From Reichenbachiella sp. 5M10 (GTDB taxonomy: Bacteria > Bacteroidota > Bacteroidia > Cytophagales > Cyclobacteriaceae), in NCBI RefSeq assembly GCF_002742335.1, contig NZ_MDGR01000007.1, forward strand, positions 1,368,501 through 1,432,500: DNA of 64,000 nucleotides, written 5' to 3'. Shown in pieces: positions 1 to 64,000 of this stretch; position 1 is the stretch's first letter, and each line of letters starts with the position of its first letter. The notes under the pieces were generated by a model that saw only the letters and a list, made by a program, of their open reading frames with translations, was not told the DNA's origin and searched no databases. The translations under genes and the position numbers were made by a program.

Positions 1-1
1 G

Positions 2-1642
2 GCAGTGGGCTATCTCAAGGCTGTCGAAGGCAAAACTTATGAAGAACTAAAAACGGCACACACAAAGTATTATCAACAGTTTTTTGATCGGGTGGATTTG
101 AACCTGGGACGTACAGCAGAGGCAGACAAACCCACCGACGAGCGTATCAAAAACTTTAGTACGGTCAACGACCCAGCTCTGGCTGCATTGTACTTTCAAT
201 ACGGACGTTACCTGCTGATCAGTTCATCACAGCCTGGTGGGCAGCCAGCCAACCTGCAGGGGATCTGGTGCAACGAGCTCAACCCACCGTGGAAGAGTGC
301 CTACACCATCAATATCAATACAGAAATGAACTACTGGCCGGCCGAGGTGACGAACCTGCCGGAGATGCACGAGCCGTTGATCGAGATGGTCAAAGAACTG
401 TCCGTAGCAGGCCAGCAGACCGCTGAGGTCATGTACGGCGCTGACGGCTGGGTCACTCATCACAATACAGATCTGTGGCGTATCTGCGGACCGGTAGATG
501 GTGCTACCTGGGGCGTATGGCCAATGGGCGGGGTGTGGCTGTCGCAGCACCTATGGGACAAGTACCAGTATAGCGGAGACTTGACCTATCTGCGAGAAGT
601 ATACCCAGCCATGAAGGGGGCGGCACAGTTTTGTCTGAGTGCCTTGGTGCCTGAGCCGGAGCATGGATGGCTGATTATATCACCCTCCACTTCGCCCGAA
701 AACCGTCCAGCGCATTTCCCCAATATGGTCAATATCCAGTACGGTGCTACCATGGACAATGAGTTGGTCTTCGATATCCTGACCAAAACTGCCGCAGCGG
801 CCAAGTTGCTAGGAGAAGATGCCGAGATGATTGATGAAATAGCGCAGACCTTGCCGCAGCTTGCACCGATCCAAATCGGGCAACATGGGCAAATCCAGGA
901 GTGGATCCAGGACTGGGATGATCCCGAGGACAAGCACAGGCACGTCTCGCATCTCTACGCCCTGCAGCCCTCCAATCAGATATCGCCTTATCGCAATCCA
1001 GAGCTTTTCGAGGCAGCCAAGAATGTGCTGATCTACAGAGGTGACCCATCTACCGGCTGGTCGATGAACTGGAAAATCAACCTCTGGGCGCGACTGCTCG
1101 ATGGCAACCATGCTTATAAGCTCATGGGCGATCAGATCAAACTTGTAGGCAGACCCGACTCTCCAAAGGGGGGAGGTACTTATGCCAACATGCTAGACGC
1201 TCACCCGCCATTCCAGATCGATGGCAATTTTGGATTCACCTCCGGACTAGCCGAGATGCTGTTGCAGAGCCATGACGGAGCGATCCATTTGCTGCCAGCG
1301 CTTCCCGATGTCTGGCCTGAGGGCAAAGTGACTGGACTCAGAGCCAGAGGAGGTTTTGTGATTGAGTCTATGGAATGGAAAGACGGACAATTGGTGGAGG
1401 CCAAAATCCGCGCTACGCTAGACGGCAACCTCAGAGTCCGGTCATACAGTGCATTGTCCTTGGAAGGAAAAAAACTAAAGAAAGCGAAAGGAGAAAATCC
1501 CAACGCTTTCTACCAGACGCCAGAGATCCAGCAGCCATTGATCTCCGAAAAGGCCAAGCTAGAAGGGTACACACCACCTAAGAGCAATGTCTATGATATC
1601 GAGATGCAGTCTGGTGACCAGATTACTTTGATAGGAAAATGA
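2..1642 (+). CDS. GH95 family alpha-L-fucosidase (5' truncated by window edge)
   Basis: Glycoside hydrolase of family 95, which removes terminal alpha-L-fucose (some members alpha-L-galactose) by inversion. The frame is open from the window edge, so about 545 residues of an enzyme usually near 780-830 residues are present; the N-terminal beta domain is missing. Family hallmarks are visible, counting from the GTG at base 5: the [14 protein letters not shown] segment (residues 101-114) carries the two Asn that assist the catalytic base, SPSTSPEN (227-233) carries the catalytic-acid Glu, and FQIDGNFGF (403-411) carries the conserved Asp. The stop overlaps the next start (ATGA), so it is co-translated with the sulfatase downstream. 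Together with GH29 and GH141 in the same locus it argues for a fucose-containing substrate. Linkage preference cannot be read from sequence. Confidence 0.93.
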
Positions 1643-3483
1643 AAAAAAGAGAAATGAAAAATACAATAGGGCAGTTTCTACTAGTAGGTAGCTGGATTCT
1701 GGCTTTGGTAGGCTGTGAGTCGACATCATTGCCGCAAAAAGATTCCCGACCCAATGTCATCTTCGTCATGCCGGATGACATCAGCCACAGTGCATTTTCA
1801 TACTACAAAGAAAATGCACCTCAAACGCCCAACATCGACAATTTCGCGAAGGAGTCGCTTCGACTCACTGATTTTCATGTCTCGCCGAGTTGTTCGCCTA
1901 CCCGGGCGGCATTGCTCACCGGTAGGCCCGCCGATGTAGTAGGTGTCTGGCACACGATCAATGGCCGCAATATGATGCGGGCCGACGAAATCACCATGGC
2001 GGATATCTTCAAAGCGAACGGTTATGCGACAGGCTTGTTTTTCAAGTGGCACTTGGGAGACAATTACCCTTTCCGTCCGAAAGACCGTGGCTTTGAGCAT
2101 GTAGCGTGGATCAAAGGTGGTGGTACAGGACAGCAGCCCGACTATTGGGGCAATACCAATCAAACCGCCAGCGTGTGGGTCAACGATGAGTTGGTCAAAA
2201 TGACCGATGAAGACGATGGTATAGAAGGCGCTTTTACGACTAATTTCTTCATGAACCGAGCCATGGATTTTATGGAAGAAAACATCCAGAATAAGAAGCC
2301 TTTCTTTGCCTACATACCGCTAGGTACGGCCCATGCACCTCATGTGATGCCACCAGATGCGCGCGAAGGTGTGAGTGCCAAAGTGGGTACCATTGAGAAT
2401 ATTGATAAAAATTATGGACGTCTGTTGCAATTTTTGGAGGATAAAGGTGTTGCGGACAATACCATTGTAGTTTTCACTACTGACAATGGCGCAGGCGGCT
2501 ACTTGCGTGGAGGCAAAGGCTCTAACTATGATGGAGGGACACGGGTGCCTTGTTTTGTTCGATGGCCCAATGGCAACCTGGGAGGCAAAGGCCAAGGCCG
2601 AGAGGTCGACGTACTGACTGCCCACATAGACTGGTTGCCTACTTTCATGGATGTATTGGGATTGAAGGATTTGGGAAACAGACCAGAGAAACTCAAAATC
2701 AGGGGGCGCAGTTTTCTGCCATTTTTGGATGAAGACCCATCCAATGACCCTGAAGATTACAAAAACAGAGCGGTCACAATCAATGACATGTGGACGGAGT
2801 TTCCTCAGAAATATAAAAAACTATCGGTCAAAAAAGACAACTGGCAGGGGAACGAGATTGTCAACAAATGGCGTCTGATCCGAAACAGTAGCGATACAGA
2901 TTGGGAACTCTACGACGTGCTGGTAGATCCCAAACAAGAAAACAATATCATTGACAATCCCGCCTATACCGATGTGGTGGCTGAACTACAGCAGGAGTAC
3001 GAAGAGTGGTGGCAATTGGTCGACGAGCGATCAGACGAGTACACACGCATCATAGTAGGTAGCGAAGAAGAGCCCGAGTCTCATCTTTTGGCGCATGATT
3101 TTCATGGTACGGTCATCTGGAATCAGGACAATGTGAAAAAGGGATCGACGGGTAGTGGCTTTATTGCGGTCGAATTTGATCAATCTGGGACTTACGATTT
3201 CGATCTGCGCCGCTGGCCCAAAGAGATCGAGGACGAAACAACCCTGAGTGCTGCGGGCCCTGGTCAAGCACTGGATATTGCTACAGCACGGATCAAAATA
3301 TGGAATGGCGAAGAGGTCTTTGTAGACCAGACTAAACAAGCAGATCAAGAGGCCTATGGTGTAGCGTTTAGGATCGAAAATCTGCCCAAAGGGCCGGCTT
3401 TCGTTCAGACTTGGTTTTACAATGCCGCTGGCGATATGGAGGGTGCTGTTTATTACAATTATGCACAACTGACCGATGAATAG
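1639..3483 (+). CDS. Lipoprotein sulfatase, family S1 (formylglycine type), with C-terminal beta domain
   Basis: Type I sulfatase that hydrolyses sulfate esters on sugars. The start overlaps the GH95 stop; an in-frame ATG at 1654 begins a cleaner signal ([10 protein letters not shown]) and may be the true start. A lipobox ending LALVGC (Cys26 from 1639) predicts a lipid-anchored cell-envelope protein. Metal ligands lie in VMPDDISH, and the formylglycine motif is CSPTR (Cys85-Arg89). The usual GKWHLG sulfate-binding segment reads FFKWHLG, with Lys kept and the preceding Gly replaced by Phe. The last ~110 residues form an extra domain (LRRWP motif) shared with the sulfatase at 19940, so the two are paralogues. 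A separately encoded maturase must convert Cys85; none is in the window. Subfamily and sulfate position are not assigned. Confidence 0.93.
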
Positions 3484-4615
3484 ACTAAAAACACTTCTTG
3501 TTATTTTGTCTCTTGTCAACTACCTGACGGTAGATGCTCAGGAGGATAGTGGGCTCCAGTTAGGCATAGCACCTGTAGACGGAGGCCTGCAGATGGAGGA
3601 CTATTGGGTATGGGGCAGCTCGGTGGTCAAAGGCAAAGACGGCCAGTACCACATGTACGCCTCGCGATGGCCCAAGTTCCTGCCCTTTCACCCGGGGTGG
3701 ATGATCCGGTCGGAGATCGTACATGCCGTATCGGATACACCCGAGGGACCATACCGCTTCAGTGATGTAGCGCTAGGCTATCGTGGGGTGCAGTACTGGG
3801 ACGGCCGCTCCTGTCACAACCCCAAAATCGTCAAGCACGACGGCAAATACCTGCTCTACTACATGGGGTCGACCCATCCTTTTGAGGAGGTCACGCCAGA
3901 CAATGTGGCGGATTTCGACCTGCAGAGCAAATGGTGTATCGCTGGTCGCTGGCGCAAGCGGGTAGGCCTGGCGATAGCCGACAGCCCGTATGGCCCTTGG
4001 GAGCGGCTCGACGAACCCATTTTGGATGTGAAGCCAGATAGCTTTTATAGCTTCCTTACGTCCAACCCCTCCCCGCTCATCAAGGAGGACGGATCGGTCG
4101 TCCTGCTGTTCAAAGGTAGAAGCTACAGGGAGGACGAGCTCACTCACACCGATCAGTTCATTGGCGTGGCAACAGCCCCAACTTACGATGGGGAGTACAC
4201 TGTGGTGGGGGATGAGCCTGTTTTCTCTTCCGAGCAATTCGGAGAAGTGGAAGACCCACACCTGTGGCGCGACGATCAGGGCTTTCACATGATCGCCAAA
4301 GACATGACGGGCGACATCATCGGCACTGGTCATCATCATGGAGGCGTGCTCGCGCACTCCGAGGATGGGATCCATTGGGTGCTGGACGACAACCCATTGG
4401 CCTATACCCGCACAGTCACCTGGGACAATGGCCAGACCATCAAGCAAGGACAGCTCGAAAGACCTTTTGTCTTTGTAGAGGATGGCCAACCGACGCATAT
4501 TTTTTTCGCCACTATGGACGGGCCAGGTGGTTTTGGCAATGGGACGAAAACATGGAACATGGTGATCCCAGTAGTAAACAACAAGAAGGATTTGAAATCA
4601 AACAAGCAACGATGA
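3476..4615 (+). CDS. Five-bladed beta-propeller glycoside hydrolase, GH43/GH117-like
   Basis: 379 residues: a signal peptide ([22 protein letters not shown]) followed by repeated beta-propeller blade segments such as QYHMYASRWP, GKYLLYYMGS, GSVVLLFKGR, GFHMIAKDM and THIFFATMDG. EDPHLWRD near residue 260 is the acidic-residue plus Trp/Arg pattern seen in GH43-like (clan GH-F type) propellers. The likely role is periplasmic exo-hydrolysis of an oligosaccharide released from the target glycan. It overlaps the sulfatase by 8 bp and the next gene by 4 bp (ATGA), so it sits firmly within the operon. I recognise the fold and the hydrolase style, but not the exact family or substrate. Confidence 0.7.
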   Translation: MNRLKTLLVILSLVNYLTVDAQEDSGLQLGIAPVDGGLQMEDYWVWGSSVVKGKDGQYHMYASRWPKFLPFHPGWMIRSEIVHAVSDTPEGPYRFSDVALGYRGVQYWDGRSCHNPKIVKHDGKYLLYYMGSTHPFEEVTPDNVADFDLQSKWCIAGRWRKRVGLAIADSPYGPWERLDEPILDVKPDSFYSFLTSNPSPLIKEDGSVVLLFKGRSYREDELTHTDQFIGVATAPTYDGEYTVVGDEPVFSSEQFGEVEDPHLWRDDQGFHMIAKDMTGDIIGTGHHHGGVLAHSEDGIHWVLDDNPLAYTRTVTWDNGQTIKQGQLERPFVFVEDGQPTHIFFATMDGPGGFGNGTKTWNMVIPVVNNKKDLKSNKQR

Positions 4616-6000
4616 AACAGATATTTTGGGCACTGGCTGTGTGTATAGCACTCGCCTCGTGCCAGACCAAGGCAAAGCCAAGCGAAACCGACACGATACT
4701 TGTACACACGCTCGCTGAGTGGAAGCAGTATCTCGACAAAAGCCATGTCCGGGTCAAGCTTCAGCCCGGCAACTACCAGATCGACGAGGCGGACAATATC
4801 CGATTCATCAGGATCACAGGCGATGATGCCTATTTCGATCTCAGTGGGGTCAGATTCATGGTTGATACCAAGCTCTTTAGCCGTCCCGATCTGACCAAAA
4901 GTGACGATGGCAATAGTATGTACTGTGCCATAGAGGTGTCGGGCGATCGCGTCACCCTCGAAGGCTTGTACATCGAGACCTATGGCGATACACCGGGCCG
5001 ACAAAGCAAAAACAAGATGTTTAACATCGTGGGAGAGGGTGATGTGTTGAAAAATGTGGAGGTACGCACGACCGGTTCTAGTCCCTGGGGCTTTGGCTAC
5101 TTGTATGGCCTAGGAGGCGGTGATGTGCGTAAGATGAACGGCATCCGCGTGGGCTATCCCGCCAAGGATGTGAAACTGCTGGGCTGCAAAGTACACATGC
5201 GCGCCATGGGGCATGCGATCTTTTTGCAGGGAGCGGAAAACACGCTGATCGAAAACTGTCACGTGGATGGATTGCTCCGTACCACTGATGCCATCCTGGC
5301 GGAAACCTCAGGCTATGCTTTTGACCGAGATTTTTACGCCGGCAAAGGCGGCTATGTGGAGGGCACTATGATTCGCGAAGATGGCAAGATCATGCCAGGA
5401 GAGATCGTCTCCCTGAGCGAGGACGGCATACGCATGTACCCAGAATACAACGGCCACAAAACAAAAAACACAACCGTGAAGAACTGTACGGTCACCCAGA
5501 TGCGTCGCGGGATCTGCACGGGACTGAGCACGTCAGGCGACAAGGTGATCGACTGTATAGTGCGCGACTGTGTGGCCACTGGCTACAATGTAGGCAATGC
5601 CGATACTTTGATCAATTGTAGCGCGAATGCCAAGTATGCAGAGGCTTTTTGTGTGCCCTATACCAAGGCTAAAAATGCCTATGTAGAGATGAACATCCTC
5701 GACAGCCGTAACGGGATGGCCAACGATCTACTGGCCAAAATCAATGGAGAAGGCCACCACGTGATCGTGAAAACGGCCAACGAAGATTACATCCCCTCGT
5801 CGATGGCCATCAAGCTGGCTTCATGGCAAGGGTATGGCAACTTTAATAAAAAAGCCACGCCCCTTGCCACAGATGTTGTGCTCGATAATGAGACAAATTG
5901 CAAAGTCCTTTCTTATCCAGGTGTAAAGGATACCGAAATAAACAGTAAGGGTGAAATAATAAAAGAAGCGAAGCAAGATCAACGACTCATTATCAATTAG
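4612..6000 (+). CDS. Right-handed beta-helix lipoprotein, copy A (divergent)
   Basis: A 462-residue protein from the ATG at 4612, chosen because it overlaps the upstream stop and begins a lipoprotein signal ending LASC; the frame is open further upstream but without a signal. It starts with the LAEWKQYLD.SHVRVKLQPGNYQI segment shared by all five paralogues and continues as short repeats (TLIENC, VKLLGC, TTVKNC) typical of a parallel beta-helix. It keeps GHAIFLQ and the R-T-T-D motif. Where the other copies have PYGYG..FGKGG...H.K.S, it has SPWGFGYLYGLGGG, losing the conserved Lys and His. It may be an enzyme of changed specificity, or a binding protein. A polysaccharide lyase or hydrolase role is inferred only from fold and context. 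Confidence 0.75.
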   Translation: MKQIFWALAVCIALASCQTKAKPSETDTILVHTLAEWKQYLDKSHVRVKLQPGNYQIDEADNIRFIRITGDDAYFDLSGVRFMVDTKLFSRPDLTKSDDGNSMYCAIEVSGDRVTLEGLYIETYGDTPGRQSKNKMFNIVGEGDVLKNVEVRTTGSSPWGFGYLYGLGGGDVRKMNGIRVGYPAKDVKLLGCKVHMRAMGHAIFLQGAENTLIENCHVDGLLRTTDAILAETSGYAFDRDFYAGKGGYVEGTMIREDGKIMPGEIVSLSEDGIRMYPEYNGHKTKNTTVKNCTVTQMRRGICTGLSTSGDKVIDCIVRDCVATGYNVGNADTLINCSANAKYAEAFCVPYTKAKNAYVEMNILDSRNGMANDLLAKINGEGHHVIVKTANEDYIPSSMAIKLASWQGYGNFNKKATPLATDVVLDNETNCKVLSYPGVKDTEINSKGEIIKEAKQDQRLIIN

Positions 6001-6080
6001 TATATCGAGTACTGGTTCGGGGGAGTATGGACGTATCGTATCGAGAAAAATGGATCAATAGGAGATTAGATTTAACAAAG

Positions 6081-7496
6081 ATGAATGATAAAATGAAACT
6101 GTCTGTTTTCATGGTCAGCCTGGTGGTGAGCCTGAATGCGTTTGCCCAGACCACCGTCAATTCCCTTGAGGAGCTGATGCCTTATCTGACTCAGGATAGT
6201 GTGGAGGTAGTTCTCAAGCCGGGAGTCTACACCATTTCTGCCAAAGAGGTAAAGAAGGGCAAGTACAATGCACAAACGCAAATCAAGAACAACTCCAATG
6301 TTTTGTTGCTGTTTACTGGCAGCCATAGCGTGTATGATTTTACGGATGTGACCATTCAGGTCGAGACCGAGGTTTTCTCTTCTTTCCCGAATGGGGATGA
6401 ATTTTACGAGATGCAGATCATCGGCAATCACAACGTGCTGAAGAATTTGACCCTTATAGACAAAGGGTCTGTCCACGATGCGCCTACTCGGCGAGGTACT
6501 AACATCGTGATGGATGGGGCGAGCAATCGTGTCGAAGGTTTTCATATCACGACCAGAGGAGCCTATCCCTATGGCTATGGCGAGGCTTTTGGCAAAGGAG
6601 GGAAGAGTGTGATTCCGCACAGGAAGCATTCCTCTTTTCTCGTAAGAGGCTATAAAAACCACGCGAAAAACTGCACGATCATACACCGATCTTATGGTCA
6701 TGCGATCTTTATGCAGGCTGCCGATTGGCCGATCATCGAGGGCTGCTATGTAGAAGGTGCGATGCGCTCTACCGACGACATGTGGACAGAGAAGGGCACA
6801 GGATCTGATGCCGACAAAGTAGACTTCAAGACTGTGTGGGGCTATCCGCTGCCCAAAGGCTATATGCTGTGCTTGGGCGAAGAGGGGATTCGTGCGTACA
6901 ACGGTGGCGAGACCATCATCGACGGTGTGGAGTACCGCCGGGGGACCTCCAATCCTACCATCATCAACTGCACAGTCAAGAATATGCGCGCAGGGGTCAC
7001 ACTGACCCATGCGACGGGTCAGAAGTATGTATCTGGCACGACTGTGATAGGTTGTGAAAGAGGGTTTTGTATAGGGACGGGAGATATTGTGGACTGCTAT
7101 GCCGACACCCAGCATGGTCCGGCTTTGGGTGTGGATTATACAAGTGACCAGGGTATGACGGCAGACATCACTCTGTTGCCCTATGAAGGGGCGAGCAACA
7201 ACGGCAGTGGCCATGCAGCCATCATCATAGGTAGCAACCACAAAGTCACGCTGCGCAATGCTGTACCCGATCCTGACCAAAATCTCAAAATCAATATCGG
7301 AGGAGACAACCGCACCATCGGTATGCTAGGCAAAGATGAAAACTACTCCGCCTCCAATATCGTCCTGCACAATCTCTCTGGCTATCCTGTCGTACTCGAC
7401 GACAACAGTCGAAACTGTACGGGTGTCTCCGCAGGGGAGGTCATTGACGAAGGAGAGAATAATCATATTTTCAAAGAGAAGATTATAAAGAAGTGA
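6081..7496 (+). CDS. Secreted right-handed beta-helix protein, copy B
   Basis: A 471-residue protein. The start was placed at 6081 (or 6093), where a signal peptide begins (MKLSVFMVSLVVSLNAFAQ); the frame extends to 6027 without signal character. It has the family layout: an N-terminal VNSLEELMPYL...LKPGVYTI segment, a PYGYGEAFGKGGKSVIPHRKHS block, RSYGHAIFMQ, EGCYVEG and RSTDD. The rest consists of beta-helix coils such as CTIIHRS, PTIINCTVKNM and TTVIGCERGF. It has no accessory domain. It lies 80 bp after copy A and overlaps the GH78 region, so it belongs to the same operon. Conserved His, Lys, Arg and Asp clustered on the central coils suggest an active site for an anionic sugar. The function is unproven; the best guess is a polysaccharide lyase or glycoside hydrolase. 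Confidence 0.78.
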   Translation: MNDKMKLSVFMVSLVVSLNAFAQTTVNSLEELMPYLTQDSVEVVLKPGVYTISAKEVKKGKYNAQTQIKNNSNVLLLFTGSHSVYDFTDVTIQVETEVFSSFPNGDEFYEMQIIGNHNVLKNLTLIDKGSVHDAPTRRGTNIVMDGASNRVEGFHITTRGAYPYGYGEAFGKGGKSVIPHRKHSSFLVRGYKNHAKNCTIIHRSYGHAIFMQAADWPIIEGCYVEGAMRSTDDMWTEKGTGSDADKVDFKTVWGYPLPKGYMLCLGEEGIRAYNGGETIIDGVEYRRGTSNPTIINCTVKNMRAGVTLTHATGQKYVSGTTVIGCERGFCIGTGDIVDCYADTQHGPALGVDYTSDQGMTADITLLPYEGASNNGSGHAAIIIGSNHKVTLRNAVPDPDQNLKINIGGDNRTIGMLGKDENYSASNIVLHNLSGYPVVLDDNSRNCTGVSAGEVIDEGENNHIFKEKIIKK

Positions 7497-7507
7497 CAAT
7501 CCAAGCG

Positions 7508-9403
7508 ATGGGAAGTCATAAAATGAATCTGGGCTGTCATCATTCTATTAGATTAGCTATAATTCTGTGGATTTTCCTCATGTTTTTTTGGGGGGAACTA
7601 TGTTGCGTTGCTCAGCAGATTAGAGATCCAAAGTTTATAGTTTCCTATAACCAACCCAAGAAAATAACCAAACTGGGTTCAGGCCATTACTTAATTGATT
7701 TCGGGAAGTCTTTTTTTGGAACGGTCTCTCTGAGCTTAAAGAGCAATCATGCAAAGGATTTAGTAATTCATCAGGGGGAAAAATTATTGGGCAATCGAAT
7801 TGATAGAAATCCCGAAGCAACGGTACGCTACCAGAAGGTGGTAATGAAAAACATGTTGGCGGGTCAGGCTTACATTGTTAAGCTTCAACCCGATATACGA
7901 AATACAAATGACAAAGCAATCCATCTACCCGATTCACTCGGAGTGGTGATGCCGTTTAGATATTGTGAAATAGAAAACTTGCAGGTTCCGATAGAAGACA
8001 TAGAGCTATTTCAAAAGGCTATTTATGTGGAATTTGATGACATGGCTGGTTACTTCTCTTCGTCAAATAAAACACTGGATCAGGTATGGAATCTTTGCAA
8101 GCACACCATCAAAGCGACTACATTTACTGGATATTATGTGGATGGTGATAGGGAAAGAATTCCATATGAGGCAGATGCTTATATTAACCAGCTCAGTCAT
8201 TATAGCGTGGATGATAACTATGCCATTGCCAAACGGACCAACGAATATTTTATAGACCATCCCACATGGCCTACGGAGTGGCTGTTACATACGGCAATGC
8301 TCTTTTATCAGGATTACATGTACACGGGCGATTTGACCTTGATCAGGAAACATTATCAAGTACTTAAAGTCAGAACACTACATGATTTGGCTAGGGAAGA
8401 TGGACTGATTTCCAGCAGATCACATCGCTTGGATTCTGCATTCATGTTAAAACTCGGTTTCAAAGACCCCAAAACGAAGGTTCGGGATATTGTGGACTGG
8501 CCTCCAGCACAAAAAGACTCCTATTGGAAGCTAGCAACAGAAGAGGGTGAAAGGGACGGCTATGACATGGGGGTAGAGATCAATACCGTGGTGAATGCTT
8601 TTTACTACCACAACCTTGTTTTGATGACGGAGATTGCCAGGGTGCTTGGTGAAAGCGATGATGCCAAAAGGTTTGCCAAAGAGGCTGAAATGGTTCGTAC
8701 AATGATCAATGAAAAGCTGTTGGACAAAGCAAAAGGAGTCTATATTGATGGAGAGGGTTCTTCACATTCATCGTTGCATGCCAACATGATGCCACTGGTT
8801 TTTGGATTGGTTCCTGATCAATACAAAATGACTGTTGTAGATTTTATCAAAACCCGTGGTATGGCCTGTAGCGTATATGGTGCGCAATACCTGCTTGAAG
8901 CTCTATATCAGGCTGGAGAAACCGAATATGCTTTCAAGCTAATGACCGACACGACCACTGATCGGTCTTGGTGGAACATGATCCAACTGGGTGCTACCAT
9001 GACACTAGAAGCCTGGGATATGAAGTATAAACCCAATCTTGACTGGAACCACGCATGGGGCACAGCACCATTGAACACTGTCGTACGACACCTTTGGGGA
9101 ATCACTCCTATTCAGCCAGGGTTCAAGCAGGTGGAGGTTCAACCCCAGTTGGGGGAGTTGACTTTTTCTGAGATCAAAACCCCTACCATCATGGGGAATA
9201 TAATCGCGCGGCATCAGCAGGTTAACGAAAAAGTGAACTACACGATCGAGTTGCCAGAAGGCATGTCAGGGATATTCATAGTTCCAAAAGGATATCAACC
9301 AACGAAAAGTAAACAAAGGCAAGAAATAATCAAGTTGTCTTCTGAAGTCAATAAGATTAAGCTTAGAGTGATTTCAAAAGACTCATTGGTGGATACTGAA
9401 TAA
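7508..9403 (+). CDS. GH78-type alpha-L-rhamnosidase
   Basis: About 631 residues, secreted. The frame begins at a GTG at 7493 overlapping copy B; the ATG at 7508 or 7523 is more likely, since a hydrophobic signal (AIILWIFLMFFWGELCCVA) follows. The (alpha/alpha)6 catalytic domain shows the GH78 signature DGDRERIPYEADAYIN, where acidic residues serve catalysis. The family C-terminal pattern follows: TLEAWDMKYKP.LDWNHAWGTAP and the short beta-sandwich GITPIQPGFKQVEVQPQLG. At ~630 residues it is shorter than many GH78 enzymes (700-1100), lacking several N-terminal beta domains. It should remove alpha-L-rhamnose from oligosaccharides. Its codons are visibly more AT-rich than those of genes upstream, hinting at separate acquisition together with the next gene. 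Confidence 0.85.
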   Translation: MGSHKMNLGCHHSIRLAIILWIFLMFFWGELCCVAQQIRDPKFIVSYNQPKKITKLGSGHYLIDFGKSFFGTVSLSLKSNHAKDLVIHQGEKLLGNRIDRNPEATVRYQKVVMKNMLAGQAYIVKLQPDIRNTNDKAIHLPDSLGVVMPFRYCEIENLQVPIEDIELFQKAIYVEFDDMAGYFSSSNKTLDQVWNLCKHTIKATTFTGYYVDGDRERIPYEADAYINQLSHYSVDDNYAIAKRTNEYFIDHPTWPTEWLLHTAMLFYQDYMYTGDLTLIRKHYQVLKVRTLHDLAREDGLISSRSHRLDSAFMLKLGFKDPKTKVRDIVDWPPAQKDSYWKLATEEGERDGYDMGVEINTVVNAFYYHNLVLMTEIARVLGESDDAKRFAKEAEMVRTMINEKLLDKAKGVYIDGEGSSHSSLHANMMPLVFGLVPDQYKMTVVDFIKTRGMACSVYGAQYLLEALYQAGETEYAFKLMTDTTTDRSWWNMIQLGATMTLEAWDMKYKPNLDWNHAWGTAPLNTVVRHLWGITPIQPGFKQVEVQPQLGELTFSEIKTPTIMGNIIARHQQVNEKVNYTIELPEGMSGIFIVPKGYQPTKSKQRQEIIKLSSEVNKIKLRVISKDSLVDTE

Positions 9404-9410
9404 CAGAATA

Positions 9411-11072
9411 ATGAAGAAGAAAACGAGCTGGCTGTATGTGATATGTTGTTTCGGAGTGATATTGTTTCTGGGATGTTCTAGTGAAGGGAAGAAAGAAACA
9501 AGAAGCCCATTGATACTGGATATGGTGCATCACAATCCAGGTGAACCTCCTTACGAAAGTGCTTATGTAGATCCGTCTGTGATCAAAGAAATGGGGTATA
9601 ATGGGAAAGTATATTTCCTGTTTGAATCTCCTACTTTGGCAATTAATTGGGAATCTCTGGATCCAGATATACTACCAAAAGGCACACCAGATCGAAAGTG
9701 GGTGGATGAAAAGGCTGGAATGATACACGCCATGCATGCAAAGTGCGAAGCACAGGGACTGTCGATCTATGCCATGTCTGATCTTATGCTTTTCCCCAAA
9801 CGGTTAATTGAAAAATATGGGATAGAAGAAGTTTTTGGTGACCCTAAAGACAGTATTACTCAGAAATTGCTTCGCATTCAGATTGATGAGATTTTTTCTC
9901 AATTTCCAAAGATGGATGGATTGGTGGTACGGATTGGAGAAACCTACCTGCATGATGCACCCTATCATCAAGGGCACATTCAAGACAAGAGCAATGCCCA
10001 AAAGACCATTATTCCTTTGATGCAGTTGTTGAGAGAGGAGGTTTGTGTCAAAAGAAATAAACAACTCATTTTTAGGTCATGGAGATCGTTTGACGTAGAT
10101 GCAGATACCTACATGGCCATAAGTGATGCGGTAACTCCACATCACAATTTGATCATGAGTGTCAAGCATTGTGAAGGGGATTTTCATCGTTCCACACCAT
10201 TTAGCAAAGTTATAGGTATGGGGCGACACCAGCAGATAATAGAGGTACAGTGCTCAAGAGAGTATGAGGGCAAGGGTGCTTATCCCAACTATATAGCCAA
10301 CGGTGTTATAGAAGGGTTTGAGGAGCATCGAGGTATGCCAAAGGAACAATTTAATTCCATACGCCAGTTTGCCCAAACTAAGCCAGAGATGTTTGCTGGG
10401 GTATTTACATGGTCGAGAGGTGGGGGCTGGGATGGCCCCTATATCAAAAACGAAATGTGGGCAGATGTGAATGCCTGGGTGATGGCGCAGTGGGCGCAAA
10501 AACCTGATCAGAAAGAGGAAGAAGTCTTTAGGCGGTATGCCGTTGATCGGCTAGGGTTGGAAGAATCAGAAGTTGCAAAATTTAGAAAAATGTGCCTTTT
10601 GTCTGCCGATGCTGTGGTTAGAGGTAGGAATTCGGTAGAGCATGATATGAATGAATGGTGGACAAGAGATCAAGGCATTGGTTTCCCCAAATCCAACCAA
10701 GATCCACAAAGGCAACAACGAAACCTAAATCAAAAAGATGAATCGTTGGAAATTTGGAAGGAAATTGTGGAACTGGCAAAGACTATAAATTGGCCCCATG
10801 ATGATATGCGGGAACATGCCATTGGCTCATCGCTGTATGGATTGCACCTTTATGAAATTTATCGAAGTGTGATTCATATCTCCGATGCTGAATCAAAAAA
10901 TGATAGGGATGCCTTAAAAAAATGGATAAACGAATATGACTTGGCATGGATCAAATATGGCAAGTTGTCGGATCAATATCCTTCGTTGGCCAGCTTGTAT
11001 TCCAAAGATTATGTTCGGCATATTAAAGATCCAGCAGACAAGAGGATCAATGAATTGAGGGGAGATATGTGA
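9411..11072 (+). CDS. Lipoprotein, possible TIM-barrel glycoside hydrolase (alpha-glucuronidase-like)
   Basis: 553 residues with a lipoprotein signal ending FLGC. Pieces such as NGKVYFLFES, GLSIYAMSDLMLFP, KMDGLVVRIGET, KQLIFRSWRSFD, QIIEVQCSREYEGKGAYPNY and FAGVFTWSRGGGWDG follow one another as beta-strand-loop units of a (beta/alpha)8 barrel. This resembles GH67/GH115-type glucuronidases or other clan-A-like barrels. Candidate catalytic carboxylates lie in RIGET and VQCSREYEG. The C-terminal ~180 residues are helical. It lies 7 bp after GH78, shares its AT-rich composition and is probably the last gene of the first operon. An alpha-glucuronidase would fit the uronate theme, but the family call is weak and the protein should be treated as unassigned. 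Confidence 0.45.
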   Translation: MKKKTSWLYVICCFGVILFLGCSSEGKKETRSPLILDMVHHNPGEPPYESAYVDPSVIKEMGYNGKVYFLFESPTLAINWESLDPDILPKGTPDRKWVDEKAGMIHAMHAKCEAQGLSIYAMSDLMLFPKRLIEKYGIEEVFGDPKDSITQKLLRIQIDEIFSQFPKMDGLVVRIGETYLHDAPYHQGHIQDKSNAQKTIIPLMQLLREEVCVKRNKQLIFRSWRSFDVDADTYMAISDAVTPHHNLIMSVKHCEGDFHRSTPFSKVIGMGRHQQIIEVQCSREYEGKGAYPNYIANGVIEGFEEHRGMPKEQFNSIRQFAQTKPEMFAGVFTWSRGGGWDGPYIKNEMWADVNAWVMAQWAQKPDQKEEEVFRRYAVDRLGLEESEVAKFRKMCLLSADAVVRGRNSVEHDMNEWWTRDQGIGFPKSNQDPQRQQRNLNQKDESLEIWKEIVELAKTINWPHDDMREHAIGSSLYGLHLYEIYRSVIHISDAESKNDRDALKKWINEYDLAWIKYGKLSDQYPSLASLYSKDYVRHIKDPADKRINELRGDM

Positions 11073-11234
11073 TTTTTGGTATAGCATGTCGACATGGTTA
11101 TTCGTTATTATTTTTATCAAAGCATTTTAACACAACTTTGTCATCCACTCCGCTATGAAATGTGACCAAGGAAAACCAAAATAGTATCGTCTTGACGATG
11201 TTCGGCTATGAGTGTGGCAGGTTACCTACTTTTC

Positions 11235-11266
11235 TGAGTCATGTATTATTGTTTTTGAATCATGAG
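11235..11266 (+). repeat. 32 bp regulatory repeat, copy 1
   Basis: It begins with TGAGTCATG and ends with TGAATCATGAG. It matches copy 2 (11368-11399) at 26 of 32 positions. Within it the heptamers TGAGTCA (11235) and TGAATCA (11256) are exactly 21 bp apart, two turns of B-DNA. It is probably a binding site for a dimeric or tandem-bound regulator. Confidence 0.55.
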
Positions 11267-11367
11267 CGATATGCTCGTTGCTACATCAGTATGCGCGATT
11301 GATTTTCCTGTTTTTAGTTATACAATGCTTGTAACACGTTAAAAATGAGTTGTTTTCATGTTTTTTG

Positions 11368-11402
11368 TGAGTCATGTGTTATCAATATTGACTCATGAGT
11401 CA
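11368..11402 (+). promoter_or_regulatory. 32 bp regulatory repeat, copy 2, ending in a perfect 14 bp palindrome
   Basis: The element starts with TGAGTCATG at 11368 and ends with the perfect palindrome TGACTCATGAGTCA at 11389-11402. As in copy 1, the heptamers at 11368 and 11389 are 21 bp apart, and the palindrome contains a second heptamer 7 bp further on (11396). A 13/14 match to this palindrome lies at 50986 upstream of the ROK-GH88-MFS operon. Confidence 0.6.
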
Positions 11403-11474
11403 TGCATTCTTTCTGTGCTTATCAGAATATTTGAGATAAGCATATTATGAATTTTTAACTAAAACAAAAGAAGC

Positions 11475-14084
11475 ATGAAACGAAAGACTATTACTCATTC
11501 GCTGCACCACTGTGTGCAGGCCACAATGAAAGGACTGCTGGCACTGAGTGTGCTGGTGTTGGCCGTGACGACCGTCCAGGCGCAGACTACCGTCAGTTCA
11601 TTAAGTCAATTGATCCCCTATCTGGATGACGACAATGTCAACGTCAAACTCGCCCCTGGCACGTATAGTGTGACAGCCAATGATGTGAGTACTGGGGCTA
11701 TTGGCAAGTACTGGCAAGGCACGACTCACCTAGGCAATTCTTTCAATGTTTTCCTCTTTGAAGGAGACAACAGCACGTATGATTTTACAGGTGTCACGAT
11801 CAACATCGAAACCGAAACAGCACAGTCTGTAGGCAATGTGGATTTTCATGAGTTTCGTGTCATAGGTAGTGATAACGTAATACTGAACCTGACAGTAGTC
11901 GATGATGGTTCGGTGAATGATCAGCCTACCAAAAGAGCGACAAATGTAGTACTCGATGGTGCCAATAACCGATTGGAGGGATGTCATTTTACGGTGAGGG
12001 GTTCTTACCCATATGGCTATGGAGATATTTTTGGCAAGGGTGGAAGTAATGTCATTGCCCACAATAAGCGTAGCGCTTGTTTGATTAGAGGAAATTCCAA
12101 CCATGTGAAGAACTCTACTTTTATCTGTCGCTCGTATGGACACGGTATATTTTTTCAGGGAGCGAATGATCCGATCGTAGAAGGCTGCTATGTAGAAGGA
12201 GAATTGCGGTCTACCAATGAAGTATTGGCAGAGGAAGGTTCGGGAAGCCCTGCTGACAATGTCGACTTTCAAACGATATGGGGCTTTAATTTGAATGACA
12301 TCACTGGCAACTATTATTTCAGTTTGCAAGAAGACGGCATCCGATCTTACAATGCAGGGGAGACTGTCATAGATGGTGTGGAATACGACCGAGGGGTAAC
12401 TAACGCCACAGTACTGAACAGTACAGTAGTCAAGATGCGCTCAGGCGTGACGATCGGATGGGCATCAGGGACCAAATATGTAGAGAACTGCACGGTACTG
12501 GCATGCGAAACAGGCTATTGGGTAGGAGCCAACACCAATGTGGTGAATTGCGATGGTGACGCTTCTATCGGCGCGCTGCTATCAGAAGATGTCGCTAGAA
12601 GTAACTCCAACATTGAAATCACACTTTTGGACAATCATGTCACCCCATTGAGCGGTGAAGTAACAGCCATTTATTTTGCAGGTACAGATCATGAGGTCAC
12701 AATTCACGATGGGACCACTTCTACGATGAGCAATATCGATATTCTCATCGGTGGTCAGCGAAAAGCCCATCGGTTCATGACTGGCAATGGTTCTACCACC
12801 GAAGGTTACTATCACAACGCAAACAATATCACCTTTACCAACAATACCAACTATGCCATCGTGGTGGGAGACAAAGCCACGAATACCGATATCACTACTT
12901 GTGGCACGGTCACAGACAATGGTACAGGTACTTCGGTAAATTACCAAACTTGCACCAACGACAATATAGCACTTGGTAAAAGCACTTCGCAATCCTCTAC
13001 CGCGCATGGAGGGCTCTCTTCCCGAGCAGTAGATGGCAATACGAGTGGGGTATGGTCTCATGGCTCAGTCACGCATACCAACGCAGAATCGAACCCATGG
13101 TGGGAAGTAGACCTGCGAGGTACCTATGAGGTCGATGAGATTGTTTTGTACAATCGGACCAACTGCTGTATGGATCGGCTGAGCAACTTTACCGTCTCGG
13201 TGATGAATGGTAGCACGACTACCTGGAGTCAGACCTACAGTGCCTACCCTAATCCATCGCAGACCATCCAAGTAGGCGGGGCACAGGGCGAAACAGTGCG
13301 TGTACAACTCAACGGTTCTAGCAACCCATTGTCTTTGGCTGAGGTGCAGGTATATGGTACAGTCGCCTCTACTGTTGGTGGAGATTTTCAGTTGGTCAAA
13401 AGGAACGCAACGGGTTTTGCTATCGATGGCGGTGGCAACAGCGGTGCAGAGGGCCGGAGTGTAGAGTTGTACACTTATGTGCAGCACGATAACATGACCT
13501 GGACAGAAATCTCACGAGGAGGTGGGTATTATTCTTACCAAAAGTTGAATAGCACAGTTTGTATCGATGGCGGTAGCGGAGGGACCAATGGTCAGGATGT
13601 AACGCTCGAGACTTGCAATGCCAATGATTTCAACCAGCACTGGCTGAAAATAGACGCTGGCAATGGACATTACAGGCTAGAAAAACGCGGTACCAACTTC
13701 TCTCTTGATGGTGGAAATAATGGCGCAATAGACCAGAATGTATATCTATGGACATCAAGCACAACCAATCAAAATCAGCAGTGGAGGTTTGATGATGTCA
13801 GTGCTGGTGCAAGATTACGAGATGAGCCTCTGGATGAGTTGGCGTCTAGCGCATTCAGTTTTTATCCCAATCCAGTAAGTTCCAGACTGACGGTGCAATT
13901 GGGAGAAAGTAACTACCAACAATTCGTGATCTACAATGTCAACGGCATGGTGGTGAATCAAGGCAAGGTAGCGGATGATATGAGTAAGCTGACGATAGAC
14001 ATGGATCATCTTGATGCTGGTCTGTACGTACTCAAACTCAGCGGAAACAATGCCAGTAGAAGCATGAGAATCATAAAGGAGTAA
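11475..14084 (+). CDS. T9SS-secreted beta-helix protein, copy C, with F-type lectin and ricin-type domains
   Basis: 869 residues. Signal peptide to about 36 (VTTVQAQ). The beta-helix region, about 37-490, carries the family blocks PYGYGDIFGKGG...H.KRS, RSYGHGIFFQ, EGCYVEG and RSTNE. An F-type lectin (fucolectin, CBM47-like) domain spans about 497-628: His534, Arg561 and Arg568 have the spacing of the fucose-binding motif HX26RXDX4R, with Asn in place of the Asp, and Cys564-Cys565 form the vicinal cysteine pair known in eel fucolectin. A ricin-type beta-trefoil occupies about 637-775 (three repeats with DGG and QHW/QQW). The C-terminal FYPNPVSSRLTVQL...LYVLKL is a type IX sorting domain, so the protein is exported across the outer membrane. 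It should bind fucose and act on the target glycan; the catalytic activity is unknown. Confidence 0.8.
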   Translation: MKRKTITHSLHHCVQATMKGLLALSVLVLAVTTVQAQTTVSSLSQLIPYLDDDNVNVKLAPGTYSVTANDVSTGAIGKYWQGTTHLGNSFNVFLFEGDNSTYDFTGVTINIETETAQSVGNVDFHEFRVIGSDNVILNLTVVDDGSVNDQPTKRATNVVLDGANNRLEGCHFTVRGSYPYGYGDIFGKGGSNVIAHNKRSACLIRGNSNHVKNSTFICRSYGHGIFFQGANDPIVEGCYVEGELRSTNEVLAEEGSGSPADNVDFQTIWGFNLNDITGNYYFSLQEDGIRSYNAGETVIDGVEYDRGVTNATVLNSTVVKMRSGVTIGWASGTKYVENCTVLACETGYWVGANTNVVNCDGDASIGALLSEDVARSNSNIEITLLDNHVTPLSGEVTAIYFAGTDHEVTIHDGTTSTMSNIDILIGGQRKAHRFMTGNGSTTEGYYHNANNITFTNNTNYAIVVGDKATNTDITTCGTVTDNGTGTSVNYQTCTNDNIALGKSTSQSSTAHGGLSSRAVDGNTSGVWSHGSVTHTNAESNPWWEVDLRGTYEVDEIVLYNRTNCCMDRLSNFTVSVMNGSTTTWSQTYSAYPNPSQTIQVGGAQGETVRVQLNGSSNPLSLAEVQVYGTVASTVGGDFQLVKRNATGFAIDGGGNSGAEGRSVELYTYVQHDNMTWTEISRGGGYYSYQKLNSTVCIDGGSGGTNGQDVTLETCNANDFNQHWLKIDAGNGHYRLEKRGTNFSLDGGNNGAIDQNVYLWTSSTTNQNQQWRFDDVSAGARLRDEPLDELASSAFSFYPNPVSSRLTVQLGESNYQQFVIYNVNGMVVNQGKVADDMSKLTIDMDHLDAGLYVLKLSGNNASRSMRIIKE

Positions 14085-14131
14085 TTAAAAAAATTATTGA
14101 ATAAATAATCTCTAACTTAAATCTATTCAAA

Positions 14132-15640
14132 ATGAAAGAACTATTTCTTTTGACCGCATTGGCGCTATGCCTAATGTGGTCTCATCAGTCAAATGCCCAA
14201 ACATATGTAGGGCATGATTTTAATGGAGACTTTGGTCCATTTGAGCGTACATACTCATCAATGTCTAACAGGGTAAACTTTGTAAGCAATCGTATTCAAT
14301 GTGATTGGTGGGAGGGGTTGTATGATGGTGGCAACACTTCCAAAAAATCAGAATTCAGGATTGATAATAATGATTGGACATATACCCAGGAATTCTGGAC
14401 AGGGTTTTGGATGAAAATTCACACCAATACATTTGCAAATAGCTCCAATACAGAAATGAGTGTGTTTCAGATTTGGGGTTTTAGACCGGATGGCGCTGCA
14501 AACCATTATGTTCATCTTGAATATAATAGTGACGGGCAGTTGATCCTGCAACACCGGTATAATATCACTGCCACCTATGACAAGGTTATCCAAAACAACT
14601 TTCCAAAAGGCAAATTTGTCAGAGTTGTGATGCGTATCAAATTGAGGGAATACAACAAAGGTATTGCTCAGGTGTGGATAGATGATGAACTAAAGTTAGA
14701 CCGATCTGACCTGATTTTAGGGTTCGGCGATCAGACGGCCGCCAGTGGCCAGGTTAATGGGTCGTATTCTGTGCCTGGTTCATGGGGTATATATGCTTAT
14801 GATAATGCAAATTATGTGAACAATGAAACTAGAACCGTTACATACGATGAGGTGAGTGTTTACAGAGGTGCCAATGGATATGATATTGTGAATCCGCTCA
14901 ACTGCTGTGATGGCGGTAGCAATAGTAGCGGAGGAGATTTCCGTTTTGTTAAACGCAATGCCACAGGCTATGCGATGGATGGCGGAGGTAATCACTCTAA
15001 CGGTGCTACTATAGAATTGTATACAAATGTCAATCATAACAACCTTACCTGGACTGAAATTGATAGAGGTAATGGCTACTATTCTTACCAGAAAAAGGGA
15101 ACCAATTTTTGTATAGATGGTGGAAGCGGAGGTGCCAATGGACAAGACGTTTATCTATGGAGTTGCTCTGACAATAATCAAAACCAGCATTGGAAGAAGG
15201 TAGATGTTGGGGGTGGTCATTATCTTTTGCAGAAAAGGAATGCACCTAACTATGCCATTGATGGTGGCGGTGGAGGTGCCATAAACCAAAATGTCTATCT
15301 CTGGACGATGAACACAAATAATCAGAATCAACACTGGAGATTTGATGCTGTAAGCTCCAGCGCTAGAGAAATCTCAAATCTGGAACCAGAGATTTTAGAA
15401 TCAGCAGAGCTCAAGCTCTACCCCAATCCTGCAAGTGATCATTTGACTGTTGAGTTATCAGAGCATGCCTATCGATCATTTGTGCTTTACAACATAGATG
15501 GTAAAGTATATAAAGACGGGGATATTGATCCCGATTTGCAAACCTTGGATATTGATCTCAATGCACTCCATTCGGGTGTGTATATACTCAAGTTGGAGGG
15601 TGATAGCACAGCTAAGACCCTAAAGGTCATGAAACAATAG
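14132..15640 (+). CDS. T9SS-secreted ConA-like protein, candidate polysaccharide lyase, with ricin-type domain
   Basis: 502 residues. Signal peptide to about 23 (SHQSNAQ). Residues ~25-247 form a beta-jelly-roll of the kind found in heparin lyase I/PL20-like polysaccharide lyases: KKSEFRIDNNDWTY, TGFWMKIHTN, VFQIWGFRPD, RVVMRIKLREYNKGIAQVWIDDEL and a closing TVTYDEVSVYRG. A ricin-type trefoil (about 268-405) is close in sequence to that of the preceding gene (QKKGTNFCIDGGSGG, NQNQHWRF). A type IX sorting domain (LKLYPNPASDHLTVEL) ends it. It lies 47 bp after copy C, probably in the same transcript, and is noticeably more AT-rich. The fold is fairly clear; a lyase role is inferred from fold and neighbours. 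Confidence 0.65.
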   Translation: MKELFLLTALALCLMWSHQSNAQTYVGHDFNGDFGPFERTYSSMSNRVNFVSNRIQCDWWEGLYDGGNTSKKSEFRIDNNDWTYTQEFWTGFWMKIHTNTFANSSNTEMSVFQIWGFRPDGAANHYVHLEYNSDGQLILQHRYNITATYDKVIQNNFPKGKFVRVVMRIKLREYNKGIAQVWIDDELKLDRSDLILGFGDQTAASGQVNGSYSVPGSWGIYAYDNANYVNNETRTVTYDEVSVYRGANGYDIVNPLNCCDGGSNSSGGDFRFVKRNATGYAMDGGGNHSNGATIELYTNVNHNNLTWTEIDRGNGYYSYQKKGTNFCIDGGSGGANGQDVYLWSCSDNNQNQHWKKVDVGGGHYLLQKRNAPNYAIDGGGGGAINQNVYLWTMNTNNQNQHWRFDAVSSSAREISNLEPEILESAELKLYPNPASDHLTVELSEHAYRSFVLYNIDGKVYKDGDIDPDLQTLDIDLNALHSGVYILKLEGDSTAKTLKVMKQ

Positions 15641-15907
15641 ATAAATGAAAATCATGGTAGGTGTACATGTAGTGTACATCTGCCATGATATTTATTCATT
15701 ATCAAGCCAAACATACTTTTTGGATGATGATTTATACGTAGTGACCCATGAAGGATACGCTAGTAATCCAGTTTCCCTGATCTTGCTACAATACCAGAGG
15801 AATGTTATGATTCATGACTATCTGATAGGACTATAGTATTAGCATGAAATTGATCGTATGATCGGAGTTTGACTATTCTCTAGTAGAGGACAAAAAATGA
15901 GTATGAT
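15641..15907 (+). promoter_or_regulatory. 267 bp gap, possible promoter of the large lyase gene
   Basis: No credible gene is present. GTGTACAT occurs twice, 11 bp apart (15661 and 15672). TGATTCATGACTA at 15808-15820 partly matches the TGACTCATGAGTCA palindrome upstream of copy C (10 of 14 over the aligned 14-mer). No clear -33/-7 pair was found. Confidence 0.3.
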
Positions 15908-18900
15908 ATGAAAGAAAAGTTACAAGTAATGAAAAAATCCGTATGGAGCAGATTGTGTTTGATCCTAGTTATTTTATTGATAGGTAGCCAATCCATGGCG
16001 CAGTTGGTACATCCAGGTATTTCTCACAAGAAGTCTGATTTGGATCGGATGAAAGCCATGGTCGAGGCGGGAGAGGAGCCATGGGCGAGTAGTTTCGAAA
16101 AGTTCAAAGAGCAAGGTTCGGCCAGCTACAATTACAATGTCAATGGTAATTTGACCATCACCACTTTGGACAATGCGGCTGATAGTAGGTTTTTGAATGA
16201 CGGCTATGCCGCCTACCACAACGCCTTGATGTGGTACATCACAGGAGACGAAAGGCACGCGCAAAAATGCGTTGAAATCTTCAATGCTTGGGTGAATTTG
16301 ACCAGTACTGGAGGGATAGCCCTTTCTCAGGGACGTGGACCTTGGAAGATGTGTGAAGGTGCGGAAATCATCAAACATACCTATGATGGCTGGTCAGAAG
16401 AAGACCAAAAGAAATTTGGCGATATGTTGGTGTATCCAGGATGGTCCGGTACCGAAACCCCGACGGGTTCTACTACCTTCTATTGGGGAGTGTATCAAGG
16501 AGACCCTTCGAGACATGGCAACCAAGGACTCTTTGCCTATCGGTCACTCATGGCGATGGGTATTTTTCTAGACAATGAAATAATCTACGAAAGAGCCTTG
16601 CGCTACCTCAAAGGATTGCCGCATAGAGCGGATGATTTGCCTTATCCATCAGGACCTCCAGTCACCGAGCCACTGACGACAGGCAATGAATACTACGAAG
16701 AGTTTCGGCAGGTGAGTATAGGTAATGAAATTGAGGATTATGGCTATAATGAAGTAATAGAAAACTACATCTATGAAAATGGCCAATGCCAGGAAAGCTC
16801 AAGAGACCAGACACATACGGTAGTGGGAGTTTTGATCATGAATTGTATCTCTGAGATGGCATGGAATCAAGGGGATGATCTCTACGGTCACCTAGATAAC
16901 CGACAATTGTTGGGCTTGGAGTTTACCATGCGATACAATTTGAGTTGGGAGCATGCCTATTCAGATCAACCTGAGCCCTGGGAGCCTACGGTAGAAAGCG
17001 GAGAATACATTCAAAGGACTGACAGATCAGGGAGATGGAGGTCATTGAAAATCAATCCTTATGTAGCGAATAACCTTGAACCAGAAAATTTTGAAAGAGG
17101 CACGAATACGCTGATGCCCATCTATGAGATGAACTTGGGGCATTACAAAGACCGAATGATGCTCCCTAGCGAAGACTATAAGTGGATGCAGCGAGGATTT
17201 GATGTGATGACAGAAGAGATCGGTGTAGAAGATGGAAAGAATGCTGTTGATTACCCAGGTTGGGGTGGGTTGAAGTTTCGTCGTGTCAGCCCTGGAGATC
17301 CAGTGAGTGGCTATGATGAGGACGGGTTGCCCATGTATCAGATGAATGTGGTACCGGGAAGTATTGAAGCCGAAAATTTCGATCACTTTGCGCTCAGTGG
17401 TGAGGGGAAAGTGTATCATGACGTAGATGACTCCAATACAAGTGGAGAATATCGTACAGACGAAGGAGTGGATATCGCTGTTTGCTCAGAGGGCGGTTAC
17501 CAAGTGGAAAGTTTAGAAGATGGAGAATGGGTGACTTATACTGTACAGGTACCAGCCACTTCTCTTTATAATATCGCCATTCGCTACGCATCGGCGAGTG
17601 CTGGGGGGGAAATTAAATTTTCATTCAGCAATGAGGAGGTGACCGAGGAAATCACGGTCCCCAATGGCGTGGGCTATTCAACTGGCCTGGATGATTGGCA
17701 GGATTTGGCGATTGCCAATGATGTGATCTTGAGGCAAGGCGTACAGCCTATGAAAATCAGCATCAGCGGAACCTCAGATTCTTTTGTGCTCAATAGTATA
17801 AGTATCGAAGATGGCAGTCCACACGAATGTGAAGGAGGACTGGCAGCTGTGGACGCGTCGGATCGTTTTGTCGATGGCGTCAACTACAGTTATTATGAAG
17901 GGACTTGGGACAATCTACCAGATTTTGAGCAGTTGTCACCAGCGGCTACTGATATCGCTGATGAGATAGGGCTGATAGAAGGGGTAGATGGAGAGCAATA
18001 TGCTTTGGTGTTCGAAGGGCACTTTTCTGTTCCTATCAATGGTACTTATACCTTCTATACTGAATCTGCCGATGGGTCTCGATTGCTTGTCGATGGAGTG
18101 GAAGTAGTGAACAATGATGGGGTACATGATGCGGTAGAGGCTTCTGGCGAGGTTTGTCTGGACGAGGGGTATCATCAGATAGTGGTAGAGTACTTTCACA
18201 ATGCAGGAGACCAGGCGCTAGCTGTCATGTACGCTGGCCCTACCGTGAGCAAGCAAGTGCTTAGCGAAACATATGCTACTGGTGCCTGCGGCAATGAACC
18301 GGTAGAGACTCCGGATAATCTGGAGGAGGGGATCAGCTATGTGTACTATGAAGGACAATGGAACTCGCTACCGGACTTCTCTACACTGACCCCAGTGGAA
18401 GCAGGCAACTTGGACCAGATCAGTCTTAGTCCGAGTAGGGTTGATAATTATTTCGCCATGACCTTTGATGGCTATATCAATATAGAGGAAGAGGCCGATT
18501 ATACTTTTTATGTCAGCTCTGATGACGGCTCCAGACTCTACATCGATGATATGGAAGTAGTGGATCATGATGGCTTGCATGGTGCCGAGGACGAACGGTC
18601 AGGGACGATATGTCTCAATCCAGGTTATCATCATTTGTACATCGAATATTTTGAGGCGACAGGGGGCAACTCCATCTCGGTGATGTACGAAGGAGGTAGT
18701 GTAGCGAAACAGCTCATCTCAGAGGTGTATACAGGACCCGCACACGAAAAAATAGCGCAGGTGATTACTTTCCCTGAGTTTCCAAAAGTAGTGGTGGGAG
18801 ATGATGATTTTGATCCAGGAGCTACGGTGGACTCAGGACGTCCACTGAGTTACACCAGTTCCAATCCTTCGGTAGCTACCATCGTAGAGGGAAAAATTCA

Positions 18901-19612
18901 TGTTGTCAGCAATGGGGTTTCAATAATTACTGCTTCGCAAGAGGGGAGTTGGGAATATGCCCCTGTAGAAACGTCTCAGGAACTCAATGTATATAGCGTA
19001 GCGGGTTGTGAGCTGCCCTGGACGATGCCCACAGTGGCAGTCAAAAATCAAACCTATGAATTCACCTCGGAACCGATAGATATTTCTTGTGTGTCGAGCG
19101 CCTCTATTTACCTCAAATTGTTGGCGACTAGTGGTTTGACAGCTGATGATTTTGTCAAGGTCTCTTATCAAGTCGATGGTGGAGAAGTATTGGCTATGCT
19201 AGAATCGACAGGAGCGGACTCCAATGGCGAATTCTCATCGGGAGAGATCAAAGGAAACAATGTACGGGTGATCATCTCAGCGTTGAGCAGCACACCCAAC
19301 GGGACTTACCAAATGACTGACATATCGGTGAAAGAGTACACGATAGAAGAACCGGTTTTGTCATCAGATCCTGAGGCCAGTGGGGTGGGAGTCTATCCTA
19401 ACCCCGCCAGTGAGACCATGACGATGAATATCAACAAAGGGGTGTACAGCGCATACCGAATTTTTACTATCCATGGCCAAGTCATGAAGGAAGGCAAGAT
19501 TGCTCCGAGTTCATCTCAGGAAATATTGGATGTCAGTACATTTCCTCAAGGGGTTTACGTCTTGAAACTGTACGGAGGTCAAGCACCTCTCTCATTGAAG
19601 GTACTCAAATAG
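15908..19612 (+). CDS. Multidomain T9SS-secreted lyase: alginate-lyase/PL38-like catalytic domain, CBM6-like, two PA14 domains
   Basis: 1234 residues. Signal peptide to about 32 (a second ATG at 15929 also precedes it). An alpha/alpha-toroid domain of the alginate-lyase superfamily (Pfam Alginate_lyase type) fills about 35-460. Its signature NGQCQESSRDQTH (291-303) and WNQGDDLYG (319-327) recall glucuronan/alginate lyases of PL38/PL5 type, which cleave beta-linked uronates by beta-elimination. A CBM6-like sandwich follows (about 480-635, starting VPGSIEAENFD), then two PA14 domains (about 655-795 and 805-945, each with YTFY and DGS.L..D), an Ig-like domain, a further beta domain and a type IX sorting domain (VYPNPASETMTMNI). 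It probably acts at the cell surface on the polymer. A perfect terminator hairpin follows. The lyase superfamily is confident, the substrate is not. Confidence 0.8.
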   Translation: MKEKLQVMKKSVWSRLCLILVILLIGSQSMAQLVHPGISHKKSDLDRMKAMVEAGEEPWASSFEKFKEQGSASYNYNVNGNLTITTLDNAADSRFLNDGYAAYHNALMWYITGDERHAQKCVEIFNAWVNLTSTGGIALSQGRGPWKMCEGAEIIKHTYDGWSEEDQKKFGDMLVYPGWSGTETPTGSTTFYWGVYQGDPSRHGNQGLFAYRSLMAMGIFLDNEIIYERALRYLKGLPHRADDLPYPSGPPVTEPLTTGNEYYEEFRQVSIGNEIEDYGYNEVIENYIYENGQCQESSRDQTHTVVGVLIMNCISEMAWNQGDDLYGHLDNRQLLGLEFTMRYNLSWEHAYSDQPEPWEPTVESGEYIQRTDRSGRWRSLKINPYVANNLEPENFERGTNTLMPIYEMNLGHYKDRMMLPSEDYKWMQRGFDVMTEEIGVEDGKNAVDYPGWGGLKFRRVSPGDPVSGYDEDGLPMYQMNVVPGSIEAENFDHFALSGEGKVYHDVDDSNTSGEYRTDEGVDIAVCSEGGYQVESLEDGEWVTYTVQVPATSLYNIAIRYASASAGGEIKFSFSNEEVTEEITVPNGVGYSTGLDDWQDLAIANDVILRQGVQPMKISISGTSDSFVLNSISIEDGSPHECEGGLAAVDASDRFVDGVNYSYYEGTWDNLPDFEQLSPAATDIADEIGLIEGVDGEQYALVFEGHFSVPINGTYTFYTESADGSRLLVDGVEVVNNDGVHDAVEASGEVCLDEGYHQIVVEYFHNAGDQALAVMYAGPTVSKQVLSETYATGACGNEPVETPDNLEEGISYVYYEGQWNSLPDFSTLTPVEAGNLDQISLSPSRVDNYFAMTFDGYINIEEEADYTFYVSSDDGSRLYIDDMEVVDHDGLHGAEDERSGTICLNPGYHHLYIEYFEATGGNSISVMYEGGSVAKQLISEVYTGPAHEKIAQVITFPEFPKVVVGDDDFDPGATVDSGRPLSYTSSNPSVATIVEGKIHVVSNGVSIITASQEGSWEYAPVETSQELNVYSVAGCELPWTMPTVAVKNQTYEFTSEPIDISCVSSASIYLKLLATSGLTADDFVKVSYQVDGGEVLAMLESTGADSNGEFSSGEIKGNNVRVIISALSSTPNGTYQMTDISVKEYTIEEPVLSSDPEASGVGVYPNPASETMTMNINKGVYSAYRIFTIHGQVMKEGKIAPSSSQEILDVSTFPQGVYVLKLYGGQAPLSLKVLK

Positions 19613-19657
19613 TAGACAAAGGATATTTATATTCACAACAACAACTGAATACAATAT

Positions 19658-19696
19658 AGAGGCTGTTTCATTTTACTGAAACAGCCTCTTTCGTTT
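19658..19696 (+). terminator. Rho-independent terminator after the large lyase gene
   Basis: A perfect 13 bp stem (AGAGGCTGTTTCA at 19658-19670 pairing with 19677-19689), a 6-base loop TTTTAC and a T-rich tail TTTCGTTT. The remaining gap to 19939 holds no gene and no promoter I can support. Confidence 0.88.
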
Positions 19697-19939
19697 GAAA
19701 AGGGACCTAGCGTGTGTAGAGTTTAGAAAGAGCGATGGCCGAGTTTGTAGGGATGGTTCCTTTTTTTGATTGTAGACTCATAATTTATCACTTCTGAACC
19801 ATAGTTAATACCCCAAGCGTACGCAGATTCAGAGATTTGTTTTTAAGCCATTGCCTCTCGGTTTACGTGATATTCAAGACAGGGGTCTTTGCTCGTTTGG
19901 AGAGTGGAAGTGATGGAGAGATTAGAAGACAAATTACGA

Positions 19940-21757
19940 ATGATTAGAAGAGTAGCATACCTCGGAGTATTGTGGAGTGCATTGGCTTTGACGTGCCATG
20001 CGTCAAATAGCCAATCAAAAGAAAAACCAAATGTCATCCTCATTCTTGTGGATGACCAAGGCTATGGAGATATTGCCGCTTTGGGCAATCCCATCATCCA
20101 AACTCCCAACATAGATCAGCTGCACGCCACTAGTGTACGTTTTACCGATTATCATGTCAATCCGACCTGCGCACCGAGTCGTGCCGCACTCATGACGGGG
20201 CACAATGCCAACCGAGCGGGGGTCTGGCACACGGTCAATGGCCGCTCGATGATTTTGGAGAGAGAGACTACAGTTGCACAGATCATGCAAGACAATGGCT
20301 ATGCTACGGGGCTTTTTGGCAAGTGGCACCTAGGGGACAATTACCCTTTTCGTCCAGAGGACAAAGGTTTTGAAGAAGTGCTCACTCACGGTGGTGGGGG
20401 AATGGAGCAGACCATGGACTACTGGGACAATGACTACTTCAATGACACCTACATCCACAACGGAAAATTGGAAAAATACGAAGGCTATTGTACTGATATT
20501 TGGTTTGAGGAGGCTATGAAGTTTATGGCTGACAAGAAAGATGAGCCATTCTTTGTTTACCTACCTACCAATGCTGCACACTCGCCTTATTTCGTCGAGG
20601 ACAAATACCTAGAGCCTTACAAGCAGTACGAAGAAGACGGTACGATCCCTATGGCGGCTTTTTATGGCATGATTGCCAATGTAGATGAAAATATCGGCAA
20701 GCTGGTCGACTTCCTCAAGGCCAACGAGATCATGGACAATACCATTTTGATTTTCATGACTGACAATGGTACGGCTCAGGGAGCGCGGGTAGAGGGACAC
20801 CGCCTGGATGGCTTTGTCAACAAAGGCTTCAACGACGGTATGCGTGGCATCAAAGCCAGCAAGTACGAGGGCGGACACCGCGTGCCGCTGTTCATCCATT
20901 GGGCAGATGGTGGCATCACCACAGGCACAGACATCGATGCCCTCACTGCACACTATGATGTCTTGCCCACGATAGTGGATATGGCCGGACTCAAAGTGGA
21001 GAAAGGGCTGAAGTTTGACGGACAGAGTCTGCTGCCATTGATCAAGGGTAACAATAAGAAATTTGAAGACCGCATCGTGATCACCAACTCGCAGCGCATC
21101 GAGGTGCCAGAACCATGGCGCAGAACTTCGCTCATGCAAGGCAAATGGCGACTCATCGATGGCGTTGAGCTTTACAACCTAGAGACCGATCCCGAGCAAC
21201 GCAACAACATCGCCGATCAGCATCCTGAGAAAATGGCGGAGTTCAAAGCTTACTATGACAAATGGTGGGCAGAGATATCTCCCAGCTACGAGGATCAGCC
21301 CTATATCTACGTAGGACATGAGGCTGAGAATCCGACTAAACTATACTGCCACGACTGGCACACAGAAAAGGTGAGCCCCTGGCACCAGCGCCATATCCGA
21401 AGTGGCTATGTAGACAATGGTTATTGGCAAATCAAAGTTGCGGAGGCAGGTACCTACAAAATAAGACTGCGCAGGTGGCCAGTAGAGACCGGTATGATGC
21501 TCAATGCACCCTATCCAGTGCGTCCAGCTCTACCAGGTACCAGCGTCGACGAAAGCAAAAAAGGCAAAGCACTTACTATCCAAAAGGCGAGAATATTGGT
21601 TCAGGACAAGGACAGGAGTACGGCAGTAGATGGCTGTAGCGAATTCGTGGAGTTTACCGTGGAGCTGGAAGAAGGAGATAGCCAAATCCAAACATGGTTT
21701 ACACTGGAAGATGGAACCGAACTGGGAGCCTACTTTGTCGATGTGGAAAAGATTTAA
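19940..21757 (+). CDS. Secreted sulfatase, family S1, paralogue of the 1639 sulfatase
   Basis: 605 residues from the ATG at 19940, selected because the signal (MIRRVAYLGVLWSALALTCHA) begins there; the frame continues upstream to 19889 without signal character. Metal-binding LVDDQGYGD, formylglycine motif CAPSR (Cys77-Arg81), canonical [13 protein letters not shown] and TDNGTAQG are all present. The C-terminal ~110 residues repeat the LRRWP-containing domain of the sulfatase at 1639. It follows a terminator, so it should have its own promoter, and precedes beta-helix copy D by 87 bp containing a stem-loop. It should remove sulfate from a sugar; the position is unknown. The signal ends ALTCH, a poor lipobox, so it may be periplasmic rather than lipid-anchored. 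Confidence 0.92.
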   Translation: MIRRVAYLGVLWSALALTCHASNSQSKEKPNVILILVDDQGYGDIAALGNPIIQTPNIDQLHATSVRFTDYHVNPTCAPSRAALMTGHNANRAGVWHTVNGRSMILERETTVAQIMQDNGYATGLFGKWHLGDNYPFRPEDKGFEEVLTHGGGGMEQTMDYWDNDYFNDTYIHNGKLEKYEGYCTDIWFEEAMKFMADKKDEPFFVYLPTNAAHSPYFVEDKYLEPYKQYEEDGTIPMAAFYGMIANVDENIGKLVDFLKANEIMDNTILIFMTDNGTAQGARVEGHRLDGFVNKGFNDGMRGIKASKYEGGHRVPLFIHWADGGITTGTDIDALTAHYDVLPTIVDMAGLKVEKGLKFDGQSLLPLIKGNNKKFEDRIVITNSQRIEVPEPWRRTSLMQGKWRLIDGVELYNLETDPEQRNNIADQHPEKMAEFKAYYDKWWAEISPSYEDQPYIYVGHEAENPTKLYCHDWHTEKVSPWHQRHIRSGYVDNGYWQIKVAEAGTYKIRLRRWPVETGMMLNAPYPVRPALPGTSVDESKKGKALTIQKARILVQDKDRSTAVDGCSEFVEFTVELEEGDSQIQTWFTLEDGTELGAYFVDVEKI

Positions 21758-21766
21758 GTGAGCGCA

Positions 21767-21805
21767 TCCTCATGAGTAGTGCATGATCTACTACCGTGAT
21801 GAGGA
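21767..21805 (+). other. Intergenic stem-loop between sulfatase and beta-helix D
   Basis: TCCTCAT (21767-21773) pairs with ATGAGGA (21799-21805), and GTAGT (21776-21780) with ACTAC (21790-21794), leaving a 9-base loop. No T-run follows, so it may act as an mRNA-processing or stability element rather than a terminator. Confidence 0.4.
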
Positions 21806-21844
21806 GAGTATGAAAGACGATTTAATTACTAAATAAAATAAGCT

Positions 21845-24800
21845 ATGAGAATGAAATTTTACCAGAGTATCAATAGAATGAGCAATGGACTGGTGGGTTT
21901 GTTTTGCTTGGTTTTGGTACTACTGACCACTACAGTGACACAGGCTCAGGTAGAGGTAGAGTCTCTGGCAGAGTTCATACCATACACCAAGGAGAGCAAT
22001 GTAGATGTGAAGCTAGCACCGGGTACATACACAATCACCGCTGCGGATGTGGTCAATGATTTGTACGAAGAGCAAACGGCAATCGGCGCTACCAATAAGG
22101 TGCTGCTACTTTTCGAAGGCAACAACAGTACCTATGACTTTACAGATGTGACTATCAAGATCGAGACGGCTGTCCTCAGTGCTTATGGCAGTAATAGTGT
22201 CAACGAGCTACAGATTGTTGGCAATCATAATGTGCTCAAAAACCTGACGATGGTAGATGACGGATCTGTACACGACAATCCTGGTAGATCAGCCTGCAAC
22301 ATCGTGATGGACGGATTAGGCAATCTGATCGAGGGGTTTCATATGACCATCAAGGGTTCTTTTCCTTACGGCTATGGTGATGCTTTTGGCAAAGGTGCTG
22401 GTCCTGTGATTGGTCACCAAAAGCACAGTGCACTCTTGATCAGAGGCGAATCCAACCGAATCAAAGACTGTACTTTGATCCATCATTCTTACGGCCATGC
22501 GATTTTTATGCAGGCCGCCAGCAACCCGATCATCGAGGGCTGCTATGTAGAGGGAGAAGTACGTACCACTGATGATATGCTCCTCGAAGAGGGGACAGGA
22601 TCCCCAGCCGACAATGTAGACTTCATGACCGTATGGGGCTACCGTTTGCCAGCCGGCTACATGCTCAGTCTGGCAGAAGCAGGTATCAGAGCCTACAATG
22701 CAGGTACGACTGTGATAGATGGCGATATTATTGAGAGAGGAACTTCCAATCCTGTCGTGAGAAACTGTACGGTCAAAAACATGAGGACAGGCGTGACCAT
22801 CGCTCATGCTACAGGGACCAAATTCGTAGAAAACTGTACTGCTATTGGTTGTGAAAATGGCTTTTCACTCGCGTCGGGTGACGTGATCAATTGTAGAGCA
22901 GACGCGATTTATGGCCCTGTATATGCTTCTACCTACGAAAATGATAAAAGTTTCAATGCGGATATTACCGTGATGCCTCCTAGCGATGACTATTACAATG
23001 GGTCAGGCTCAGTCGCCTATATTGGCGGTAGCGAACATCAACTGATCTTGCGTGGCGATCTGGATGACTACCCTGATGGCATGTCGATCAAAGTCGGCGG
23101 AGACAAAAATAATATCCGCTTGCTCTATGGCAATCTGCCTCACCAAAACGATTTTGTGGCTAACAACATTGACATCCAAAACCTCACAGGTTTTCCTATC
23201 AATCTATCCGACAAGAGCTCCAATGTCACAGGTCAATCCTGTGGAGAGATCAACGATTTGGGTACAGACAATACCATCGCTCAAGTGCCTTGCGACGAGA
23301 TTTGCGTCGAATTGGAGAGTTTTGATCTGCCTACTGAGACCAAAGACGGGGTGGGTTACAAGCTCTATTCGGGAGAGCATGACGAGATGCCTGATTTTGC
23401 GGCTATCTCAGCGACTCACGTAGGACAGATGGCCGACCTCAGTATCAGTGCCGCGGATAGTTTGAGCCAGTTTGCCTTGGTTTTAGAAGGTTTTTTGGAA
23501 GCGCCATCGGATGATAGCTATACTTTTTACATCAAGTCGGACGACCATGCCATACTCAAGATCGACGGCCAAGTGGTGATCAACCATGAAGGATCGTCGC
23601 TCCAGGAGGTAAGTGCCAAAGTTTGTCTGCAAGCGGGTAGTCACCTGATGCAAATCCAATACTTGGAGAAAAACGCAGACAAGACCTTTGAAGTGTACTA
23701 CGAGAGCAGTACCATCGACAAGACGGATGCATTGGCCCTCAAGGTATTAGATGAAAGTCAAAGCCCCAATTTGGCCTTCAAACGCTCAGCGAGTCAGTCT
23801 TCTACCGGCTATCAGGGAATCGCTAGTCGTGCCGTAGATGGTAGCACAGACGGTGTCTTTCTGAACAACTCGGTGACCCATAGCATCGCGAATACCTACT
23901 ACCCCTGGTGGCAAGTAGATTTAGGCAGTACCCGAACCGTTGGAGAAATCAAGATATATAACCGAACAGACAGCAACGCCGATAGGCTAGCCAATTTTGT
24001 CGTTCAGGTATTGACACGGTCAGGTGAACTGCGTTTTAGCCAGTACATAGAGTCATTGTCTGAGGCCTCATTGATAGTAGATGCTCAGGGGGCTGAGGGA
24101 GATATCGTACGTGTCCAAATCCAAGGTGTTGGGACACTGGCTTTGGCAGAAGTGGAAGTTTACGAAGGAGCCGCTTCTTCATTCGGTGCTATTCAGATGA
24201 TCAAACGAAGCGCGACGCTCTATGCGATCGACGGAGGTGAGGATTCAGAAGAAGACCATGAGATAACCTTGCTGAGACACAGCAATCATATCAATCTGAC
24301 TTGGAAGGAAATAGACAGAGGCAATGGGTACTACAGCTATCAGCAATATGATACTGATCTATGCCTCTATGGCGGGGAAGAAAATGTAGTAGATCAGCAT
24401 GTGACTTTGGTCAAATGCGCGATGGAGGATGCCAATCAGCAATGGATGAAAATAGGAGGGGGCAATGATCATTTTCGATTGCTCAAGCGAGGCAGTGAAC
24501 TGGTGATCGATGGAGGAATGGGAAGGTTTGATGGAGCCAATGTGTTTCTTGGTGAATTGGACGAGACCAGCGAAGATCAGCAGTGGAAGTTTGAAGCTGC
24601 AGATATTGACAACCTAGAGAGCAATGAAGAAGTACTCGCTATCATCGAGGAACTGCCTGAAATTGTTGCTTACCCCAATCCTGTGGCTGGCGAACTCAAA
24701 CTGGCTGTGCCAACGGCAAAATATAATCGAGTGGCGATTTACAACATGGACGGTCGAGTAGTTGCTAAGCGAGCGATCACAGCAGGTACCGACTCATTCA

Positions 24801-24892
24801 GTCTGAACTTCGAACAATACGATGCGGGCATATATGTATTGGTGTTTACGGGCCAACAGAGTATAAAACAGGTCAAAATTATCAAACAATAA
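21845..24892 (+). CDS. T9SS-secreted beta-helix protein, copy D, with PA14, F-type lectin and ricin-type domains
   Basis: 1015 residues, the longest of the five paralogues. Signal to about 35 (TTVTQAQ). Beta-helix about 36-490 with PYGYGDAFGKG...HQKHS, HSYGHAIFMQ, EGCYVEG and RTTDD. PA14 domain about 500-630 (SYTFYIKSDDHAILKIDG). F-type lectin about 642-775: His679, Arg707, Asp709 and Arg714 keep the fucose-binding motif, with one extra residue between His and Arg compared with copy C and no vicinal Cys pair. A ricin-type trefoil at about 780-918 has weaker QxW repeats. A type IX sorting domain (AYPNPVAGELKLAV) ends it. It is encoded between two sulfatases. The architecture fits a surface enzyme anchored to a fucosylated, sulfated glycan; the reaction is unknown. 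Confidence 0.8.
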   Translation: MRMKFYQSINRMSNGLVGLFCLVLVLLTTTVTQAQVEVESLAEFIPYTKESNVDVKLAPGTYTITAADVVNDLYEEQTAIGATNKVLLLFEGNNSTYDFTDVTIKIETAVLSAYGSNSVNELQIVGNHNVLKNLTMVDDGSVHDNPGRSACNIVMDGLGNLIEGFHMTIKGSFPYGYGDAFGKGAGPVIGHQKHSALLIRGESNRIKDCTLIHHSYGHAIFMQAASNPIIEGCYVEGEVRTTDDMLLEEGTGSPADNVDFMTVWGYRLPAGYMLSLAEAGIRAYNAGTTVIDGDIIERGTSNPVVRNCTVKNMRTGVTIAHATGTKFVENCTAIGCENGFSLASGDVINCRADAIYGPVYASTYENDKSFNADITVMPPSDDYYNGSGSVAYIGGSEHQLILRGDLDDYPDGMSIKVGGDKNNIRLLYGNLPHQNDFVANNIDIQNLTGFPINLSDKSSNVTGQSCGEINDLGTDNTIAQVPCDEICVELESFDLPTETKDGVGYKLYSGEHDEMPDFAAISATHVGQMADLSISAADSLSQFALVLEGFLEAPSDDSYTFYIKSDDHAILKIDGQVVINHEGSSLQEVSAKVCLQAGSHLMQIQYLEKNADKTFEVYYESSTIDKTDALALKVLDESQSPNLAFKRSASQSSTGYQGIASRAVDGSTDGVFLNNSVTHSIANTYYPWWQVDLGSTRTVGEIKIYNRTDSNADRLANFVVQVLTRSGELRFSQYIESLSEASLIVDAQGAEGDIVRVQIQGVGTLALAEVEVYEGAASSFGAIQMIKRSATLYAIDGGEDSEEDHEITLLRHSNHINLTWKEIDRGNGYYSYQQYDTDLCLYGGEENVVDQHVTLVKCAMEDANQQWMKIGGGNDHFRLLKRGSELVIDGGMGRFDGANVFLGELDETSEDQQWKFEAADIDNLESNEEVLAIIEELPEIVAYPNPVAGELKLAVPTAKYNRVAIYNMDGRVVAKRAITAGTDSFSLNFEQYDAGIYVLVFTGQQSIKQVKIIKQ

Positions 24893-24966
24893 GTCTTATG
24901 TAATGGCCAACGCCTTACTACTTTATCGGTCAGTAGGAACGTTGATGTTTTTAATAGCAATCGAAT

Positions 24967-26415
24967 ATGAAGAGCGTTTTTCTTGCTTACATCTTACTGC
25001 AGTTGGTTTCTGGCGTCAGTCATGCCACTGAAAGTCGATCAAGACCCAACGTCATTGTGATTTTTATCGATGACGAAGGCTATGGCGATGTGGGGTGTTT
25101 TGGTGCGACCGGGTTTGAAACGCCCCATATCGACCAGCTAGCCAGTGAAGGCATGCGGTTTACACATTTCTATGCCGCTCAAGCAGTCTGCAGTGCATCG
25201 CGTGCTGGGCTGATGACAGGGGCTTATCCCAATCGCGTGGGGATCACCGGGGCACTGTTTCCTTACGACCAGGTAGGACTCAACGACGCGGAGTACACCA
25301 TGGCAGAGATGTTTCAGGATCAGGGCTATGCCACGGCTTGTATCGGCAAGTGGCACCTAGGCTGGCAAAAAGAATTCCTCCCTCTCCAGCATGGGTTTGA
25401 CGAGTTTTTCGGTCTACCCTATTCCAACGATATGTGGCCTCACGATGACCTGACTGGCGAGAAAGTGCCCGAGGGTCACAAGAGAGCCCAATACCCTGAG
25501 TTGCCCTTGATCGAGGGCAATGAGCCGATAGGATACATCAGCAGTCTGCAAGATCAAGACCAGCTCACCCGACGCTACACTGCAAAAGCTGTTGACTTCA
25601 TCGATAGGCAGGCTGAGGAGCCTTTCTTCCTCTACCTCGCACACAGTATGGCACATATCCCTTTGGGCGTGTCTGAGCACTTTCGTGGCAAAAGCGAGCT
25701 AGGATTGTATGGCGATGTGATGATGGAAGTGGATTGGTCTGTGGGTGAGATCGTCAGGGCTTTGGAGGCCAATGAGCTTACTGACAATACGCTCATCGTT
25801 TTCACTACTGACAATGGTCCCTGGACTTGGTTTGGCAATCATGGCGGTTCGGCAGGTGGACTGAGAGAGGGCAAACTGACCAGCTGGGAGGGAGGACAAC
25901 GGGTGCCTTTCGTCCTCAAGTGGCCTGGTCAGGTGCCCCAAGGCAGCGTCTGCAACCAACTCGCGTGTGCGGTGGATTTGCTGCCCACATTTGCAGCCAT
26001 TGCAGATGGGGAACTTTCTGACAACAAAATCGATGGACTCGACATTGGCGGACTTTTCGTAGATCCTCAATCGAAGAGTCCAAGAGAGACTATCCTGTAC
26101 TACGGAGGAAAAAATCACTTGAATGCAGTACGAATGGGCAGCTGGAAACTGGTGCTCCCTCACAGCTATCCCGCCTTGGTGAGCCCGGGCAAAGATGGAG
26201 CGAAAGGAAAGATACAAAAGGCAGTGATCAACGAGCCGGAACTGTACAATCTGGCCAGTGATCCTGGAGAAAACTACAATCTGATTGGGTCTTATCCCGA
26301 AAAGGCCGCCCAAATCATGACCGTAGTAGAGCAGGCGCGATCCGAATTGGGTGATCTCAATGTGGGATTGGAAAAGGGAAGTGAGAACAGAACAATAGGA
26401 AAGCTAAAAGAATAA
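24967..26415 (+). CDS. Secreted sulfatase, family S1, CSASR-type
   Basis: 482 residues with a type I signal peptide (MKSVFLAYILLQLVSGVSHA). Metal ligands in FIDDEGYGD. The formylglycine motif is CSASR (Cys75-Arg79), the accepted C-x-A-x-R variant. IGKWHLG and TTDNGPW follow, then the Lys-containing LREGKLTSWEGG segment of arylsulfatase A-like enzymes. It lacks the C-terminal LRRWP domain of the sulfatases at 1639 and 19940 and is a different subfamily. It lies 4 bp before beta-helix copy E and is almost certainly co-transcribed with it. It removes a sulfate ester from the glycan in the periplasm; the position is undetermined. Confidence 0.92.
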   Translation: MKSVFLAYILLQLVSGVSHATESRSRPNVIVIFIDDEGYGDVGCFGATGFETPHIDQLASEGMRFTHFYAAQAVCSASRAGLMTGAYPNRVGITGALFPYDQVGLNDAEYTMAEMFQDQGYATACIGKWHLGWQKEFLPLQHGFDEFFGLPYSNDMWPHDDLTGEKVPEGHKRAQYPELPLIEGNEPIGYISSLQDQDQLTRRYTAKAVDFIDRQAEEPFFLYLAHSMAHIPLGVSEHFRGKSELGLYGDVMMEVDWSVGEIVRALEANELTDNTLIVFTTDNGPWTWFGNHGGSAGGLREGKLTSWEGGQRVPFVLKWPGQVPQGSVCNQLACAVDLLPTFAAIADGELSDNKIDGLDIGGLFVDPQSKSPRETILYYGGKNHLNAVRMGSWKLVLPHSYPALVSPGKDGAKGKIQKAVINEPELYNLASDPGENYNLIGSYPEKAAQIMTVVEQARSELGDLNVGLEKGSENRTIGKLKE

Positions 26416-26419
26416 AACA

Positions 26420-27763
26420 TTGAATAAACTAATATTGGGTGTACTGGTACTTGTATCCTCGGTGCTGCATGCTGCTGAGATCGAGATCAATTCTGTGGCA
26501 GAGCTAATGCACTACGCTGCGCAAAGTGACAATGAGATCCGCATGGAGCCCGGCGTATATCCATTGACAGACTACCTGTCGATGGACTCGATGCGGGTGC
26601 GTCACCACCGCCAGCAGTTCCAGTACATCACCTTCACAGGCAGCAACAATGTCTTTGACTTGACGGGTGTCGAGATCGTGGTAGATACGGAGCTACGGAC
26701 GGCGCTTCGACCACCTATCCATAGCGATGAGTTCCTGGTCACAGGCAGCGACAACACGATCAAAGGCCTGACCATCCGATGCGTGGGAGATGGTACCTCA
26801 CCTGGTGGCACAGTCTTGCAGGTGGCAGGTACGGCCAATGTACTGGAGGATATCACGCTGTATGTCAAAGGTTCGTATCCCTATGGCTATGGCGATTTGT
26901 TTGGCAAGGGAGGACCAACGGTGATCCGACACAAAAAGCACAGTGGTCTGTTGATCACTGGTAGCAATACCAAGGTTTATCGTTCCAAAATCTACAACCG
27001 CTCTTTTGGTCACTGCTTTTTCGTGCAAAAGAAGGCCGAAAACGTTTATTTCGAAGACTGCTATGCTGAGGGCGAGGTGCGCTCTACCGACGACATCCTG
27101 GCAGAGACGTCAGGGCCAGCGGTGGAGGTGGACTTCAGAACCTGGACTCAAAATCGGGAAGGAGAGTATGTCGTCACCTCGGGATACATGAAGTCGCTCT
27201 GCGAAGATGGCTTTCGCACTTATGGCCAGATCAAAAACATCCATTTCAAAAATTGCACAGCTAAAAACACACGAGCGGGTTTCGAACTGCGCACCAACGA
27301 AGGCATACGGCTGGAAAACTGTACTACCATCGGTACCGAGCGTGCCTACTGGGTAGGCGATGGTGCGGTGGTCAAACACTGCCGGGGAGATGCCAACTAT
27401 GGGCCATTGATGTTTGTCGAAGGCAGCGGAGTAGACGTGGAGCTGATCGTAGACCCTGCCGAATCGGATCGTATGGTGCATTCGCTGGTCACGATCCAGG
27501 GAGACCACAACAAGGTGAAACTCATGGCTGAAAAAGGAAAAGAAAGAAAAAAGCAGCTGCCGATTTTGGTAGGCTATACCCACCCCGAGCATGGCGAATC
27601 TATGTCGCCCTATAGCGAGGGAGAAACCTCGGAGCTGACATTGATCAACCAAACAGGCATGCCGATCAAAATAGGCTCGATGGTGAGCAACAGCAAGATC
27701 GTGACCAATGGTGAGGTGCTGGAAAACAAAGGACAAAATATCAAAATAGTAAACAAGCGATGA
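26420..27763 (+). CDS. Secreted right-handed beta-helix protein, copy E (TTG start)
   Basis: 447 residues beginning at TTG; no in-frame ATG lies between the upstream stop and the signal peptide (NKLILGVLVLVSSVLHAAE), so TTG is the only start that keeps the signal. It has the family blocks INSVAELMHYA...MEPGVYPL, PYGYGDLFGKGG...HKKHS, RSFGHCFFVQ, EDCYAEG and RSTDD. It is a single-domain form without lectin or sorting domain, so probably periplasmic. It sits 4 bp after a sulfatase and overlaps the esterase start region. It is as divergent from copies B-D as copy A is, but keeps the putative active-site Lys and His. The enzymatic role is inferred, not shown. Confidence 0.77.
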   Translation: MNKLILGVLVLVSSVLHAAEIEINSVAELMHYAAQSDNEIRMEPGVYPLTDYLSMDSMRVRHHRQQFQYITFTGSNNVFDLTGVEIVVDTELRTALRPPIHSDEFLVTGSDNTIKGLTIRCVGDGTSPGGTVLQVAGTANVLEDITLYVKGSYPYGYGDLFGKGGPTVIRHKKHSGLLITGSNTKVYRSKIYNRSFGHCFFVQKKAENVYFEDCYAEGEVRSTDDILAETSGPAVEVDFRTWTQNREGEYVVTSGYMKSLCEDGFRTYGQIKNIHFKNCTAKNTRAGFELRTNEGIRLENCTTIGTERAYWVGDGAVVKHCRGDANYGPLMFVEGSGVDVELIVDPAESDRMVHSLVTIQGDHNKVKLMAEKGKERKKQLPILVGYTHPEHGESMSPYSEGETSELTLINQTGMPIKIGSMVSNSKIVTNGEVLENKGQNIKIVNKR

Positions 27764-27774
27764 GCTACGATAGC

Positions 27775-28653
27775 ATGAAAAACATAATCCTAGTGGTCTG
27801 GTTGTCAGTGGGGACCATCGGAGGCGCCACGGCGCAAGCACTGGATGTGGAGGCGCTGGCGGGTGATCGTCAGGAGCCGATCCGTCTCACTTACAAAATC
27901 ATCGATGGCGACACGCTAGATATGATCTTGCGCTATCCTCCCGACTACAAGAAGTCGAAGAAGTACCCGACCTTCGTCTTCTTCTTTGGGGGTGGATGGA
28001 ATGGCGGCACCATCAAACAGTTTGAGCCTCAGGCAGCGTATTTTGCGTCGAGGGGTATGGTCACCGTATTGGTGGACTATAGAGTCAAAAACAGACACCA
28101 GACCACACCCTACGAGGCGGTGGCAGACGCCAAGTCTTCGATTCGTTTCCTCCGTAGCAATGCCAGACAACTCAATATCCATCCCAAAAAGATAGTCGCC
28201 TCTGGTGGCTCAGCGGGGGGACATCTCGCAGCTGTTTGCGGTGTGTGTCCGGGACTGGATCAGGCAGGAGAGGACTTGAGTGTCAGTTCCAAAGCCAATG
28301 CTCTCGTCTTGTTCAATCCGGTCTTCGACAATGGGCCGGAAGGCTTCCAGCATGAGCGCATGGGCGAGCGGTGGCAGGAGATTTCGCCCGCACACAACAT
28401 CACCGCCGACGCACCGCCGACCATCGTATTTTTGGGACGTGAGGATCATTTGATCCCCGTCAGTATTGCCGAAAACTACCAAGCCAAAATGGAAGCCGCT
28501 GGCGCACGCTGCGAGCTGTTCCTCTACGAAGGTGCAGGTCACGGTTTCTTCAACAACTACAAATACGACGGTAAGTTCTACACACTCACCGTCCGCGAGA
28601 CCGACCTGTTTTTGATTTCTCTCAAATACCTGAAAGGTGAACCCACAATATAA
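27775..28653 (+). CDS. Secreted alpha/beta-hydrolase esterase (acetylxylan-esterase/BD-FAE-like)
   Basis: About 292 residues from 27775 (ATG at 27760 overlaps the previous stop and is an alternative) with a signal peptide ending GGATAQA. The fold is alpha/beta-hydrolase: FFFGGGWNGG supplies the oxyanion hole in place of the usual HGGGW, the nucleophile Ser146 lies in GGSAGG, Asp224 in GREDHLIP and His256 in GAGHGFF. The likely job is removal of acyl (acetyl or feruloyl) groups so that lyases and sulfatases can reach the sugar. It is 3 bp upstream of a heparinase-type lyase. The ester substrate is unknown. Confidence 0.85.
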   Translation: MKNIILVVWLSVGTIGGATAQALDVEALAGDRQEPIRLTYKIIDGDTLDMILRYPPDYKKSKKYPTFVFFFGGGWNGGTIKQFEPQAAYFASRGMVTVLVDYRVKNRHQTTPYEAVADAKSSIRFLRSNARQLNIHPKKIVASGGSAGGHLAAVCGVCPGLDQAGEDLSVSSKANALVLFNPVFDNGPEGFQHERMGERWQEISPAHNITADAPPTIVFLGREDHLIPVSIAENYQAKMEAAGARCELFLYEGAGHGFFNNYKYDGKFYTLTVRETDLFLISLKYLKGEPTI

Positions 28654-28656
28654 ATC

Positions 28657-30585
28657 ATGAAAAAGCTCATCCTACTTGGCCTCATGGCTCTGGCACTGTA
28701 TAGCTGCGCTCCTCAGGAGCAAACACCACTAGATATAGCAGAATACCTCTCGCTGGCAGACTCAGCGGCCATACATCCCAATGCACAACAGCTCGATAGG
28801 CTGAAAGGACTCGTGCCAGAAGAGGCCTTTCAGCCTGCGCCGGACTATACCGATCGAGGATATTGGAAAGATTTTGCCAAGACTGACTTGGGACAATACT
28901 ACCTCAGTCAAGCTGCCGAGCTGATCGACAAGAAGCCAGAAGTCCCGATCTCTGACGAAATCTACCGCCGCGCCAATCGGGAGGGCAACCGTGGCATCTA
29001 CAAGCCGCGCTACTACCGTACCATGGATCGATTGGAGAAGTACATCCTGGCCGAGTGCATGGAAAACCAAGGACGCTACCTCGACCCCATCGTCGAGCAT
29101 ACCCAGGCCATATTGGCGATGAAATCTTGGCTACACCCCAACCACGACGACAAGGATAATACCGTACTGGAGGGAAAAAGAGTGTCGATCGACCTGGGAG
29201 CGAGAAAATTCGCTTTGGTGCTGGCCCTGGCCGATGCGGTACTGACTGACCAGCTGCCCGCCACACTGCGCCAAGAGATAGGGACTCAGCTGCAATGGAG
29301 GATTACCGACTCCTACCTGCAGTCTACCAAAGAACTGGAGCCGGAAAGCAACAAATGGATTCGCAGTACCAGCAATTGGAACTCTGTCTGTACGAGTGGT
29401 ACCCTGTTTGGTATCATGGTGACTTCCGATAGTCAGGAAGAAAGACTTCAGGCCATCGGTAGCGCGATCAACAGCATGCGCTACTATATGTCAGGATTTG
29501 GTGATGACGGCTACTGCTCGGAGGGTACCGGCTACTGGAGTTACGGCTTTGGTCATTACCTCTATCTGGCCGAGATACTCTATGACTATACGGATGGAAA
29601 GATTGATCTATTCACTTTTGATAATCCACAGAAACTGAGGAAGGTGGCCAACTTCCCAGAGACTTATCAAATACATCCTGGTCTTTATGCGCCATTTTCG
29701 GATGGGGTGACTCGGGTCAAAAGTGAACATAATTTTGCCTACGTGATGGCGGCCAAGTACTACGGCTCGCAAAAGCCGAGCTACTTCCAGCCCGATGAGG
29801 CCGTGCAGTCTATCGTGCTCGGTGCAGATTATCAAAACTACATTTCAGATCAAGCAGCGGAGGTTTCACTGCCTGATCATACTTACTTCGACGACTATGG
29901 GATCATCATCTCACGAGGACAGCAGGAGCAGCCTTTGTCCATCGCGATCAAGGCGGGACACAATGCCGAAAACCATAATCACAGCGACGTAGGGAGCTAT
30001 GTGATCGCACTGGGCGATCAGCTACCTGCAGGAGACATAGGAGCACCGTCCTACACTGCGGGGGCTTTTGCACCGACCAATCCGGCTCGTAGCTCTTGGG
30101 GGCATCCCGTGCCGAGGATCGACGGGCAGCTACAGTCCAACGGGATCGAATATGCAGGCCAAATCACCATGACCGAGTTTGGAGATCAGGTAGACCGAGC
30201 AGAGATGAACTTGCTACCAGCCTACGAGGTGGAGGGGCTGCAGCAGCTCACACGTCGTATGAGCAATGACAAGTCTGGTCAGGGTGAGATTGAGATTGCA
30301 GATAGTTTTGTGGCTTCTCGACCACTGACCTTTGGTACGGCCATCATGACGCTGGGCGAGTACCAGATCATCGATGACAGCACCGTGATACTGACTGAAA
30401 ATGGTGCGAGACTGAAAGCCGTAGTTACTGCAGTTGGGGGTGAGTTTAACCTCAGTGGAGAGCAAGTGCCAGTCGAGCACTTGCGCGAAGGAGCACCCGC
30501 CTACCGGATCGGAGTAGATATGGTAGAGCCGCTGACAAGGGGAGAGTTTATAGTGAAATATAGCCCTTTGAGCAACATAGATTAA
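28657..30585 (+). CDS. Heparinase II/III-family lipoprotein lyase (first of tandem pair)
   Basis: 642 residues, lipoprotein signal ending LYSC (Cys17). The N-terminal half is an alpha/alpha-toroid with SNWNSVCTSG and CSEGTGYWSYGFGHYLYL, the Asn and Tyr region of heparinase II/III-like lyases. The C-terminal beta-sandwich begins near SRGQQEQPLSIAIKAGHNAENHNHSDVGSY, holding the conserved His/Asn pattern. Such enzymes break uronate-containing glycosaminoglycans, alginate or ulvan by beta-elimination, giving unsaturated uronates that the GH88 at 48528 could then hydrolyse. It is in the middle of an esterase-lyase-lyase-sulfatase run with gaps of only a few to 25 bp. Substrate and PL family number are not assigned. 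Confidence 0.82.
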   Translation: MKKLILLGLMALALYSCAPQEQTPLDIAEYLSLADSAAIHPNAQQLDRLKGLVPEEAFQPAPDYTDRGYWKDFAKTDLGQYYLSQAAELIDKKPEVPISDEIYRRANREGNRGIYKPRYYRTMDRLEKYILAECMENQGRYLDPIVEHTQAILAMKSWLHPNHDDKDNTVLEGKRVSIDLGARKFALVLALADAVLTDQLPATLRQEIGTQLQWRITDSYLQSTKELEPESNKWIRSTSNWNSVCTSGTLFGIMVTSDSQEERLQAIGSAINSMRYYMSGFGDDGYCSEGTGYWSYGFGHYLYLAEILYDYTDGKIDLFTFDNPQKLRKVANFPETYQIHPGLYAPFSDGVTRVKSEHNFAYVMAAKYYGSQKPSYFQPDEAVQSIVLGADYQNYISDQAAEVSLPDHTYFDDYGIIISRGQQEQPLSIAIKAGHNAENHNHSDVGSYVIALGDQLPAGDIGAPSYTAGAFAPTNPARSSWGHPVPRIDGQLQSNGIEYAGQITMTEFGDQVDRAEMNLLPAYEVEGLQQLTRRMSNDKSGQGEIEIADSFVASRPLTFGTAIMTLGEYQIIDDSTVILTENGARLKAVVTAVGGEFNLSGEQVPVEHLREGAPAYRIGVDMVEPLTRGEFIVKYSPLSNID

Positions 30586-30595
30586 CGAACGAGTC

Positions 30596-33328
30596 ATGAA
30601 GATAAGACCACAAATACTACTTGCGCTACTATTGTCTCTATCCTTTTGGGGCAAAGCCCAAATCCCCTTGCCGCAAAACTTGGAGCAAGGCTACCCGCGT
30701 ATTTACCTCACGCAGGAGGAGAAAAAAGATCTGCAGAAAACCATCCGAAAGGAGGCCTGGGCACAGGAGGTGCTGGCCGGTATCCATGAGCGGATCGATG
30801 AGCATGTGGAGCGCCATGTCAGCGATCCGGAGTGGATGGTGTCGCGACTGATGATGTACTGGCAGAGCAAGGCGAGTAATGTGTATGTCGAGGGGATCTA
30901 TTACTCGCACGCCGATGGTGAGGCACCTGTGCCGACCGTAAGATATACGGGCTCACGAGACTATACGACCGACTATGCCATGCCAGCTCTTGAGGATATT
31001 CTGCCCTATATGGATGATGAGCGGGGGCTTTATCTGGTCAACAAAACCAAAGAAGATCGCCCTATGGAGTGGGTGCATGAGTCTGAGACGGGAGGCATTA
31101 TTCACCGTCACAATCAGCGCATACTGGGCTATGCACGCAATGCAGCCTTCTTGTACTGGTTGGAGGGGGATGAGCGATACGCCCGATTTGCGTACGACAT
31201 ATTCGATACCTATATGATGGGGATGTACTATCGCAGCGAGCCTATCGATCTGCTGCACGGACACATCCAGACACTGGTCGGGCTTACTTGTTTTCAGGTG
31301 ATCCATGAGAGTACCCTGATCGAAGTGGCGGAGCTATATGATTTCCTGCATAGCTATATTGAGCAAAAGCACCTGGGACAAATCGAATACTACGAAGCGA
31401 CCATCAAGAAATGGAACGACCTGATCATCAAAAACGGCGTACCGCAAAACAACTGGAATCTGCACCAGGCCAAGATCATCCTCAAAGCAGCCATGGTGCT
31501 ACAAGACAATGCCGATTACGCCGATGGCAAAGGACGAGAGTACTACATCGACTACATCCTCAACGAGACCTCGGCGCGTCAGTGGTCGCTCACCAAGTTT
31601 ATGGAGTATGGCTATGATTTTGACAATGGTGTGTGGGCGGAGTGCCCCGGCTACTCGCAGGGGGTGACCAAAGACCTTACCCACTTTATGATGGACTTTC
31701 AAAACACCTTCGATCACAACCTGCTGCCCTACATGCCGGTGATGGATGCCGCAGTGACCATGCTGCCTCAGTATCTCTTCCCCAATGGGCAAACGGTGGC
31801 CTTCGGCGATAGCTACTACGGGCCAGTCACTACAGTGCCAATGAGCGATATGTTCCGCATAGCCCAGCAGACGGGTGACAAGCAGCGCGAAAAGGACTAT
31901 ACAGCCATGTATCGCTTGTTCGCTGAGGAGGGAGAAAGTGAGGACAAGCGCCAAGTTCGTCCTGAGATTGCTTCCTTTTTTGCGGCCAAGCCACTAGCGC
32001 TCAATCCCAAGTATGCCGCTGGCGAAAGGGCAGACTACATCACGCAGACTTTCTACGCGCCCAACGTCAGCTGGCACGTCCAGCGCATGGGTGAGGGACG
32101 TGACGGCATGATGGTCTCCCTCAACGGTTCGCTGGGCAATCACATGCACGCCAATGGTATCAATATGGAGCTCTACGGCAAGGGTTTTGTACAGGGAGCA
32201 GACCCAGGCAAGGGAGCTGGCTATCTACAGCCGATATACTTAGAGTACTATTCGCAGTTTCCCGCACACAATACGGTGATGGTCGATGGAGCCTCGTCTT
32301 ATACCGAGATGCTGAGTTATCATGCTTTTGATCTGATGGGGGAGTATCCTAAGTCCGAACAGCGGTCGGGCTATTACCAGGATATTACCTATTCGGATGT
32401 GTTTTTTCTCGAACCAGAGACCCGCAGCGATCAGAGCCGCCTGGTCAGCATCGTCAAGACCGGTGAGGCCACGGGTTATTACATCGACATATTCCGCTCA
32501 CGAAAGCAGCGTAAGGGCGACAAGTTTCACGACTACTATTACCACAATCTGGGGCAGCAGATGGAGCTGACCGATGAGTCAGGCCAGTTGCTCGACTTGA
32601 GCCCAAGCGATGAGATGGGCTTTGCCGGAGGGCATCTGTATGCGCTCGACTATATGTGGGACAAGCAGTCTGTGGAGACCGATGAAGACTATCAAGTGGA
32701 GTGGACGATCGATCAGCCGGAGGGAGAAGACGATGTGAAGATGAAGCTCTGGATGAAGGGAACCGAAGGCCGTGAAGTCTTTGCCATCAAGAGTCCCCCA
32801 AACAAGGCCTTCAAGGGGGGCGGAGGCTTGCCTTATGAGGTAGGCAAGCAGCCCTACCTCACCTTTGCGGCGCGCCAGCATGGCGAGGCTTGGGAGCATC
32901 CCTTTGTGGCGGTGTATGAGCCCTACACGTCGGGCGAGGGCTCTCAGATCACGAGCATCGATGGTTTTGAAGACGAGAGCGGAAATGCCGAGTTTGTAGG
33001 GGTGGCGGTGACGCATCAGTCGGGCCGTGAGGACTTTGTGTTTTCGTGCCGAGAGGGGCAGGAGGCTACTTATCAGGGTATGGCGACTGATGCTAGCTAC
33101 GCATTGATCGGAACGGAAGAAAATGGCGATATGATCTGCTACATGGGCAATGGTACCACGCTCAAAGGAAAGGGCTTTGAAATCACCACAGAGCAAAAGG
33201 GGAATGTGGTTTTGACTCAAAAAGGCGGTAAATTGATCCTGCACAACGAAGTGCCAGTCAATATAAGTCAGGGTCAAGGTGAACAGTACTTTGAATCTGG
33301 AGAGTACCGCGAAATAGCATTAAACTAA
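30596..33328 (+). CDS. Heparinase II/III-like secreted lyase (second of tandem pair, possibly PL40-like)
   Basis: 910 residues with a type I signal (LLSLSFWGKAQ). The helical N-terminal domain contains NNWNLHQAKIILKA and ECPGYSQG, the counterparts of the Asn and Tyr regions of heparinase II/III lyases. The beta domain carries NGSLGNHMHANGINMELYGKG, the His-rich segment, followed by AHNTVMVDG. The length and the long C-terminal beta region resemble the ~900-residue PL40-type ulvan lyases rather than the first tandem copy, so the two enzymes probably cut different bonds. It lies 10 bp after the first lyase and 25 bp before a sulfatase. The lyase superfamily is well supported; the subfamily is a guess. 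Confidence 0.78.
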   Translation: MKIRPQILLALLLSLSFWGKAQIPLPQNLEQGYPRIYLTQEEKKDLQKTIRKEAWAQEVLAGIHERIDEHVERHVSDPEWMVSRLMMYWQSKASNVYVEGIYYSHADGEAPVPTVRYTGSRDYTTDYAMPALEDILPYMDDERGLYLVNKTKEDRPMEWVHESETGGIIHRHNQRILGYARNAAFLYWLEGDERYARFAYDIFDTYMMGMYYRSEPIDLLHGHIQTLVGLTCFQVIHESTLIEVAELYDFLHSYIEQKHLGQIEYYEATIKKWNDLIIKNGVPQNNWNLHQAKIILKAAMVLQDNADYADGKGREYYIDYILNETSARQWSLTKFMEYGYDFDNGVWAECPGYSQGVTKDLTHFMMDFQNTFDHNLLPYMPVMDAAVTMLPQYLFPNGQTVAFGDSYYGPVTTVPMSDMFRIAQQTGDKQREKDYTAMYRLFAEEGESEDKRQVRPEIASFFAAKPLALNPKYAAGERADYITQTFYAPNVSWHVQRMGEGRDGMMVSLNGSLGNHMHANGINMELYGKGFVQGADPGKGAGYLQPIYLEYYSQFPAHNTVMVDGASSYTEMLSYHAFDLMGEYPKSEQRSGYYQDITYSDVFFLEPETRSDQSRLVSIVKTGEATGYYIDIFRSRKQRKGDKFHDYYYHNLGQQMELTDESGQLLDLSPSDEMGFAGGHLYALDYMWDKQSVETDEDYQVEWTIDQPEGEDDVKMKLWMKGTEGREVFAIKSPPNKAFKGGGGLPYEVGKQPYLTFAARQHGEAWEHPFVAVYEPYTSGEGSQITSIDGFEDESGNAEFVGVAVTHQSGREDFVFSCREGQEATYQGMATDASYALIGTEENGDMICYMGNGTTLKGKGFEITTEQKGNVVLTQKGGKLILHNEVPVNISQGQGEQYFESGEYREIALN

Positions 33329-33353
33329 AGAGAACAATAGAATATATTCATTT

Positions 33354-34991
33354 ATGAAAAATCAATTGATACTATTATTGGGCGTTTTGGCACTAGGGTC
33401 GTGTAGCACGCCCAAGGAAGAAGCGAGCAAACCTAAGCGCCCCAATATCCTTTTTATCATGTCGGATGATCACGCCTATCAGGCCATCAGTGCCTACGGC
33501 AGTGAGCTGCTCCAGACCCCCAATATCGACCGCTTGGCAGATGAGGGGATGCTTTTTACCAACGCGTGTGTGTCCAACTCGATCTGCGCTCCGTCGAGAG
33601 CGACGATCCTCACGGGCAAGCACACGCACATCAATGGCAAGATCGACAACCTGATGCCTTTCGATACCACGCAGGTGACTTTCCCACAGATATTTCAGGA
33701 CAATGGCTACCAGACGGCCATGTTTGGCAAGTTGCACTTCGGCAACAACCCCAAGGGTGTGGATGATTTTATGATCTTGCCGGGCCAGGGCTACTACCTC
33801 AATCCCGACTTCAATACGCCCAAGGGTGACACCACCATCATGGGCTATGTGACCGATGTGATCACCGACTTGACCCTCGATTGGCTCAAAGAAGATCGCG
33901 ACGAAGACAAGCCCTTTATGATGATGTATATGCACAAGGCACCGCACCGTCCCTGGTGGCCAAGAGCAGACAAGTTTGCCGAGTTTACACAAAAGCAATT
34001 CCCAGAGCCAGAGACCTTGTTCGACGATTACTCTAACCGTGGCACAGCGGCCAAGACTGCAGAGATGAACTTGCTCACACACATGATGTACAGCCACGAT
34101 AGCAAGATCAGACCAGAACTACTAGAGGAGATGGGTGACAAGGCCTCTCCCAAAGTAGAGGAATTCGAAAACGGTTTTTATGGTCCGTATGGGAGAGCCA
34201 CTGCCGAACAAAAAGCGCAATACGACCCGATCCTTGATAAGATCAATGCCGACTTTGAGCAAAACTGGCCCAACATGACCGAGGAGGAGAAAATGAGATG
34301 GAAGTACCAGCGATACATGCAGGATTACCTGGGCTGCATATCTTCTGTGGACGACAATGTAGGCCGTGTGCTGGATTATCTAGACGAAAGCGGCCTGGCA
34401 GAAAACACCATCGTAGTGTACACTTCAGATCAGGGCTTCTATCTCGGAGATCACGGCTGGTTCGACAAGCGATTTATCTACAACGAATCCTTCAAAACCC
34501 CACTGATGGTGAGATGGCCGCAAAAGATAAAAGCCGGTGTAGTAGAAAACGAAATGGTGCAAAACCTGGACTTTGCGCAGACCTTGCTGGAGGCGGCTGG
34601 CATAGATGCGCCGAGCGACATGCAGGGCGAGAGCCTGATGCCGCTGCTCACGGGCAACAAGGAGCAATGGGACAGAGATGCCGTCTACTACCACTACTAC
34701 GAGTACCCGAGCGTGCACATGGTCAAGCGGCACTACGGTATCGTGACCAAGGAGTACAAGCTGGCGCACTTCTACTACGATATCGACGAGTGGGAGCTCT
34801 ACGATCGCCTCAACGATCCTAATGAAATGAACAATGTCTATGACGATCCAGCCTACGCCGAAGTAGTCGCAGAGCTCAAAGACAAACTCACCGAACTGCG
34901 TGCGAAGTACAAAGACTCTCCCGAACTGGACAGTGTCTTTATCGAAAAGTACAAAAACATGCAGATCGAGAAGGGTAATGATTTTTGGTAG
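33354..34991 (+). CDS. Lipoprotein sulfatase, S1 family (S1_11-like)
   Basis: 545 residues; lipobox LGSC (Cys17). Metal ligands in IMSDDHAYQ; formylglycine motif CAPSR (Cys78-Arg82) followed by ATILTGKHTHINGK. The variant GKLHFGNNPKG replaces GKWHLG, and YTSDQGFYLGDHGWFDKRF supplies the later metal and substrate residues. LHFG and the GDHGWFDKR block resemble S1_11 and related subfamilies that include N-acetylglucosamine-6-sulfatases. A hexosamine or uronate 6-O-sulfate is therefore possible, but the subfamily was not verified. It is the last intact gene before the degraded esterase at 35013. It differs from the three other sulfatases in the window, so at least three sulfatase types are represented. 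Confidence 0.9.
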   Translation: MKNQLILLLGVLALGSCSTPKEEASKPKRPNILFIMSDDHAYQAISAYGSELLQTPNIDRLADEGMLFTNACVSNSICAPSRATILTGKHTHINGKIDNLMPFDTTQVTFPQIFQDNGYQTAMFGKLHFGNNPKGVDDFMILPGQGYYLNPDFNTPKGDTTIMGYVTDVITDLTLDWLKEDRDEDKPFMMMYMHKAPHRPWWPRADKFAEFTQKQFPEPETLFDDYSNRGTAAKTAEMNLLTHMMYSHDSKIRPELLEEMGDKASPKVEEFENGFYGPYGRATAEQKAQYDPILDKINADFEQNWPNMTEEEKMRWKYQRYMQDYLGCISSVDDNVGRVLDYLDESGLAENTIVVYTSDQGFYLGDHGWFDKRFIYNESFKTPLMVRWPQKIKAGVVENEMVQNLDFAQTLLEAAGIDAPSDMQGESLMPLLTGNKEQWDRDAVYYHYYEYPSVHMVKRHYGIVTKEYKLAHFYYDIDEWELYDRLNDPNEMNNVYDDPAYAEVVAELKDKLTELRAKYKDSPELDSVFIEKYKNMQIEKGNDFW

Positions 34992-35012
34992 AATATTGAA
35001 GAGTATGTACGT

Positions 35013-35222
35013 ATGAAAAGACTAAAGATTGGATTACTGTTTTTGCTTGCGCCTGTGCTGGCGCAAGCAGACATCTCGCTCCATTCACTAGTTGCAGACG
35101 GCATAGTGCTGCAGCGCAACAGCGAAGTACCAATTTGGGGTTGCGCTTCCAATCCCATAGGCGTCAACCTCTACAATAGAGAAGGTTTGCCTGCGGCGAT
35201 GTTCTTGTCCAATGGAAAATAA
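35013..35222 (+). pseudogene. Internally deleted remnant of a sialate O-acetylesterase
   Basis: A 69-codon frame made of two ends of one family. Residues 1-43 are a signal peptide plus DISLHSLVADGIVLQRNSEVPIWG, the conserved N-terminus of SGNH sialate O-acetylesterases. Residues 45-61 (ASNPIGVNLYNREGLPA) match their extreme C-terminus. Some 400 or more residues, including the catalytic Ser and Asp/His, are absent, and the frame is preserved across the junction near 35136-35153. An in-frame deletion between short similar WG-x-A-S sequences is the simplest explanation. The product cannot be a functional esterase. It may have deacetylated the substrate when intact. Confidence 0.7.
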
Positions 35223-35225
35223 AGA

Positions 35226-35249
35226 AGGTCGGGGTGTACACCCCGACCT
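35226..35249. terminator. Perfect 24 bp palindrome, possible bidirectional terminator
   Basis: The 12-base half AGGTCGGGGTGT is followed directly by its exact reverse complement. On the - strand the next bases are TTCTTTATTTT, suitable for ending the EF-hand operon; on the + strand the tail is weak. It lies just after the esterase remnant, between convergent transcripts. Confidence 0.6.
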
Positions 35250-35328
35250 AAACCATCTCCAACCAAATCATTATATTATTGCATCAATTTTGGGTAATGT
35301 CAGTTGAATGATGAGTCTTTCGGAGTAC

Positions 35329-35664
35329 TTATCTAGGTCCACCTCCTCTTTGTGGACGAGGAGCATTTTTGATTTCACTTTCCGAAAGAAAACCATCTTC
35401 ATTGGTGTCTATCTTTGAAAAATCATTGGCCAAAGGGCCAGAAACTTCATCCTTGGCTAGCATGCCATCTTTATTCGCATCCATTTCGGAGAGTAGTTGA
35501 TCATAGCTAGGAGGCCCTTGTTGACGACCTCCCTGTTGTCCACCACCACCTTGCTGTGACATTCGGGGTTGTTCGTTGTTGGAGCTTTGATTTTTTTGAG
35601 AGGCGCATGAAGTGAAGCTTATGATCAGTGCACCAAGCGCCATTGTTTTGATTGTAATTTTCAT
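35329..35664 (-). CDS. EF-hand calcium-binding lipoprotein
   Basis: 111 residues. Lipoprotein signal ending SFTSC, then a Gln/Gly-rich linker (QQGGGGQQGGRQQG) and two EF-hand loops, DANKDGMLAKDE and DTNEDGFLSESE, with the Asp/Asn and Glu ligands in place. It is the last gene of the six-gene - strand operon led by an ECF sigma factor. It probably binds calcium or another divalent metal at the cell envelope; the partner is unknown. Confidence 0.8.
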   Translation of the reverse strand: MKITIKTMALGALIISFTSCASQKNQSSNNEQPRMSQQGGGGQQGGRQQGPPSYDQLLSEMDANKDGMLAKDEVSGPLANDFSKIDTNEDGFLSESEIKNAPRPQRGGGPR

Positions 35665-35733
35665 GTTATTTTTATTTTTCTTTTAGACGTGAGTCTTTTC
35701 TTGATCCCTCGATATTGAATCGAAAAAGTAAGT

Positions 35734-36363
35734 TTATGACGGGTGAGTCACTGTCAATCCCTTCCTTTTGTAGGCCCCTCTCCATAGAAAATACACAGCA
35801 AATCCTACCAATAGAGCCAAACTGGGTAGCATTAGCCATGATTGTGTAGCCTTTTGTGTGTTTTCGACTATTGCGTTGTCTTGAAGAGCCAGATCAAGGC
35901 GATAGTTATTTTCTTTATGGAGTACAAAAGCTTTCTTTTCCAAACCCTCTTTAGAAATACTAAATAGGCTGCGGCTCTGATGGATGTTTTTGAATGCTTG
36001 GTTTTGAATTGAAATTTCTTGTATCGAAACGGGGATGCTATGCAGTTCGAAGATCACAGAAGTTGCATGAGCGAGTTGTACAAAACCATGACCGACCTCT
36101 ACTTGCTTGCCATCGACTCGAAGATCTATTGACTTACGTAGATGATTCACTAGCAACTGATTAAATTCTTCCGCAGTGGTATATGCATTTTCTCCAAATT
36201 GCTGCTTTACTACATATTGAAAAGCTGCCGCTGCTGCATTTAGTTGCATTGTCCACTGTTCATTGTGCTGTACTAGTGTGATTGATGAGATATCAGCTTG
36301 ATGTGCTTTTGCTGAGTTCAGCAAAAGCACTATGCCCAACAAGAACAAAGTTATTTTCTTCAT
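35734..36363 (-). CDS. Membrane-anchored exported protein of unknown function
   Basis: 209 residues: a signal peptide (MKKITLFLLGIVLLLNSAKA), a beta-rich extracytoplasmic domain (starting HQADISSITLVQHNEQW), and one C-terminal transmembrane helix (SWLMLPSLALLVGFAVYFLW) followed by a basic tail. It lies 9 bp downstream of the YHYH gene and before the EF-hand gene. I do not recognise the family. The position suggests that it displays a periplasmic domain working with the YHYH and EF-hand lipoproteins. Confidence 0.6.
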   Translation of the reverse strand: MKKITLFLLGIVLLLNSAKAHQADISSITLVQHNEQWTMQLNAAAAAFQYVVKQQFGENAYTTAEEFNQLLVNHLRKSIDLRVDGKQVEVGHGFVQLAHATSVIFELHSIPVSIQEISIQNQAFKNIHQSRSLFSISKEGLEKKAFVLHKENNYRLDLALQDNAIVENTQKATQSWLMLPSLALLVGFAVYFLWRGAYKRKGLTVTHPS

Positions 36364-36372
36364 GTCCTTCTT

Positions 36373-37347
36373 TTAATAGATGTATGCACCATACAGACAG
36401 TTGATGAAATTATTGGAACCGGGAGCATCTACATGGTAATGGTAGCCTCTAGTGTCATCATAGTGTCCTCGGCAGGCATCCAGATCATCGGGTTCTGTGC
36501 TGTCTTCGTTGAGTTGTGCGAATATGCCGTGACCGTCAATGGCATATCCGATCATAGGAGCATGTCCGTCTTCTTGAGAGATTTGTGCAGATTTACCTGT
36601 GGCGGCATGGTAGTGATAGCCTTGGTGTACGTTGATGTGTCCTCCTGCATCATCAAAAGGCGCCAAGGTATAGGCACTCAATATGTTGTCTACTGGGGCG
36701 GAAGCGGAAAATTCTACGCCATTGAAAGCGATACCTCTTACCAAGGGGCCAGATGAGTTGGGTCCCATGCCCGCAAAGTATTCGTAGGAAGTAAGTTTGA
36801 CCGGTGTAGTCGGGATCAACCAAGTGCGGGTCAATTCAGTGATGTAGTCGGGGATACATTCTACGCAATAGTTTTTGTAATCTTCTCCCACATCGGGATT
36901 GGCTGCATTGATACAGTCTGTTTCGGTATTGGTCACGTAGACGTCTCCATTTTCGTCATACATCAACCAGGTGTCGTCGCTGTAGAAGTTGGCCATATTG
37001 GCAATGAATGCTCCGTCTACGTCGTATACTTCTCCATTTTCTATCCAGATACCTCCAGCCTCCGCATCATCGGATATGTTGTCAGGGCACCAAGGGCCCA
37101 TTTCATGATCTGTAGGAGTGCTAGCTATGATTTGATAACAAGTAGTAGTGGTACCATTCGAAAGCGTACAGTCTACTACAGTAACCGTCGTGCCTTGGAG
37201 GAATAGCTCAGAATCTACATCTACTATGGTGCCTATTTCTGTGTCATGATTGAAATTTGTTGTGTTGTTTTCATCTTTACAACTATTGGCTGATAGCATC
37301 ACAGTAGCTAGTAGCACTGAGGTCATAATCAATCGAATCTTTTGCAT
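36373..37347 (-). CDS. YHYH-domain lipoprotein
   Basis: About 324 residues from the internal Met at 37347 (MQKIRLIMTSVLLATVMLSANSC), which gives a lipoprotein signal; an upstream Met at 37365 adds six residues. The C-terminal half contains HQGYHYHAATG and RGYHYHVDAPG, the repeated YHYH motif of the PF14240-type family, together with YAIDGHGIF. YHYH proteins are secreted, of unknown biochemical role, and often near metal or envelope-stress genes. The cluster with an EF-hand and a CpxP-like protein is consistent with metal handling, but that is inference. Confidence 0.8.
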   Translation of the reverse strand: MQKIRLIMTSVLLATVMLSANSCKDENNTTNFNHDTEIGTIVDVDSELFLQGTTVTVVDCTLSNGTTTTCYQIIASTPTDHEMGPWCPDNISDDAEAGGIWIENGEVYDVDGAFIANMANFYSDDTWLMYDENGDVYVTNTETDCINAANPDVGEDYKNYCVECIPDYITELTRTWLIPTTPVKLTSYEYFAGMGPNSSGPLVRGIAFNGVEFSASAPVDNILSAYTLAPFDDAGGHINVHQGYHYHAATGKSAQISQEDGHAPMIGYAIDGHGIFAQLNEDSTEPDDLDACRGHYDDTRGYHYHVDAPGSNNFINCLYGAYIY

Positions 37348-37442
37348 GTCTTGTGTTTTAGTCATTTAGACGTGCACAGATTTTTTATCCCTCGCCATAG
37401 GAGTGAAAAATTTCCTAGGCTAGTTGTGGCCTAGTTAAGCTA

Positions 37443-37919
37443 CTACGGTCTAAATGGAGGCTTGTCAGGCCTTTTGCCCTGTTGGTCATCCTCAAGCAGG
37501 AGGGGCAAAATACTCTTCAATACACTGTCGAAGTGCAGGCTTTGTTTTTCGTCACACAGTCCCTTGAGCTCCTCAAAATGACGATAAGTGACCATGATTT
37601 TTTCTTCCTCGAGTTGGAGAATTTTATCTAGTTGAACATTTTCTTTTGCTGTTGTACCGTTGGTAAGTAGTTGATTGAAGAACGCTTTGATTAGTTCTCT
37701 TTCTTGCAGATCAATGCCTCGAAGCGTGTGGCGATGTTGCATGGCCATTCCGTCATATATTCTTTTTTGATCCTCATTTAGGTTCAGTTCTTCACTGATT
37801 TTGTCTTTGATGTCATTCTGTCTTTGGGGAGGTTTGGGACGAAATAGGAACAGCGACACCCAGGTTATATTGATGACGAGCAAGACGAAAAAACCGATTT
37901 TGTATGTTTTGTTATTCAT
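37443..37919 (-). CDS. CpxP/Spy-like periplasmic helical protein (metal-resistor type)
   Basis: About 158 residues from Met at 37919 (MNNKTYKIGF); the frame opens at 37940. One N-terminal membrane helix (IGFFVLLVINITWVSLFLF) anchors a helical periplasmic domain with NLNEDQKRIYDGMAMQHRHTL and repeated charged helices, like the heavy-metal-resistor/CpxP family that buffers metals or misfolded proteins. Its start lies inside the 3' end of the anti-sigma gene (8 bp overlap), so translation is coupled. It may be the signal-sensing partner of the sigma/anti-sigma pair. Confidence 0.6.
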   Translation of the reverse strand: MNNKTYKIGFFVLLVINITWVSLFLFRPKPPQRQNDIKDKISEELNLNEDQKRIYDGMAMQHRHTLRGIDLQERELIKAFFNQLLTNGTTAKENVQLDKILQLEEEKIMVTYRHFEELKGLCDEKQSLHFDSVLKSILPLLLEDDQQGKRPDKPPFRP

Positions 37920-38217
37920 ATGCGTACAAGTTGAAATCATTAATCAATTGGGGGTATGCGTCATTTGTTGTGTTACTGGAAGTGAAAGATTTAAAAAAAC
38001 TAGAAGCCGCCCATATGTTGGGGCAAATTAATAGTGCAACCACTGCCGCTACTTTGATCCAGTTAGGAGTAGAAGGACCTAGAGGTGTGAGTTGTCGATT
38101 CTTCTCAGACAGTGCTTGTTCAATCTTCGCAAAACCGTCACGAGGAGCTTTGGCTCTTTGTATCCCTTCCAGGCTGTTCATGATCTCATTTATGCGATTG
38201 TCTTTATCCATGTTCAT
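37912..38217 (-). CDS. Probable membrane anti-sigma factor
   Basis: 101 residues: a ~50-residue charged cytoplasmic N-terminus (DNRINEIMNSLEGIQRAKAP), one transmembrane helix (NWIKVAAVVALLICPNIWAA) and a short periplasmic tail. The start overlaps the stop of the ECF sigma gene, the usual arrangement for a cognate anti-sigma factor. No zinc-binding HxxxCxxC motif is visible. The function is assigned from size, topology and position. Confidence 0.6.
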   Translation of the reverse strand: MNMDKDNRINEIMNSLEGIQRAKAPRDGFAKIEQALSEKNRQLTPLGPSTPNWIKVAAVVALLICPNIWAASSFFKSFTSSNTTNDAYPQLINDFNLYAYE

Positions 38218-38816
38218 TTCGACGTGTTTTTATTTTTGATCCCTCGGTCTGGGTAGTGTTTTTCTAACGCTTGTTTCAAATTTTGTTTGGCACGTTGTAC
38301 CAGTGATTCTATGCTCTTTCTGCTTTGATTCATGATCTCTGCTACTTCTTTTTGAGGTAGACCTTCGATTTGAGTCAGGATGAAGGCCGTTTTTTGATTT
38401 TCAGAAAGATTGTCGATGGCACGAAAGAGCAATTTAGCATCTTCTTTGTTTTCTAGCTTTACTCCGGGATGTACAAAATCGGGGGATTCATATTTGATCT
38501 CCGTACTGTTTTTGAGGTAAATGGAGGTGAAGATGCCTGCTCTTTTTTGGCTTTTTTTCTTTCGTAGAAAATCCAATGATTTGTTTACAGCGATACGGTA
38601 AATCCAGGTGCTGATCGATGAGCTGAATTGAAAGCTATGTGCGGTATGATAGATCGTGACAAAAACATCTTGCAATAGCTCCTCGGCATCTTCAGTGTTT
38701 TTGGTGTAGCTGATCAATGTGTTGTATACGCGATCACTATAGTGGGTGTATAGTTGCTCTAGTGCCTCTTGGCTGCCATTTGCGATGGCTTCTATACATT
38801 TGTTTTCTTCGATCAT
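38214..38816 (-). CDS. RNA polymerase ECF-type sigma factor
   Basis: 200 residues. Region 2 runs through LYTHYSDRVYNTLISYTKNTEDAEELLQDVFVTIY and STWIYRIAVNKSLDFLRKKK. Region 4 ends in TAFILTQIEGLPQKEVAEIMNQSRKSIESLVQRAKQNLKQ, a helix-turn-helix that reads -35 elements. It heads an operon of five further genes and is probably self-activating, being held by the membrane protein encoded immediately downstream. There is no SusC-type TonB receptor or FecR-like gene here, so it does not look like a polysaccharide-locus regulator. Confidence 0.9.
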   Translation of the reverse strand: MIEENKCIEAIANGSQEALEQLYTHYSDRVYNTLISYTKNTEDAEELLQDVFVTIYHTAHSFQFSSSISTWIYRIAVNKSLDFLRKKKSQKRAGIFTSIYLKNSTEIKYESPDFVHPGVKLENKEDAKLLFRAIDNLSENQKTAFILTQIEGLPQKEVAEIMNQSRKSIESLVQRAKQNLKQALEKHYPDRGIKNKNTSK

Positions 38817-39249
38817 TCAATGTGGCTGGTCCATACATCACCCCAATTGGCCTACGTTTTGCAAAGTAAATGAAAAAGCAGCTTTCGTAAACCCTAATGA
38901 TTGCTTTTACCTAGATGCTCCTCCAGTATCTCTACGGTGTTTTTTACTCTTTTTCCAGAAGGTATTTTTTGGCTAGCAGCCTAGGAGAACTGCTCATTAC
39001 GGCCATACATTGTTGGATTTATAACCATGGTTTTTTTTAGTTCTTGCTCTAGAGAAAAATGGAGATTATTTTACATTGAACGATAATTGATTGGTTCAGA
39101 CACAATAGTTATAAGCATCCGCTTTGCTTTTGTTGAACTTGCGAGTAGATATAGTTGACGAAGTAGTGGGTTGGATTTAGGCTTGATCAGAATAGGTCGT
39201 ACCTTCACTTTTTATACTTAGGGATACAATTATTATAGTAAAAATTAAG
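38817..39249. promoter_or_regulatory. 433 bp divergent intergenic region between ECF operon and GH29
   Basis: No gene is seen. On the - strand TTTACTTTGC about 45-55 bp before the sigma start is near the TAnnTTTG consensus (one mismatch) without a clear -33 partner. On the + strand no consensus promoter for GH29 could be identified. The region is AT-rich with homopolymer T tracts. Confidence 0.35.
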
Positions 39250-40620
39250 ATGAAGAAAGCATTGAATTACTTGTGCGCAGCTCTGTTGATATTCGGAGCG
39301 GCATGTCAGCAAAAAGCGAAAGAAGAAAATAAGGAAGCGACAGAAGAGGAAGTAGTCATCAGCGATGATGAGCGTATGGAGTGGTGGCGAGATGCCGGAT
39401 TCGGGATGTTTATCCACTGGGGTGCCTATGCAGTGCCAGGAGGTCAGCGTGGCGATACCATTTGTGGTGGTGGTGCCGAGTGGATCATGGACAAGCTGGA
39501 CTATACCATCGAAGATTATGAAAAAGAAGTGGTCGCTGAGTTCAATCCGACAGATTTTGACGCGAACAAATGGGTAGCCATGGCCAAGGATGCAGGAATG
39601 AAGTACATCGTGATTACTTCTAAGCATCACGATGGTTTTTGTCTGTGGGATTCTAAAGTGACGGACTATGACATCATGGATGCCTCTGATTTCAAGAGAG
39701 ACATCATCAAGGAGCTGGCAGAGGCTTGTGAGAAGGAAGGTATCAAGTTTTGCTTCTACCACTCGATCGTAGACTGGCACCACCCCCAGGCTCAAGCGCC
39801 ACTGTACCCCAATTACAACGCGGGACAGAAAGACCAGACCGTTTTCAATCCTGAGTTTCCCAAATACTACGAAAACTACCTGAAACCGCAGGTTCAGGAG
39901 CTCCTGACCAACTATGGAGACATAGGTGTAGTTTGGTTCGATGGAGATTGGATTCCTGACTATACCACAGAGATGGGCAAGGAGATGTATAACATGATCC
40001 TGGATATACAACCTCGTACGATCGTCAACAATCGTGTGGACAAAGGTCGCAATGGCATGGAAGGTATGGACAAAGAAGGCAACTTTGCGGGAGATTTCGG
40101 GACACCAGAGCAGGAAATTCCTGATACAGGTATTGATGCGGATTGGGAAGCTTGTATGACCATGAACGGGTCGTGGGGCTACAAGCCATCCGACACCAAC
40201 TGGAAGAGCAGTGAAGATCTGATCCAGAAGCTGGTCGATATCGTGTCCAAAGGAGGTAATTTTCTGCTCAATGTAGGGCCTGATCCGAAGGGGAACTTCC
40301 CGCCCGAAAGTGTAGAGCGTCTGGCCGACATGGGCAAGTGGACCAAAGTAAATGGTGAAGCGATTTATGGAGCTAAGGCGAGTCCCTACGAAAGACCTGA
40401 GTGGGGAAGATATACGGCTAAGGACGGGATAGTCTATGCCCATGTATTTGAGTGGCCAGAAGATGGCCAATTGGTGATCAATACCGAAATCAAGCCGAAG
40501 AAAATCACCCTGTTGGCTGACTCTGCGACTATCTTGGAGTGGGATGCAGACCAGTCTGTGATCATGCTGCCAGCTGAGGTTGTAGACCCAGTCGCGACTG
40601 TGATCAAAATAGAATATTAA
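39250..40620 (+). CDS. GH29 alpha-L-fucosidase (lipoprotein)
   Basis: 456 residues, lipoprotein signal ending FGAAC (Cys19). The TIM barrel shows GMFIHWGAYAVP, KYIVITSKHHDGF, FYHSIVDWHHP and GVVWFDGDW, where Asp231 is the family nucleophile. The fucose-binding His-His of KHHDGF is present. FGTPEQEIP near 283-291 and SKGGNFLLNVGPDPKG are also family marks. The catalytic domain is followed by a short beta domain. It is a retaining enzyme releasing terminal alpha-L-fucose, and the third fucosidase-type gene of the locus with GH95 and GH141. The next gene is 73 bp downstream, so they are likely co-transcribed. Subfamily A or B is not determined. Confidence 0.93.
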   Translation: MKKALNYLCAALLIFGAACQQKAKEENKEATEEEVVISDDERMEWWRDAGFGMFIHWGAYAVPGGQRGDTICGGGAEWIMDKLDYTIEDYEKEVVAEFNPTDFDANKWVAMAKDAGMKYIVITSKHHDGFCLWDSKVTDYDIMDASDFKRDIIKELAEACEKEGIKFCFYHSIVDWHHPQAQAPLYPNYNAGQKDQTVFNPEFPKYYENYLKPQVQELLTNYGDIGVVWFDGDWIPDYTTEMGKEMYNMILDIQPRTIVNNRVDKGRNGMEGMDKEGNFAGDFGTPEQEIPDTGIDADWEACMTMNGSWGYKPSDTNWKSSEDLIQKLVDIVSKGGNFLLNVGPDPKGNFPPESVERLADMGKWTKVNGEAIYGAKASPYERPEWGRYTAKDGIVYAHVFEWPEDGQLVINTEIKPKKITLLADSATILEWDADQSVIMLPAEVVDPVATVIKIEY

Positions 40621-40693
40621 TTAGTTGTTTGAATGAGTAATAGCTGACTGCTTGCCCTGGCAGTTGGCTGACTCATATTCTCCTTTTTTTCTT

Positions 40694-43048
40694 ATGAAGA
40701 CTTTTATTTACTATCTACCGCTATGGGCGTTAGTTGCTTTGCTGTGGAGCTGTTCAGAGACGGGCCGAACCATCTATGTCAATCCCGAAGGTCAGGCGAT
40801 GGGCACAGGATCTGCCACTGATCCCTACAATTCGATCGAAAAAGCCCTGCTGGTGGCCGAACTTTACATGGAGGAGGAAGGAGTTCAGGACATTACCATA
40901 CATCTACAAGCCGGGATTTACCGATTGACTCAACCTATTGCATTATCTGCCGCCCAGAGCGGACTGGACATCATTGGAGCGGGTAGCGATCAGGTCAGTA
41001 TCAAGGGTTCTGTACTCCTAGACTTGAAATGGGAAACCTATCAAGGAAAGATACAGGTAGCTCCCATCCCTGAAGGTGTAGATTTCGATCAGTTTTATGC
41101 CAATGGCCGAGGACAGATTCTCGCTCGCTATCCCAACTACGACGAGGAGGGTGGCGACTGGCAGGGACATGCCGCTGATGCCATCGCGCCTGAGCGCATC
41201 CGTACTTGGTCGCATCCCGAAGGAGCCTACTTTCATGCCATGCACCGTGGTAGATGGGGAGGATTCCACTACCAGATAGCAGGAGTAGACAGTACGGGCC
41301 AGGCCATCCTAGAGGGTGGACACCAAAACAACCGACCCTCAGCGCCGCACGACCAGTACCAGATGGTCGAAAATGTATTCGAAGAACTCGACAGCCCGGG
41401 CGAGTGGTTTCTGGATCAAGAAAATAACAAACTGTACTACTGGCCGGAGCAAGGGCTGGATATGGCCACTGCTACCTTTGAGGGAGCTGTTCTGGAAAAC
41501 CTCATTTCCATCCAGGGAAGCGAAGAAAACCCTGTGTCAGACATTAGTATATCAGGGATCAAGTTCGAGCATACCCGTCGTACTTTTATGAACGAGTACG
41601 AGCAGTTGCTCCGCAGCGACTGGTCGATCTTCAGAGGAGCGGCATTTTTCATCGAAGGAGCCGAAAACTGTGAGCTGCGTGCTTGTGAGTTTACCCAGCT
41701 GGGAGGCAATGTGATTTTCGTAAGTGGCTACAATCGCCAGATCGACATAGCCGAAAACCATATCCACGAATGTGGAGCCAGTGCTATTTGCTTCGTGGGA
41801 GAGGCCTCTGCTGTACGGTCACCTTCGTTTCGCTACGGGCAGTTTGTGCCGGTGGCAGAGATGGACACCGTCAAAGGTCCGCAAAGCAACGAGTACCCCA
41901 AAAATTGTGTCGCCGAAAATAACCTGATCTATCGTATCGGTCGGCTAGAAAAACAAACGGCTGGTGTAGAGATCGCCATGGCCATGAACATCACTGTCCG
42001 CAACAACAGCATATACGATGTGCCCCGTGCAGGTATCAACATCGGTGATGGTACCTGGGGGGGGCATGTATTGGAGTACAACGACGTGTTCAATACCGTG
42101 CTGGAAACGGGCGATCACGGCTCGTTCAACTCCTGGGGACGCGACCGCTTTTGGCACCCCAACCGTCGATACATGGACAGCCTGACTATGACCAATCGCG
42201 CCATGACAGGCTGGGACGCCATCCATACGACCATCATTCGCAACAACCGTTTCCGCTGCGACCATGGCTGGGATATCGATCTCGACGATGGCTCGTCCAA
42301 TTACCATATCTACAACAACCTTTGCCTCAATGGCGGTATCAAACTGCGTGAAGGATTTGATCGGGTGGTAGAAAACAACGTGATGGTCAACAATGGAATG
42401 CACCCACATGTGTGGTTTGCCAACTCCGAAGACGTGATTCGTCACAATATCGCCATGAAGGCACACCAGGACGTGAGCCAGCGTGGTTGGGGCAAGGAGA
42501 TCGACCAAAATTTCTTTACGAATGAGGATGCTTTGCAGCTATCTCTAAGCAAGGGATTGGATTCTGCGAGTCGATTTGGAGACCCGCTCTTTGTAGATCC
42601 AGCCAGCCTGGACTATCGTGTGGAAGAAGGCTCGCCGGCATTGGCTGTAGGTTTTGAAAATTTCCCGATGGATCAATTTGGGGTGCAAGTTCCTGCATTG
42701 AAATCCCTGGCCGAAACCCCAGAAGTACCGGATGTAGACATGGCCAGCCAGCAGGCGGTAGTCAACTCGGTGCTATGGCGCGGCATGAAGCTCAAGAGTA
42801 TCGAAACCATGGCAGAACAGTCTGCTACCGGGCTGCCAGAGATCGCCGGTGTGATGGTACTCAAGATCATGGATCGACAAGCGCAACCGCTCAGGTTGAA
42901 GACCGAAGATGTGATCCTGGAAGTGGACGGAGTGAAGATCAAAACCGTCGATGACTTTTTATCCCTCGACTGGGAAAGACTGGACAAAGAGAAAGCAGCG
43001 CTCGTAGTGATGCGCAATCAGGCAGAGCGCCGGTACCGCATGAAGTGA
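40694..43048 (+). CDS. GH141-like beta-helix hydrolase fused to a PDZ domain (lipoprotein)
   Basis: 784 residues from ATG 40694, chosen because the lipoprotein signal (MKTFIYYLPLWALVALLWSC) begins there; the frame opens at 40652. The N-terminal IYVNPEGQAMGTGSATDPYNSI and QILARYPNYD, plus FEHTRRTFMNEYEQLLRSDWSIFRGAAFF and NVIFVSGYN, are typical of GH141, a right-handed beta-helix family with alpha-L-fucosidase and xylanase members. The last ~100 residues (EIAGVMVLKIMDRQAQPLRL, DVILEVDGVKIKTVDDFLSL) form a PDZ-like domain, which is unusual for a glycosidase and may tether a peptide or partner enzyme. It is unrelated in sequence to the five beta-helix paralogues A-E. A fucosidase role fits the neighbours but is not proven. 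Confidence 0.8.
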   Translation: MKTFIYYLPLWALVALLWSCSETGRTIYVNPEGQAMGTGSATDPYNSIEKALLVAELYMEEEGVQDITIHLQAGIYRLTQPIALSAAQSGLDIIGAGSDQVSIKGSVLLDLKWETYQGKIQVAPIPEGVDFDQFYANGRGQILARYPNYDEEGGDWQGHAADAIAPERIRTWSHPEGAYFHAMHRGRWGGFHYQIAGVDSTGQAILEGGHQNNRPSAPHDQYQMVENVFEELDSPGEWFLDQENNKLYYWPEQGLDMATATFEGAVLENLISIQGSEENPVSDISISGIKFEHTRRTFMNEYEQLLRSDWSIFRGAAFFIEGAENCELRACEFTQLGGNVIFVSGYNRQIDIAENHIHECGASAICFVGEASAVRSPSFRYGQFVPVAEMDTVKGPQSNEYPKNCVAENNLIYRIGRLEKQTAGVEIAMAMNITVRNNSIYDVPRAGINIGDGTWGGHVLEYNDVFNTVLETGDHGSFNSWGRDRFWHPNRRYMDSLTMTNRAMTGWDAIHTTIIRNNRFRCDHGWDIDLDDGSSNYHIYNNLCLNGGIKLREGFDRVVENNVMVNNGMHPHVWFANSEDVIRHNIAMKAHQDVSQRGWGKEIDQNFFTNEDALQLSLSKGLDSASRFGDPLFVDPASLDYRVEEGSPALAVGFENFPMDQFGVQVPALKSLAETPEVPDVDMASQQAVVNSVLWRGMKLKSIETMAEQSATGLPEIAGVMVLKIMDRQAQPLRLKTEDVILEVDGVKIKTVDDFLSLDWERLDKEKAALVVMRNQAERRYRMK

Positions 43049-43100
43049 TGACCTATCTCTTTAGGGAGACAGTTGATAAATAACGATTAAAGAAAGAACA

Positions 43101-44531
43101 ATGAGAAAATATAGTCTAATAGGTATCTGGGCTGGCGTGTGTCTCTCGATGGGGAGCATGGCGCAGAATGTGGATATGGTCTATACCACCGAGAGCCAGC
43201 GATGGGTGGAGCCCAAGAAGTTTATGACCAAAACTGAGGCTACTGCCGAAAATACCATATCAGTCTACCCTGAGGAGACTTTGCAGGAGATGGATGGATT
43301 TGGTGGGGCATTCAACGAACTAGGTTGGGACGCACTGTCCTATTTGCCACAGTCCGAGTCAGACAAAGTCTTTCAGGAGATGTTTTCGGAGGATGGAGCC
43401 AACTTTTCCATGTGCCGCATTCCTATTGGCGCCAGTGACTATGCCCTGAGCTACTATAGTTCCAACGACGTGCCAGAGGACTTTGCCATGCGAGACTTCA
43501 ATATTGATCGGGACAGATATATACTGATCCCCTTTATCAAAGAGGCCTTGAAGGTCAGACCTGATTTGCAAGTATGGGGGTCGCCCTGGTCTCCACCAGC
43601 CTGGATGAAGGTAAATGAGCACTACGCGATGCGAAACGGCGAATTTGGCAATGCCAAAGATGGAAACAAGATGAACCCGGGAGCGAAAATTTTGAACAAT
43701 GCGACGGGTTTCAAAATGCAAGAAAGATACCTGGAAGCCTACGCTCTTTATTTCTCTAAGTTCGTATCGGCTTATGCCAATGAAGGGGTGCCATTGTTTG
43801 CCATCATGCCACAAAATGAAATCGCCTTCCAGCCGAACTGGCCGAGCTGTACCTGGAGACCAGAAGATATGGCCTACTTTATTGGTGAGTTTCTTGGACC
43901 ACAGTTTGAGAAAGACGGGGTGGCATCAAAGATATGGTTGGGCAGCGTCAATGCCTCTGATCCCAATTATGTCAGGACAGTGTTGAACAACGAAAAAGCA
44001 CAGCAGTATTTGGCAGGTGTAGGATTTCAATGGGGTGGCGCCAAAGCGATAGCCACGATTCATGACGAATACCCTCAGCTCCAATACATGCAGACCGAAA
44101 ACAAATGTGGTGAGCACGAAAACGATTGGACTTCTGTGGAAAGGTCATGGAAAGATCTGCTGCACTACATCAATAGCGGAGCAGGCTCCTATATGTATTG
44201 GAACATGATCCTCGACGAGACAGGCAGCAGTGCTTGGGGCTGGCCGCAAAACTCCATGGTCGTAGTAGATCGTGATAGCAAAGAAGTGAAATACACCGAC
44301 GAGTATTACCTCTTCAAGCATATCTCTCACTTTGTACAGCCTGGAGATCGTTTTTTGAAATCTGAAGGCAAAAACCAATTGGCTTTCAAGAAAGCAGACG
44401 GGACAGTGGTCGTCTTACTCTACAACGGCGCGGAGCAAAACAGCCTCCGCACCGTGAATATTGGAGACCAGAAGGTCAATCTGGACCTAAAGCCTAGATC
44501 GATCAGCACCGTGACCATAAGTAATTATTAG
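43101..44531 (+). CDS. GH30 family glycoside hydrolase (secreted)
   Basis: 476 residues with a signal peptide ending MGSMAQ. The TIM barrel plus side beta-domain shows the family landmarks: EMDGFGGAFNELGWDAL, SPWSPPAWMK, the acid/base Glu240 in MPQNEIAF and the nucleophile Glu333 in MQTENKCGE. The final KPRSISTVTISNY is the usual end of the beta-domain. GH30 enzymes are retaining beta-glucosidases, beta-xylosidases, beta-fucosidases or glucuronoxylanases; this one resembles the glucosylceramidase-like exo-acting group. It probably trims a beta-linked side sugar. A terminator follows immediately. Confidence 0.9.
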   Translation: MRKYSLIGIWAGVCLSMGSMAQNVDMVYTTESQRWVEPKKFMTKTEATAENTISVYPEETLQEMDGFGGAFNELGWDALSYLPQSESDKVFQEMFSEDGANFSMCRIPIGASDYALSYYSSNDVPEDFAMRDFNIDRDRYILIPFIKEALKVRPDLQVWGSPWSPPAWMKVNEHYAMRNGEFGNAKDGNKMNPGAKILNNATGFKMQERYLEAYALYFSKFVSAYANEGVPLFAIMPQNEIAFQPNWPSCTWRPEDMAYFIGEFLGPQFEKDGVASKIWLGSVNASDPNYVRTVLNNEKAQQYLAGVGFQWGGAKAIATIHDEYPQLQYMQTENKCGEHENDWTSVERSWKDLLHYINSGAGSYMYWNMILDETGSSAWGWPQNSMVVVDRDSKEVKYTDEYYLFKHISHFVQPGDRFLKSEGKNQLAFKKADGTVVVLLYNGAEQNSLRTVNIGDQKVNLDLKPRSISTVTISNY

Positions 44532-44542
44532 TAATTCGAGTG

Positions 44543-44574
44543 AAGGCTGAGGGGGTGTCCTTCAGCCTTTTTTA
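44543..44574 (+). terminator. Rho-independent terminator after GH30
   Basis: AAGGCTGA (44543-44550) pairs with TCAGCCTT (44562-44569), with GGG/TCC bases in the loop able to extend it, followed by a run of T. It lies 12 bp after the GH30 stop. Confidence 0.8.
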
Positions 44575-44673
44575 GTCTCTTTTACTTCTCAAAAATGGAT
44601 AGTTTGACAACATGTAATCTGCTCGTTTGGTTTACGATTACTTACTGCTCAGACTTTATGTAGACAATAAAAT

Positions 44674-46662
44674 ATGAAAACAGTAAAACAAACACTTTTG
44701 ATAGTATTCGGGCTAGTGATGTTTTTAACTAGTTGTGACGAGGAACAAAAACTACAGTTGGCCTCTCCCAATGGAAATAGTGAGATCGTATTGAGCCCTG
44801 CCAGTCAGGTGGAAGGTGGCTTGGTGAATTTTTCGGTGCTTTACAAAGGTCGTCAGGTGATTTTGCCTTCTTCGCTGCAGTTGCTTACAGAGGATTTGGA
44901 CTTTGGTTCTAAGGTAGAGATTAGTGAATTGGGGCGTGTTTCGGTAGAGGAAGAATGGACCACTCGTTTTGGTGAGTTGAGCCAAGTACCCAACCGATAT
45001 AGCCAGGCTAGTTTTCGTCTAAAAGGCGAAAGGGCAGAAGTATTGCTGACTTGCCGTGCTTATGACGAAGGTGTCGCTTTTTCTTATCAAATCCCTAAAC
45101 AAAACGGACTGGAGGATATTGCCATCGACGATGAGCTGATCCACTACCGTTTTGAACAGGATTTTCCTGTATGGACGACCCCCGAGCGTGAGCCGGGCAA
45201 ACTGACCGCACAGGGGGAGTATAGTCGTGTGCCACTGAGTGAGTTGCCGTATGGGGCCGAACGCCCATTGGTCATAGAGCAGGACAGTCAGGTCGTAGCT
45301 TTGGCCGAAGCTAGGCTGGTAGATTTTGCCAGACTTAGTTTTAGGGCAGACCCTGCAGGTGGTTTGAGTATCTTGTCCAATCTGGATGGCAAAATGGTAC
45401 GGACAGTGCAGGATACGGTCACTGGAGCGCTGAAGAGTCAACGTCTAGGGCATTCGAAGGTGAAAGCCCACCTACCTCTACAGTCACCTTGGCGGGTGGT
45501 AATGCTGGCCGATGATCATGGCCAGTTGCTAGAACAAAACTATCTGATCCAAAACCTCAACCCTCCAAGCGCAATAGAGGACGAATCCTGGATAGAACCT
45601 GGCAAGGTTTTGAGAGAAACAACCCTGACTACTCAGGGAGCTATGGCTGCCATCGATTTTGTGGCAGATCATCAGATGCAGTATGTGCATTTTGATGCTG
45701 GATGGTATGGCAATGAGATGAAGGACAGTTCGGATGCTACGACTGTGACTTTGGATCCTAAGCGATCCAAGGGGCCATTCGATATGAAAGCAGTGACAGC
45801 TTATGCCAAAAGCAAAGGAATTAAGGTTATGCTCTATGTCAACCGACGCTCTCTGGAGCGACAGTTGGATGAACTGTTGCCCTTGTTTGCCAAGTGGGGA
45901 ATTTCGGGGGTCAAATTTGGTTTCGTACGAGTGGGAGATCAGCAAGCCACCGCTTGGCTGCACGAGGCGATAGCCAAAGCTGCAGCGTATCAAATGGTCG
46001 TAGATGTGCACGACGAGTACCGACCAACCGGTTTTTCGCGAACTTATCCAAATCTTCTCACTCAGGAAGGAATAGCAGGTGACGAAACCAGCGTAAGCAA
46101 TGAACATACACTGATTACCATGTTTACGCGTATGCTGGCAGGAGCTGCGGACAATACCGTGTGCTACTACAACAAGCGCGTGGAGACGATGGGCTCTCAT
46201 GCATCTCAGCTAGCCAAAACAGTGTGTTTGTTCAGTCCTTTGCAATTTCTCTATTGGTATGACAAGCCCGCTGCATCTCCAGAAAAGTTGGATGGTCTAT
46301 GGGGTGATACCAAGCACATAGGGAATGAGCCGGAGCTGGCGTTTTTTGATCAAGTTCCGACGACCTGGGACGAGACCAAGGTGCTGGAAGCAGAGATTGC
46401 CAGACTAGGGGTAATCGCTAGACGTAAAGGGGGAAGTTGGTACATAGGAGGGATATCTGGCCCAGAGGCAAGAGCGGTGAATTTAGATTTTTCTTTTCTC
46501 GATCGAGGACAAAAATATGTTGCTAAACTATATACTGATGATGAGTCGATAGAGACTCGTACCCATGTGAAAATAGAAGAGTTGGAGTTAACTGCTGAAG
46601 ATCAATTGGTACTACAGCTGGAAGCCAATACAGGATTTGCTATGTCAATCGAGTTGAGATGA
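44674..46662 (+). CDS. GH97 family glycoside hydrolase (lipoprotein) with altered nucleophile position
   Basis: 662 residues, lipoprotein signal ending FLTSC (Cys21). An N-terminal beta-sandwich (LASPNGNSEIVLS) precedes the TIM barrel (YVHFDAGWYG, GIKVMLYVNRRS, VDVHDEYRPTGFSRTYPNLLTQEG) and a C-terminal beta domain. GH97 members are calcium-dependent alpha-glucosidases (inverting) or alpha-galactosidases (retaining). In retaining enzymes the nucleophile Asp sits in a KxDF segment; here it is KFGF with Gly416. The inverting-type base position reads HDEYRPTG instead of HEAxRPTG. Glu465 in TQEG is the likely acid. The mechanism is therefore unclear. The gene stands between two terminators, a single-gene unit. 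Confidence 0.88.
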   Translation: MKTVKQTLLIVFGLVMFLTSCDEEQKLQLASPNGNSEIVLSPASQVEGGLVNFSVLYKGRQVILPSSLQLLTEDLDFGSKVEISELGRVSVEEEWTTRFGELSQVPNRYSQASFRLKGERAEVLLTCRAYDEGVAFSYQIPKQNGLEDIAIDDELIHYRFEQDFPVWTTPEREPGKLTAQGEYSRVPLSELPYGAERPLVIEQDSQVVALAEARLVDFARLSFRADPAGGLSILSNLDGKMVRTVQDTVTGALKSQRLGHSKVKAHLPLQSPWRVVMLADDHGQLLEQNYLIQNLNPPSAIEDESWIEPGKVLRETTLTTQGAMAAIDFVADHQMQYVHFDAGWYGNEMKDSSDATTVTLDPKRSKGPFDMKAVTAYAKSKGIKVMLYVNRRSLERQLDELLPLFAKWGISGVKFGFVRVGDQQATAWLHEAIAKAAAYQMVVDVHDEYRPTGFSRTYPNLLTQEGIAGDETSVSNEHTLITMFTRMLAGAADNTVCYYNKRVETMGSHASQLAKTVCLFSPLQFLYWYDKPAASPEKLDGLWGDTKHIGNEPELAFFDQVPTTWDETKVLEAEIARLGVIARRKGGSWYIGGISGPEARAVNLDFSFLDRGQKYVAKLYTDDESIETRTHVKIEELELTAEDQLVLQLEANTGFAMSIELR

Positions 46663-46718
46663 GAAGACGGTTTTCAACTTAGAAGTAGGTTACTTAAGGA
46701 GAGCTAATAAAGTTTATC

Positions 46719-46752
46719 AAGCCATACAGACGCTGTTTCTGTATGGCTTTTT
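46719..46752 (+). terminator. Rho-independent terminator after GH97
   Basis: GCCATACAGA (46721-46730) pairs exactly with TCTGTATGGC (46738-46747), with a 7-base loop and five T residues after the stem. Confidence 0.85.
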
Positions 46753-46804
46753 GATGCAATAGCGCATCCTGTTAGCATGGGGGATAATAGAGTGCTTTTG
46801 TCGA

Positions 46805-46856
46805 AGCAGTCGATGCATCCGACTGCTCATGACATGGGAAGTCTGCTTTCGAAAGC
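46805..46856. other. Two further palindromes in the convergent gap
   Basis: AGCAGTCG (46805-46812) pairs with CGACTGCT (46820-46827), and GCTTTCGAAAGC (46845-46856) is self-complementary. Neither has a T-run. The 46663-47069 gap contains these, the two terminators and nothing that looks coding. Confidence 0.4.
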
Positions 46857-46922
46857 CAGCCTTTGAAGATTTATATTTCTACTATGCTGACATCTGATCC
46901 CAGAGACAAAATGGGTGGGTGT

Positions 46923-46962
46923 CAAAAATAAAGAGGCTATTTCTCGGATGAGAAATAGCCTC
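46923..46962 (-). terminator. Rho-independent terminator for the MFS-GH88-ROK operon
   Basis: A perfect 13 bp stem (GAGGCTATTTCTC at 46933-46945 with 46950-46962) and 4-base loop. On the - strand it is followed by TTTATTTTTG, so it ends transcription from the operon whose last gene stops at 47070. Confidence 0.85.
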
Positions 46963-47069
46963 AAATAACCTTAGACCCTCGAACTTTATTTACTATTTAC
47001 TAAACTTATTACCAATAAATCAACAGTTAAAAACATTACTTACTACAAGGAAGAAGTTCAAGGTCTAGG

Positions 47070-48395
47070 TTATTTTATCAGTTCTTTTTCCAATTCTTCT
47101 AGTGACTTTCCTTTGGTCTCAGGCATCATCAGATGCACAAAGAACAGTTGGAGTACCATCAACCCACCAAAGAAGGCAAAGACCACAAATGGTTCAAATA
47201 CATTGATCAATACGGCACCAAATAGGGTGATGAGAGCGGCAAATACCCAGTGTACACCACAGCCCCAAGATTGACCGAAAGCACGTACATTGTTGGGGAA
47301 TATTTCGGAAATGAATACCCAGATCACGGCACCTTGTCCAATGGCATGTGAGGAAATAAACATCAGAATGAAGGCAAGTTTGAACCCTGCCGACGCATCT
47401 GTATAAAAGCCAAAAGCCACCATGAATAGACTGATGATGTAGCCTATCGATCCAATGTACATCAGCTGTTTTCTGCCTGCTCTGTCGATCAGGTACATCC
47501 CAGCAATGGTGAATACGAGGTTGACTAAGCCAATGGCGATGGAACTAAACAAGGAGTCTGAAGTAGCAAATCCTGCTTTTTCTAAAATCTCTGGTGCATA
47601 GTAGAGGATGAAGTTGATACCAGAGAGTTGATTAAAGAACGCAATCAAGAAGGCCAGTAAGAGTGGAACACGGTATTTTTTGGAGAAAACCTGTTCTCTT
47701 TTGCTACCTACAGGCTGCTGATCTGCGACGATGTCTTCCAATATGTTTTGTGCTTCTTCAAGGCTAGATGTTTTTTGAAGTACTTCCATCGCTGCTTCTT
47801 TGTTGTTTTGGTGCAGGACGAGCCACCTTGGGCTTTTGGGAATCCCAAATACCAAGAGCATATAGATCAAGGCAGGGATACCTTCTACACCGAGCATCCA
47901 ACGCCAGTCGTTGGCCCCACCGACTCCTTCGAGCAGGTAGTTGGAGATGAAGGCAATCAAAATACCAAAGACGATATTGAATTGGTAGAGAGCACCTAAT
48001 TTGCCCCGGTTGTTCGCTGAGGCTATTTCAGAAATATACGTAGGAGCGGCGATAGAGGAAACACCAACACCTAATCCACCGACAAATCTAAAAAATGAGA
48101 AGAGGTATGGATCCTGTGCGAGTGCTGATCCGATTGCCGAAACAAAATACAAAACACCGATACCGATTAGGGTATTCTTTCGTCCGTATTTGTCCGTAGG
48201 AAAACCCGCAAACAAAGCACCTATCACGGTGCCCCAGAGTGCCATGGACATGATGAATGTGCCATGAAACCATTCGGAGGTTTGCCATAGCTCTTTGATG
48301 GGGAGATTGGCTCCCGATATCACCACGGTATCAAAACCGAATAGAAATCCGGCCATGGCTACTACGATTGCATAATATATTAGTCTTTTGTTCAT
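47070..48395 (-). CDS. MFS sugar/proton symporter (XylE/GLUT-type sugar porter)
   Basis: 441 residues with twelve hydrophobic segments. Sugar-porter signatures are present: an early GFDTVVISG, GRKNTLIG in the loop after TM2, SEIASANNRGKLGALYQFNIVFG, PKSPRWLVL before the central loop, DRAGRKQLMYIG, and the C-terminal PETKGKSLEELE. It should carry a monosaccharide across the inner membrane with protons. Its operon partners, a ROK kinase and an unsaturated glucuronyl hydrolase, suggest uptake of a neutral monosaccharide released in the periplasm. A structured 130 bp leader separates it from GH88. Confidence 0.9.
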   Translation of the reverse strand: MNKRLIYYAIVVAMAGFLFGFDTVVISGANLPIKELWQTSEWFHGTFIMSMALWGTVIGALFAGFPTDKYGRKNTLIGIGVLYFVSAIGSALAQDPYLFSFFRFVGGLGVGVSSIAAPTYISEIASANNRGKLGALYQFNIVFGILIAFISNYLLEGVGGANDWRWMLGVEGIPALIYMLLVFGIPKSPRWLVLHQNNKEAAMEVLQKTSSLEEAQNILEDIVADQQPVGSKREQVFSKKYRVPLLLAFLIAFFNQLSGINFILYYAPEILEKAGFATSDSLFSSIAIGLVNLVFTIAGMYLIDRAGRKQLMYIGSIGYIISLFMVAFGFYTDASAGFKLAFILMFISSHAIGQGAVIWVFISEIFPNNVRAFGQSWGCGVHWVFAALITLFGAVLINVFEPFVVFAFFGGLMVLQLFFVHLMMPETKGKSLEELEKELIK

Positions 48396-48427
48396 CTTGT
48401 CTTGTTGTTGTCAGGTTTTCACCCATT

Positions 48428-48498
48428 CAGAACCAACATTCCATCCCCGGTTCATTGTCCGAATCCCACGTTTGGGTTTTGGACAATTGTCGGTTCTG
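48428..48498 (-). other. Nested inverted repeats in the GH88-MFS intercistronic leader
   Basis: Three nested complementary pairs: CAGAACC (48428-48434) with GGTTCTG (48492-48498), ATTGTCC (48454-48460) with GGACAAT (48481-48487), and CCCA (48465-48468) with TGGG (48473-48476). The RNA of either strand could fold into a long hairpin with internal loops. There is no T-run, so it is more likely an mRNA stability or differential-expression element than a terminator. Confidence 0.5.
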
Positions 48499-48527
48499 TA
48501 TATTGGGCGAAAAAATTGTTGCTGTGA

Positions 48528-49760
48528 TTATGACTTGTTCTGCTCTGGCTCGAAACTGGCCAATACAGAATTGACTACTGGTTCTCCCTGTTGCAATTTT
48601 TTTAGCCTCAGCAAGGCTTCTACATAATAGTAGTCTGCATAGATGATAGATGCGTCTATTTCAGAGCCGTTGGGCTTATGTCCTGTGGAGTGGAGCAAGA
48701 AAGCCGAGTTTTTGTTGCCACTTTGGTAGTTGGTGGACAATTCCTCTAGCATCGCAGTGGCTTTGCTTACATATTCTTGTGCCAGTTCTTCATCGCTGTA
48801 TTTGGACAGTTCCAATAGGGCAGAGGCGACCAAAGCGGCAGCAGATGCATCTCTTGGCTCGTTGGGGATATTGGGTGCGTCAAAGTCCCAGTAGGGGATC
48901 AAATCTTCGGGTAGTCTATCCAAATATACACGGGCTGTTTGGTGTGCTGTTTTCAAGTATTCTGGATCCTTGGTCTCGCGGTACATCATCGTGTATCCGT
49001 ATACTGCCCAACCTTGTCCTCTGGCCCACATGGTGTGGTCAGCATAGCCCTGGTGTGTGATGCCTTTGATTTTGTCACCGTTGATGGTATCGTAGATTAC
49101 TACATGATACGCCGAATAGTCATCTCTGAAGTGGTTTTCCATGGTCTTGTCAGCGTGCGTTTCGGCAATTTCCTCCAGTGAAGCTGTTCCTCCATTTTTG
49201 GCTGCCCATGAAAGCATTTCCAGATTGATCATGTTGTCAATGATCGTGTTGTGAGGGAATTCTGTTTTTACAGGCCATGACAGGATAGTACCGACTACCG
49301 GATTGTACAATGTAGCCAGTGTATCGGAGGCTTTTAGGATCATTTCTTTGTACTCAGGGTTTTGCGTCAGTCTATAGCCGTTGCCTGCACTGTTGTATAC
49401 TTGAAATCCAAGGTCGTGATCCGTGGCAGATTCTACAGACAGAGGCTCTAGATACATGGTGAATTGATCTGCAGCGTTTTTCAATTCAGTATCTCCTGTG
49501 TATTCGTAGAGGTACCAAAGCGTACCAGGCCAAAATCCGCTGGTCCAGTCTCTGTATTTGACCAATGTCCATTCATCACTGTCGTGTGGGATGTTTCTAG
49601 GGATAGAAGCCGAGTCGTTGGGCAACTGTTGGAGTGTTTTTTTGGCTTGTGCCACGCAGTAGTCGAGTTGCTGGTCGACGTTGAATACTTCTTTTTGCTT
49701 TTGTTGGCATCCCAGGCCAAGTAGTCCAGCGAGGACAACGATCAAAATGGAATTTTTCAT
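48528..49760 (-). CDS. GH88 unsaturated glucuronyl hydrolase (lipoprotein)
   Basis: 410 residues, lipoprotein signal ending LGLGC. The (alpha/alpha)6 barrel contains RDWTSGFWPGTLWYLYEYTGD, SATDHDLGFQ with Asp114, and TIIDNMINLEML with Asp175. These are 61 residues apart, exactly the spacing of the two catalytic Asp of the Bacillus enzyme (88 and 149). GYADHTMWARGQGWAVYGY follows. GH88 adds water to the 4,5-unsaturated uronate left by lyases at the non-reducing end of oligosaccharides. It is thus the natural downstream partner of the lyase-type enzymes encoded at 14132, 15908, 28657 and 30596. Confidence 0.92.
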   Translation of the reverse strand: MKNSILIVVLAGLLGLGCQQKQKEVFNVDQQLDYCVAQAKKTLQQLPNDSASIPRNIPHDSDEWTLVKYRDWTSGFWPGTLWYLYEYTGDTELKNAADQFTMYLEPLSVESATDHDLGFQVYNSAGNGYRLTQNPEYKEMILKASDTLATLYNPVVGTILSWPVKTEFPHNTIIDNMINLEMLSWAAKNGGTASLEEIAETHADKTMENHFRDDYSAYHVVIYDTINGDKIKGITHQGYADHTMWARGQGWAVYGYTMMYRETKDPEYLKTAHQTARVYLDRLPEDLIPYWDFDAPNIPNEPRDASAAALVASALLELSKYSDEELAQEYVSKATAMLEELSTNYQSGNKNSAFLLHSTGHKPNGSEIDASIIYADYYYVEALLRLKKLQQGEPVVNSVLASFEPEQNKS

Positions 49761-49815
49761 GATAATTATTTATTTCTTCTTGTGGCCTTTTGCTATCAAG
49801 AACCTCTGTGTTGAT

Positions 49816-50736
49816 TTATTCTTCGATTAAAAATGCGGCACCAAATACGCCTGCACTGTCTCCCAGTGCAGGTTTGACTATTGGAGCTTGAAATTCGTGA
49901 TTGAAAACATACGCAGGGATGCGAGATGCTCCCGTTGTATAGATCTCGTCTATGTTGCCTACACCTCCGCCTATCACGATTACATCAGGGTCCACGATGT
50001 TGATGACCACACTGATTGCTCGGGCAAATCCATCGGTCAGTCTGTCGAGTGTATCTATAGCGACTGAGTCAGTTTTTGCTCTAGCTCGTTCGATGATTTC
50101 TTTGAGAGGCTTTTGCGTTCCTGTTTTTTGGTGATAGTACCATTCGAGCGATGGGCCTGATAGTATGCTTTCGTTGTCTCCTTCTTTGCCACAAAAGCAC
50201 GGGCGCCCCTCCATACCAGACAACAAATTGTGCCCCCATTCTCCTCCGATACCATGGTGCCCATTGATGATGTGTCCATTGATGACCAACCCACCGCCTA
50301 CACCAGTGCCCAATATGACTCCAAATACTACTTGAGCGTCGGGATAATGATGTTTGACCACTCCCAATTTTGCTTCTGCCAAAGCAAAGCAGTTGGCATC
50401 ATTGGCCATTTTGACTTCTATACCTAGCAGATTTGTAAGGTCTTTTTGCATGGGCTGCCCATTGATGGCTGTAGCATTGCAATTTTTCATCAGGCCACTG
50501 TGTCGATTCATTGTGCCTGGAGTGCCGATACCTAGACGAGTAGGTCTACAGCCATGATGTGCTACCATCGAATCCACCAGTTTTTTGACTTGATTGAGTA
50601 TATGTGGGTAGCCCTTGGAGGCTTCAGTAGGTATTCGTTCTCGATAGAGTACTTTGTTGTCGTTGTACTGATCGAGTACTACCCCTTCTATTTTGGTGCC
50701 ACCCAGATCGATTCCCCACAGTATTCCTTCTTCCAT
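49816..50736 (-). CDS. ROK-family sugar kinase
   Basis: 306 residues. Phosphate-binding WGIDLGGTKIEG (7-18), GIGTPGTMN, the catalytic-Asp segment MANDANCFALAE, GTGVGGGLVING and the ROK motif HGIGGEWGHN. The zinc-site segment reads CFCGKEGDNE: the usual third Cys of CxCGxxGCxE is Asp, so zinc binding may be lost or altered. There is no DNA-binding N-terminus, so it is a kinase, not a repressor. It probably phosphorylates the hexose imported by the MFS permease. It is first in the kinase-GH88-permease operon. Confidence 0.9.
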   Translation of the reverse strand: MEEGILWGIDLGGTKIEGVVLDQYNDNKVLYRERIPTEASKGYPHILNQVKKLVDSMVAHHGCRPTRLGIGTPGTMNRHSGLMKNCNATAINGQPMQKDLTNLLGIEVKMANDANCFALAEAKLGVVKHHYPDAQVVFGVILGTGVGGGLVINGHIINGHHGIGGEWGHNLLSGMEGRPCFCGKEGDNESILSGPSLEWYYHQKTGTQKPLKEIIERARAKTDSVAIDTLDRLTDGFARAISVVINIVDPDVIVIGGGVGNIDEIYTTGASRIPAYVFNHEFQAPIVKPALGDSAGVFGAAFLIEE

Positions 50737-51259
50737 GTTTGGGAGCTTAATGATTCTAATCTATTTAATTAGCAAATGTTCATCTGGTTTGTAGTCGGTG
50801 ATGAACGGCTAGACATGGGTGATGTGAATCTCTAAACGAAAAGTTATTTCGATAGAAGTATATTTTAGTCACTCCAAAGTCATCCTTTGCTGCAAGCTAG
50901 AGTTGTAGTGAAGTGATGAATTGAAACACTTGATCACAACCTAAGATTGCTTTACAATGATCGAATAAAATGCTTGAGAGGGCTATGACTCATGATTCAT
51001 AGAGCATAAATCATGGCTCAAAGTGCCTTAGGACGAGGTAGAGGGCAGTATTATGACTATAAATTGAGGGTGATGTGAGGAATGAGATGTGAAAAATCAC
51101 TCAGAGAGATTCTATCCAAGGAAGCTTCTCTCTTTCAAAATGTATTCATTTGGGGTTTGCAAGGTTGGTTTTGCTTCTCACATGGGTACAAGGTCATCAA
51201 ATGTGGTTGATACTGAGAAGTGCTTTATTCTCGTCTCTATTTATGCTTCATCCCAATTT
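50737..51259. promoter_or_regulatory. 523 bp intergenic region upstream of the ROK operon
   Basis: No convincing gene. It contains the TGACTCATGATTCA motif cluster (separate entry) about 250 bp upstream of the ROK start. A 63-codon + strand frame at 51089 has no recognisable features and no neighbour that would support it. The 3' end of hutF lies at 51260. Confidence 0.4.
50986..51020. promoter_or_regulatory. Candidate shared regulator site, matching the 11389 palindrome
   Basis: TGACTCATGATTCA (50986-50999) matches the perfect palindrome at 11389-11402 in 13 of 14 bases. A further heptamer TGGCTCA begins at 51014, 21 bp after TGATTCA at 50993. The same 21 bp spacing occurs in both repeats upstream of beta-helix copy C. 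Confidence 0.5.
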
Positions 51260-52639
51260 TTATGCCCTACGAATATTTAGGGTTTGCATCGATTGGATGA
51301 AGTTTTGAGTGATTTCCTCCTGCTTCAAATGTCGGCCCTCTTTGACTTGCCATTCTCCATGGGTTATCGTGCCGAGGATGTTGGATGCGTCACTGCTGTA
51401 GACGAAGGTATTGCAAAGTTGGTCTAAGTGGGTACAGGCAATCAGTGGAGATTGTGCATCCATGATGACCGCATCGAGAGGTGCTCCGACCTGGAAGAAT
51501 TGCTCATCTGATGATCCCATGGCTCGTTTTCCTGATCTCCAAGCCTGTGAGAGCGCAAGGAGTCCACTGTTTCCATTTTCGAGCGTGACGAATGTCTCGC
51601 GGCTGTGTGTGTGGGTACGTTGACCATAGTCGAGTATCCTTAGTTCTTCCAGAGGATTGAGTCCGACATGGCTGTCAGTACCTATACTCCATCGACCTCC
51701 GTGCTCCTTGTAAGCAGCGAATGGAAAGAGGCCGTCTCCCAAGTTGCCTTCGGTGGAGGGACAGAGAACCGCATGGACTTGTGATTTTGCCATTCGTTGG
51801 GTTTCAGATGGAGTCAAATGTGTGGCATGTACCAAATGAAATTGTTGATTTGGCGTACAGTGATTGAGTAGCCATTCGACTGGGCGCTGACCATGGTATG
51901 CGAGGCAGTCTGTGACTTCTTGGAGTTGTTCGGCAATATGGATATGGAAAGGTCGGCTTGTGTCCATCTCTTGACAATAGCGCATCACCGTATCTGGACT
52001 CACGGCGCGGAGGGAGTGAATGCCTGTCGCTAATTGAGCGTGGGAGTATTGATTTACCATGTGTTGGCTACTCGCAAGCAAGAGATGATAGGAATCTAGG
52101 TTTTGAGACAAAAACCGTCGCTGACCCTCGTTGGCTTCTTTGCCAAATCCACCTTTTTGGTAAAACATGGGAATGAGTGTAATGTGGATACCGGCGCGAC
52201 TTGCTGCTCGAACGAGGCGTTCTCCCATTTCGCTGAGTTGGCTGTAACGTTTGCCTTGACTGTCATGGTGCAAGTAGTGAAATTCTGCGACTGCCGTATA
52301 ACCATGTCTGAGCATCTCGGCATAAAGCATCGTAGCGATATTTTCCAACTGATCGGGAGAGATACTTAGAGCTATTTCATACATGGATTTCCTCCATGAC
52401 CAGAAATCATCGTTGCGTTGTGTAGGGACGTGCATCTCAGCCAAACCAGCCATCGCATACTGAAACGCATGCGAATGGCTATTTTGAAAGCCTGGCAAAG
52501 CATAGCCATTTATGTATTCACCTTCTTTTTCGCCTTGAGCAATGGATAGTATTGTTCCTTGGCTATCTAGTCTTACTTGTGCATCGTTGACCCAACCTTG
52601 GTCTGTAAGTAGGCCCTTGAATCGATATTTTTCACCCAT
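51260..52639 (-). CDS. hutF: Formimidoylglutamate deiminase
   Basis: 459 residues from the ATG at 52639, which overlaps the stop of the preceding M20 gene (ATGA) and aligns with the family start (MGEKYRFKGLLTDQGW); the frame is open to 52753 but adds an unrelated basic segment. It is an amidohydrolase-fold enzyme with the metal motif ALPGFQNSHSHAFQYAMAG, later ligands in FHIHIAEQ and LVHATHLT, and GTDSHVGLNPLEELR. It converts N-formimidoyl-L-glutamate to N-formyl-L-glutamate plus ammonia. It is the last gene of the LysR-M20-hutF operon and complements the divergent hutHUI. Confidence 0.92.
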   Translation of the reverse strand: MGEKYRFKGLLTDQGWVNDAQVRLDSQGTILSIAQGEKEGEYINGYALPGFQNSHSHAFQYAMAGLAEMHVPTQRNDDFWSWRKSMYEIALSISPDQLENIATMLYAEMLRHGYTAVAEFHYLHHDSQGKRYSQLSEMGERLVRAASRAGIHITLIPMFYQKGGFGKEANEGQRRFLSQNLDSYHLLLASSQHMVNQYSHAQLATGIHSLRAVSPDTVMRYCQEMDTSRPFHIHIAEQLQEVTDCLAYHGQRPVEWLLNHCTPNQQFHLVHATHLTPSETQRMAKSQVHAVLCPSTEGNLGDGLFPFAAYKEHGGRWSIGTDSHVGLNPLEELRILDYGQRTHTHSRETFVTLENGNSGLLALSQAWRSGKRAMGSSDEQFFQVGAPLDAVIMDAQSPLIACTHLDQLCNTFVYSSDASNILGTITHGEWQVKEGRHLKQEEITQNFIQSMQTLNIRRA

Positions 52640-53793
52640 CAGTTGCTGTGTTCTAGGATTAATTTTCTCAGCATGTCCAAGCATTTTTTTAGCTGATCTT
52701 TGGCGATATATTCGTCGGCACGATGCCCTTGATCCATAGATCCAGGTCCACAAATGATGGATTCATATCCACCTTTAGCGTATTGTCCTGCTTCGGCAGC
52801 ATAGGACACGGTATGTAGCTCGTGGTTGCCCGTGAGTCGTTTGATCAAATCGACCACTGCCGTATCTGCCGCAGTATCCAAGGGCAATACGAAGGGGTGA
52901 TCCACCAAAATATCAATTTTGAAATCAGGAAACAGCTTTCTTTTTTCTTGCTCTCTCTCTCTACAGAATGCCTTGAACTCGCTGATGATTTCCTCGACAT
53001 CATCGCTAGGTATCACTCGTACATCCCAATAGAACCGTACATCATCCGCGATGATGTTAGGGGCTATACCTCCCTGAATCTTGCCGACATGGAGTGAAGA
53101 GTGAGGAGGGTCAAAGCGCTCATCGATGTGGCCATTGACAATGAGGTCGTTCATTTTTTCTTCCAGCCATATGACCAAACGGGCTGCTTCGTGTATGGCG
53201 CTCACTTCTTGCTTGATGCGACTGCTGTGACCGGCAGAGCCATTGACATGAGTTTCCATCACACATATTCCTTTTTGTCCGACGATGGGCTCCATAGAAG
53301 ACGGCTCTCCTATGATGGCGAATTTCGGTTTTTCGACGTATGTCTGGGTGATATGTGCCACTAAATCAGGTCCAGCCAAACAACCGATTTCTTCGTCGTA
53401 CGAAAAGGCAAAGTAAATGGGTTTTTTTAGGTCTGCTTTGACCATTTCGGGCAACATGGCCAAACAACAGGAAACAAAGCCTTTCATGTCACATGAGCCT
53501 CTTGCATACAGTTTGCCATCGCCTTTGTCAATCAGTACGAAGGGATCTGTCGTCCAATTCTGTCCCTCAGTGGGGACTACATCCGTATGGCCGGATAGGA
53601 TGACGCCACCATCTACTGCGGGTCCAATTCGACAATGGAGTGAGGATTTTGTACCATTTTCGTTGGGCACCATGTATGTTTCCACACCGTGTGATTCGAT
53701 ATAGTTCTTGATCCAGTGGATGATTTCTAAGTTGCTCATCCCTCCTAAGACGGGATAGGATACCAGTTGAGTCAGTATGTCTTGTACGTTCAT
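52639..53793 (-). CDS. M20-family amidohydrolase (ArgE-like), candidate N-formylglutamate deformylase
   Basis: 384 residues. Metal ligands of the M20 family: GHTDVVPTEG, ARGSCDMKGF, the catalytic Glu pair in YDEEIGCLAG, IGEPSSMEPI and the dimerisation domain NGSAGHSS. It most resembles acetylornithine deacetylase (ArgE), which cleaves N-acyl groups from amino acids. It is 2 bp downstream of the LysR gene, and its stop overlaps the hutF start. No N-formylglutamate amidohydrolase (hutG) is in the cluster, so this enzyme may release formate from the HutF product. Arginine biosynthesis genes are absent nearby. The family is certain; the substrate is inferred. Confidence 0.85.
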   Translation of the reverse strand: MNVQDILTQLVSYPVLGGMSNLEIIHWIKNYIESHGVETYMVPNENGTKSSLHCRIGPAVDGGVILSGHTDVVPTEGQNWTTDPFVLIDKGDGKLYARGSCDMKGFVSCCLAMLPEMVKADLKKPIYFAFSYDEEIGCLAGPDLVAHITQTYVEKPKFAIIGEPSSMEPIVGQKGICVMETHVNGSAGHSSRIKQEVSAIHEAARLVIWLEEKMNDLIVNGHIDERFDPPHSSLHVGKIQGGIAPNIIADDVRFYWDVRVIPSDDVEEIISEFKAFCREREQEKRKLFPDFKIDILVDHPFVLPLDTAADTAVVDLIKRLTGNHELHTVSYAAEAGQYAKGGYESIICGPGSMDQGHRADEYIAKDQLKKCLDMLRKLILEHSN

Positions 53794-53795
53794 GT

Positions 53796-54680
53796 TTATG
53801 GGGTTTCGAATAATTCTATCAATGTAGCTAGTGCTGGGTTTCTGTTTTCGGTATTCCAGATGGCATAGAGTGTAGTCCGGAAGGGGAGTTGGTTGAGACG
53901 GATGAATTTGACGCTTGGGTTGTCTTGCATGAGGGATTCTGGCAAAATGGATACACCGAGGTGATGCTCTACAAGTTTGTAGATCGTGCCTGCATGTACG
54001 GTGTTGTGTGAGACGATGGGGTCAAACCCACTGTGGACAAATAGGTTCATCATTTTTTCATAGTAGGAGGGGCTGTAGGATTGTTCGAAAAGGATGAAAT
54101 GCTCTTTTTTGAACTGTGTGAGACTGGTGAACGTTGACTGATCCACTCGGTGATCTGCTGGCAGGACCAATACAAAGGATTCTTCCAAGACGGGATGTAG
54201 TTTGAGCCCAATCGGTGCTCGTTCTAGACGTACAAATCCCAAATCAATCTTCTGAGAGAGCAATGCATCGGTTTGTTTGAGATTGTCCATTTCCTGAAGG
54301 TTGAATTGAACTTCTGTATTTTGATCCGAAAAGCGCGTAAGTAAATCTGGAATGATTTGTTGCATGGCTGAGCCTACATAGCCTAGGTTGATGCTGCCCA
54401 AGACTCCTTTTTCGATGAGTTGGGCATGATCTATGGCGCTATTGACATTGCGTAGGAGCAATTCAAATTCACTTTGAAGATAGCTGCCGGCGGCAGTCAG
54501 TTGTACTTTTTTGCTGTTCCGGTCAAAGAGTTGTACTCCGATTTTTTCTTCCATCTGATGAATCTGCCGGCTCAGCCCGGGTTGTGAGACGTAGAGCTTC
54601 TCTGCAGCTTTTCGAAAGTGTAGGTTTTTGGCTACTTCGAGAAAATACCGAATATGTCTCAGTTCTATTTGATAACTCAT
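53796..54680 (-). CDS. LysR-type transcriptional regulator of the histidine-utilisation cluster
   Basis: 294 residues from Met at 54680 (MSYQIELRHIRYFLEVAKNLHF), the normal LysR start; the frame extends further upstream but would run across the divergent promoter. The winged helix-turn-helix (HFRKAAEKLYVSQPGLSRQIHQMEE) is followed by a LysR effector domain (GSINLGYVGS, LGFVRLERAP, VLPADHRV). It is 74 bp from divergent hutH and 2 bp from the M20 gene, so it probably controls both arms in response to a pathway intermediate such as urocanate. The inducer is not readable from sequence. Confidence 0.9.
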   Translation of the reverse strand: MSYQIELRHIRYFLEVAKNLHFRKAAEKLYVSQPGLSRQIHQMEEKIGVQLFDRNSKKVQLTAAGSYLQSEFELLLRNVNSAIDHAQLIEKGVLGSINLGYVGSAMQQIIPDLLTRFSDQNTEVQFNLQEMDNLKQTDALLSQKIDLGFVRLERAPIGLKLHPVLEESFVLVLPADHRVDQSTFTSLTQFKKEHFILFEQSYSPSYYEKMMNLFVHSGFDPIVSHNTVHAGTIYKLVEHHLGVSILPESLMQDNPSVKFIRLNQLPFRTTLYAIWNTENRNPALATLIELFETP

Positions 54681-54707
54681 AGGTATTGAAAGATGAATAA
54701 ATTGATC

Positions 54708-54738
54708 TTGTTGGTTATCAAAGCTAATTCTAATTTTG
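54708..54738 (+). promoter_or_regulatory. Bacteroidota-type promoter of hutH, overlapping the LysR promoter
   Basis: TTG at 54708-54710 and TAATTTTG at 54731-54738 match the -33 TTG and -7 TAnnTTTG elements with a 20 bp gap, giving a leader of only ~12 bases before hutH. On the opposite strand TAGCTTTG (54726-54719) is a perfect -7 for the LysR gene. The two promoters overlap, so one regulator site could affect both. Confidence 0.6.
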
Positions 54739-54754
54739 GTAAAAAGAAAAGCAC

Positions 54755-56302
54755 ATGTTTCAGTACGGGATAGACCACCTGACAGTATCCAAAGCTCTGG
54801 CGATAGCCAGAGGGAAATTAGAGGCAAGATTGACCTCCGCCTGCGTAACGAAAGTGGAGCAATCATACCGACATGTATTGGCCATTTCACAGGACGAACC
54901 TGCAGTTTATGGCATCAATACAGGGTTTGGCCCATTGTGTGATACCAAAATCGACAAAGTCGAAACGACGAAGTTGCAACGTAACATCCTGTGGAGTCAT
55001 AGTGTAGGAGTAGGCGAGGCTATTGATGAAGAGCTATCCAAACTGATGCTCATCTGCAAAGTGCACGCACTGGCACAAGGGTACTCTGGAATTTCGGTTG
55101 AGATCCTGGAGCGGATCATTTGGCACATTGAACAGGACGTGATTCCGGTGGTGCCTGCACAAGGGTCTGTCGGGGCATCTGGTGATTTGGCACCTTTGTC
55201 ACATTTGTTTTTGCCACTTATTGGCGAAGGAGAAGTCTTCTATCAAGGCCAGAGGGTCAAAACTGCCGAGTTGTTTATGTCGACAGGTATGGAGAGCGTC
55301 AGTTTGCACGCCAAAGCTGGGCTTGCATTGATCAATGGAACACAGTTTATTTTGGCGCATGCCGTACGACTGGTCGATGTGCTGCATGTAGACCTGTCTC
55401 ATGCTGATATTTTGGGAGCGATGATGATCGAAGGACTGTTGGGGTCCAAAGCTCCTTTTGAAGAAAAGCTGCATCAATTGCGTCCCTATCAGGGAAATCT
55501 TCATGTGGCCAATCGCATAAGGAAGTTTCTATTCGAGTCGGAGATTGTCGATTCGCACAAAAACTGTGGCAATGTTCAAGACCCTTATTCGCTGCGCTGC
55601 ATCCCACAAGTACACGGTAGTTCACGAACAGCCTGGTTGCATCTCAAGGAGGCAGTAGAGGTAGAACTTAATGCAGTGACTGACAACCCAGTTATTTTCT
55701 CTCAAGAGGAAACCATCAGTGGGGGGAATTTTCATGGACAGCCCTTGGCTCTACCCATTGATTATGCCTGTCTTGCAGCTGCCGAATTGGGGAATATATC
55801 GGATCGCAGATCATATTTGTCGTTGGAGGGGAAGCGAGATCGCACCCCCAAGTTGCTCATGACAGAAACTGGTACAAACTCGGGGTTTATGCTCGTGCAA
55901 TACACCACGGCAGCTTTGGTGAGTGAAAACAAAGGGCAGTGTTTTCCTGCCAGTGCAGATAGCATTCCTACTTCGCTGGGTCAAGAAGACCATGTGAGTA
56001 TGGGGTCGATTGGTGCGAGGAAGGCACTTCGTGTTTGTGAAAATCTGACCAAAATTTTGGCTGGAGAATTGATTTGTGCCGCTCAGGCCATGGATTTCAA
56101 AAAACCGTTGCGGTCAAGTGCCGTGTTGACACACGTGCACGATCATGTACGATCAGTTATTGACCATGCCAAGGAAGACCGTATATTTTCGGACGATATC
56201 AACAAGGCGACGGACTTGCTTCATAGTAGAGAATTGATTCAGATTACTTGGGACCATCTCGGAGGATTTAGTAGTTATGATGATTTGTTCGAACGATTTT
56301 AA
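54755..56302 (+). CDS. hutH: Histidine ammonia-lyase
   Basis: 515 residues, usual length. The MIO cofactor forms from Ala141-Ser142-Gly143 in GSVGASGDLAPLSH. YGINTGFGPL (52-61) carries the conserved Tyr, and later NPVIF, GNFHGQPLA and MTETGTNSGFM belong to the family core. It converts L-histidine to trans-urocanate plus ammonia, the first step of the pathway. It diverges from the LysR gene and is 13 bp upstream of hutU. Confidence 0.96.
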   Translation: MFQYGIDHLTVSKALAIARGKLEARLTSACVTKVEQSYRHVLAISQDEPAVYGINTGFGPLCDTKIDKVETTKLQRNILWSHSVGVGEAIDEELSKLMLICKVHALAQGYSGISVEILERIIWHIEQDVIPVVPAQGSVGASGDLAPLSHLFLPLIGEGEVFYQGQRVKTAELFMSTGMESVSLHAKAGLALINGTQFILAHAVRLVDVLHVDLSHADILGAMMIEGLLGSKAPFEEKLHQLRPYQGNLHVANRIRKFLFESEIVDSHKNCGNVQDPYSLRCIPQVHGSSRTAWLHLKEAVEVELNAVTDNPVIFSQEETISGGNFHGQPLALPIDYACLAAAELGNISDRRSYLSLEGKRDRTPKLLMTETGTNSGFMLVQYTTAALVSENKGQCFPASADSIPTSLGQEDHVSMGSIGARKALRVCENLTKILAGELICAAQAMDFKKPLRSSAVLTHVHDHVRSVIDHAKEDRIFSDDINKATDLLHSRELIQITWDHLGGFSSYDDLFERF

Positions 56303-56315
56303 CCCTTATCATATC

Positions 56316-58331
56316 ATGATCACTGCACTTACGGATTTTCAAAAGGCAATCTTAACAGGAATTCCTAATGAGTTGCCTCCCAGGATTTTGACTTACCCAG
56401 AGGTCAACCGCGCTCCAAAGCGTAAGGACGTTTTGACTGCTGAGGAGAAGAAGCTGGCCATTAGAAATGCGCTGCGTTACTTCCCCAAGGAGTGGCACGA
56501 AGAATTGGCTGGAGAATTTGCCGAAGAACTCAAGGCTTATGGTCGGATCTACATGTATCGTTTCAAACCGAGATATGGGATGTATGCACGGCCCATTGAT
56601 GCCTATCCCGCTCAGTCTCAGCAAGCAGCAGGCATCATGCTGATGATCCAAAACAACCTTGATCCCAATGTTGCACAGCATCCGGAGGAGTTGATTACCT
56701 ATGGAGGCAATGGAGGAGTGTTTCAAAACTGGGCACAGTACCTGCTCACGATGCAATACCTGGCCAACATGAGCGACGAACAAACCTTACATTTATATTC
56801 GGGGCACCCGATGGGGCTGTTTCCGTCGAGTGCAAATGCTCCGCGTGTCGTAGTGACCAATGGCATGATGATCCCCAATCATTCGTCGCAGGACGATTGG
56901 GAAAAATACAATGCACTGGGGGTGACGCAATACGGCCAAATGACCGCAGGTTCGTTCATGTACATTGGCCCACAAGGAATTGTACACGGTACGACGATTA
57001 CAGCGATGAATGCCTTCAGAAAAGTATTGAAAGCAGAAGAGTCTGCCAGAGGAAAGATCTTCTTGACTTCTGGACTGGGAGGAATGAGTGGAGCACAACC
57101 TAAGGCGGGCAACATCACAGGGTGTATCACTGTCTGCGCAGAGGTCAATCCTAAAGCGGCTTTGAAGCGTCATGAGCAGGGATGGGTGGATGAAATACTT
57201 GAAGACATGCCAGCACTGATTGCGCGTGTCCAATTGGCCAAGGAAAACGAAGAGGTAGTATCCATTGCTTTCGTAGGCAATGTAGTAGAAGTGTGGGAGG
57301 CATTTGATGAGGCAGATGTCTTTGTGCATATTGCCTCGGATCAAACCTCACTGCACAATCCCTGGTCGGGGGGCTATTATCCCGTAGGTTTGAGTTACGA
57401 AGAATCAAATCATTTGATTGCCGAAGAACCAGAAGTGTTTAAGAAGAAGGTAAGAGAATCCCTCATCCGACAAGCTGAAGCCATCAATCGACACACGGCT
57501 AAAGGGACATACTTTTTTGACTATGGCAATGCCTTTTTGCTGGAAGCATCCAAGGCAGGCGCAGATGTGATGGACGAGAGTGGGTTGGATTTTCGCTATC
57601 CATCCTATGTACAGGATATTTTAGGACCAATTTGTTTCGATTATGGATTTGGACCCTACAGGTGGGTTTGTACATCGGGTCTAGCCGAAGATCTGGACAA
57701 AACTGATGCTATTGCACTACGAGTGATGAAAGAAATTCGAAAGTCTGCTCCGCGTAGTATTCAGATGCAGCTGCAAGATAATATTGCTTGGATCGAAAAT
57801 GCCAAGTCGAACCGGCTGGTTGTTGGTTCGCAGGCACGTATCTTGTACGCAGACTGTGAGGGTAGAACCAAGATTGCTCGAGCTATGAATGATGCAGTAG
57901 CCAGTGGAGAAATCTCTGCACCGATCGTGATCGGTAGAGACCATCATGATGTCAGTGGTACAGATTCTCCTTACCGTGAGACTAGCAACATCAGAGACGG
58001 CAGTAGATTCACAGCCGACATGGCCCTGCACAACGTAATAGGAGATAGCTTTCGAGGAGCCACTTGGGTGTCCATTCACAACGGGGGAGGCGTCGGCTGG
58101 GGAGAAGTCATCAATGGTGGTTTTGGTATGCTGCTGGATGGGACTGCCTCTAGCCAAGAGAAGATTGACAGCATGTTGTTTTATGATGTGAACAACGGAA
58201 TCGCCAGACGTAGCTGGGCGCGAAACCCTCAAGCGCGAGAAGCAATTCAACGTGAATTGGACCGTTCTAAGAACCTAAAAGTGACTTTGCCTTATTTGGT
58301 AGAGGATGAGCTCTTGGAAGGGTTGTTTTGA
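56316..58331 (+). CDS. hutU: Urocanate hydratase
   Basis: 671 residues from the ATG at 56316; a further ATG at 56277 would overlap hutH. It adds water across urocanate to give 4-imidazolone-5-propanoate using tightly bound NAD. Family segments: LITYGGNGGVFQNWAQYLLTMQYL, LYSGHPMGLFPS, LTSGLGGMSGAQPKAG, GRDHHDVSGTDSPYRET and SIHNGGGVGWGEVINGGFG. It is about 110 residues longer than the ~555-residue proteobacterial enzyme, with extra N-terminal and internal sequence, the long form seen in Bacteroidota. It is the middle gene of hutHUI. Confidence 0.95.
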   Translation: MITALTDFQKAILTGIPNELPPRILTYPEVNRAPKRKDVLTAEEKKLAIRNALRYFPKEWHEELAGEFAEELKAYGRIYMYRFKPRYGMYARPIDAYPAQSQQAAGIMLMIQNNLDPNVAQHPEELITYGGNGGVFQNWAQYLLTMQYLANMSDEQTLHLYSGHPMGLFPSSANAPRVVVTNGMMIPNHSSQDDWEKYNALGVTQYGQMTAGSFMYIGPQGIVHGTTITAMNAFRKVLKAEESARGKIFLTSGLGGMSGAQPKAGNITGCITVCAEVNPKAALKRHEQGWVDEILEDMPALIARVQLAKENEEVVSIAFVGNVVEVWEAFDEADVFVHIASDQTSLHNPWSGGYYPVGLSYEESNHLIAEEPEVFKKKVRESLIRQAEAINRHTAKGTYFFDYGNAFLLEASKAGADVMDESGLDFRYPSYVQDILGPICFDYGFGPYRWVCTSGLAEDLDKTDAIALRVMKEIRKSAPRSIQMQLQDNIAWIENAKSNRLVVGSQARILYADCEGRTKIARAMNDAVASGEISAPIVIGRDHHDVSGTDSPYRETSNIRDGSRFTADMALHNVIGDSFRGATWVSIHNGGGVGWGEVINGGFGMLLDGTASSQEKIDSMLFYDVNNGIARRSWARNPQAREAIQRELDRSKNLKVTLPYLVEDELLEGLF

Positions 58332-58407
58332 TAAAGAAATATGAACTTGTTTTTCTTGTATTCGCTACAGTGCGTGAATCAAGAGAATGTATTTGATATG
58401 TGTACCC

Positions 58408-59655
58408 ATGAAATTGATAGGCCCATTTACCCAAGTATTGACTTTGCATCAACTGCCACTCAAAGGCAGTCTAAAGGATGACCAACTCGAGATTATCCCC
58501 GATGGGGGGGTCCTTGTACGAGGGGGGGAGATACAGTCTGTCGGCAATTGGAAGGCGCTTAGGAGGCAATACCCCGAGGCGAAAATGGAGGAGGTTGACG
58601 GGCCATCGGTAGCCATGCCGGGTTTGATTGATGCGCATACACACATTTGTTTTGCGGGGAGTCGTGCCATGGATTATGCCGCACGCAATGACGGCAAGAG
58701 TTATTTGGATATTCAGCAAGCGGGTGGTGGGATATGGAGTACTGTACAGCATACCCGTGAAGCTAGCTTAGACGAACTTACGAGGCTGACGACTCAAAGA
58801 ATCCAGCGGCTCAACGAGCACGGCATCACCACGGTAGAGGTCAAAAGTGGCTATGGCCTGAATGTAGAGGAAGAGTTGAAGATGCTGCGTTGTATAAACA
58901 CCGTCAAAGAAGCGAACACTGCCAATATTGATCTCATCTCTACGTGTTTGGCAGCTCATATTAAACCCAAGGACTTTGAGGGAACGCATGCAACGTATTT
59001 GCAATACCTAGTGGAAGAGTTGGTCCCGCATGTACAAGCAGAAAAGCTGACGACTCGTTTTGATATTTTCGTGGAAGAGGGAGCATTTGATCCTATGATT
59101 TCCAAGGTGTATTTGGAGCAGATAAAGTTACTCGGCTTTGATCTAACTATCCATGGAGATCAGTTCAGTACGGGAGGGAGTAGGTTGGCGGTAGAAGTCG
59201 GAGCACGAAGCGTCGATCACTTGGAAGCCAGTGGAGCGCAAGAAATTGAGTTTCTATCCAAGAGTGATGTGGTGCCTGTTGCTTTGCCGGGTGCTTCGTT
59301 GGGCTTGGGTTGTGCATTTGCTCCCGCAAGAAAACTACTCGATGCGGGCTGTAGCTTGGCGATTGCCTCAGATTGGAATCCTGGATCGGCTCCCCATGGC
59401 GAACTATTGACGCAAGCAGCCCTGCTGGGTGCACATCAAAAACTCAGCAGTGCCGAGGTGATAGCAGCGCTGACCTTCCGTGCCGCTCATGCGCTAGGTT
59501 TGGGAGATAGAGGCAGCTTGTCAGCAGGGAAACTAGCTGATGTAGTGTCGTTTCCGTGTACTGACTATCGTGAAGTGCTCTACCATCAGGGGAGTCTAAA
59601 GGTGAGTCAGGTGTGGAAGAGAGGTGGGCTGCTTTCGCCTACTTCGAAATCGTGA
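58408..59655 (+). CDS. hutI: Imidazolonepropionase
   Basis: 415 residues from ATG 58408, where the family N-terminus begins (MKLIGPFTQVLTL); the frame opens at 58387. It is a metal-dependent amidohydrolase: AMPGLIDAHTHICFAGSR holds the HxH ligands, VEVKSGYGLNVEEELKMLR the substrate loop, TIHGDQFSTGG a further His, and ASDWNPGSAPH the metal Asp. It opens the imidazolone ring to give N-formimidoyl-L-glutamate, which hutF then deaminates. It ends the operon and overlaps the convergent lipoprotein gene by 17 bp. Confidence 0.95.
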   Translation: MKLIGPFTQVLTLHQLPLKGSLKDDQLEIIPDGGVLVRGGEIQSVGNWKALRRQYPEAKMEEVDGPSVAMPGLIDAHTHICFAGSRAMDYAARNDGKSYLDIQQAGGGIWSTVQHTREASLDELTRLTTQRIQRLNEHGITTVEVKSGYGLNVEEELKMLRCINTVKEANTANIDLISTCLAAHIKPKDFEGTHATYLQYLVEELVPHVQAEKLTTRFDIFVEEGAFDPMISKVYLEQIKLLGFDLTIHGDQFSTGGSRLAVEVGARSVDHLEASGAQEIEFLSKSDVVPVALPGASLGLGCAFAPARKLLDAGCSLAIASDWNPGSAPHGELLTQAALLGAHQKLSSAEVIAALTFRAAHALGLGDRGSLSAGKLADVVSFPCTDYREVLYHQGSLKVSQVWKRGGLLSPTSKS

Positions 59656-60103
59656 AAAAGCGATCTTTTGAGTCGGTAGCTTCCCACAACAGTGTTTCAT
59701 TGTACCACAGCTTTATGACAACAGAACCGCCCCCTGGATTGAGTAGTTCAGTTTTGATGATGTCTTCCTCCCCATTGGGGAAAACCAGTTTGGTTTCAGA
59801 AATACTGTTGTACACGATCTCCTCGCTGGCAAAAATCCGAAGACAGTTTTCGTCATCTCTTTCGATGAGCATGACGTTATTGGTACTGGCTTTCCACTCA
59901 TTGGAGATGTAATCATATACTTCAAAGTCTTCAGCGGTCCATGTGTCTGTTCCTTCCATTCGGTTTTCTCCTTCCAAGTTTACGATTCTAAAATCTATGT
60001 AGGTGTCAACATTTGTGCAGCAATCTCTAGATGTAGAATCGTTGTTGTCACAGGCGACGAAGGTTGTCAATAGTACGAGACTAAGCAATATGGCCGTTTT
60101 CAT
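59639..60103 (-). CDS. Small lipoprotein of unknown function
   Basis: 154 residues with a lipoprotein signal ending TFVAC, then a Cys-Cys-containing segment (SRDCCTNVDTYIDFRIV) and a beta-rich domain (NVMLIERDDENCLRIFASE, GSVVIKLWYNE). I do not recognise the family. It converges on hutI with a 17 bp overlap and stands alone on its strand. The signal and lipobox make it a credible gene; the role is unknown. Confidence 0.6.
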   Translation of the reverse strand: MKTAILLSLVLLTTFVACDNNDSTSRDCCTNVDTYIDFRIVNLEGENRMEGTDTWTAEDFEVYDYISNEWKASTNNVMLIERDDENCLRIFASEEIVYNSISETKLVFPNGEEDIIKTELLNPGGGSVVIKLWYNETLLWEATDSKDRFFTISK

Positions 60104-60210
60104 AGAGGTATAGTTTGAGCGTTTACATTACAAGGCACGGTAAGTTTTCAAAGTGTTGGAACGAATACCACATAAAGTTAATTTTTTGTCAGTGTATTGG
60201 GATGCAGTGG

Positions 60211-60240
60211 TTTGATTTCCTTGATATGTTTTTAATTTTC
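60211..60240 (+). promoter_or_regulatory. Possible promoter of the lactonase-type gene
   Basis: TTTG at 60211-60214 and TAATTTTC at 60233-60240 (one mismatch to TAnnTTTG), 18 bp apart. The -7 box ends only 5 bp before the ATG at 60246, so the mRNA would have almost no leader. Confidence 0.35.
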
Positions 60241-60245
60241 CAGTT

Positions 60246-61349
60246 ATGAATCGATTGGTATTGTTCGTGTCTCTTTTTGCCATGTTTAGCGCTTGTCAGC
60301 AGGAGGCTGATGAGTATTGGGTTTATGTTTCTTCCAATGACGTCACTTCCACGGTAGGGGTAGCTTGCTACTTGTGGCGACCCAGCAAGGGACTTTTGGT
60401 GGAGCATGGGGGAGATTCTACCTCGCGGACCAGTTCGTATCTCGCCATCGATCAAGCCAATGCCAGGCTCTACTCTATCGACGGGATTGGCATTCATGCT
60501 TTTGTCATTGATAGAGAGACGGGCGAGTTGTCTTCTATCAACTCACAGTCGCATATTGGGAAGGGGCCGTGCTATATCAGCCTTGCTCAGAACAAGAACT
60601 ATCTTATGGTCGCTTATTACCGTTCGGGAGAGATTGCTAGCTTCGCGCTCGACGATCAGGGGCGGATTGGAGGGGAAGTAAGCCGAATCACACACCGAGG
60701 ATCAAGCATACATGAGCGCCAAACAGCACCACATGCGCATATGATTCTACCGGCTCCTCAGGGAGACTTAGTGTACGCTACGGATCTAGGGACAGATCAG
60801 GTGTTGACCTATCTCGTATCGGATGGAGGAGTGATTTTGCCACGACCAGTGTCTACCACAGATGCCGTGCCTGGCTTTGGGCCAAGACATTTGGCCTTCC
60901 ATCCGAATGGAAGGTATGTCTACATGCTTGCCGAACTCACAGGGCATGTCATGGCTTTTGCCTATACCGATGAGTCTGGAATCACGACGGTTTTAGATAC
61001 AGTTCGTGTTTTGTCAGAAGATTATGTGGGGTTTAACAAAGCTGCAGATATCCATGTCTCTGGAGATGGTCGGTTTCTGTATGCTTCCAATCGAGGAGAC
61101 AATAGCCTAGCGATTTGTGAGATTCTCGAGGATGGCTCGTTGGGAGTTCCTTCGTATAGCAGCAGTGGAGGGATCTGGCCGAGAGCTTTTGAGATTGACC
61201 CGACGGATCACTATGTCCTGGTGGCCAACAAACGGTCTGCGACTATCTGCGTATTTGATAGAGAGATGGAGACAGGTCGTCTGGAACTGCTAGAGAGTGT
61301 GCCGACAGTTGTCGCTCCACAATGTATCAAATTCATCAAACGCAAATAG
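60246..61349 (+). CDS. Seven-bladed beta-propeller lactonase-family lipoprotein
   Basis: 367 residues, lipoprotein signal ending MFSAC. Propeller repeats carry the lactonase (PF10282-type, 6-phosphogluconolactonase-like) marks: HAHMILPAPQGDLVYATDLGTDQVLTYL, GPRHLAFHPNGRYVYMLAEL, ADIHVSGDGRFLYASNRGDNSLAI and WPRAFEIDPTDHYVLVANKRS. Members hydrolyse sugar lactones, but many exported ones have other or unknown substrates. Being lipid-anchored outside the cytoplasm, it is unlikely to be the pentose-phosphate-pathway enzyme. It stands alone between two single-gene units. Confidence 0.8.
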   Translation: MNRLVLFVSLFAMFSACQQEADEYWVYVSSNDVTSTVGVACYLWRPSKGLLVEHGGDSTSRTSSYLAIDQANARLYSIDGIGIHAFVIDRETGELSSINSQSHIGKGPCYISLAQNKNYLMVAYYRSGEIASFALDDQGRIGGEVSRITHRGSSIHERQTAPHAHMILPAPQGDLVYATDLGTDQVLTYLVSDGGVILPRPVSTTDAVPGFGPRHLAFHPNGRYVYMLAELTGHVMAFAYTDESGITTVLDTVRVLSEDYVGFNKAADIHVSGDGRFLYASNRGDNSLAICEILEDGSLGVPSYSSSGGIWPRAFEIDPTDHYVLVANKRSATICVFDREMETGRLELLESVPTVVAPQCIKFIKRK

Positions 61350-61426
61350 GAGGGATCTATCGCAGTACTCCAATCTTCTTATAAAACACAAACAAAATTC
61401 TGTAAATCCCAATTCGAAGATTTCCG

Positions 61427-61435
61427 TACCTTTGT
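61427..61435 (+). promoter_or_regulatory. Bacteroidota -7 promoter element directly before a GTG start
   Basis: TACCTTTGT is a perfect match to TAnnTTTG plus pyrimidine. It ends 4 bp before the GTG at 61440, implying a leaderless or near-leaderless transcript. No clear -33 TTG was found. Confidence 0.45.
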
Positions 61436-61439
61436 ACTA

Positions 61440-61844
61440 GTGAAGAAAGTCATTGCCATATCGCTTGCGCTATTGTTGCTACTCAGTAATACGGGTTTTG
61501 CTGTCCATACGCACTATTGTGGGGGGAAGGCCGTAGAGTCGAGTATGGGGTTAGGTTTGGTGACATTAGATTGCGGGATGATGGAGACTCCACAGCCTTG
61601 TGCTTCTATGGAATGGACCCCTACCCAAAACTGCTGTGACAACAGCCACCTGTCTTATGAGATAGAGGACGACTATCAGGAGGCAGGAATTGCCGCTTTT
61701 ATCGTTTTGGATTTTGTTTATGTCTTGGCCTTCACTTTCCATGCTTTTGGATCCATCCAAAGCGAAGCAGCGAGTCATATAGACTATGCTCCTCCTATCC
61801 TGCAGCGAGACAGTCAAGTCTTGTTTCAGTCTTTTCTTATTTGA
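61440..61844 (+). CDS. HYC/CC/PP-type small exported protein, metal-pump associated
   Basis: 134 residues starting at GTG, the only start that keeps the signal (KKVIAISLALLLLLSNTGFAVHTHYC). The family pattern is clear: HTHYCGG after the signal, NCCD near the middle and APPIL near the C-terminus, with several other Cys that could bind metal. Proteins of this type occur in Bacteroidota beside CusA/CzcA-type efflux genes, as here (RND gene 115 bp downstream). The biochemical role is unknown; metal sensing or delivery to the pump is plausible. The transcript may be leaderless (see the -7 element). Confidence 0.75.
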   Translation: MKKVIAISLALLLLLSNTGFAVHTHYCGGKAVESSMGLGLVTLDCGMMETPQPCASMEWTPTQNCCDNSHLSYEIEDDYQEAGIAAFIVLDFVYVLAFTFHAFGSIQSEAASHIDYAPPILQRDSQVLFQSFLI

Positions 61845-61959
61845 TCTTCTTTTCGAATTGTCTCTGATAGGGTGACAGCAATCATATGGCCTGTGGTCTG
61901 ATAAATCATCACGGCGGTCATTCAGGTATTCATCTATCTTTTAGGATTAAGAAAAGAAC

Positions 61960-64000
61960 ATGCTCAATAGAATTATTCGTTATTTTTTGGAAAACAAGCT
62001 GGTTACGATATTGTTACTCCTTGCTTGTGTCATTTGGGGTTTAGTCACAGCGCCTTTTGGTTGGAAGCTTGACTTCCTGCCGAGTGATCCGGTACCTGTG
62101 GATGCTATACCCGATATAGGAGAGAATCAGCAGATCGTGTTCACCGAATGGATGGGTCGTTCTCCCCAAGATATCGAAGATCAGATCACTTACCCGTTGA
62201 CCACCTCTCTGTTGGGAATTCCCGGGGTGAAGTCTATTCGTAGTTCTTCGATACTTGGAGCGTCGAGCATTTACATTATATTCAGTGAAGAGGTAGAGTT
62301 TTATTGGTCACGTTCGCGGATATTGGAGAAGCTCAGTTCCTTGCCAGCGGGACTTTTGCCGAATGGCGTACAACCTACTCTCGGACCTGATGCGACTGCA
62401 CTGGGGCAGGTCTACTGGTATACGCTGGAAGGGCGCGACCCTGAGGGCAATCCTACGGGAGGATGGGATTTGCATGAGTTGCGCAAGGTGCAGGATTTCT
62501 ATGTCAAGTACGGCCTGAATGCTGTCGAAGGAGTCTCAGAGGTGGCTTCTATCGGTGGGTTTGTACAGGAGTATCAGGTAGATGTCAACCCCGAAGCGTT
62601 GCGTGTCTATGGTATCTCGTTGCAACAGGTGATATCTGCTGTCCGCCAGTCCAACCGTGATGTGGGTGCCCAAACGATCGAAATCAATCAGGCTGAGTAC
62701 CTGGTGCGAGGTTTGGGATATGTTCGTTCGGTAGAGGATCTCGAGCAGGCGGTAGTGACGGTCAGTGACAATGTCCCGATTCGCATCCGAGACATCGGTA
62801 TAGTTGCTCTTGGTCCAGCTACACGTCGTGGACTACTGGACAAAGACGGGGCAGAAGTCGTCGGCGGAGTAGTCGTAGCACGCTACGGATCCAACCCTTT
62901 GGCAGTGATCACGGAAGTCAAAGACAAAATCAAAGTGCTCTCTGCGGGATTACCCAAAAAGACTTTAGCCAATGGAGTAGAGAGTCAATTGACTTTGGTG
63001 CCCTTTTATGACAGGACCCAGTTGATTCACGAAACCTTGGGTACGCTAGAGGAAGCACTATCTCTGGAGGTTTTGATCACCATACTGGTGGTGATCGTCA
63101 TGGTACTGAATCTGCGTGCGTCGCTGATGATAGCGAGCTTGCTGCCGATCGCGGTGTTGATGGTTTTCGTCGCGATGCGCTATGTTGGAGTGGATGCCAA
63201 TATTGTGGCTTTGTCGGGGATTGCTATTGCGATCGGTACGATGGTGGACCTAGGGATAGTCCTGTCAGAAAATATCATCCAACATATCCGAGAAGCCCCT
63301 GCATCTCAAAACCTCAAAGAAACAATCTATAAGGCAGCTGCCGAAGTGAGTGGGGCCTTGGTCACGGCAGTAGCGACGACTGTGGTTAGTTTCATTCCTG
63401 TGTTTGCGATGGAAGCCGCCGAAGGCAAGCTGTTTCGTCCGTTGGCCTTTACCAAGACCTTTGCTTTGCTTGCTGCATTGTTTGTTTCATTGATTATCCT
63501 GCCGACATTGGCGCAGTGGTTTTTTGGGATCAAAATCCATAAAAAAGCTGTCGCCAAAGTTCTCCATGCTCTACTTGTCATGGTAGGGTTTGTGGCAATG
63601 TTTTGGGTGTCGCTGTGGGCAGGGCTATCACTTCTGGCTTTTGGTGTGGCGTGGTTTGTTCGTGTGTACAGCGGCTACCGTCACTGGGTCATCAAGCATG
63701 CAGCAGTTTTGATCGCGGTAGCTTCGGTGACGTGGTTGCTAGCCAAGTACTGGATGCCACTAGGGGTGGGAGAGTCTACTGGGCTCAACTTCCTCTTTGT
63801 AGCACTGGTACTGGTGCTGATCTTGGGTGGGTTTGCCTTGTTGGAAAAATTCTATGGTCGGATTCTTGATTGGTGTTTGGCACACAAAAGAACATTTCTG
63901 GCGCTACCGACGACTGTGATTCTCTTTGGAGCGATGATTTGGATTGGGTTTGGGAGTGTCTTTGGCTGGATGGCCAAGGGGTTGGATGTCGTGGGAGTGA
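61960..64000 (+). CDS. CusA/CzcA-type heavy-metal RND efflux pump (3' truncated by window edge)
   Basis: The frame is open from ATG 61960 to the window end, 680 codons of a protein usually over 1000 residues, so no stop is visible. It begins MLNRIIRYFLENKLVTILLL, the first membrane helix, followed by PVDAIPDIGENQQIVFTEW and SPQDIEDQITYPLTTSLLG, the porter-domain start typical of CusA. The central helices read SLEVLITILVVIVMVLNL, SLLPIAVLMVFVAM and the proton-relay region AIAIGTMVDLGIVLSENI. It exports metal ions (Cu/Ag or Zn/Co/Cd type) from periplasm or cytoplasm as part of a tripartite pump. Membrane-fusion and outer-membrane partners are not in the window. Metal specificity is not assigned. 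Confidence 0.92.
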   Translation, partial: MLNRIIRYFLENKLVTILLLLACVIWGLVTAPFGWKLDFLPSDPVPVDAIPDIGENQQIVFTEWMGRSPQDIEDQITYPLTTSLLGIPGVKSIRSSSILGASSIYIIFSEEVEFYWSRSRILEKLSSLPAGLLPNGVQPTLGPDATALGQVYWYTLEGRDPEGNPTGGWDLHELRKVQDFYVKYGLNAVEGVSEVASIGGFVQEYQVDVNPEALRVYGISLQQVISAVRQSNRDVGAQTIEINQAEYLVRGLGYVRSVEDLEQAVVTVSDNVPIRIRDIGIVALGPATRRGLLDKDGAEVVGGVVVARYGSNPLAVITEVKDKIKVLSAGLPKKTLANGVESQLTLVPFYDRTQLIHETLGTLEEALSLEVLITILVVIVMVLNLRASLMIASLLPIAVLMVFVAMRYVGVDANIVALSGIAIAIGTMVDLGIVLSENIIQHIREAPASQNLKETIYKAAAEVSGALVTAVATTVVSFIPVFAMEAAEGKLFRPLAFTKTFALLAALFVSLIILPTLAQWFFGIKIHKKAVAKVLHALLVMVGFVAMFWVSLWAGLSLLAFGVAWFVRVYSGYRHWVIKHAAVLIAVASVTWLLAKYWMPLGVGESTGLNFLFVALVLVLILGGFALLEKFYGRILDWCLAHKRTFLALPTTVILFGAMIWIGFGSVFGWMAKGLDVVGV

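What the first reader, a model, noticed from the sequence alone, without database searches (positions are those of the whole stretch)
4612..27763. Five paralogous right-handed beta-helix proteins distributed through one sulfated-glycan locus
Copies at 4612, 6081, 11475, 21845 and 26420 share an N-terminal SL.EL.PYL...L.PG.Y segment and a central set of blocks: PYGYG..FGKGG...H.K.S (copies B-E), [ST].GH..F.Q, C[YH].[DE]G, and R[ST]T[DN]. I do not recognise this as an established CAZy family. Five diverged copies in one locus, three of them directly adjacent to a sulfatase gene, suggest that each handles a different sulfation or branching pattern, much as sulfatase paralogues do. This is the best candidate here for an undescribed enzyme family (lyase or hydrolase).
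Basis: partly seen in the sequence, partly recalled or inferred. Interest (0 to 1): 0.75.

Follow-up and report, generated by a model that had tools for sequence, protein, structure and literature searches.

The report
Seaweed-fucoidan lyase family, one odd branch
The five related proteins belong to an already known enzyme family that cuts fucoidan, a sulfated sugar of brown seaweed; the new part is that one of the five belongs to a conserved branch that lacks the amino acid proposed to start the cutting reaction, so the proposed mechanism may not hold unchanged for the whole family.

Summary
The five genes are real and homologous, but the family is not undescribed. All five match the crystallised fucoidan lyase FdlA of Flavobacterium sp. 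SA-0082 (7XZ7-7XZF) by sequence: E = 4.8e-33 (A), 5.6e-149 (B), 6.5e-122 (C), 4e-180 (D), 8.2e-52 (E). The copy A model matches FdlA before any other fold. The genome, a close relative of Reichenbachiella agariperforans, holds seven copies on one contig, two upstream of the window. Copies B-E keep FdlA's essential residues (B has Glu for Asp137).

Copy A does not: the published candidate base Lys141 is Leu and Asp137 is Tyr. In 136 family rows Lys141 is absent from 26, always together with Asp137; a single loss is rejected, with long-branch caveats (AU p = 0.0007). The A branch (23 rows) keeps His176, Glu236, Arg240, Tyr242 and Arg272. Lys151, invariant in 136 of 136, was not among the 11 residues mutated in the 2022 paper. 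Verdict: a known family with a conserved variant branch that makes a catalytic question testable. Reaction and substrate of copy A are inferred, not shown.

The parts
4612..6000 (+). Copy A: FdlA-family domain with lipoprotein-type signal (MKQIFWALAVCIALASC); lacks Lys141 (Leu167) and Asp137 (Tyr163); keeps Lys174, His201, Phe204, Glu270, Arg274, Tyr276, Arg298 (FdlA 151, 176, 179, 236, 240, 242, 272)
6027..7496 (+). Copy B: FdlA-family protein, no C-terminal tail (translation perhaps from Met at 6081, before a signal-peptide-like stretch, by eye); Asp137 is Glu, other essential residues present
11475..14084 (+). Copy C: FdlA-family domain + F5/8-type C + ricin-B-like + T9SS sorting tail; all essential residues present
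21845..24892 (+). Copy D: nearest of the five to FdlA (phmmer 4e-180); + PA14 + F5/8-type C + weak ricin-B-like + T9SS tail; all essential residues present
26420..27763 (+). Copy E: FdlA-family protein, no C-terminal tail; essential residues present; Gly243/Arg279 type
5098..5112 (+). Codons of copy A Tyr163-Leu167, the place of FdlA Asp137-Lys141
5131..5133 (+). Codon of copy A Lys174 = FdlA Lys151, invariant in 136 of 136 rows
5..1642 (+). GH95 (a fucosidase-containing family), 5' end outside the window
1639..3483 (+). Sulfatase
3476..4615 (+). GH43-like, below Pfam cut-off
19889..21757 (+). Sulfatase, directly before copy D
24967..26415 (+). Sulfatase, between copies D and E
33354..34991 (+). 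Sulfatase
39250..40620 (+). GH29 alpha-L-fucosidase
48528..49760 (-). GH88-type (PF07470) protein; such enzymes remove unsaturated uronic acid, the expected next step after a lyase (general knowledge)

Best explanation
The five genes (seven in the genome) encode members of the FdlA fucoidan-lyase family inside a polysaccharide utilisation locus for sulfated, glucuronic-acid-containing fucans of brown algae. As proposed for FdlA, the chain lies in a groove that ends in a basic pocket, and the Man-alpha-1,4-GlcA bond is broken by metal-free beta-elimination, leaving a 4,5-unsaturated uronic acid. Sulfatases, GH29/GH95 fucosidases and a GH88-type enzyme would then take the products apart. Copies C and D carry T9SS tails and binding modules, the upstream copy at contig 1346509 carries the same kinds of modules; B, E and the other upstream copy are bare domains, perhaps periplasmic; copy A looks like a lipoprotein. 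The copies belong to separate subfamilies. Copy A belongs to a conserved branch without Lys141 and Asp137. I think it is still an active uronan lyase, with a changed +1 subsite and with proton abstraction by another residue (Tyr242, His176 or the invariant Lys151), on a differently decorated chain. Shown here: homology, fold match, residue pattern, tree, neighbourhood. Inferred: the reaction of every copy, where each acts in the cell, the substrate differences, and the base in copy A.
For: phmmer of all five against FdlA chains. Copy A model (pLDDT 93.1): the top 11 Foldseek hits are all FdlA chains, TM 0.77-0.82, E <= 2.4e-23; the next hit drops to 6.7e-06. Of covered rows: His176 135/135, Glu236 134/135, Arg240 134/135, Tyr242 134/134, Arg272 134/134, Lys151 136/136. 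Lys141 110/136; all 26 rows without it also lack Asp137. Published mutants D137A, K141A, H176A, F179A, E236A, R240A, Y242A and Y242F are nearly inactive. In 3 of 27 genomes searched an A-type gene is the only family member found. Neighbours: sulfatases, GH95, GH29, GH88-type.
Against: No activity data for any copy. In FdlA, K141A and D137A each abolish activity, so copy A could be inactive. A 2018 study saw FdlA and FdlB depolymerise several fucoidans without absorbance at 232 nm and suggested cleavage of alpha-1,4-fucosyl bonds, so the family's reaction is disputed. R272A has little effect in FdlA although Arg272 is invariant, so invariance alone does not show a catalytic role, for Lys151 either. 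No coordinates were available here to place Lys151 in the groove.
Confidence: 0.78

Rival explanations
1. Copy A and its branch are dead lyases that act as glycan-binding lipoproteins at the cell surface, passing chains to transporters or to the other lyases.
For: Two residues essential in FdlA are replaced in all 23 A-type rows; inactive FdlA mutants still bind substrate; lipoprotein-like signals in 14 of 23 by a loose motif scan, of which L024 is doubtful.
Against: His176, Glu236, Arg240, Tyr242 and Arg272 are kept in 23 of 23 A-type rows, which a mere binder would hardly need. In 3 of 27 genomes the A-type is the only family member found (one isolate, two MAGs, so absence of others is not certain).
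Confidence: 0.25
2. The family, or some of its copies, are hydrolases of alpha-1,4-fucosyl bonds rather than uronan lyases.
For: PMC6267234 passages: FdlA/FdlB degrade fucoidans said to lack a Man-GlcA backbone and give no 232 nm signal. Beta-helix hydrolases such as GH110 are distant fold matches of copy A.
Against: PMC9410043 reports trisaccharide products and proposes a Tyr acid and a metal-free elimination that leaves a 4,5-unsaturated sugar. A GH88-type gene lies in the locus.
Confidence: 0.12
3. The copies are near-redundant recent duplicates with one shared substrate.
For: They share the fold and most of the active site.
Against: A, B, D and E each have nearer relatives in other genera than any other copy of this genome; only C has a near copy at home (70%, contig 1346509). 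D's exact grouping is weakly supported. Pocket residues, domains and export signals differ.
Confidence: 0.1
4. An undescribed lyase or hydrolase family.
For: No family-specific Pfam or NCBIfam model covers the helix domain; the 2022 paper says FdlA had no CAZy family then.
Against: All five match crystallised FdlA.
Confidence: 0.03

Closest known systems
Fucoidan lyase FdlA (and FdlB), Flavobacterium sp. SA-0082; PDB 7XZ7-7XZF; PMC9410043
   Same: Sequence match over most of the helix domain for all five; His176, Phe179, Glu236, Arg240, Tyr242 present in all five; C and D also have F5/8-type C domain and T9SS tail, as the paper describes for FdlA.
   Different: Copy A lacks Lys141 and Asp137 and has a lipoprotein-like signal and no tail; B has Asp137Glu; residues 243/279/322 differ by copy (only D reads as FdlA); C and D carry ricin-B-like and (D) PA14 domains.
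PL6 alginate lyase / chondroitinase B and PL31 alginate lyase (right-handed beta-helix lyases)
   Same: Same general fold class and reaction type.
   Different: Foldseek E 2e-5 to 6e-4 with TM <= 0.48 for copy A among the 50 rows shown; no phmmer hit; the FdlA paper reports metal-independent catalysis and non-conserved catalytic residues.
GH110 / GH28 / GH87 beta-helix hydrolases
   Same: Beta-helix fold, distant Foldseek matches.
   Different: 7-12% identity over poor superpositions; shared catalytic pattern not tested.

Membership tests
FdlA fucoidan lyase family (copies B, C, D, E) | Sequence homology over the helix domain | tested here: met
FdlA fucoidan lyase family (copies B, C, D, E) | Seven residues essential in FdlA (D137, K141, H176, F179, E236, R240, Y242) | tested here: met
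   all seven in C, D, E; six in B, with Glu for Asp137
FdlA fucoidan lyase family (copy A) | Sequence homology and fold | tested here: met
   4.8e-33; TM 0.77-0.82
FdlA fucoidan lyase family (copy A) | Published candidate base Lys141 and essential Asp137 | tested here: not met
   Leu167 and Tyr163; so copy A is called a homologue and variant, not an FdlA-type lyase
FdlA fucoidan lyase family (copy A) | His176, Phe179, Glu236, Arg240, Tyr242 | tested here: met
FdlA fucoidan lyase family (all) | Beta-elimination on sulfated fucoglucuronomannan giving unsaturated trisaccharides | not testable with these tools
   needs purified enzyme and substrate
FdlA fucoidan lyase family (all) | Deep basic pocket beside the groove | not testable with these tools
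   no coordinates given; residues 279 and 322 vary, Arg272 invariant
Polysaccharide utilisation locus | SusD-type gene with sulfatases, GHs and lyases beside it on one strand | tested here: met
   the SusC partner was not looked for

The most novel reading that the evidence does not exclude
The published FdlA mechanism names the wrong universal base. Lys141, coupled with Asp137, is a subfamily feature of the +1 subsite that was lost more than once, and the family-wide elimination machinery is Lys151-His176-Glu236-Arg240-Tyr242-Arg272. Lys151, not mutated in the 2022 study, or Tyr242 alone takes the C5 proton. The A-type branch is then a second, unrecognised class of active fucan lyase with another substrate.
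Probability: 0.3. Interest if true: 0.55.

Novelty: new variant of a known kind. Interest (0 to 1): 0.38.

Why it matters
Fucoidan lyases are few, and the two papers seen here disagree on FdlA's reaction; its catalytic base is a proposal from docking and mutants. A natural branch, conserved across many genera, that lacks the proposed base but keeps the rest of the active site is a ready-made test of that mechanism and points to one untested lysine. Subfamilies with different pocket residues give a set of enzymes that could be matched to sulfation or branching patterns of brown-algal fucans, which degrade slowly.

Tried and rejected
Undescribed family: rejected by FdlA matches. PL6/PL31/GH28/GH110 membership: rejected, only distant fold matches. 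A single loss of Lys141: rejected by AU test (p = 0.0007 for all 16 rows lacking Lys141 in a 63-row tree; p = 0.036 with the long row L031|4701 left out). Against this: in the 134-row tree starred branches do not force more than one origin, in the 63-row tree they force two, the other rows lacking Lys141 sit on long branches that join other long branches, and the groups were named after the first tree was seen. Finding a CAZy number: 'PL49' with 'fucoidan' gave 0 papers, a search with 'PL43' gave no paper holding that term; I give no number. Prior description of an A-type branch or of Lys151: none seen in the listings, nor in a term search of the main text of PMC9410043 for Lys151 (0 hits). 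The library lacks most subscription papers; of PMC9410043 I saw outline, abstract, passages and part 2 of 3 of the Results, of PMC6267234 passages only, of all other papers the listing only. Placing Lys151 in 3D: not possible, coordinates are not given; only the strand strings were used. Extra N-terminal domains of two A-type proteins: no Pfam hit.

Limits of the sample: one search kept 80 of 143 confirmed stretches (72 loci), confirmed with copy A as query, and its first seed pattern covers FdlA positions 132-140, so A-type rows are over-represented and position 137 is biased; 141 and 151 lie outside the patterns. Two rows were dropped as overlaps and five loci that repeat window copies were not counted; two partial rows are in the residue counts (the single non-Arg at 240 is in one of them) but not in the tree. 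One search covered 27 genomes from 30 loci given (72 held); L019 and L022 were not held; some matches are fragments (G410, G412, G413). The phylum search scored at most 4 candidates per genome. Not every ORF of the window was scanned against Pfam (34-39 kb and 61-64 kb mostly not).
Full report
Observation. The five ORFs exist at the stated places on the + strand and align over their whole helix domain (48 invariant columns in five rows). The general Pfam Beta_helix model matches A, D and E above its cut-off and B weakly (17.3 against 25.9 bits); for C no row of that model was listed at E <= 1. No family-specific Pfam or NCBIfam model was found for the domain. Corrections: only B has the N-terminal motif to the letter, D has FGKGA, A has AMGH, and only D and E of the five touch a sulfatase gene.

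Identity. phmmer against the PDB sequences settles the family. All five hit only one group with significance, the nine FdlA entries 7XZ7-7XZF: copy A 4.8e-33, B 5.6e-149, C 6.5e-122, D 4e-180, E 8.2e-52. FdlA is the endo-lyase of Flavobacterium sp. SA-0082 described in PMC9410043 (outline, abstract, passages and part 2 of 3 of the Results seen). According to that paper it cuts the alpha-1,4 bond between mannose and glucuronic acid in sulfated fucoglucuronomannan, needs no metal, and has a groove ending in a basic pocket. D137A, K141A, H176A, F179A, E236A, R240A, Y242A and Y242F are nearly inactive; H279A keeps about 65%; N243A, R272A and Y322A are little affected. The authors infer Tyr242 as acid and Lys141 as base from structures and docking, and say FdlA had no CAZy family. 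A second paper, PMC6267234 (passages), reports that FdlA and FdlB also break down other fucoidans without a 232 nm signal, so the reaction is not agreed.

Genome and locus. The window lies in G000, contig C7, 1368501-1432500. Copy A is 97% identical to a protein of Reichenbachiella agariperforans, and the genes around it are mostly 95-99% identical there. The genome has seven family members, all on this contig: the five, and two upstream at 1346509-1347933 and 1362891-1364267. Upstream of the window lie SusD, GH31, GH116, GH28-like, GH43+CBM35, GH39 and sulfatases. In the window are GH95, at least four sulfatases, a GH78-like protein, an alginate-lyase-like protein with CBM6 and PA14, BD-FAE, two heparinase-like proteins, GH29, GH141-like, GH30 and GH97, and a GH88-type gene on the other strand at 48528-49760.

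How common. Of 395 genomes drawn evenly from the phylum (own included) only the own genome has a full match; one other has a 67-position match at 1.9e-4. In 27 genomes reached through loci known to hold the family, the number of matches is 1 to 13, with 14 of 27 at five or more (a few fragments included). So several copies per genome is ordinary among those that have the family. Organisms named include Bacteroidota of several classes, Verrucomicrobiota, Planctomycetes, Hydrogenedentota and a WS1 bin.

Separate subfamilies. In a tree of 134 rows and a 63-row tree with a mixture model, A, B, D and E each have nearer relatives in other genera than any other copy of this genome; C pairs with its own upstream copy (70%). 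A, B and E sit in well supported groups; D's exact place among FdlA-like rows is weakly supported. The window set is therefore mostly one member from each of several old subfamilies, not a burst of local duplication. At FdlA positions 243/279/322 the copies read P/L/Y (A), N/H/H (B), N/W/I (C), N/H/Y (D, as FdlA), G/R/Y (E) and G/K/H (upstream copy at 1362891), while the catalytic positions other than 137 and 141 stay fixed. Architecture differs too: C and D end in a T9SS tail; the copy at 1346509 has PA14, F5/8 and ricin-type modules (its last residues lay outside the stretch scanned); copy A begins with a lipoprotein-like signal, as do many of its orthologues by a loose motif scan (14 of 23; L024 is doubtful).

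The odd branch. In 136 rows (FdlA plus 135 domains) Lys141 is Lys in 110 and Leu or Ile in 26. Position 137 is Asp, Glu or His in all 110 and Tyr or Ser in all 26. The 26 are the copy A branch (23 rows, support 100 on a long branch) and three others. Holding all rows without Lys141 together is rejected (p-AU 0.0007, 16 such rows in the 63-row tree; without the long row L031|4701 p = 0.036). Long branches make the number of losses uncertain, and starred branches of the 134-row tree alone do not force more than one. The A branch keeps His176, Glu236, Arg240, Tyr242 and Arg272 in 23 of 23; family-wide each of these misses in at most one row. One further charged residue is invariant in 136 of 136: Lys151, ten residues past Lys141. 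It is not among the 11 residues that PMC9410043 mutated. Invariance is no proof of a catalytic role: Arg272 is also invariant and R272A is active. In both AlphaFold2 models (A: pLDDT 93.1; D: 94.1) Lys151's place directly precedes a strand, 25 (D) or 27 (A) residues before His176's place, about one helix coil, which would set it beside His176; that is inference from strand positions, not from coordinates.

What copy A may do. Foldseek puts copy A's model next to FdlA (top 11 chains, E <= 2.4e-23, TM 0.77-0.82), with GH110 and PL6 far behind. In three genomes (loci L012, L024, L026; one isolate and two MAGs) an A-type gene is the only family member found, so it probably need not serve another FdlA-type protein. 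In 21 A-type loci outside Reichenbachiella (within 8 kb either side) the commonest neighbour clusters, family members apart, are GH31 (12 loci), GH39 (9), GH28-like (9), GH43+CBM35 (6), a sulfatase cluster (6) and GH116 (5) (names from one representative per cluster). I take copy A as a lyase for a differently decorated, possibly xylose-bearing glucuronic fucan, with a base other than Lys141; the xylose idea rests only on these GH families, some of whose members act on xylosides (recalled). The dead-lyase reading stays open.

Verdict. An ordinary answer to the question asked (known family, FdlA), with one useful new point: a conserved variant branch, and an untested invariant lysine, that together make the family's catalytic mechanism directly testable.

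Noticed in passing
G000:C7:1346509-1347933 and 1362891-1364267 (L004, L007; upstream of the window): Two more FdlA-family copies in the same locus; the first is a 70% paralogue of copy C with PA14, F5/8 and ricin-type modules, the second belongs to a separate subfamily with relatives in Flavobacteriia.
   Followed up: yes
window 28657-30585 and 30596-33328: Two proteins with no Pfam hit at 1e-3 but phmmer matches to solved heparinase-like chains (8R75, 4e-31) and to Uly1040 (9VTK, 2.2e-34); relatives recur near FdlA-family genes in other genera.
   Followed up: partly
window 9411-11072: Protein with only a sub-threshold GH67-middle-domain match and no PDB sequence match at 0.01; relatives lie near FdlA-family genes in L013, L050 and L055. 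Possibly an undescribed glycosidase.
   Followed up: partly
window 14132-15640: Polysacc_lyase-type domain (PF14099, just under cut-off) with ricin-B-like domain and T9SS tail; its C-terminal half resembles that of copy C just upstream.
   Followed up: no
L031:4701-7808, L013:14519-16573, L020:12629-14698: Three long FdlA-family proteins with Ser137/Ile141, apparently one or two further losses of the Asp-Lys pair.
   Followed up: partly
L030:7992-10001, L040:3540-5555, L031:7902-9932, L031:277-1701, L021:5724-7787: A subfamily with His at 137 and Lys141 kept, a further natural variant at the essential Asp.
   Followed up: no
L026:7443-9317 and L029:7461-9305: A-type proteins with roughly 130-150 extra residues between signal and helix domain; no Pfam hit.
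   Followed up: partly
window 40652-43048: GH141-like beta-helix protein with a sub-threshold PDZ match at its C-terminus.
   Followed up: no
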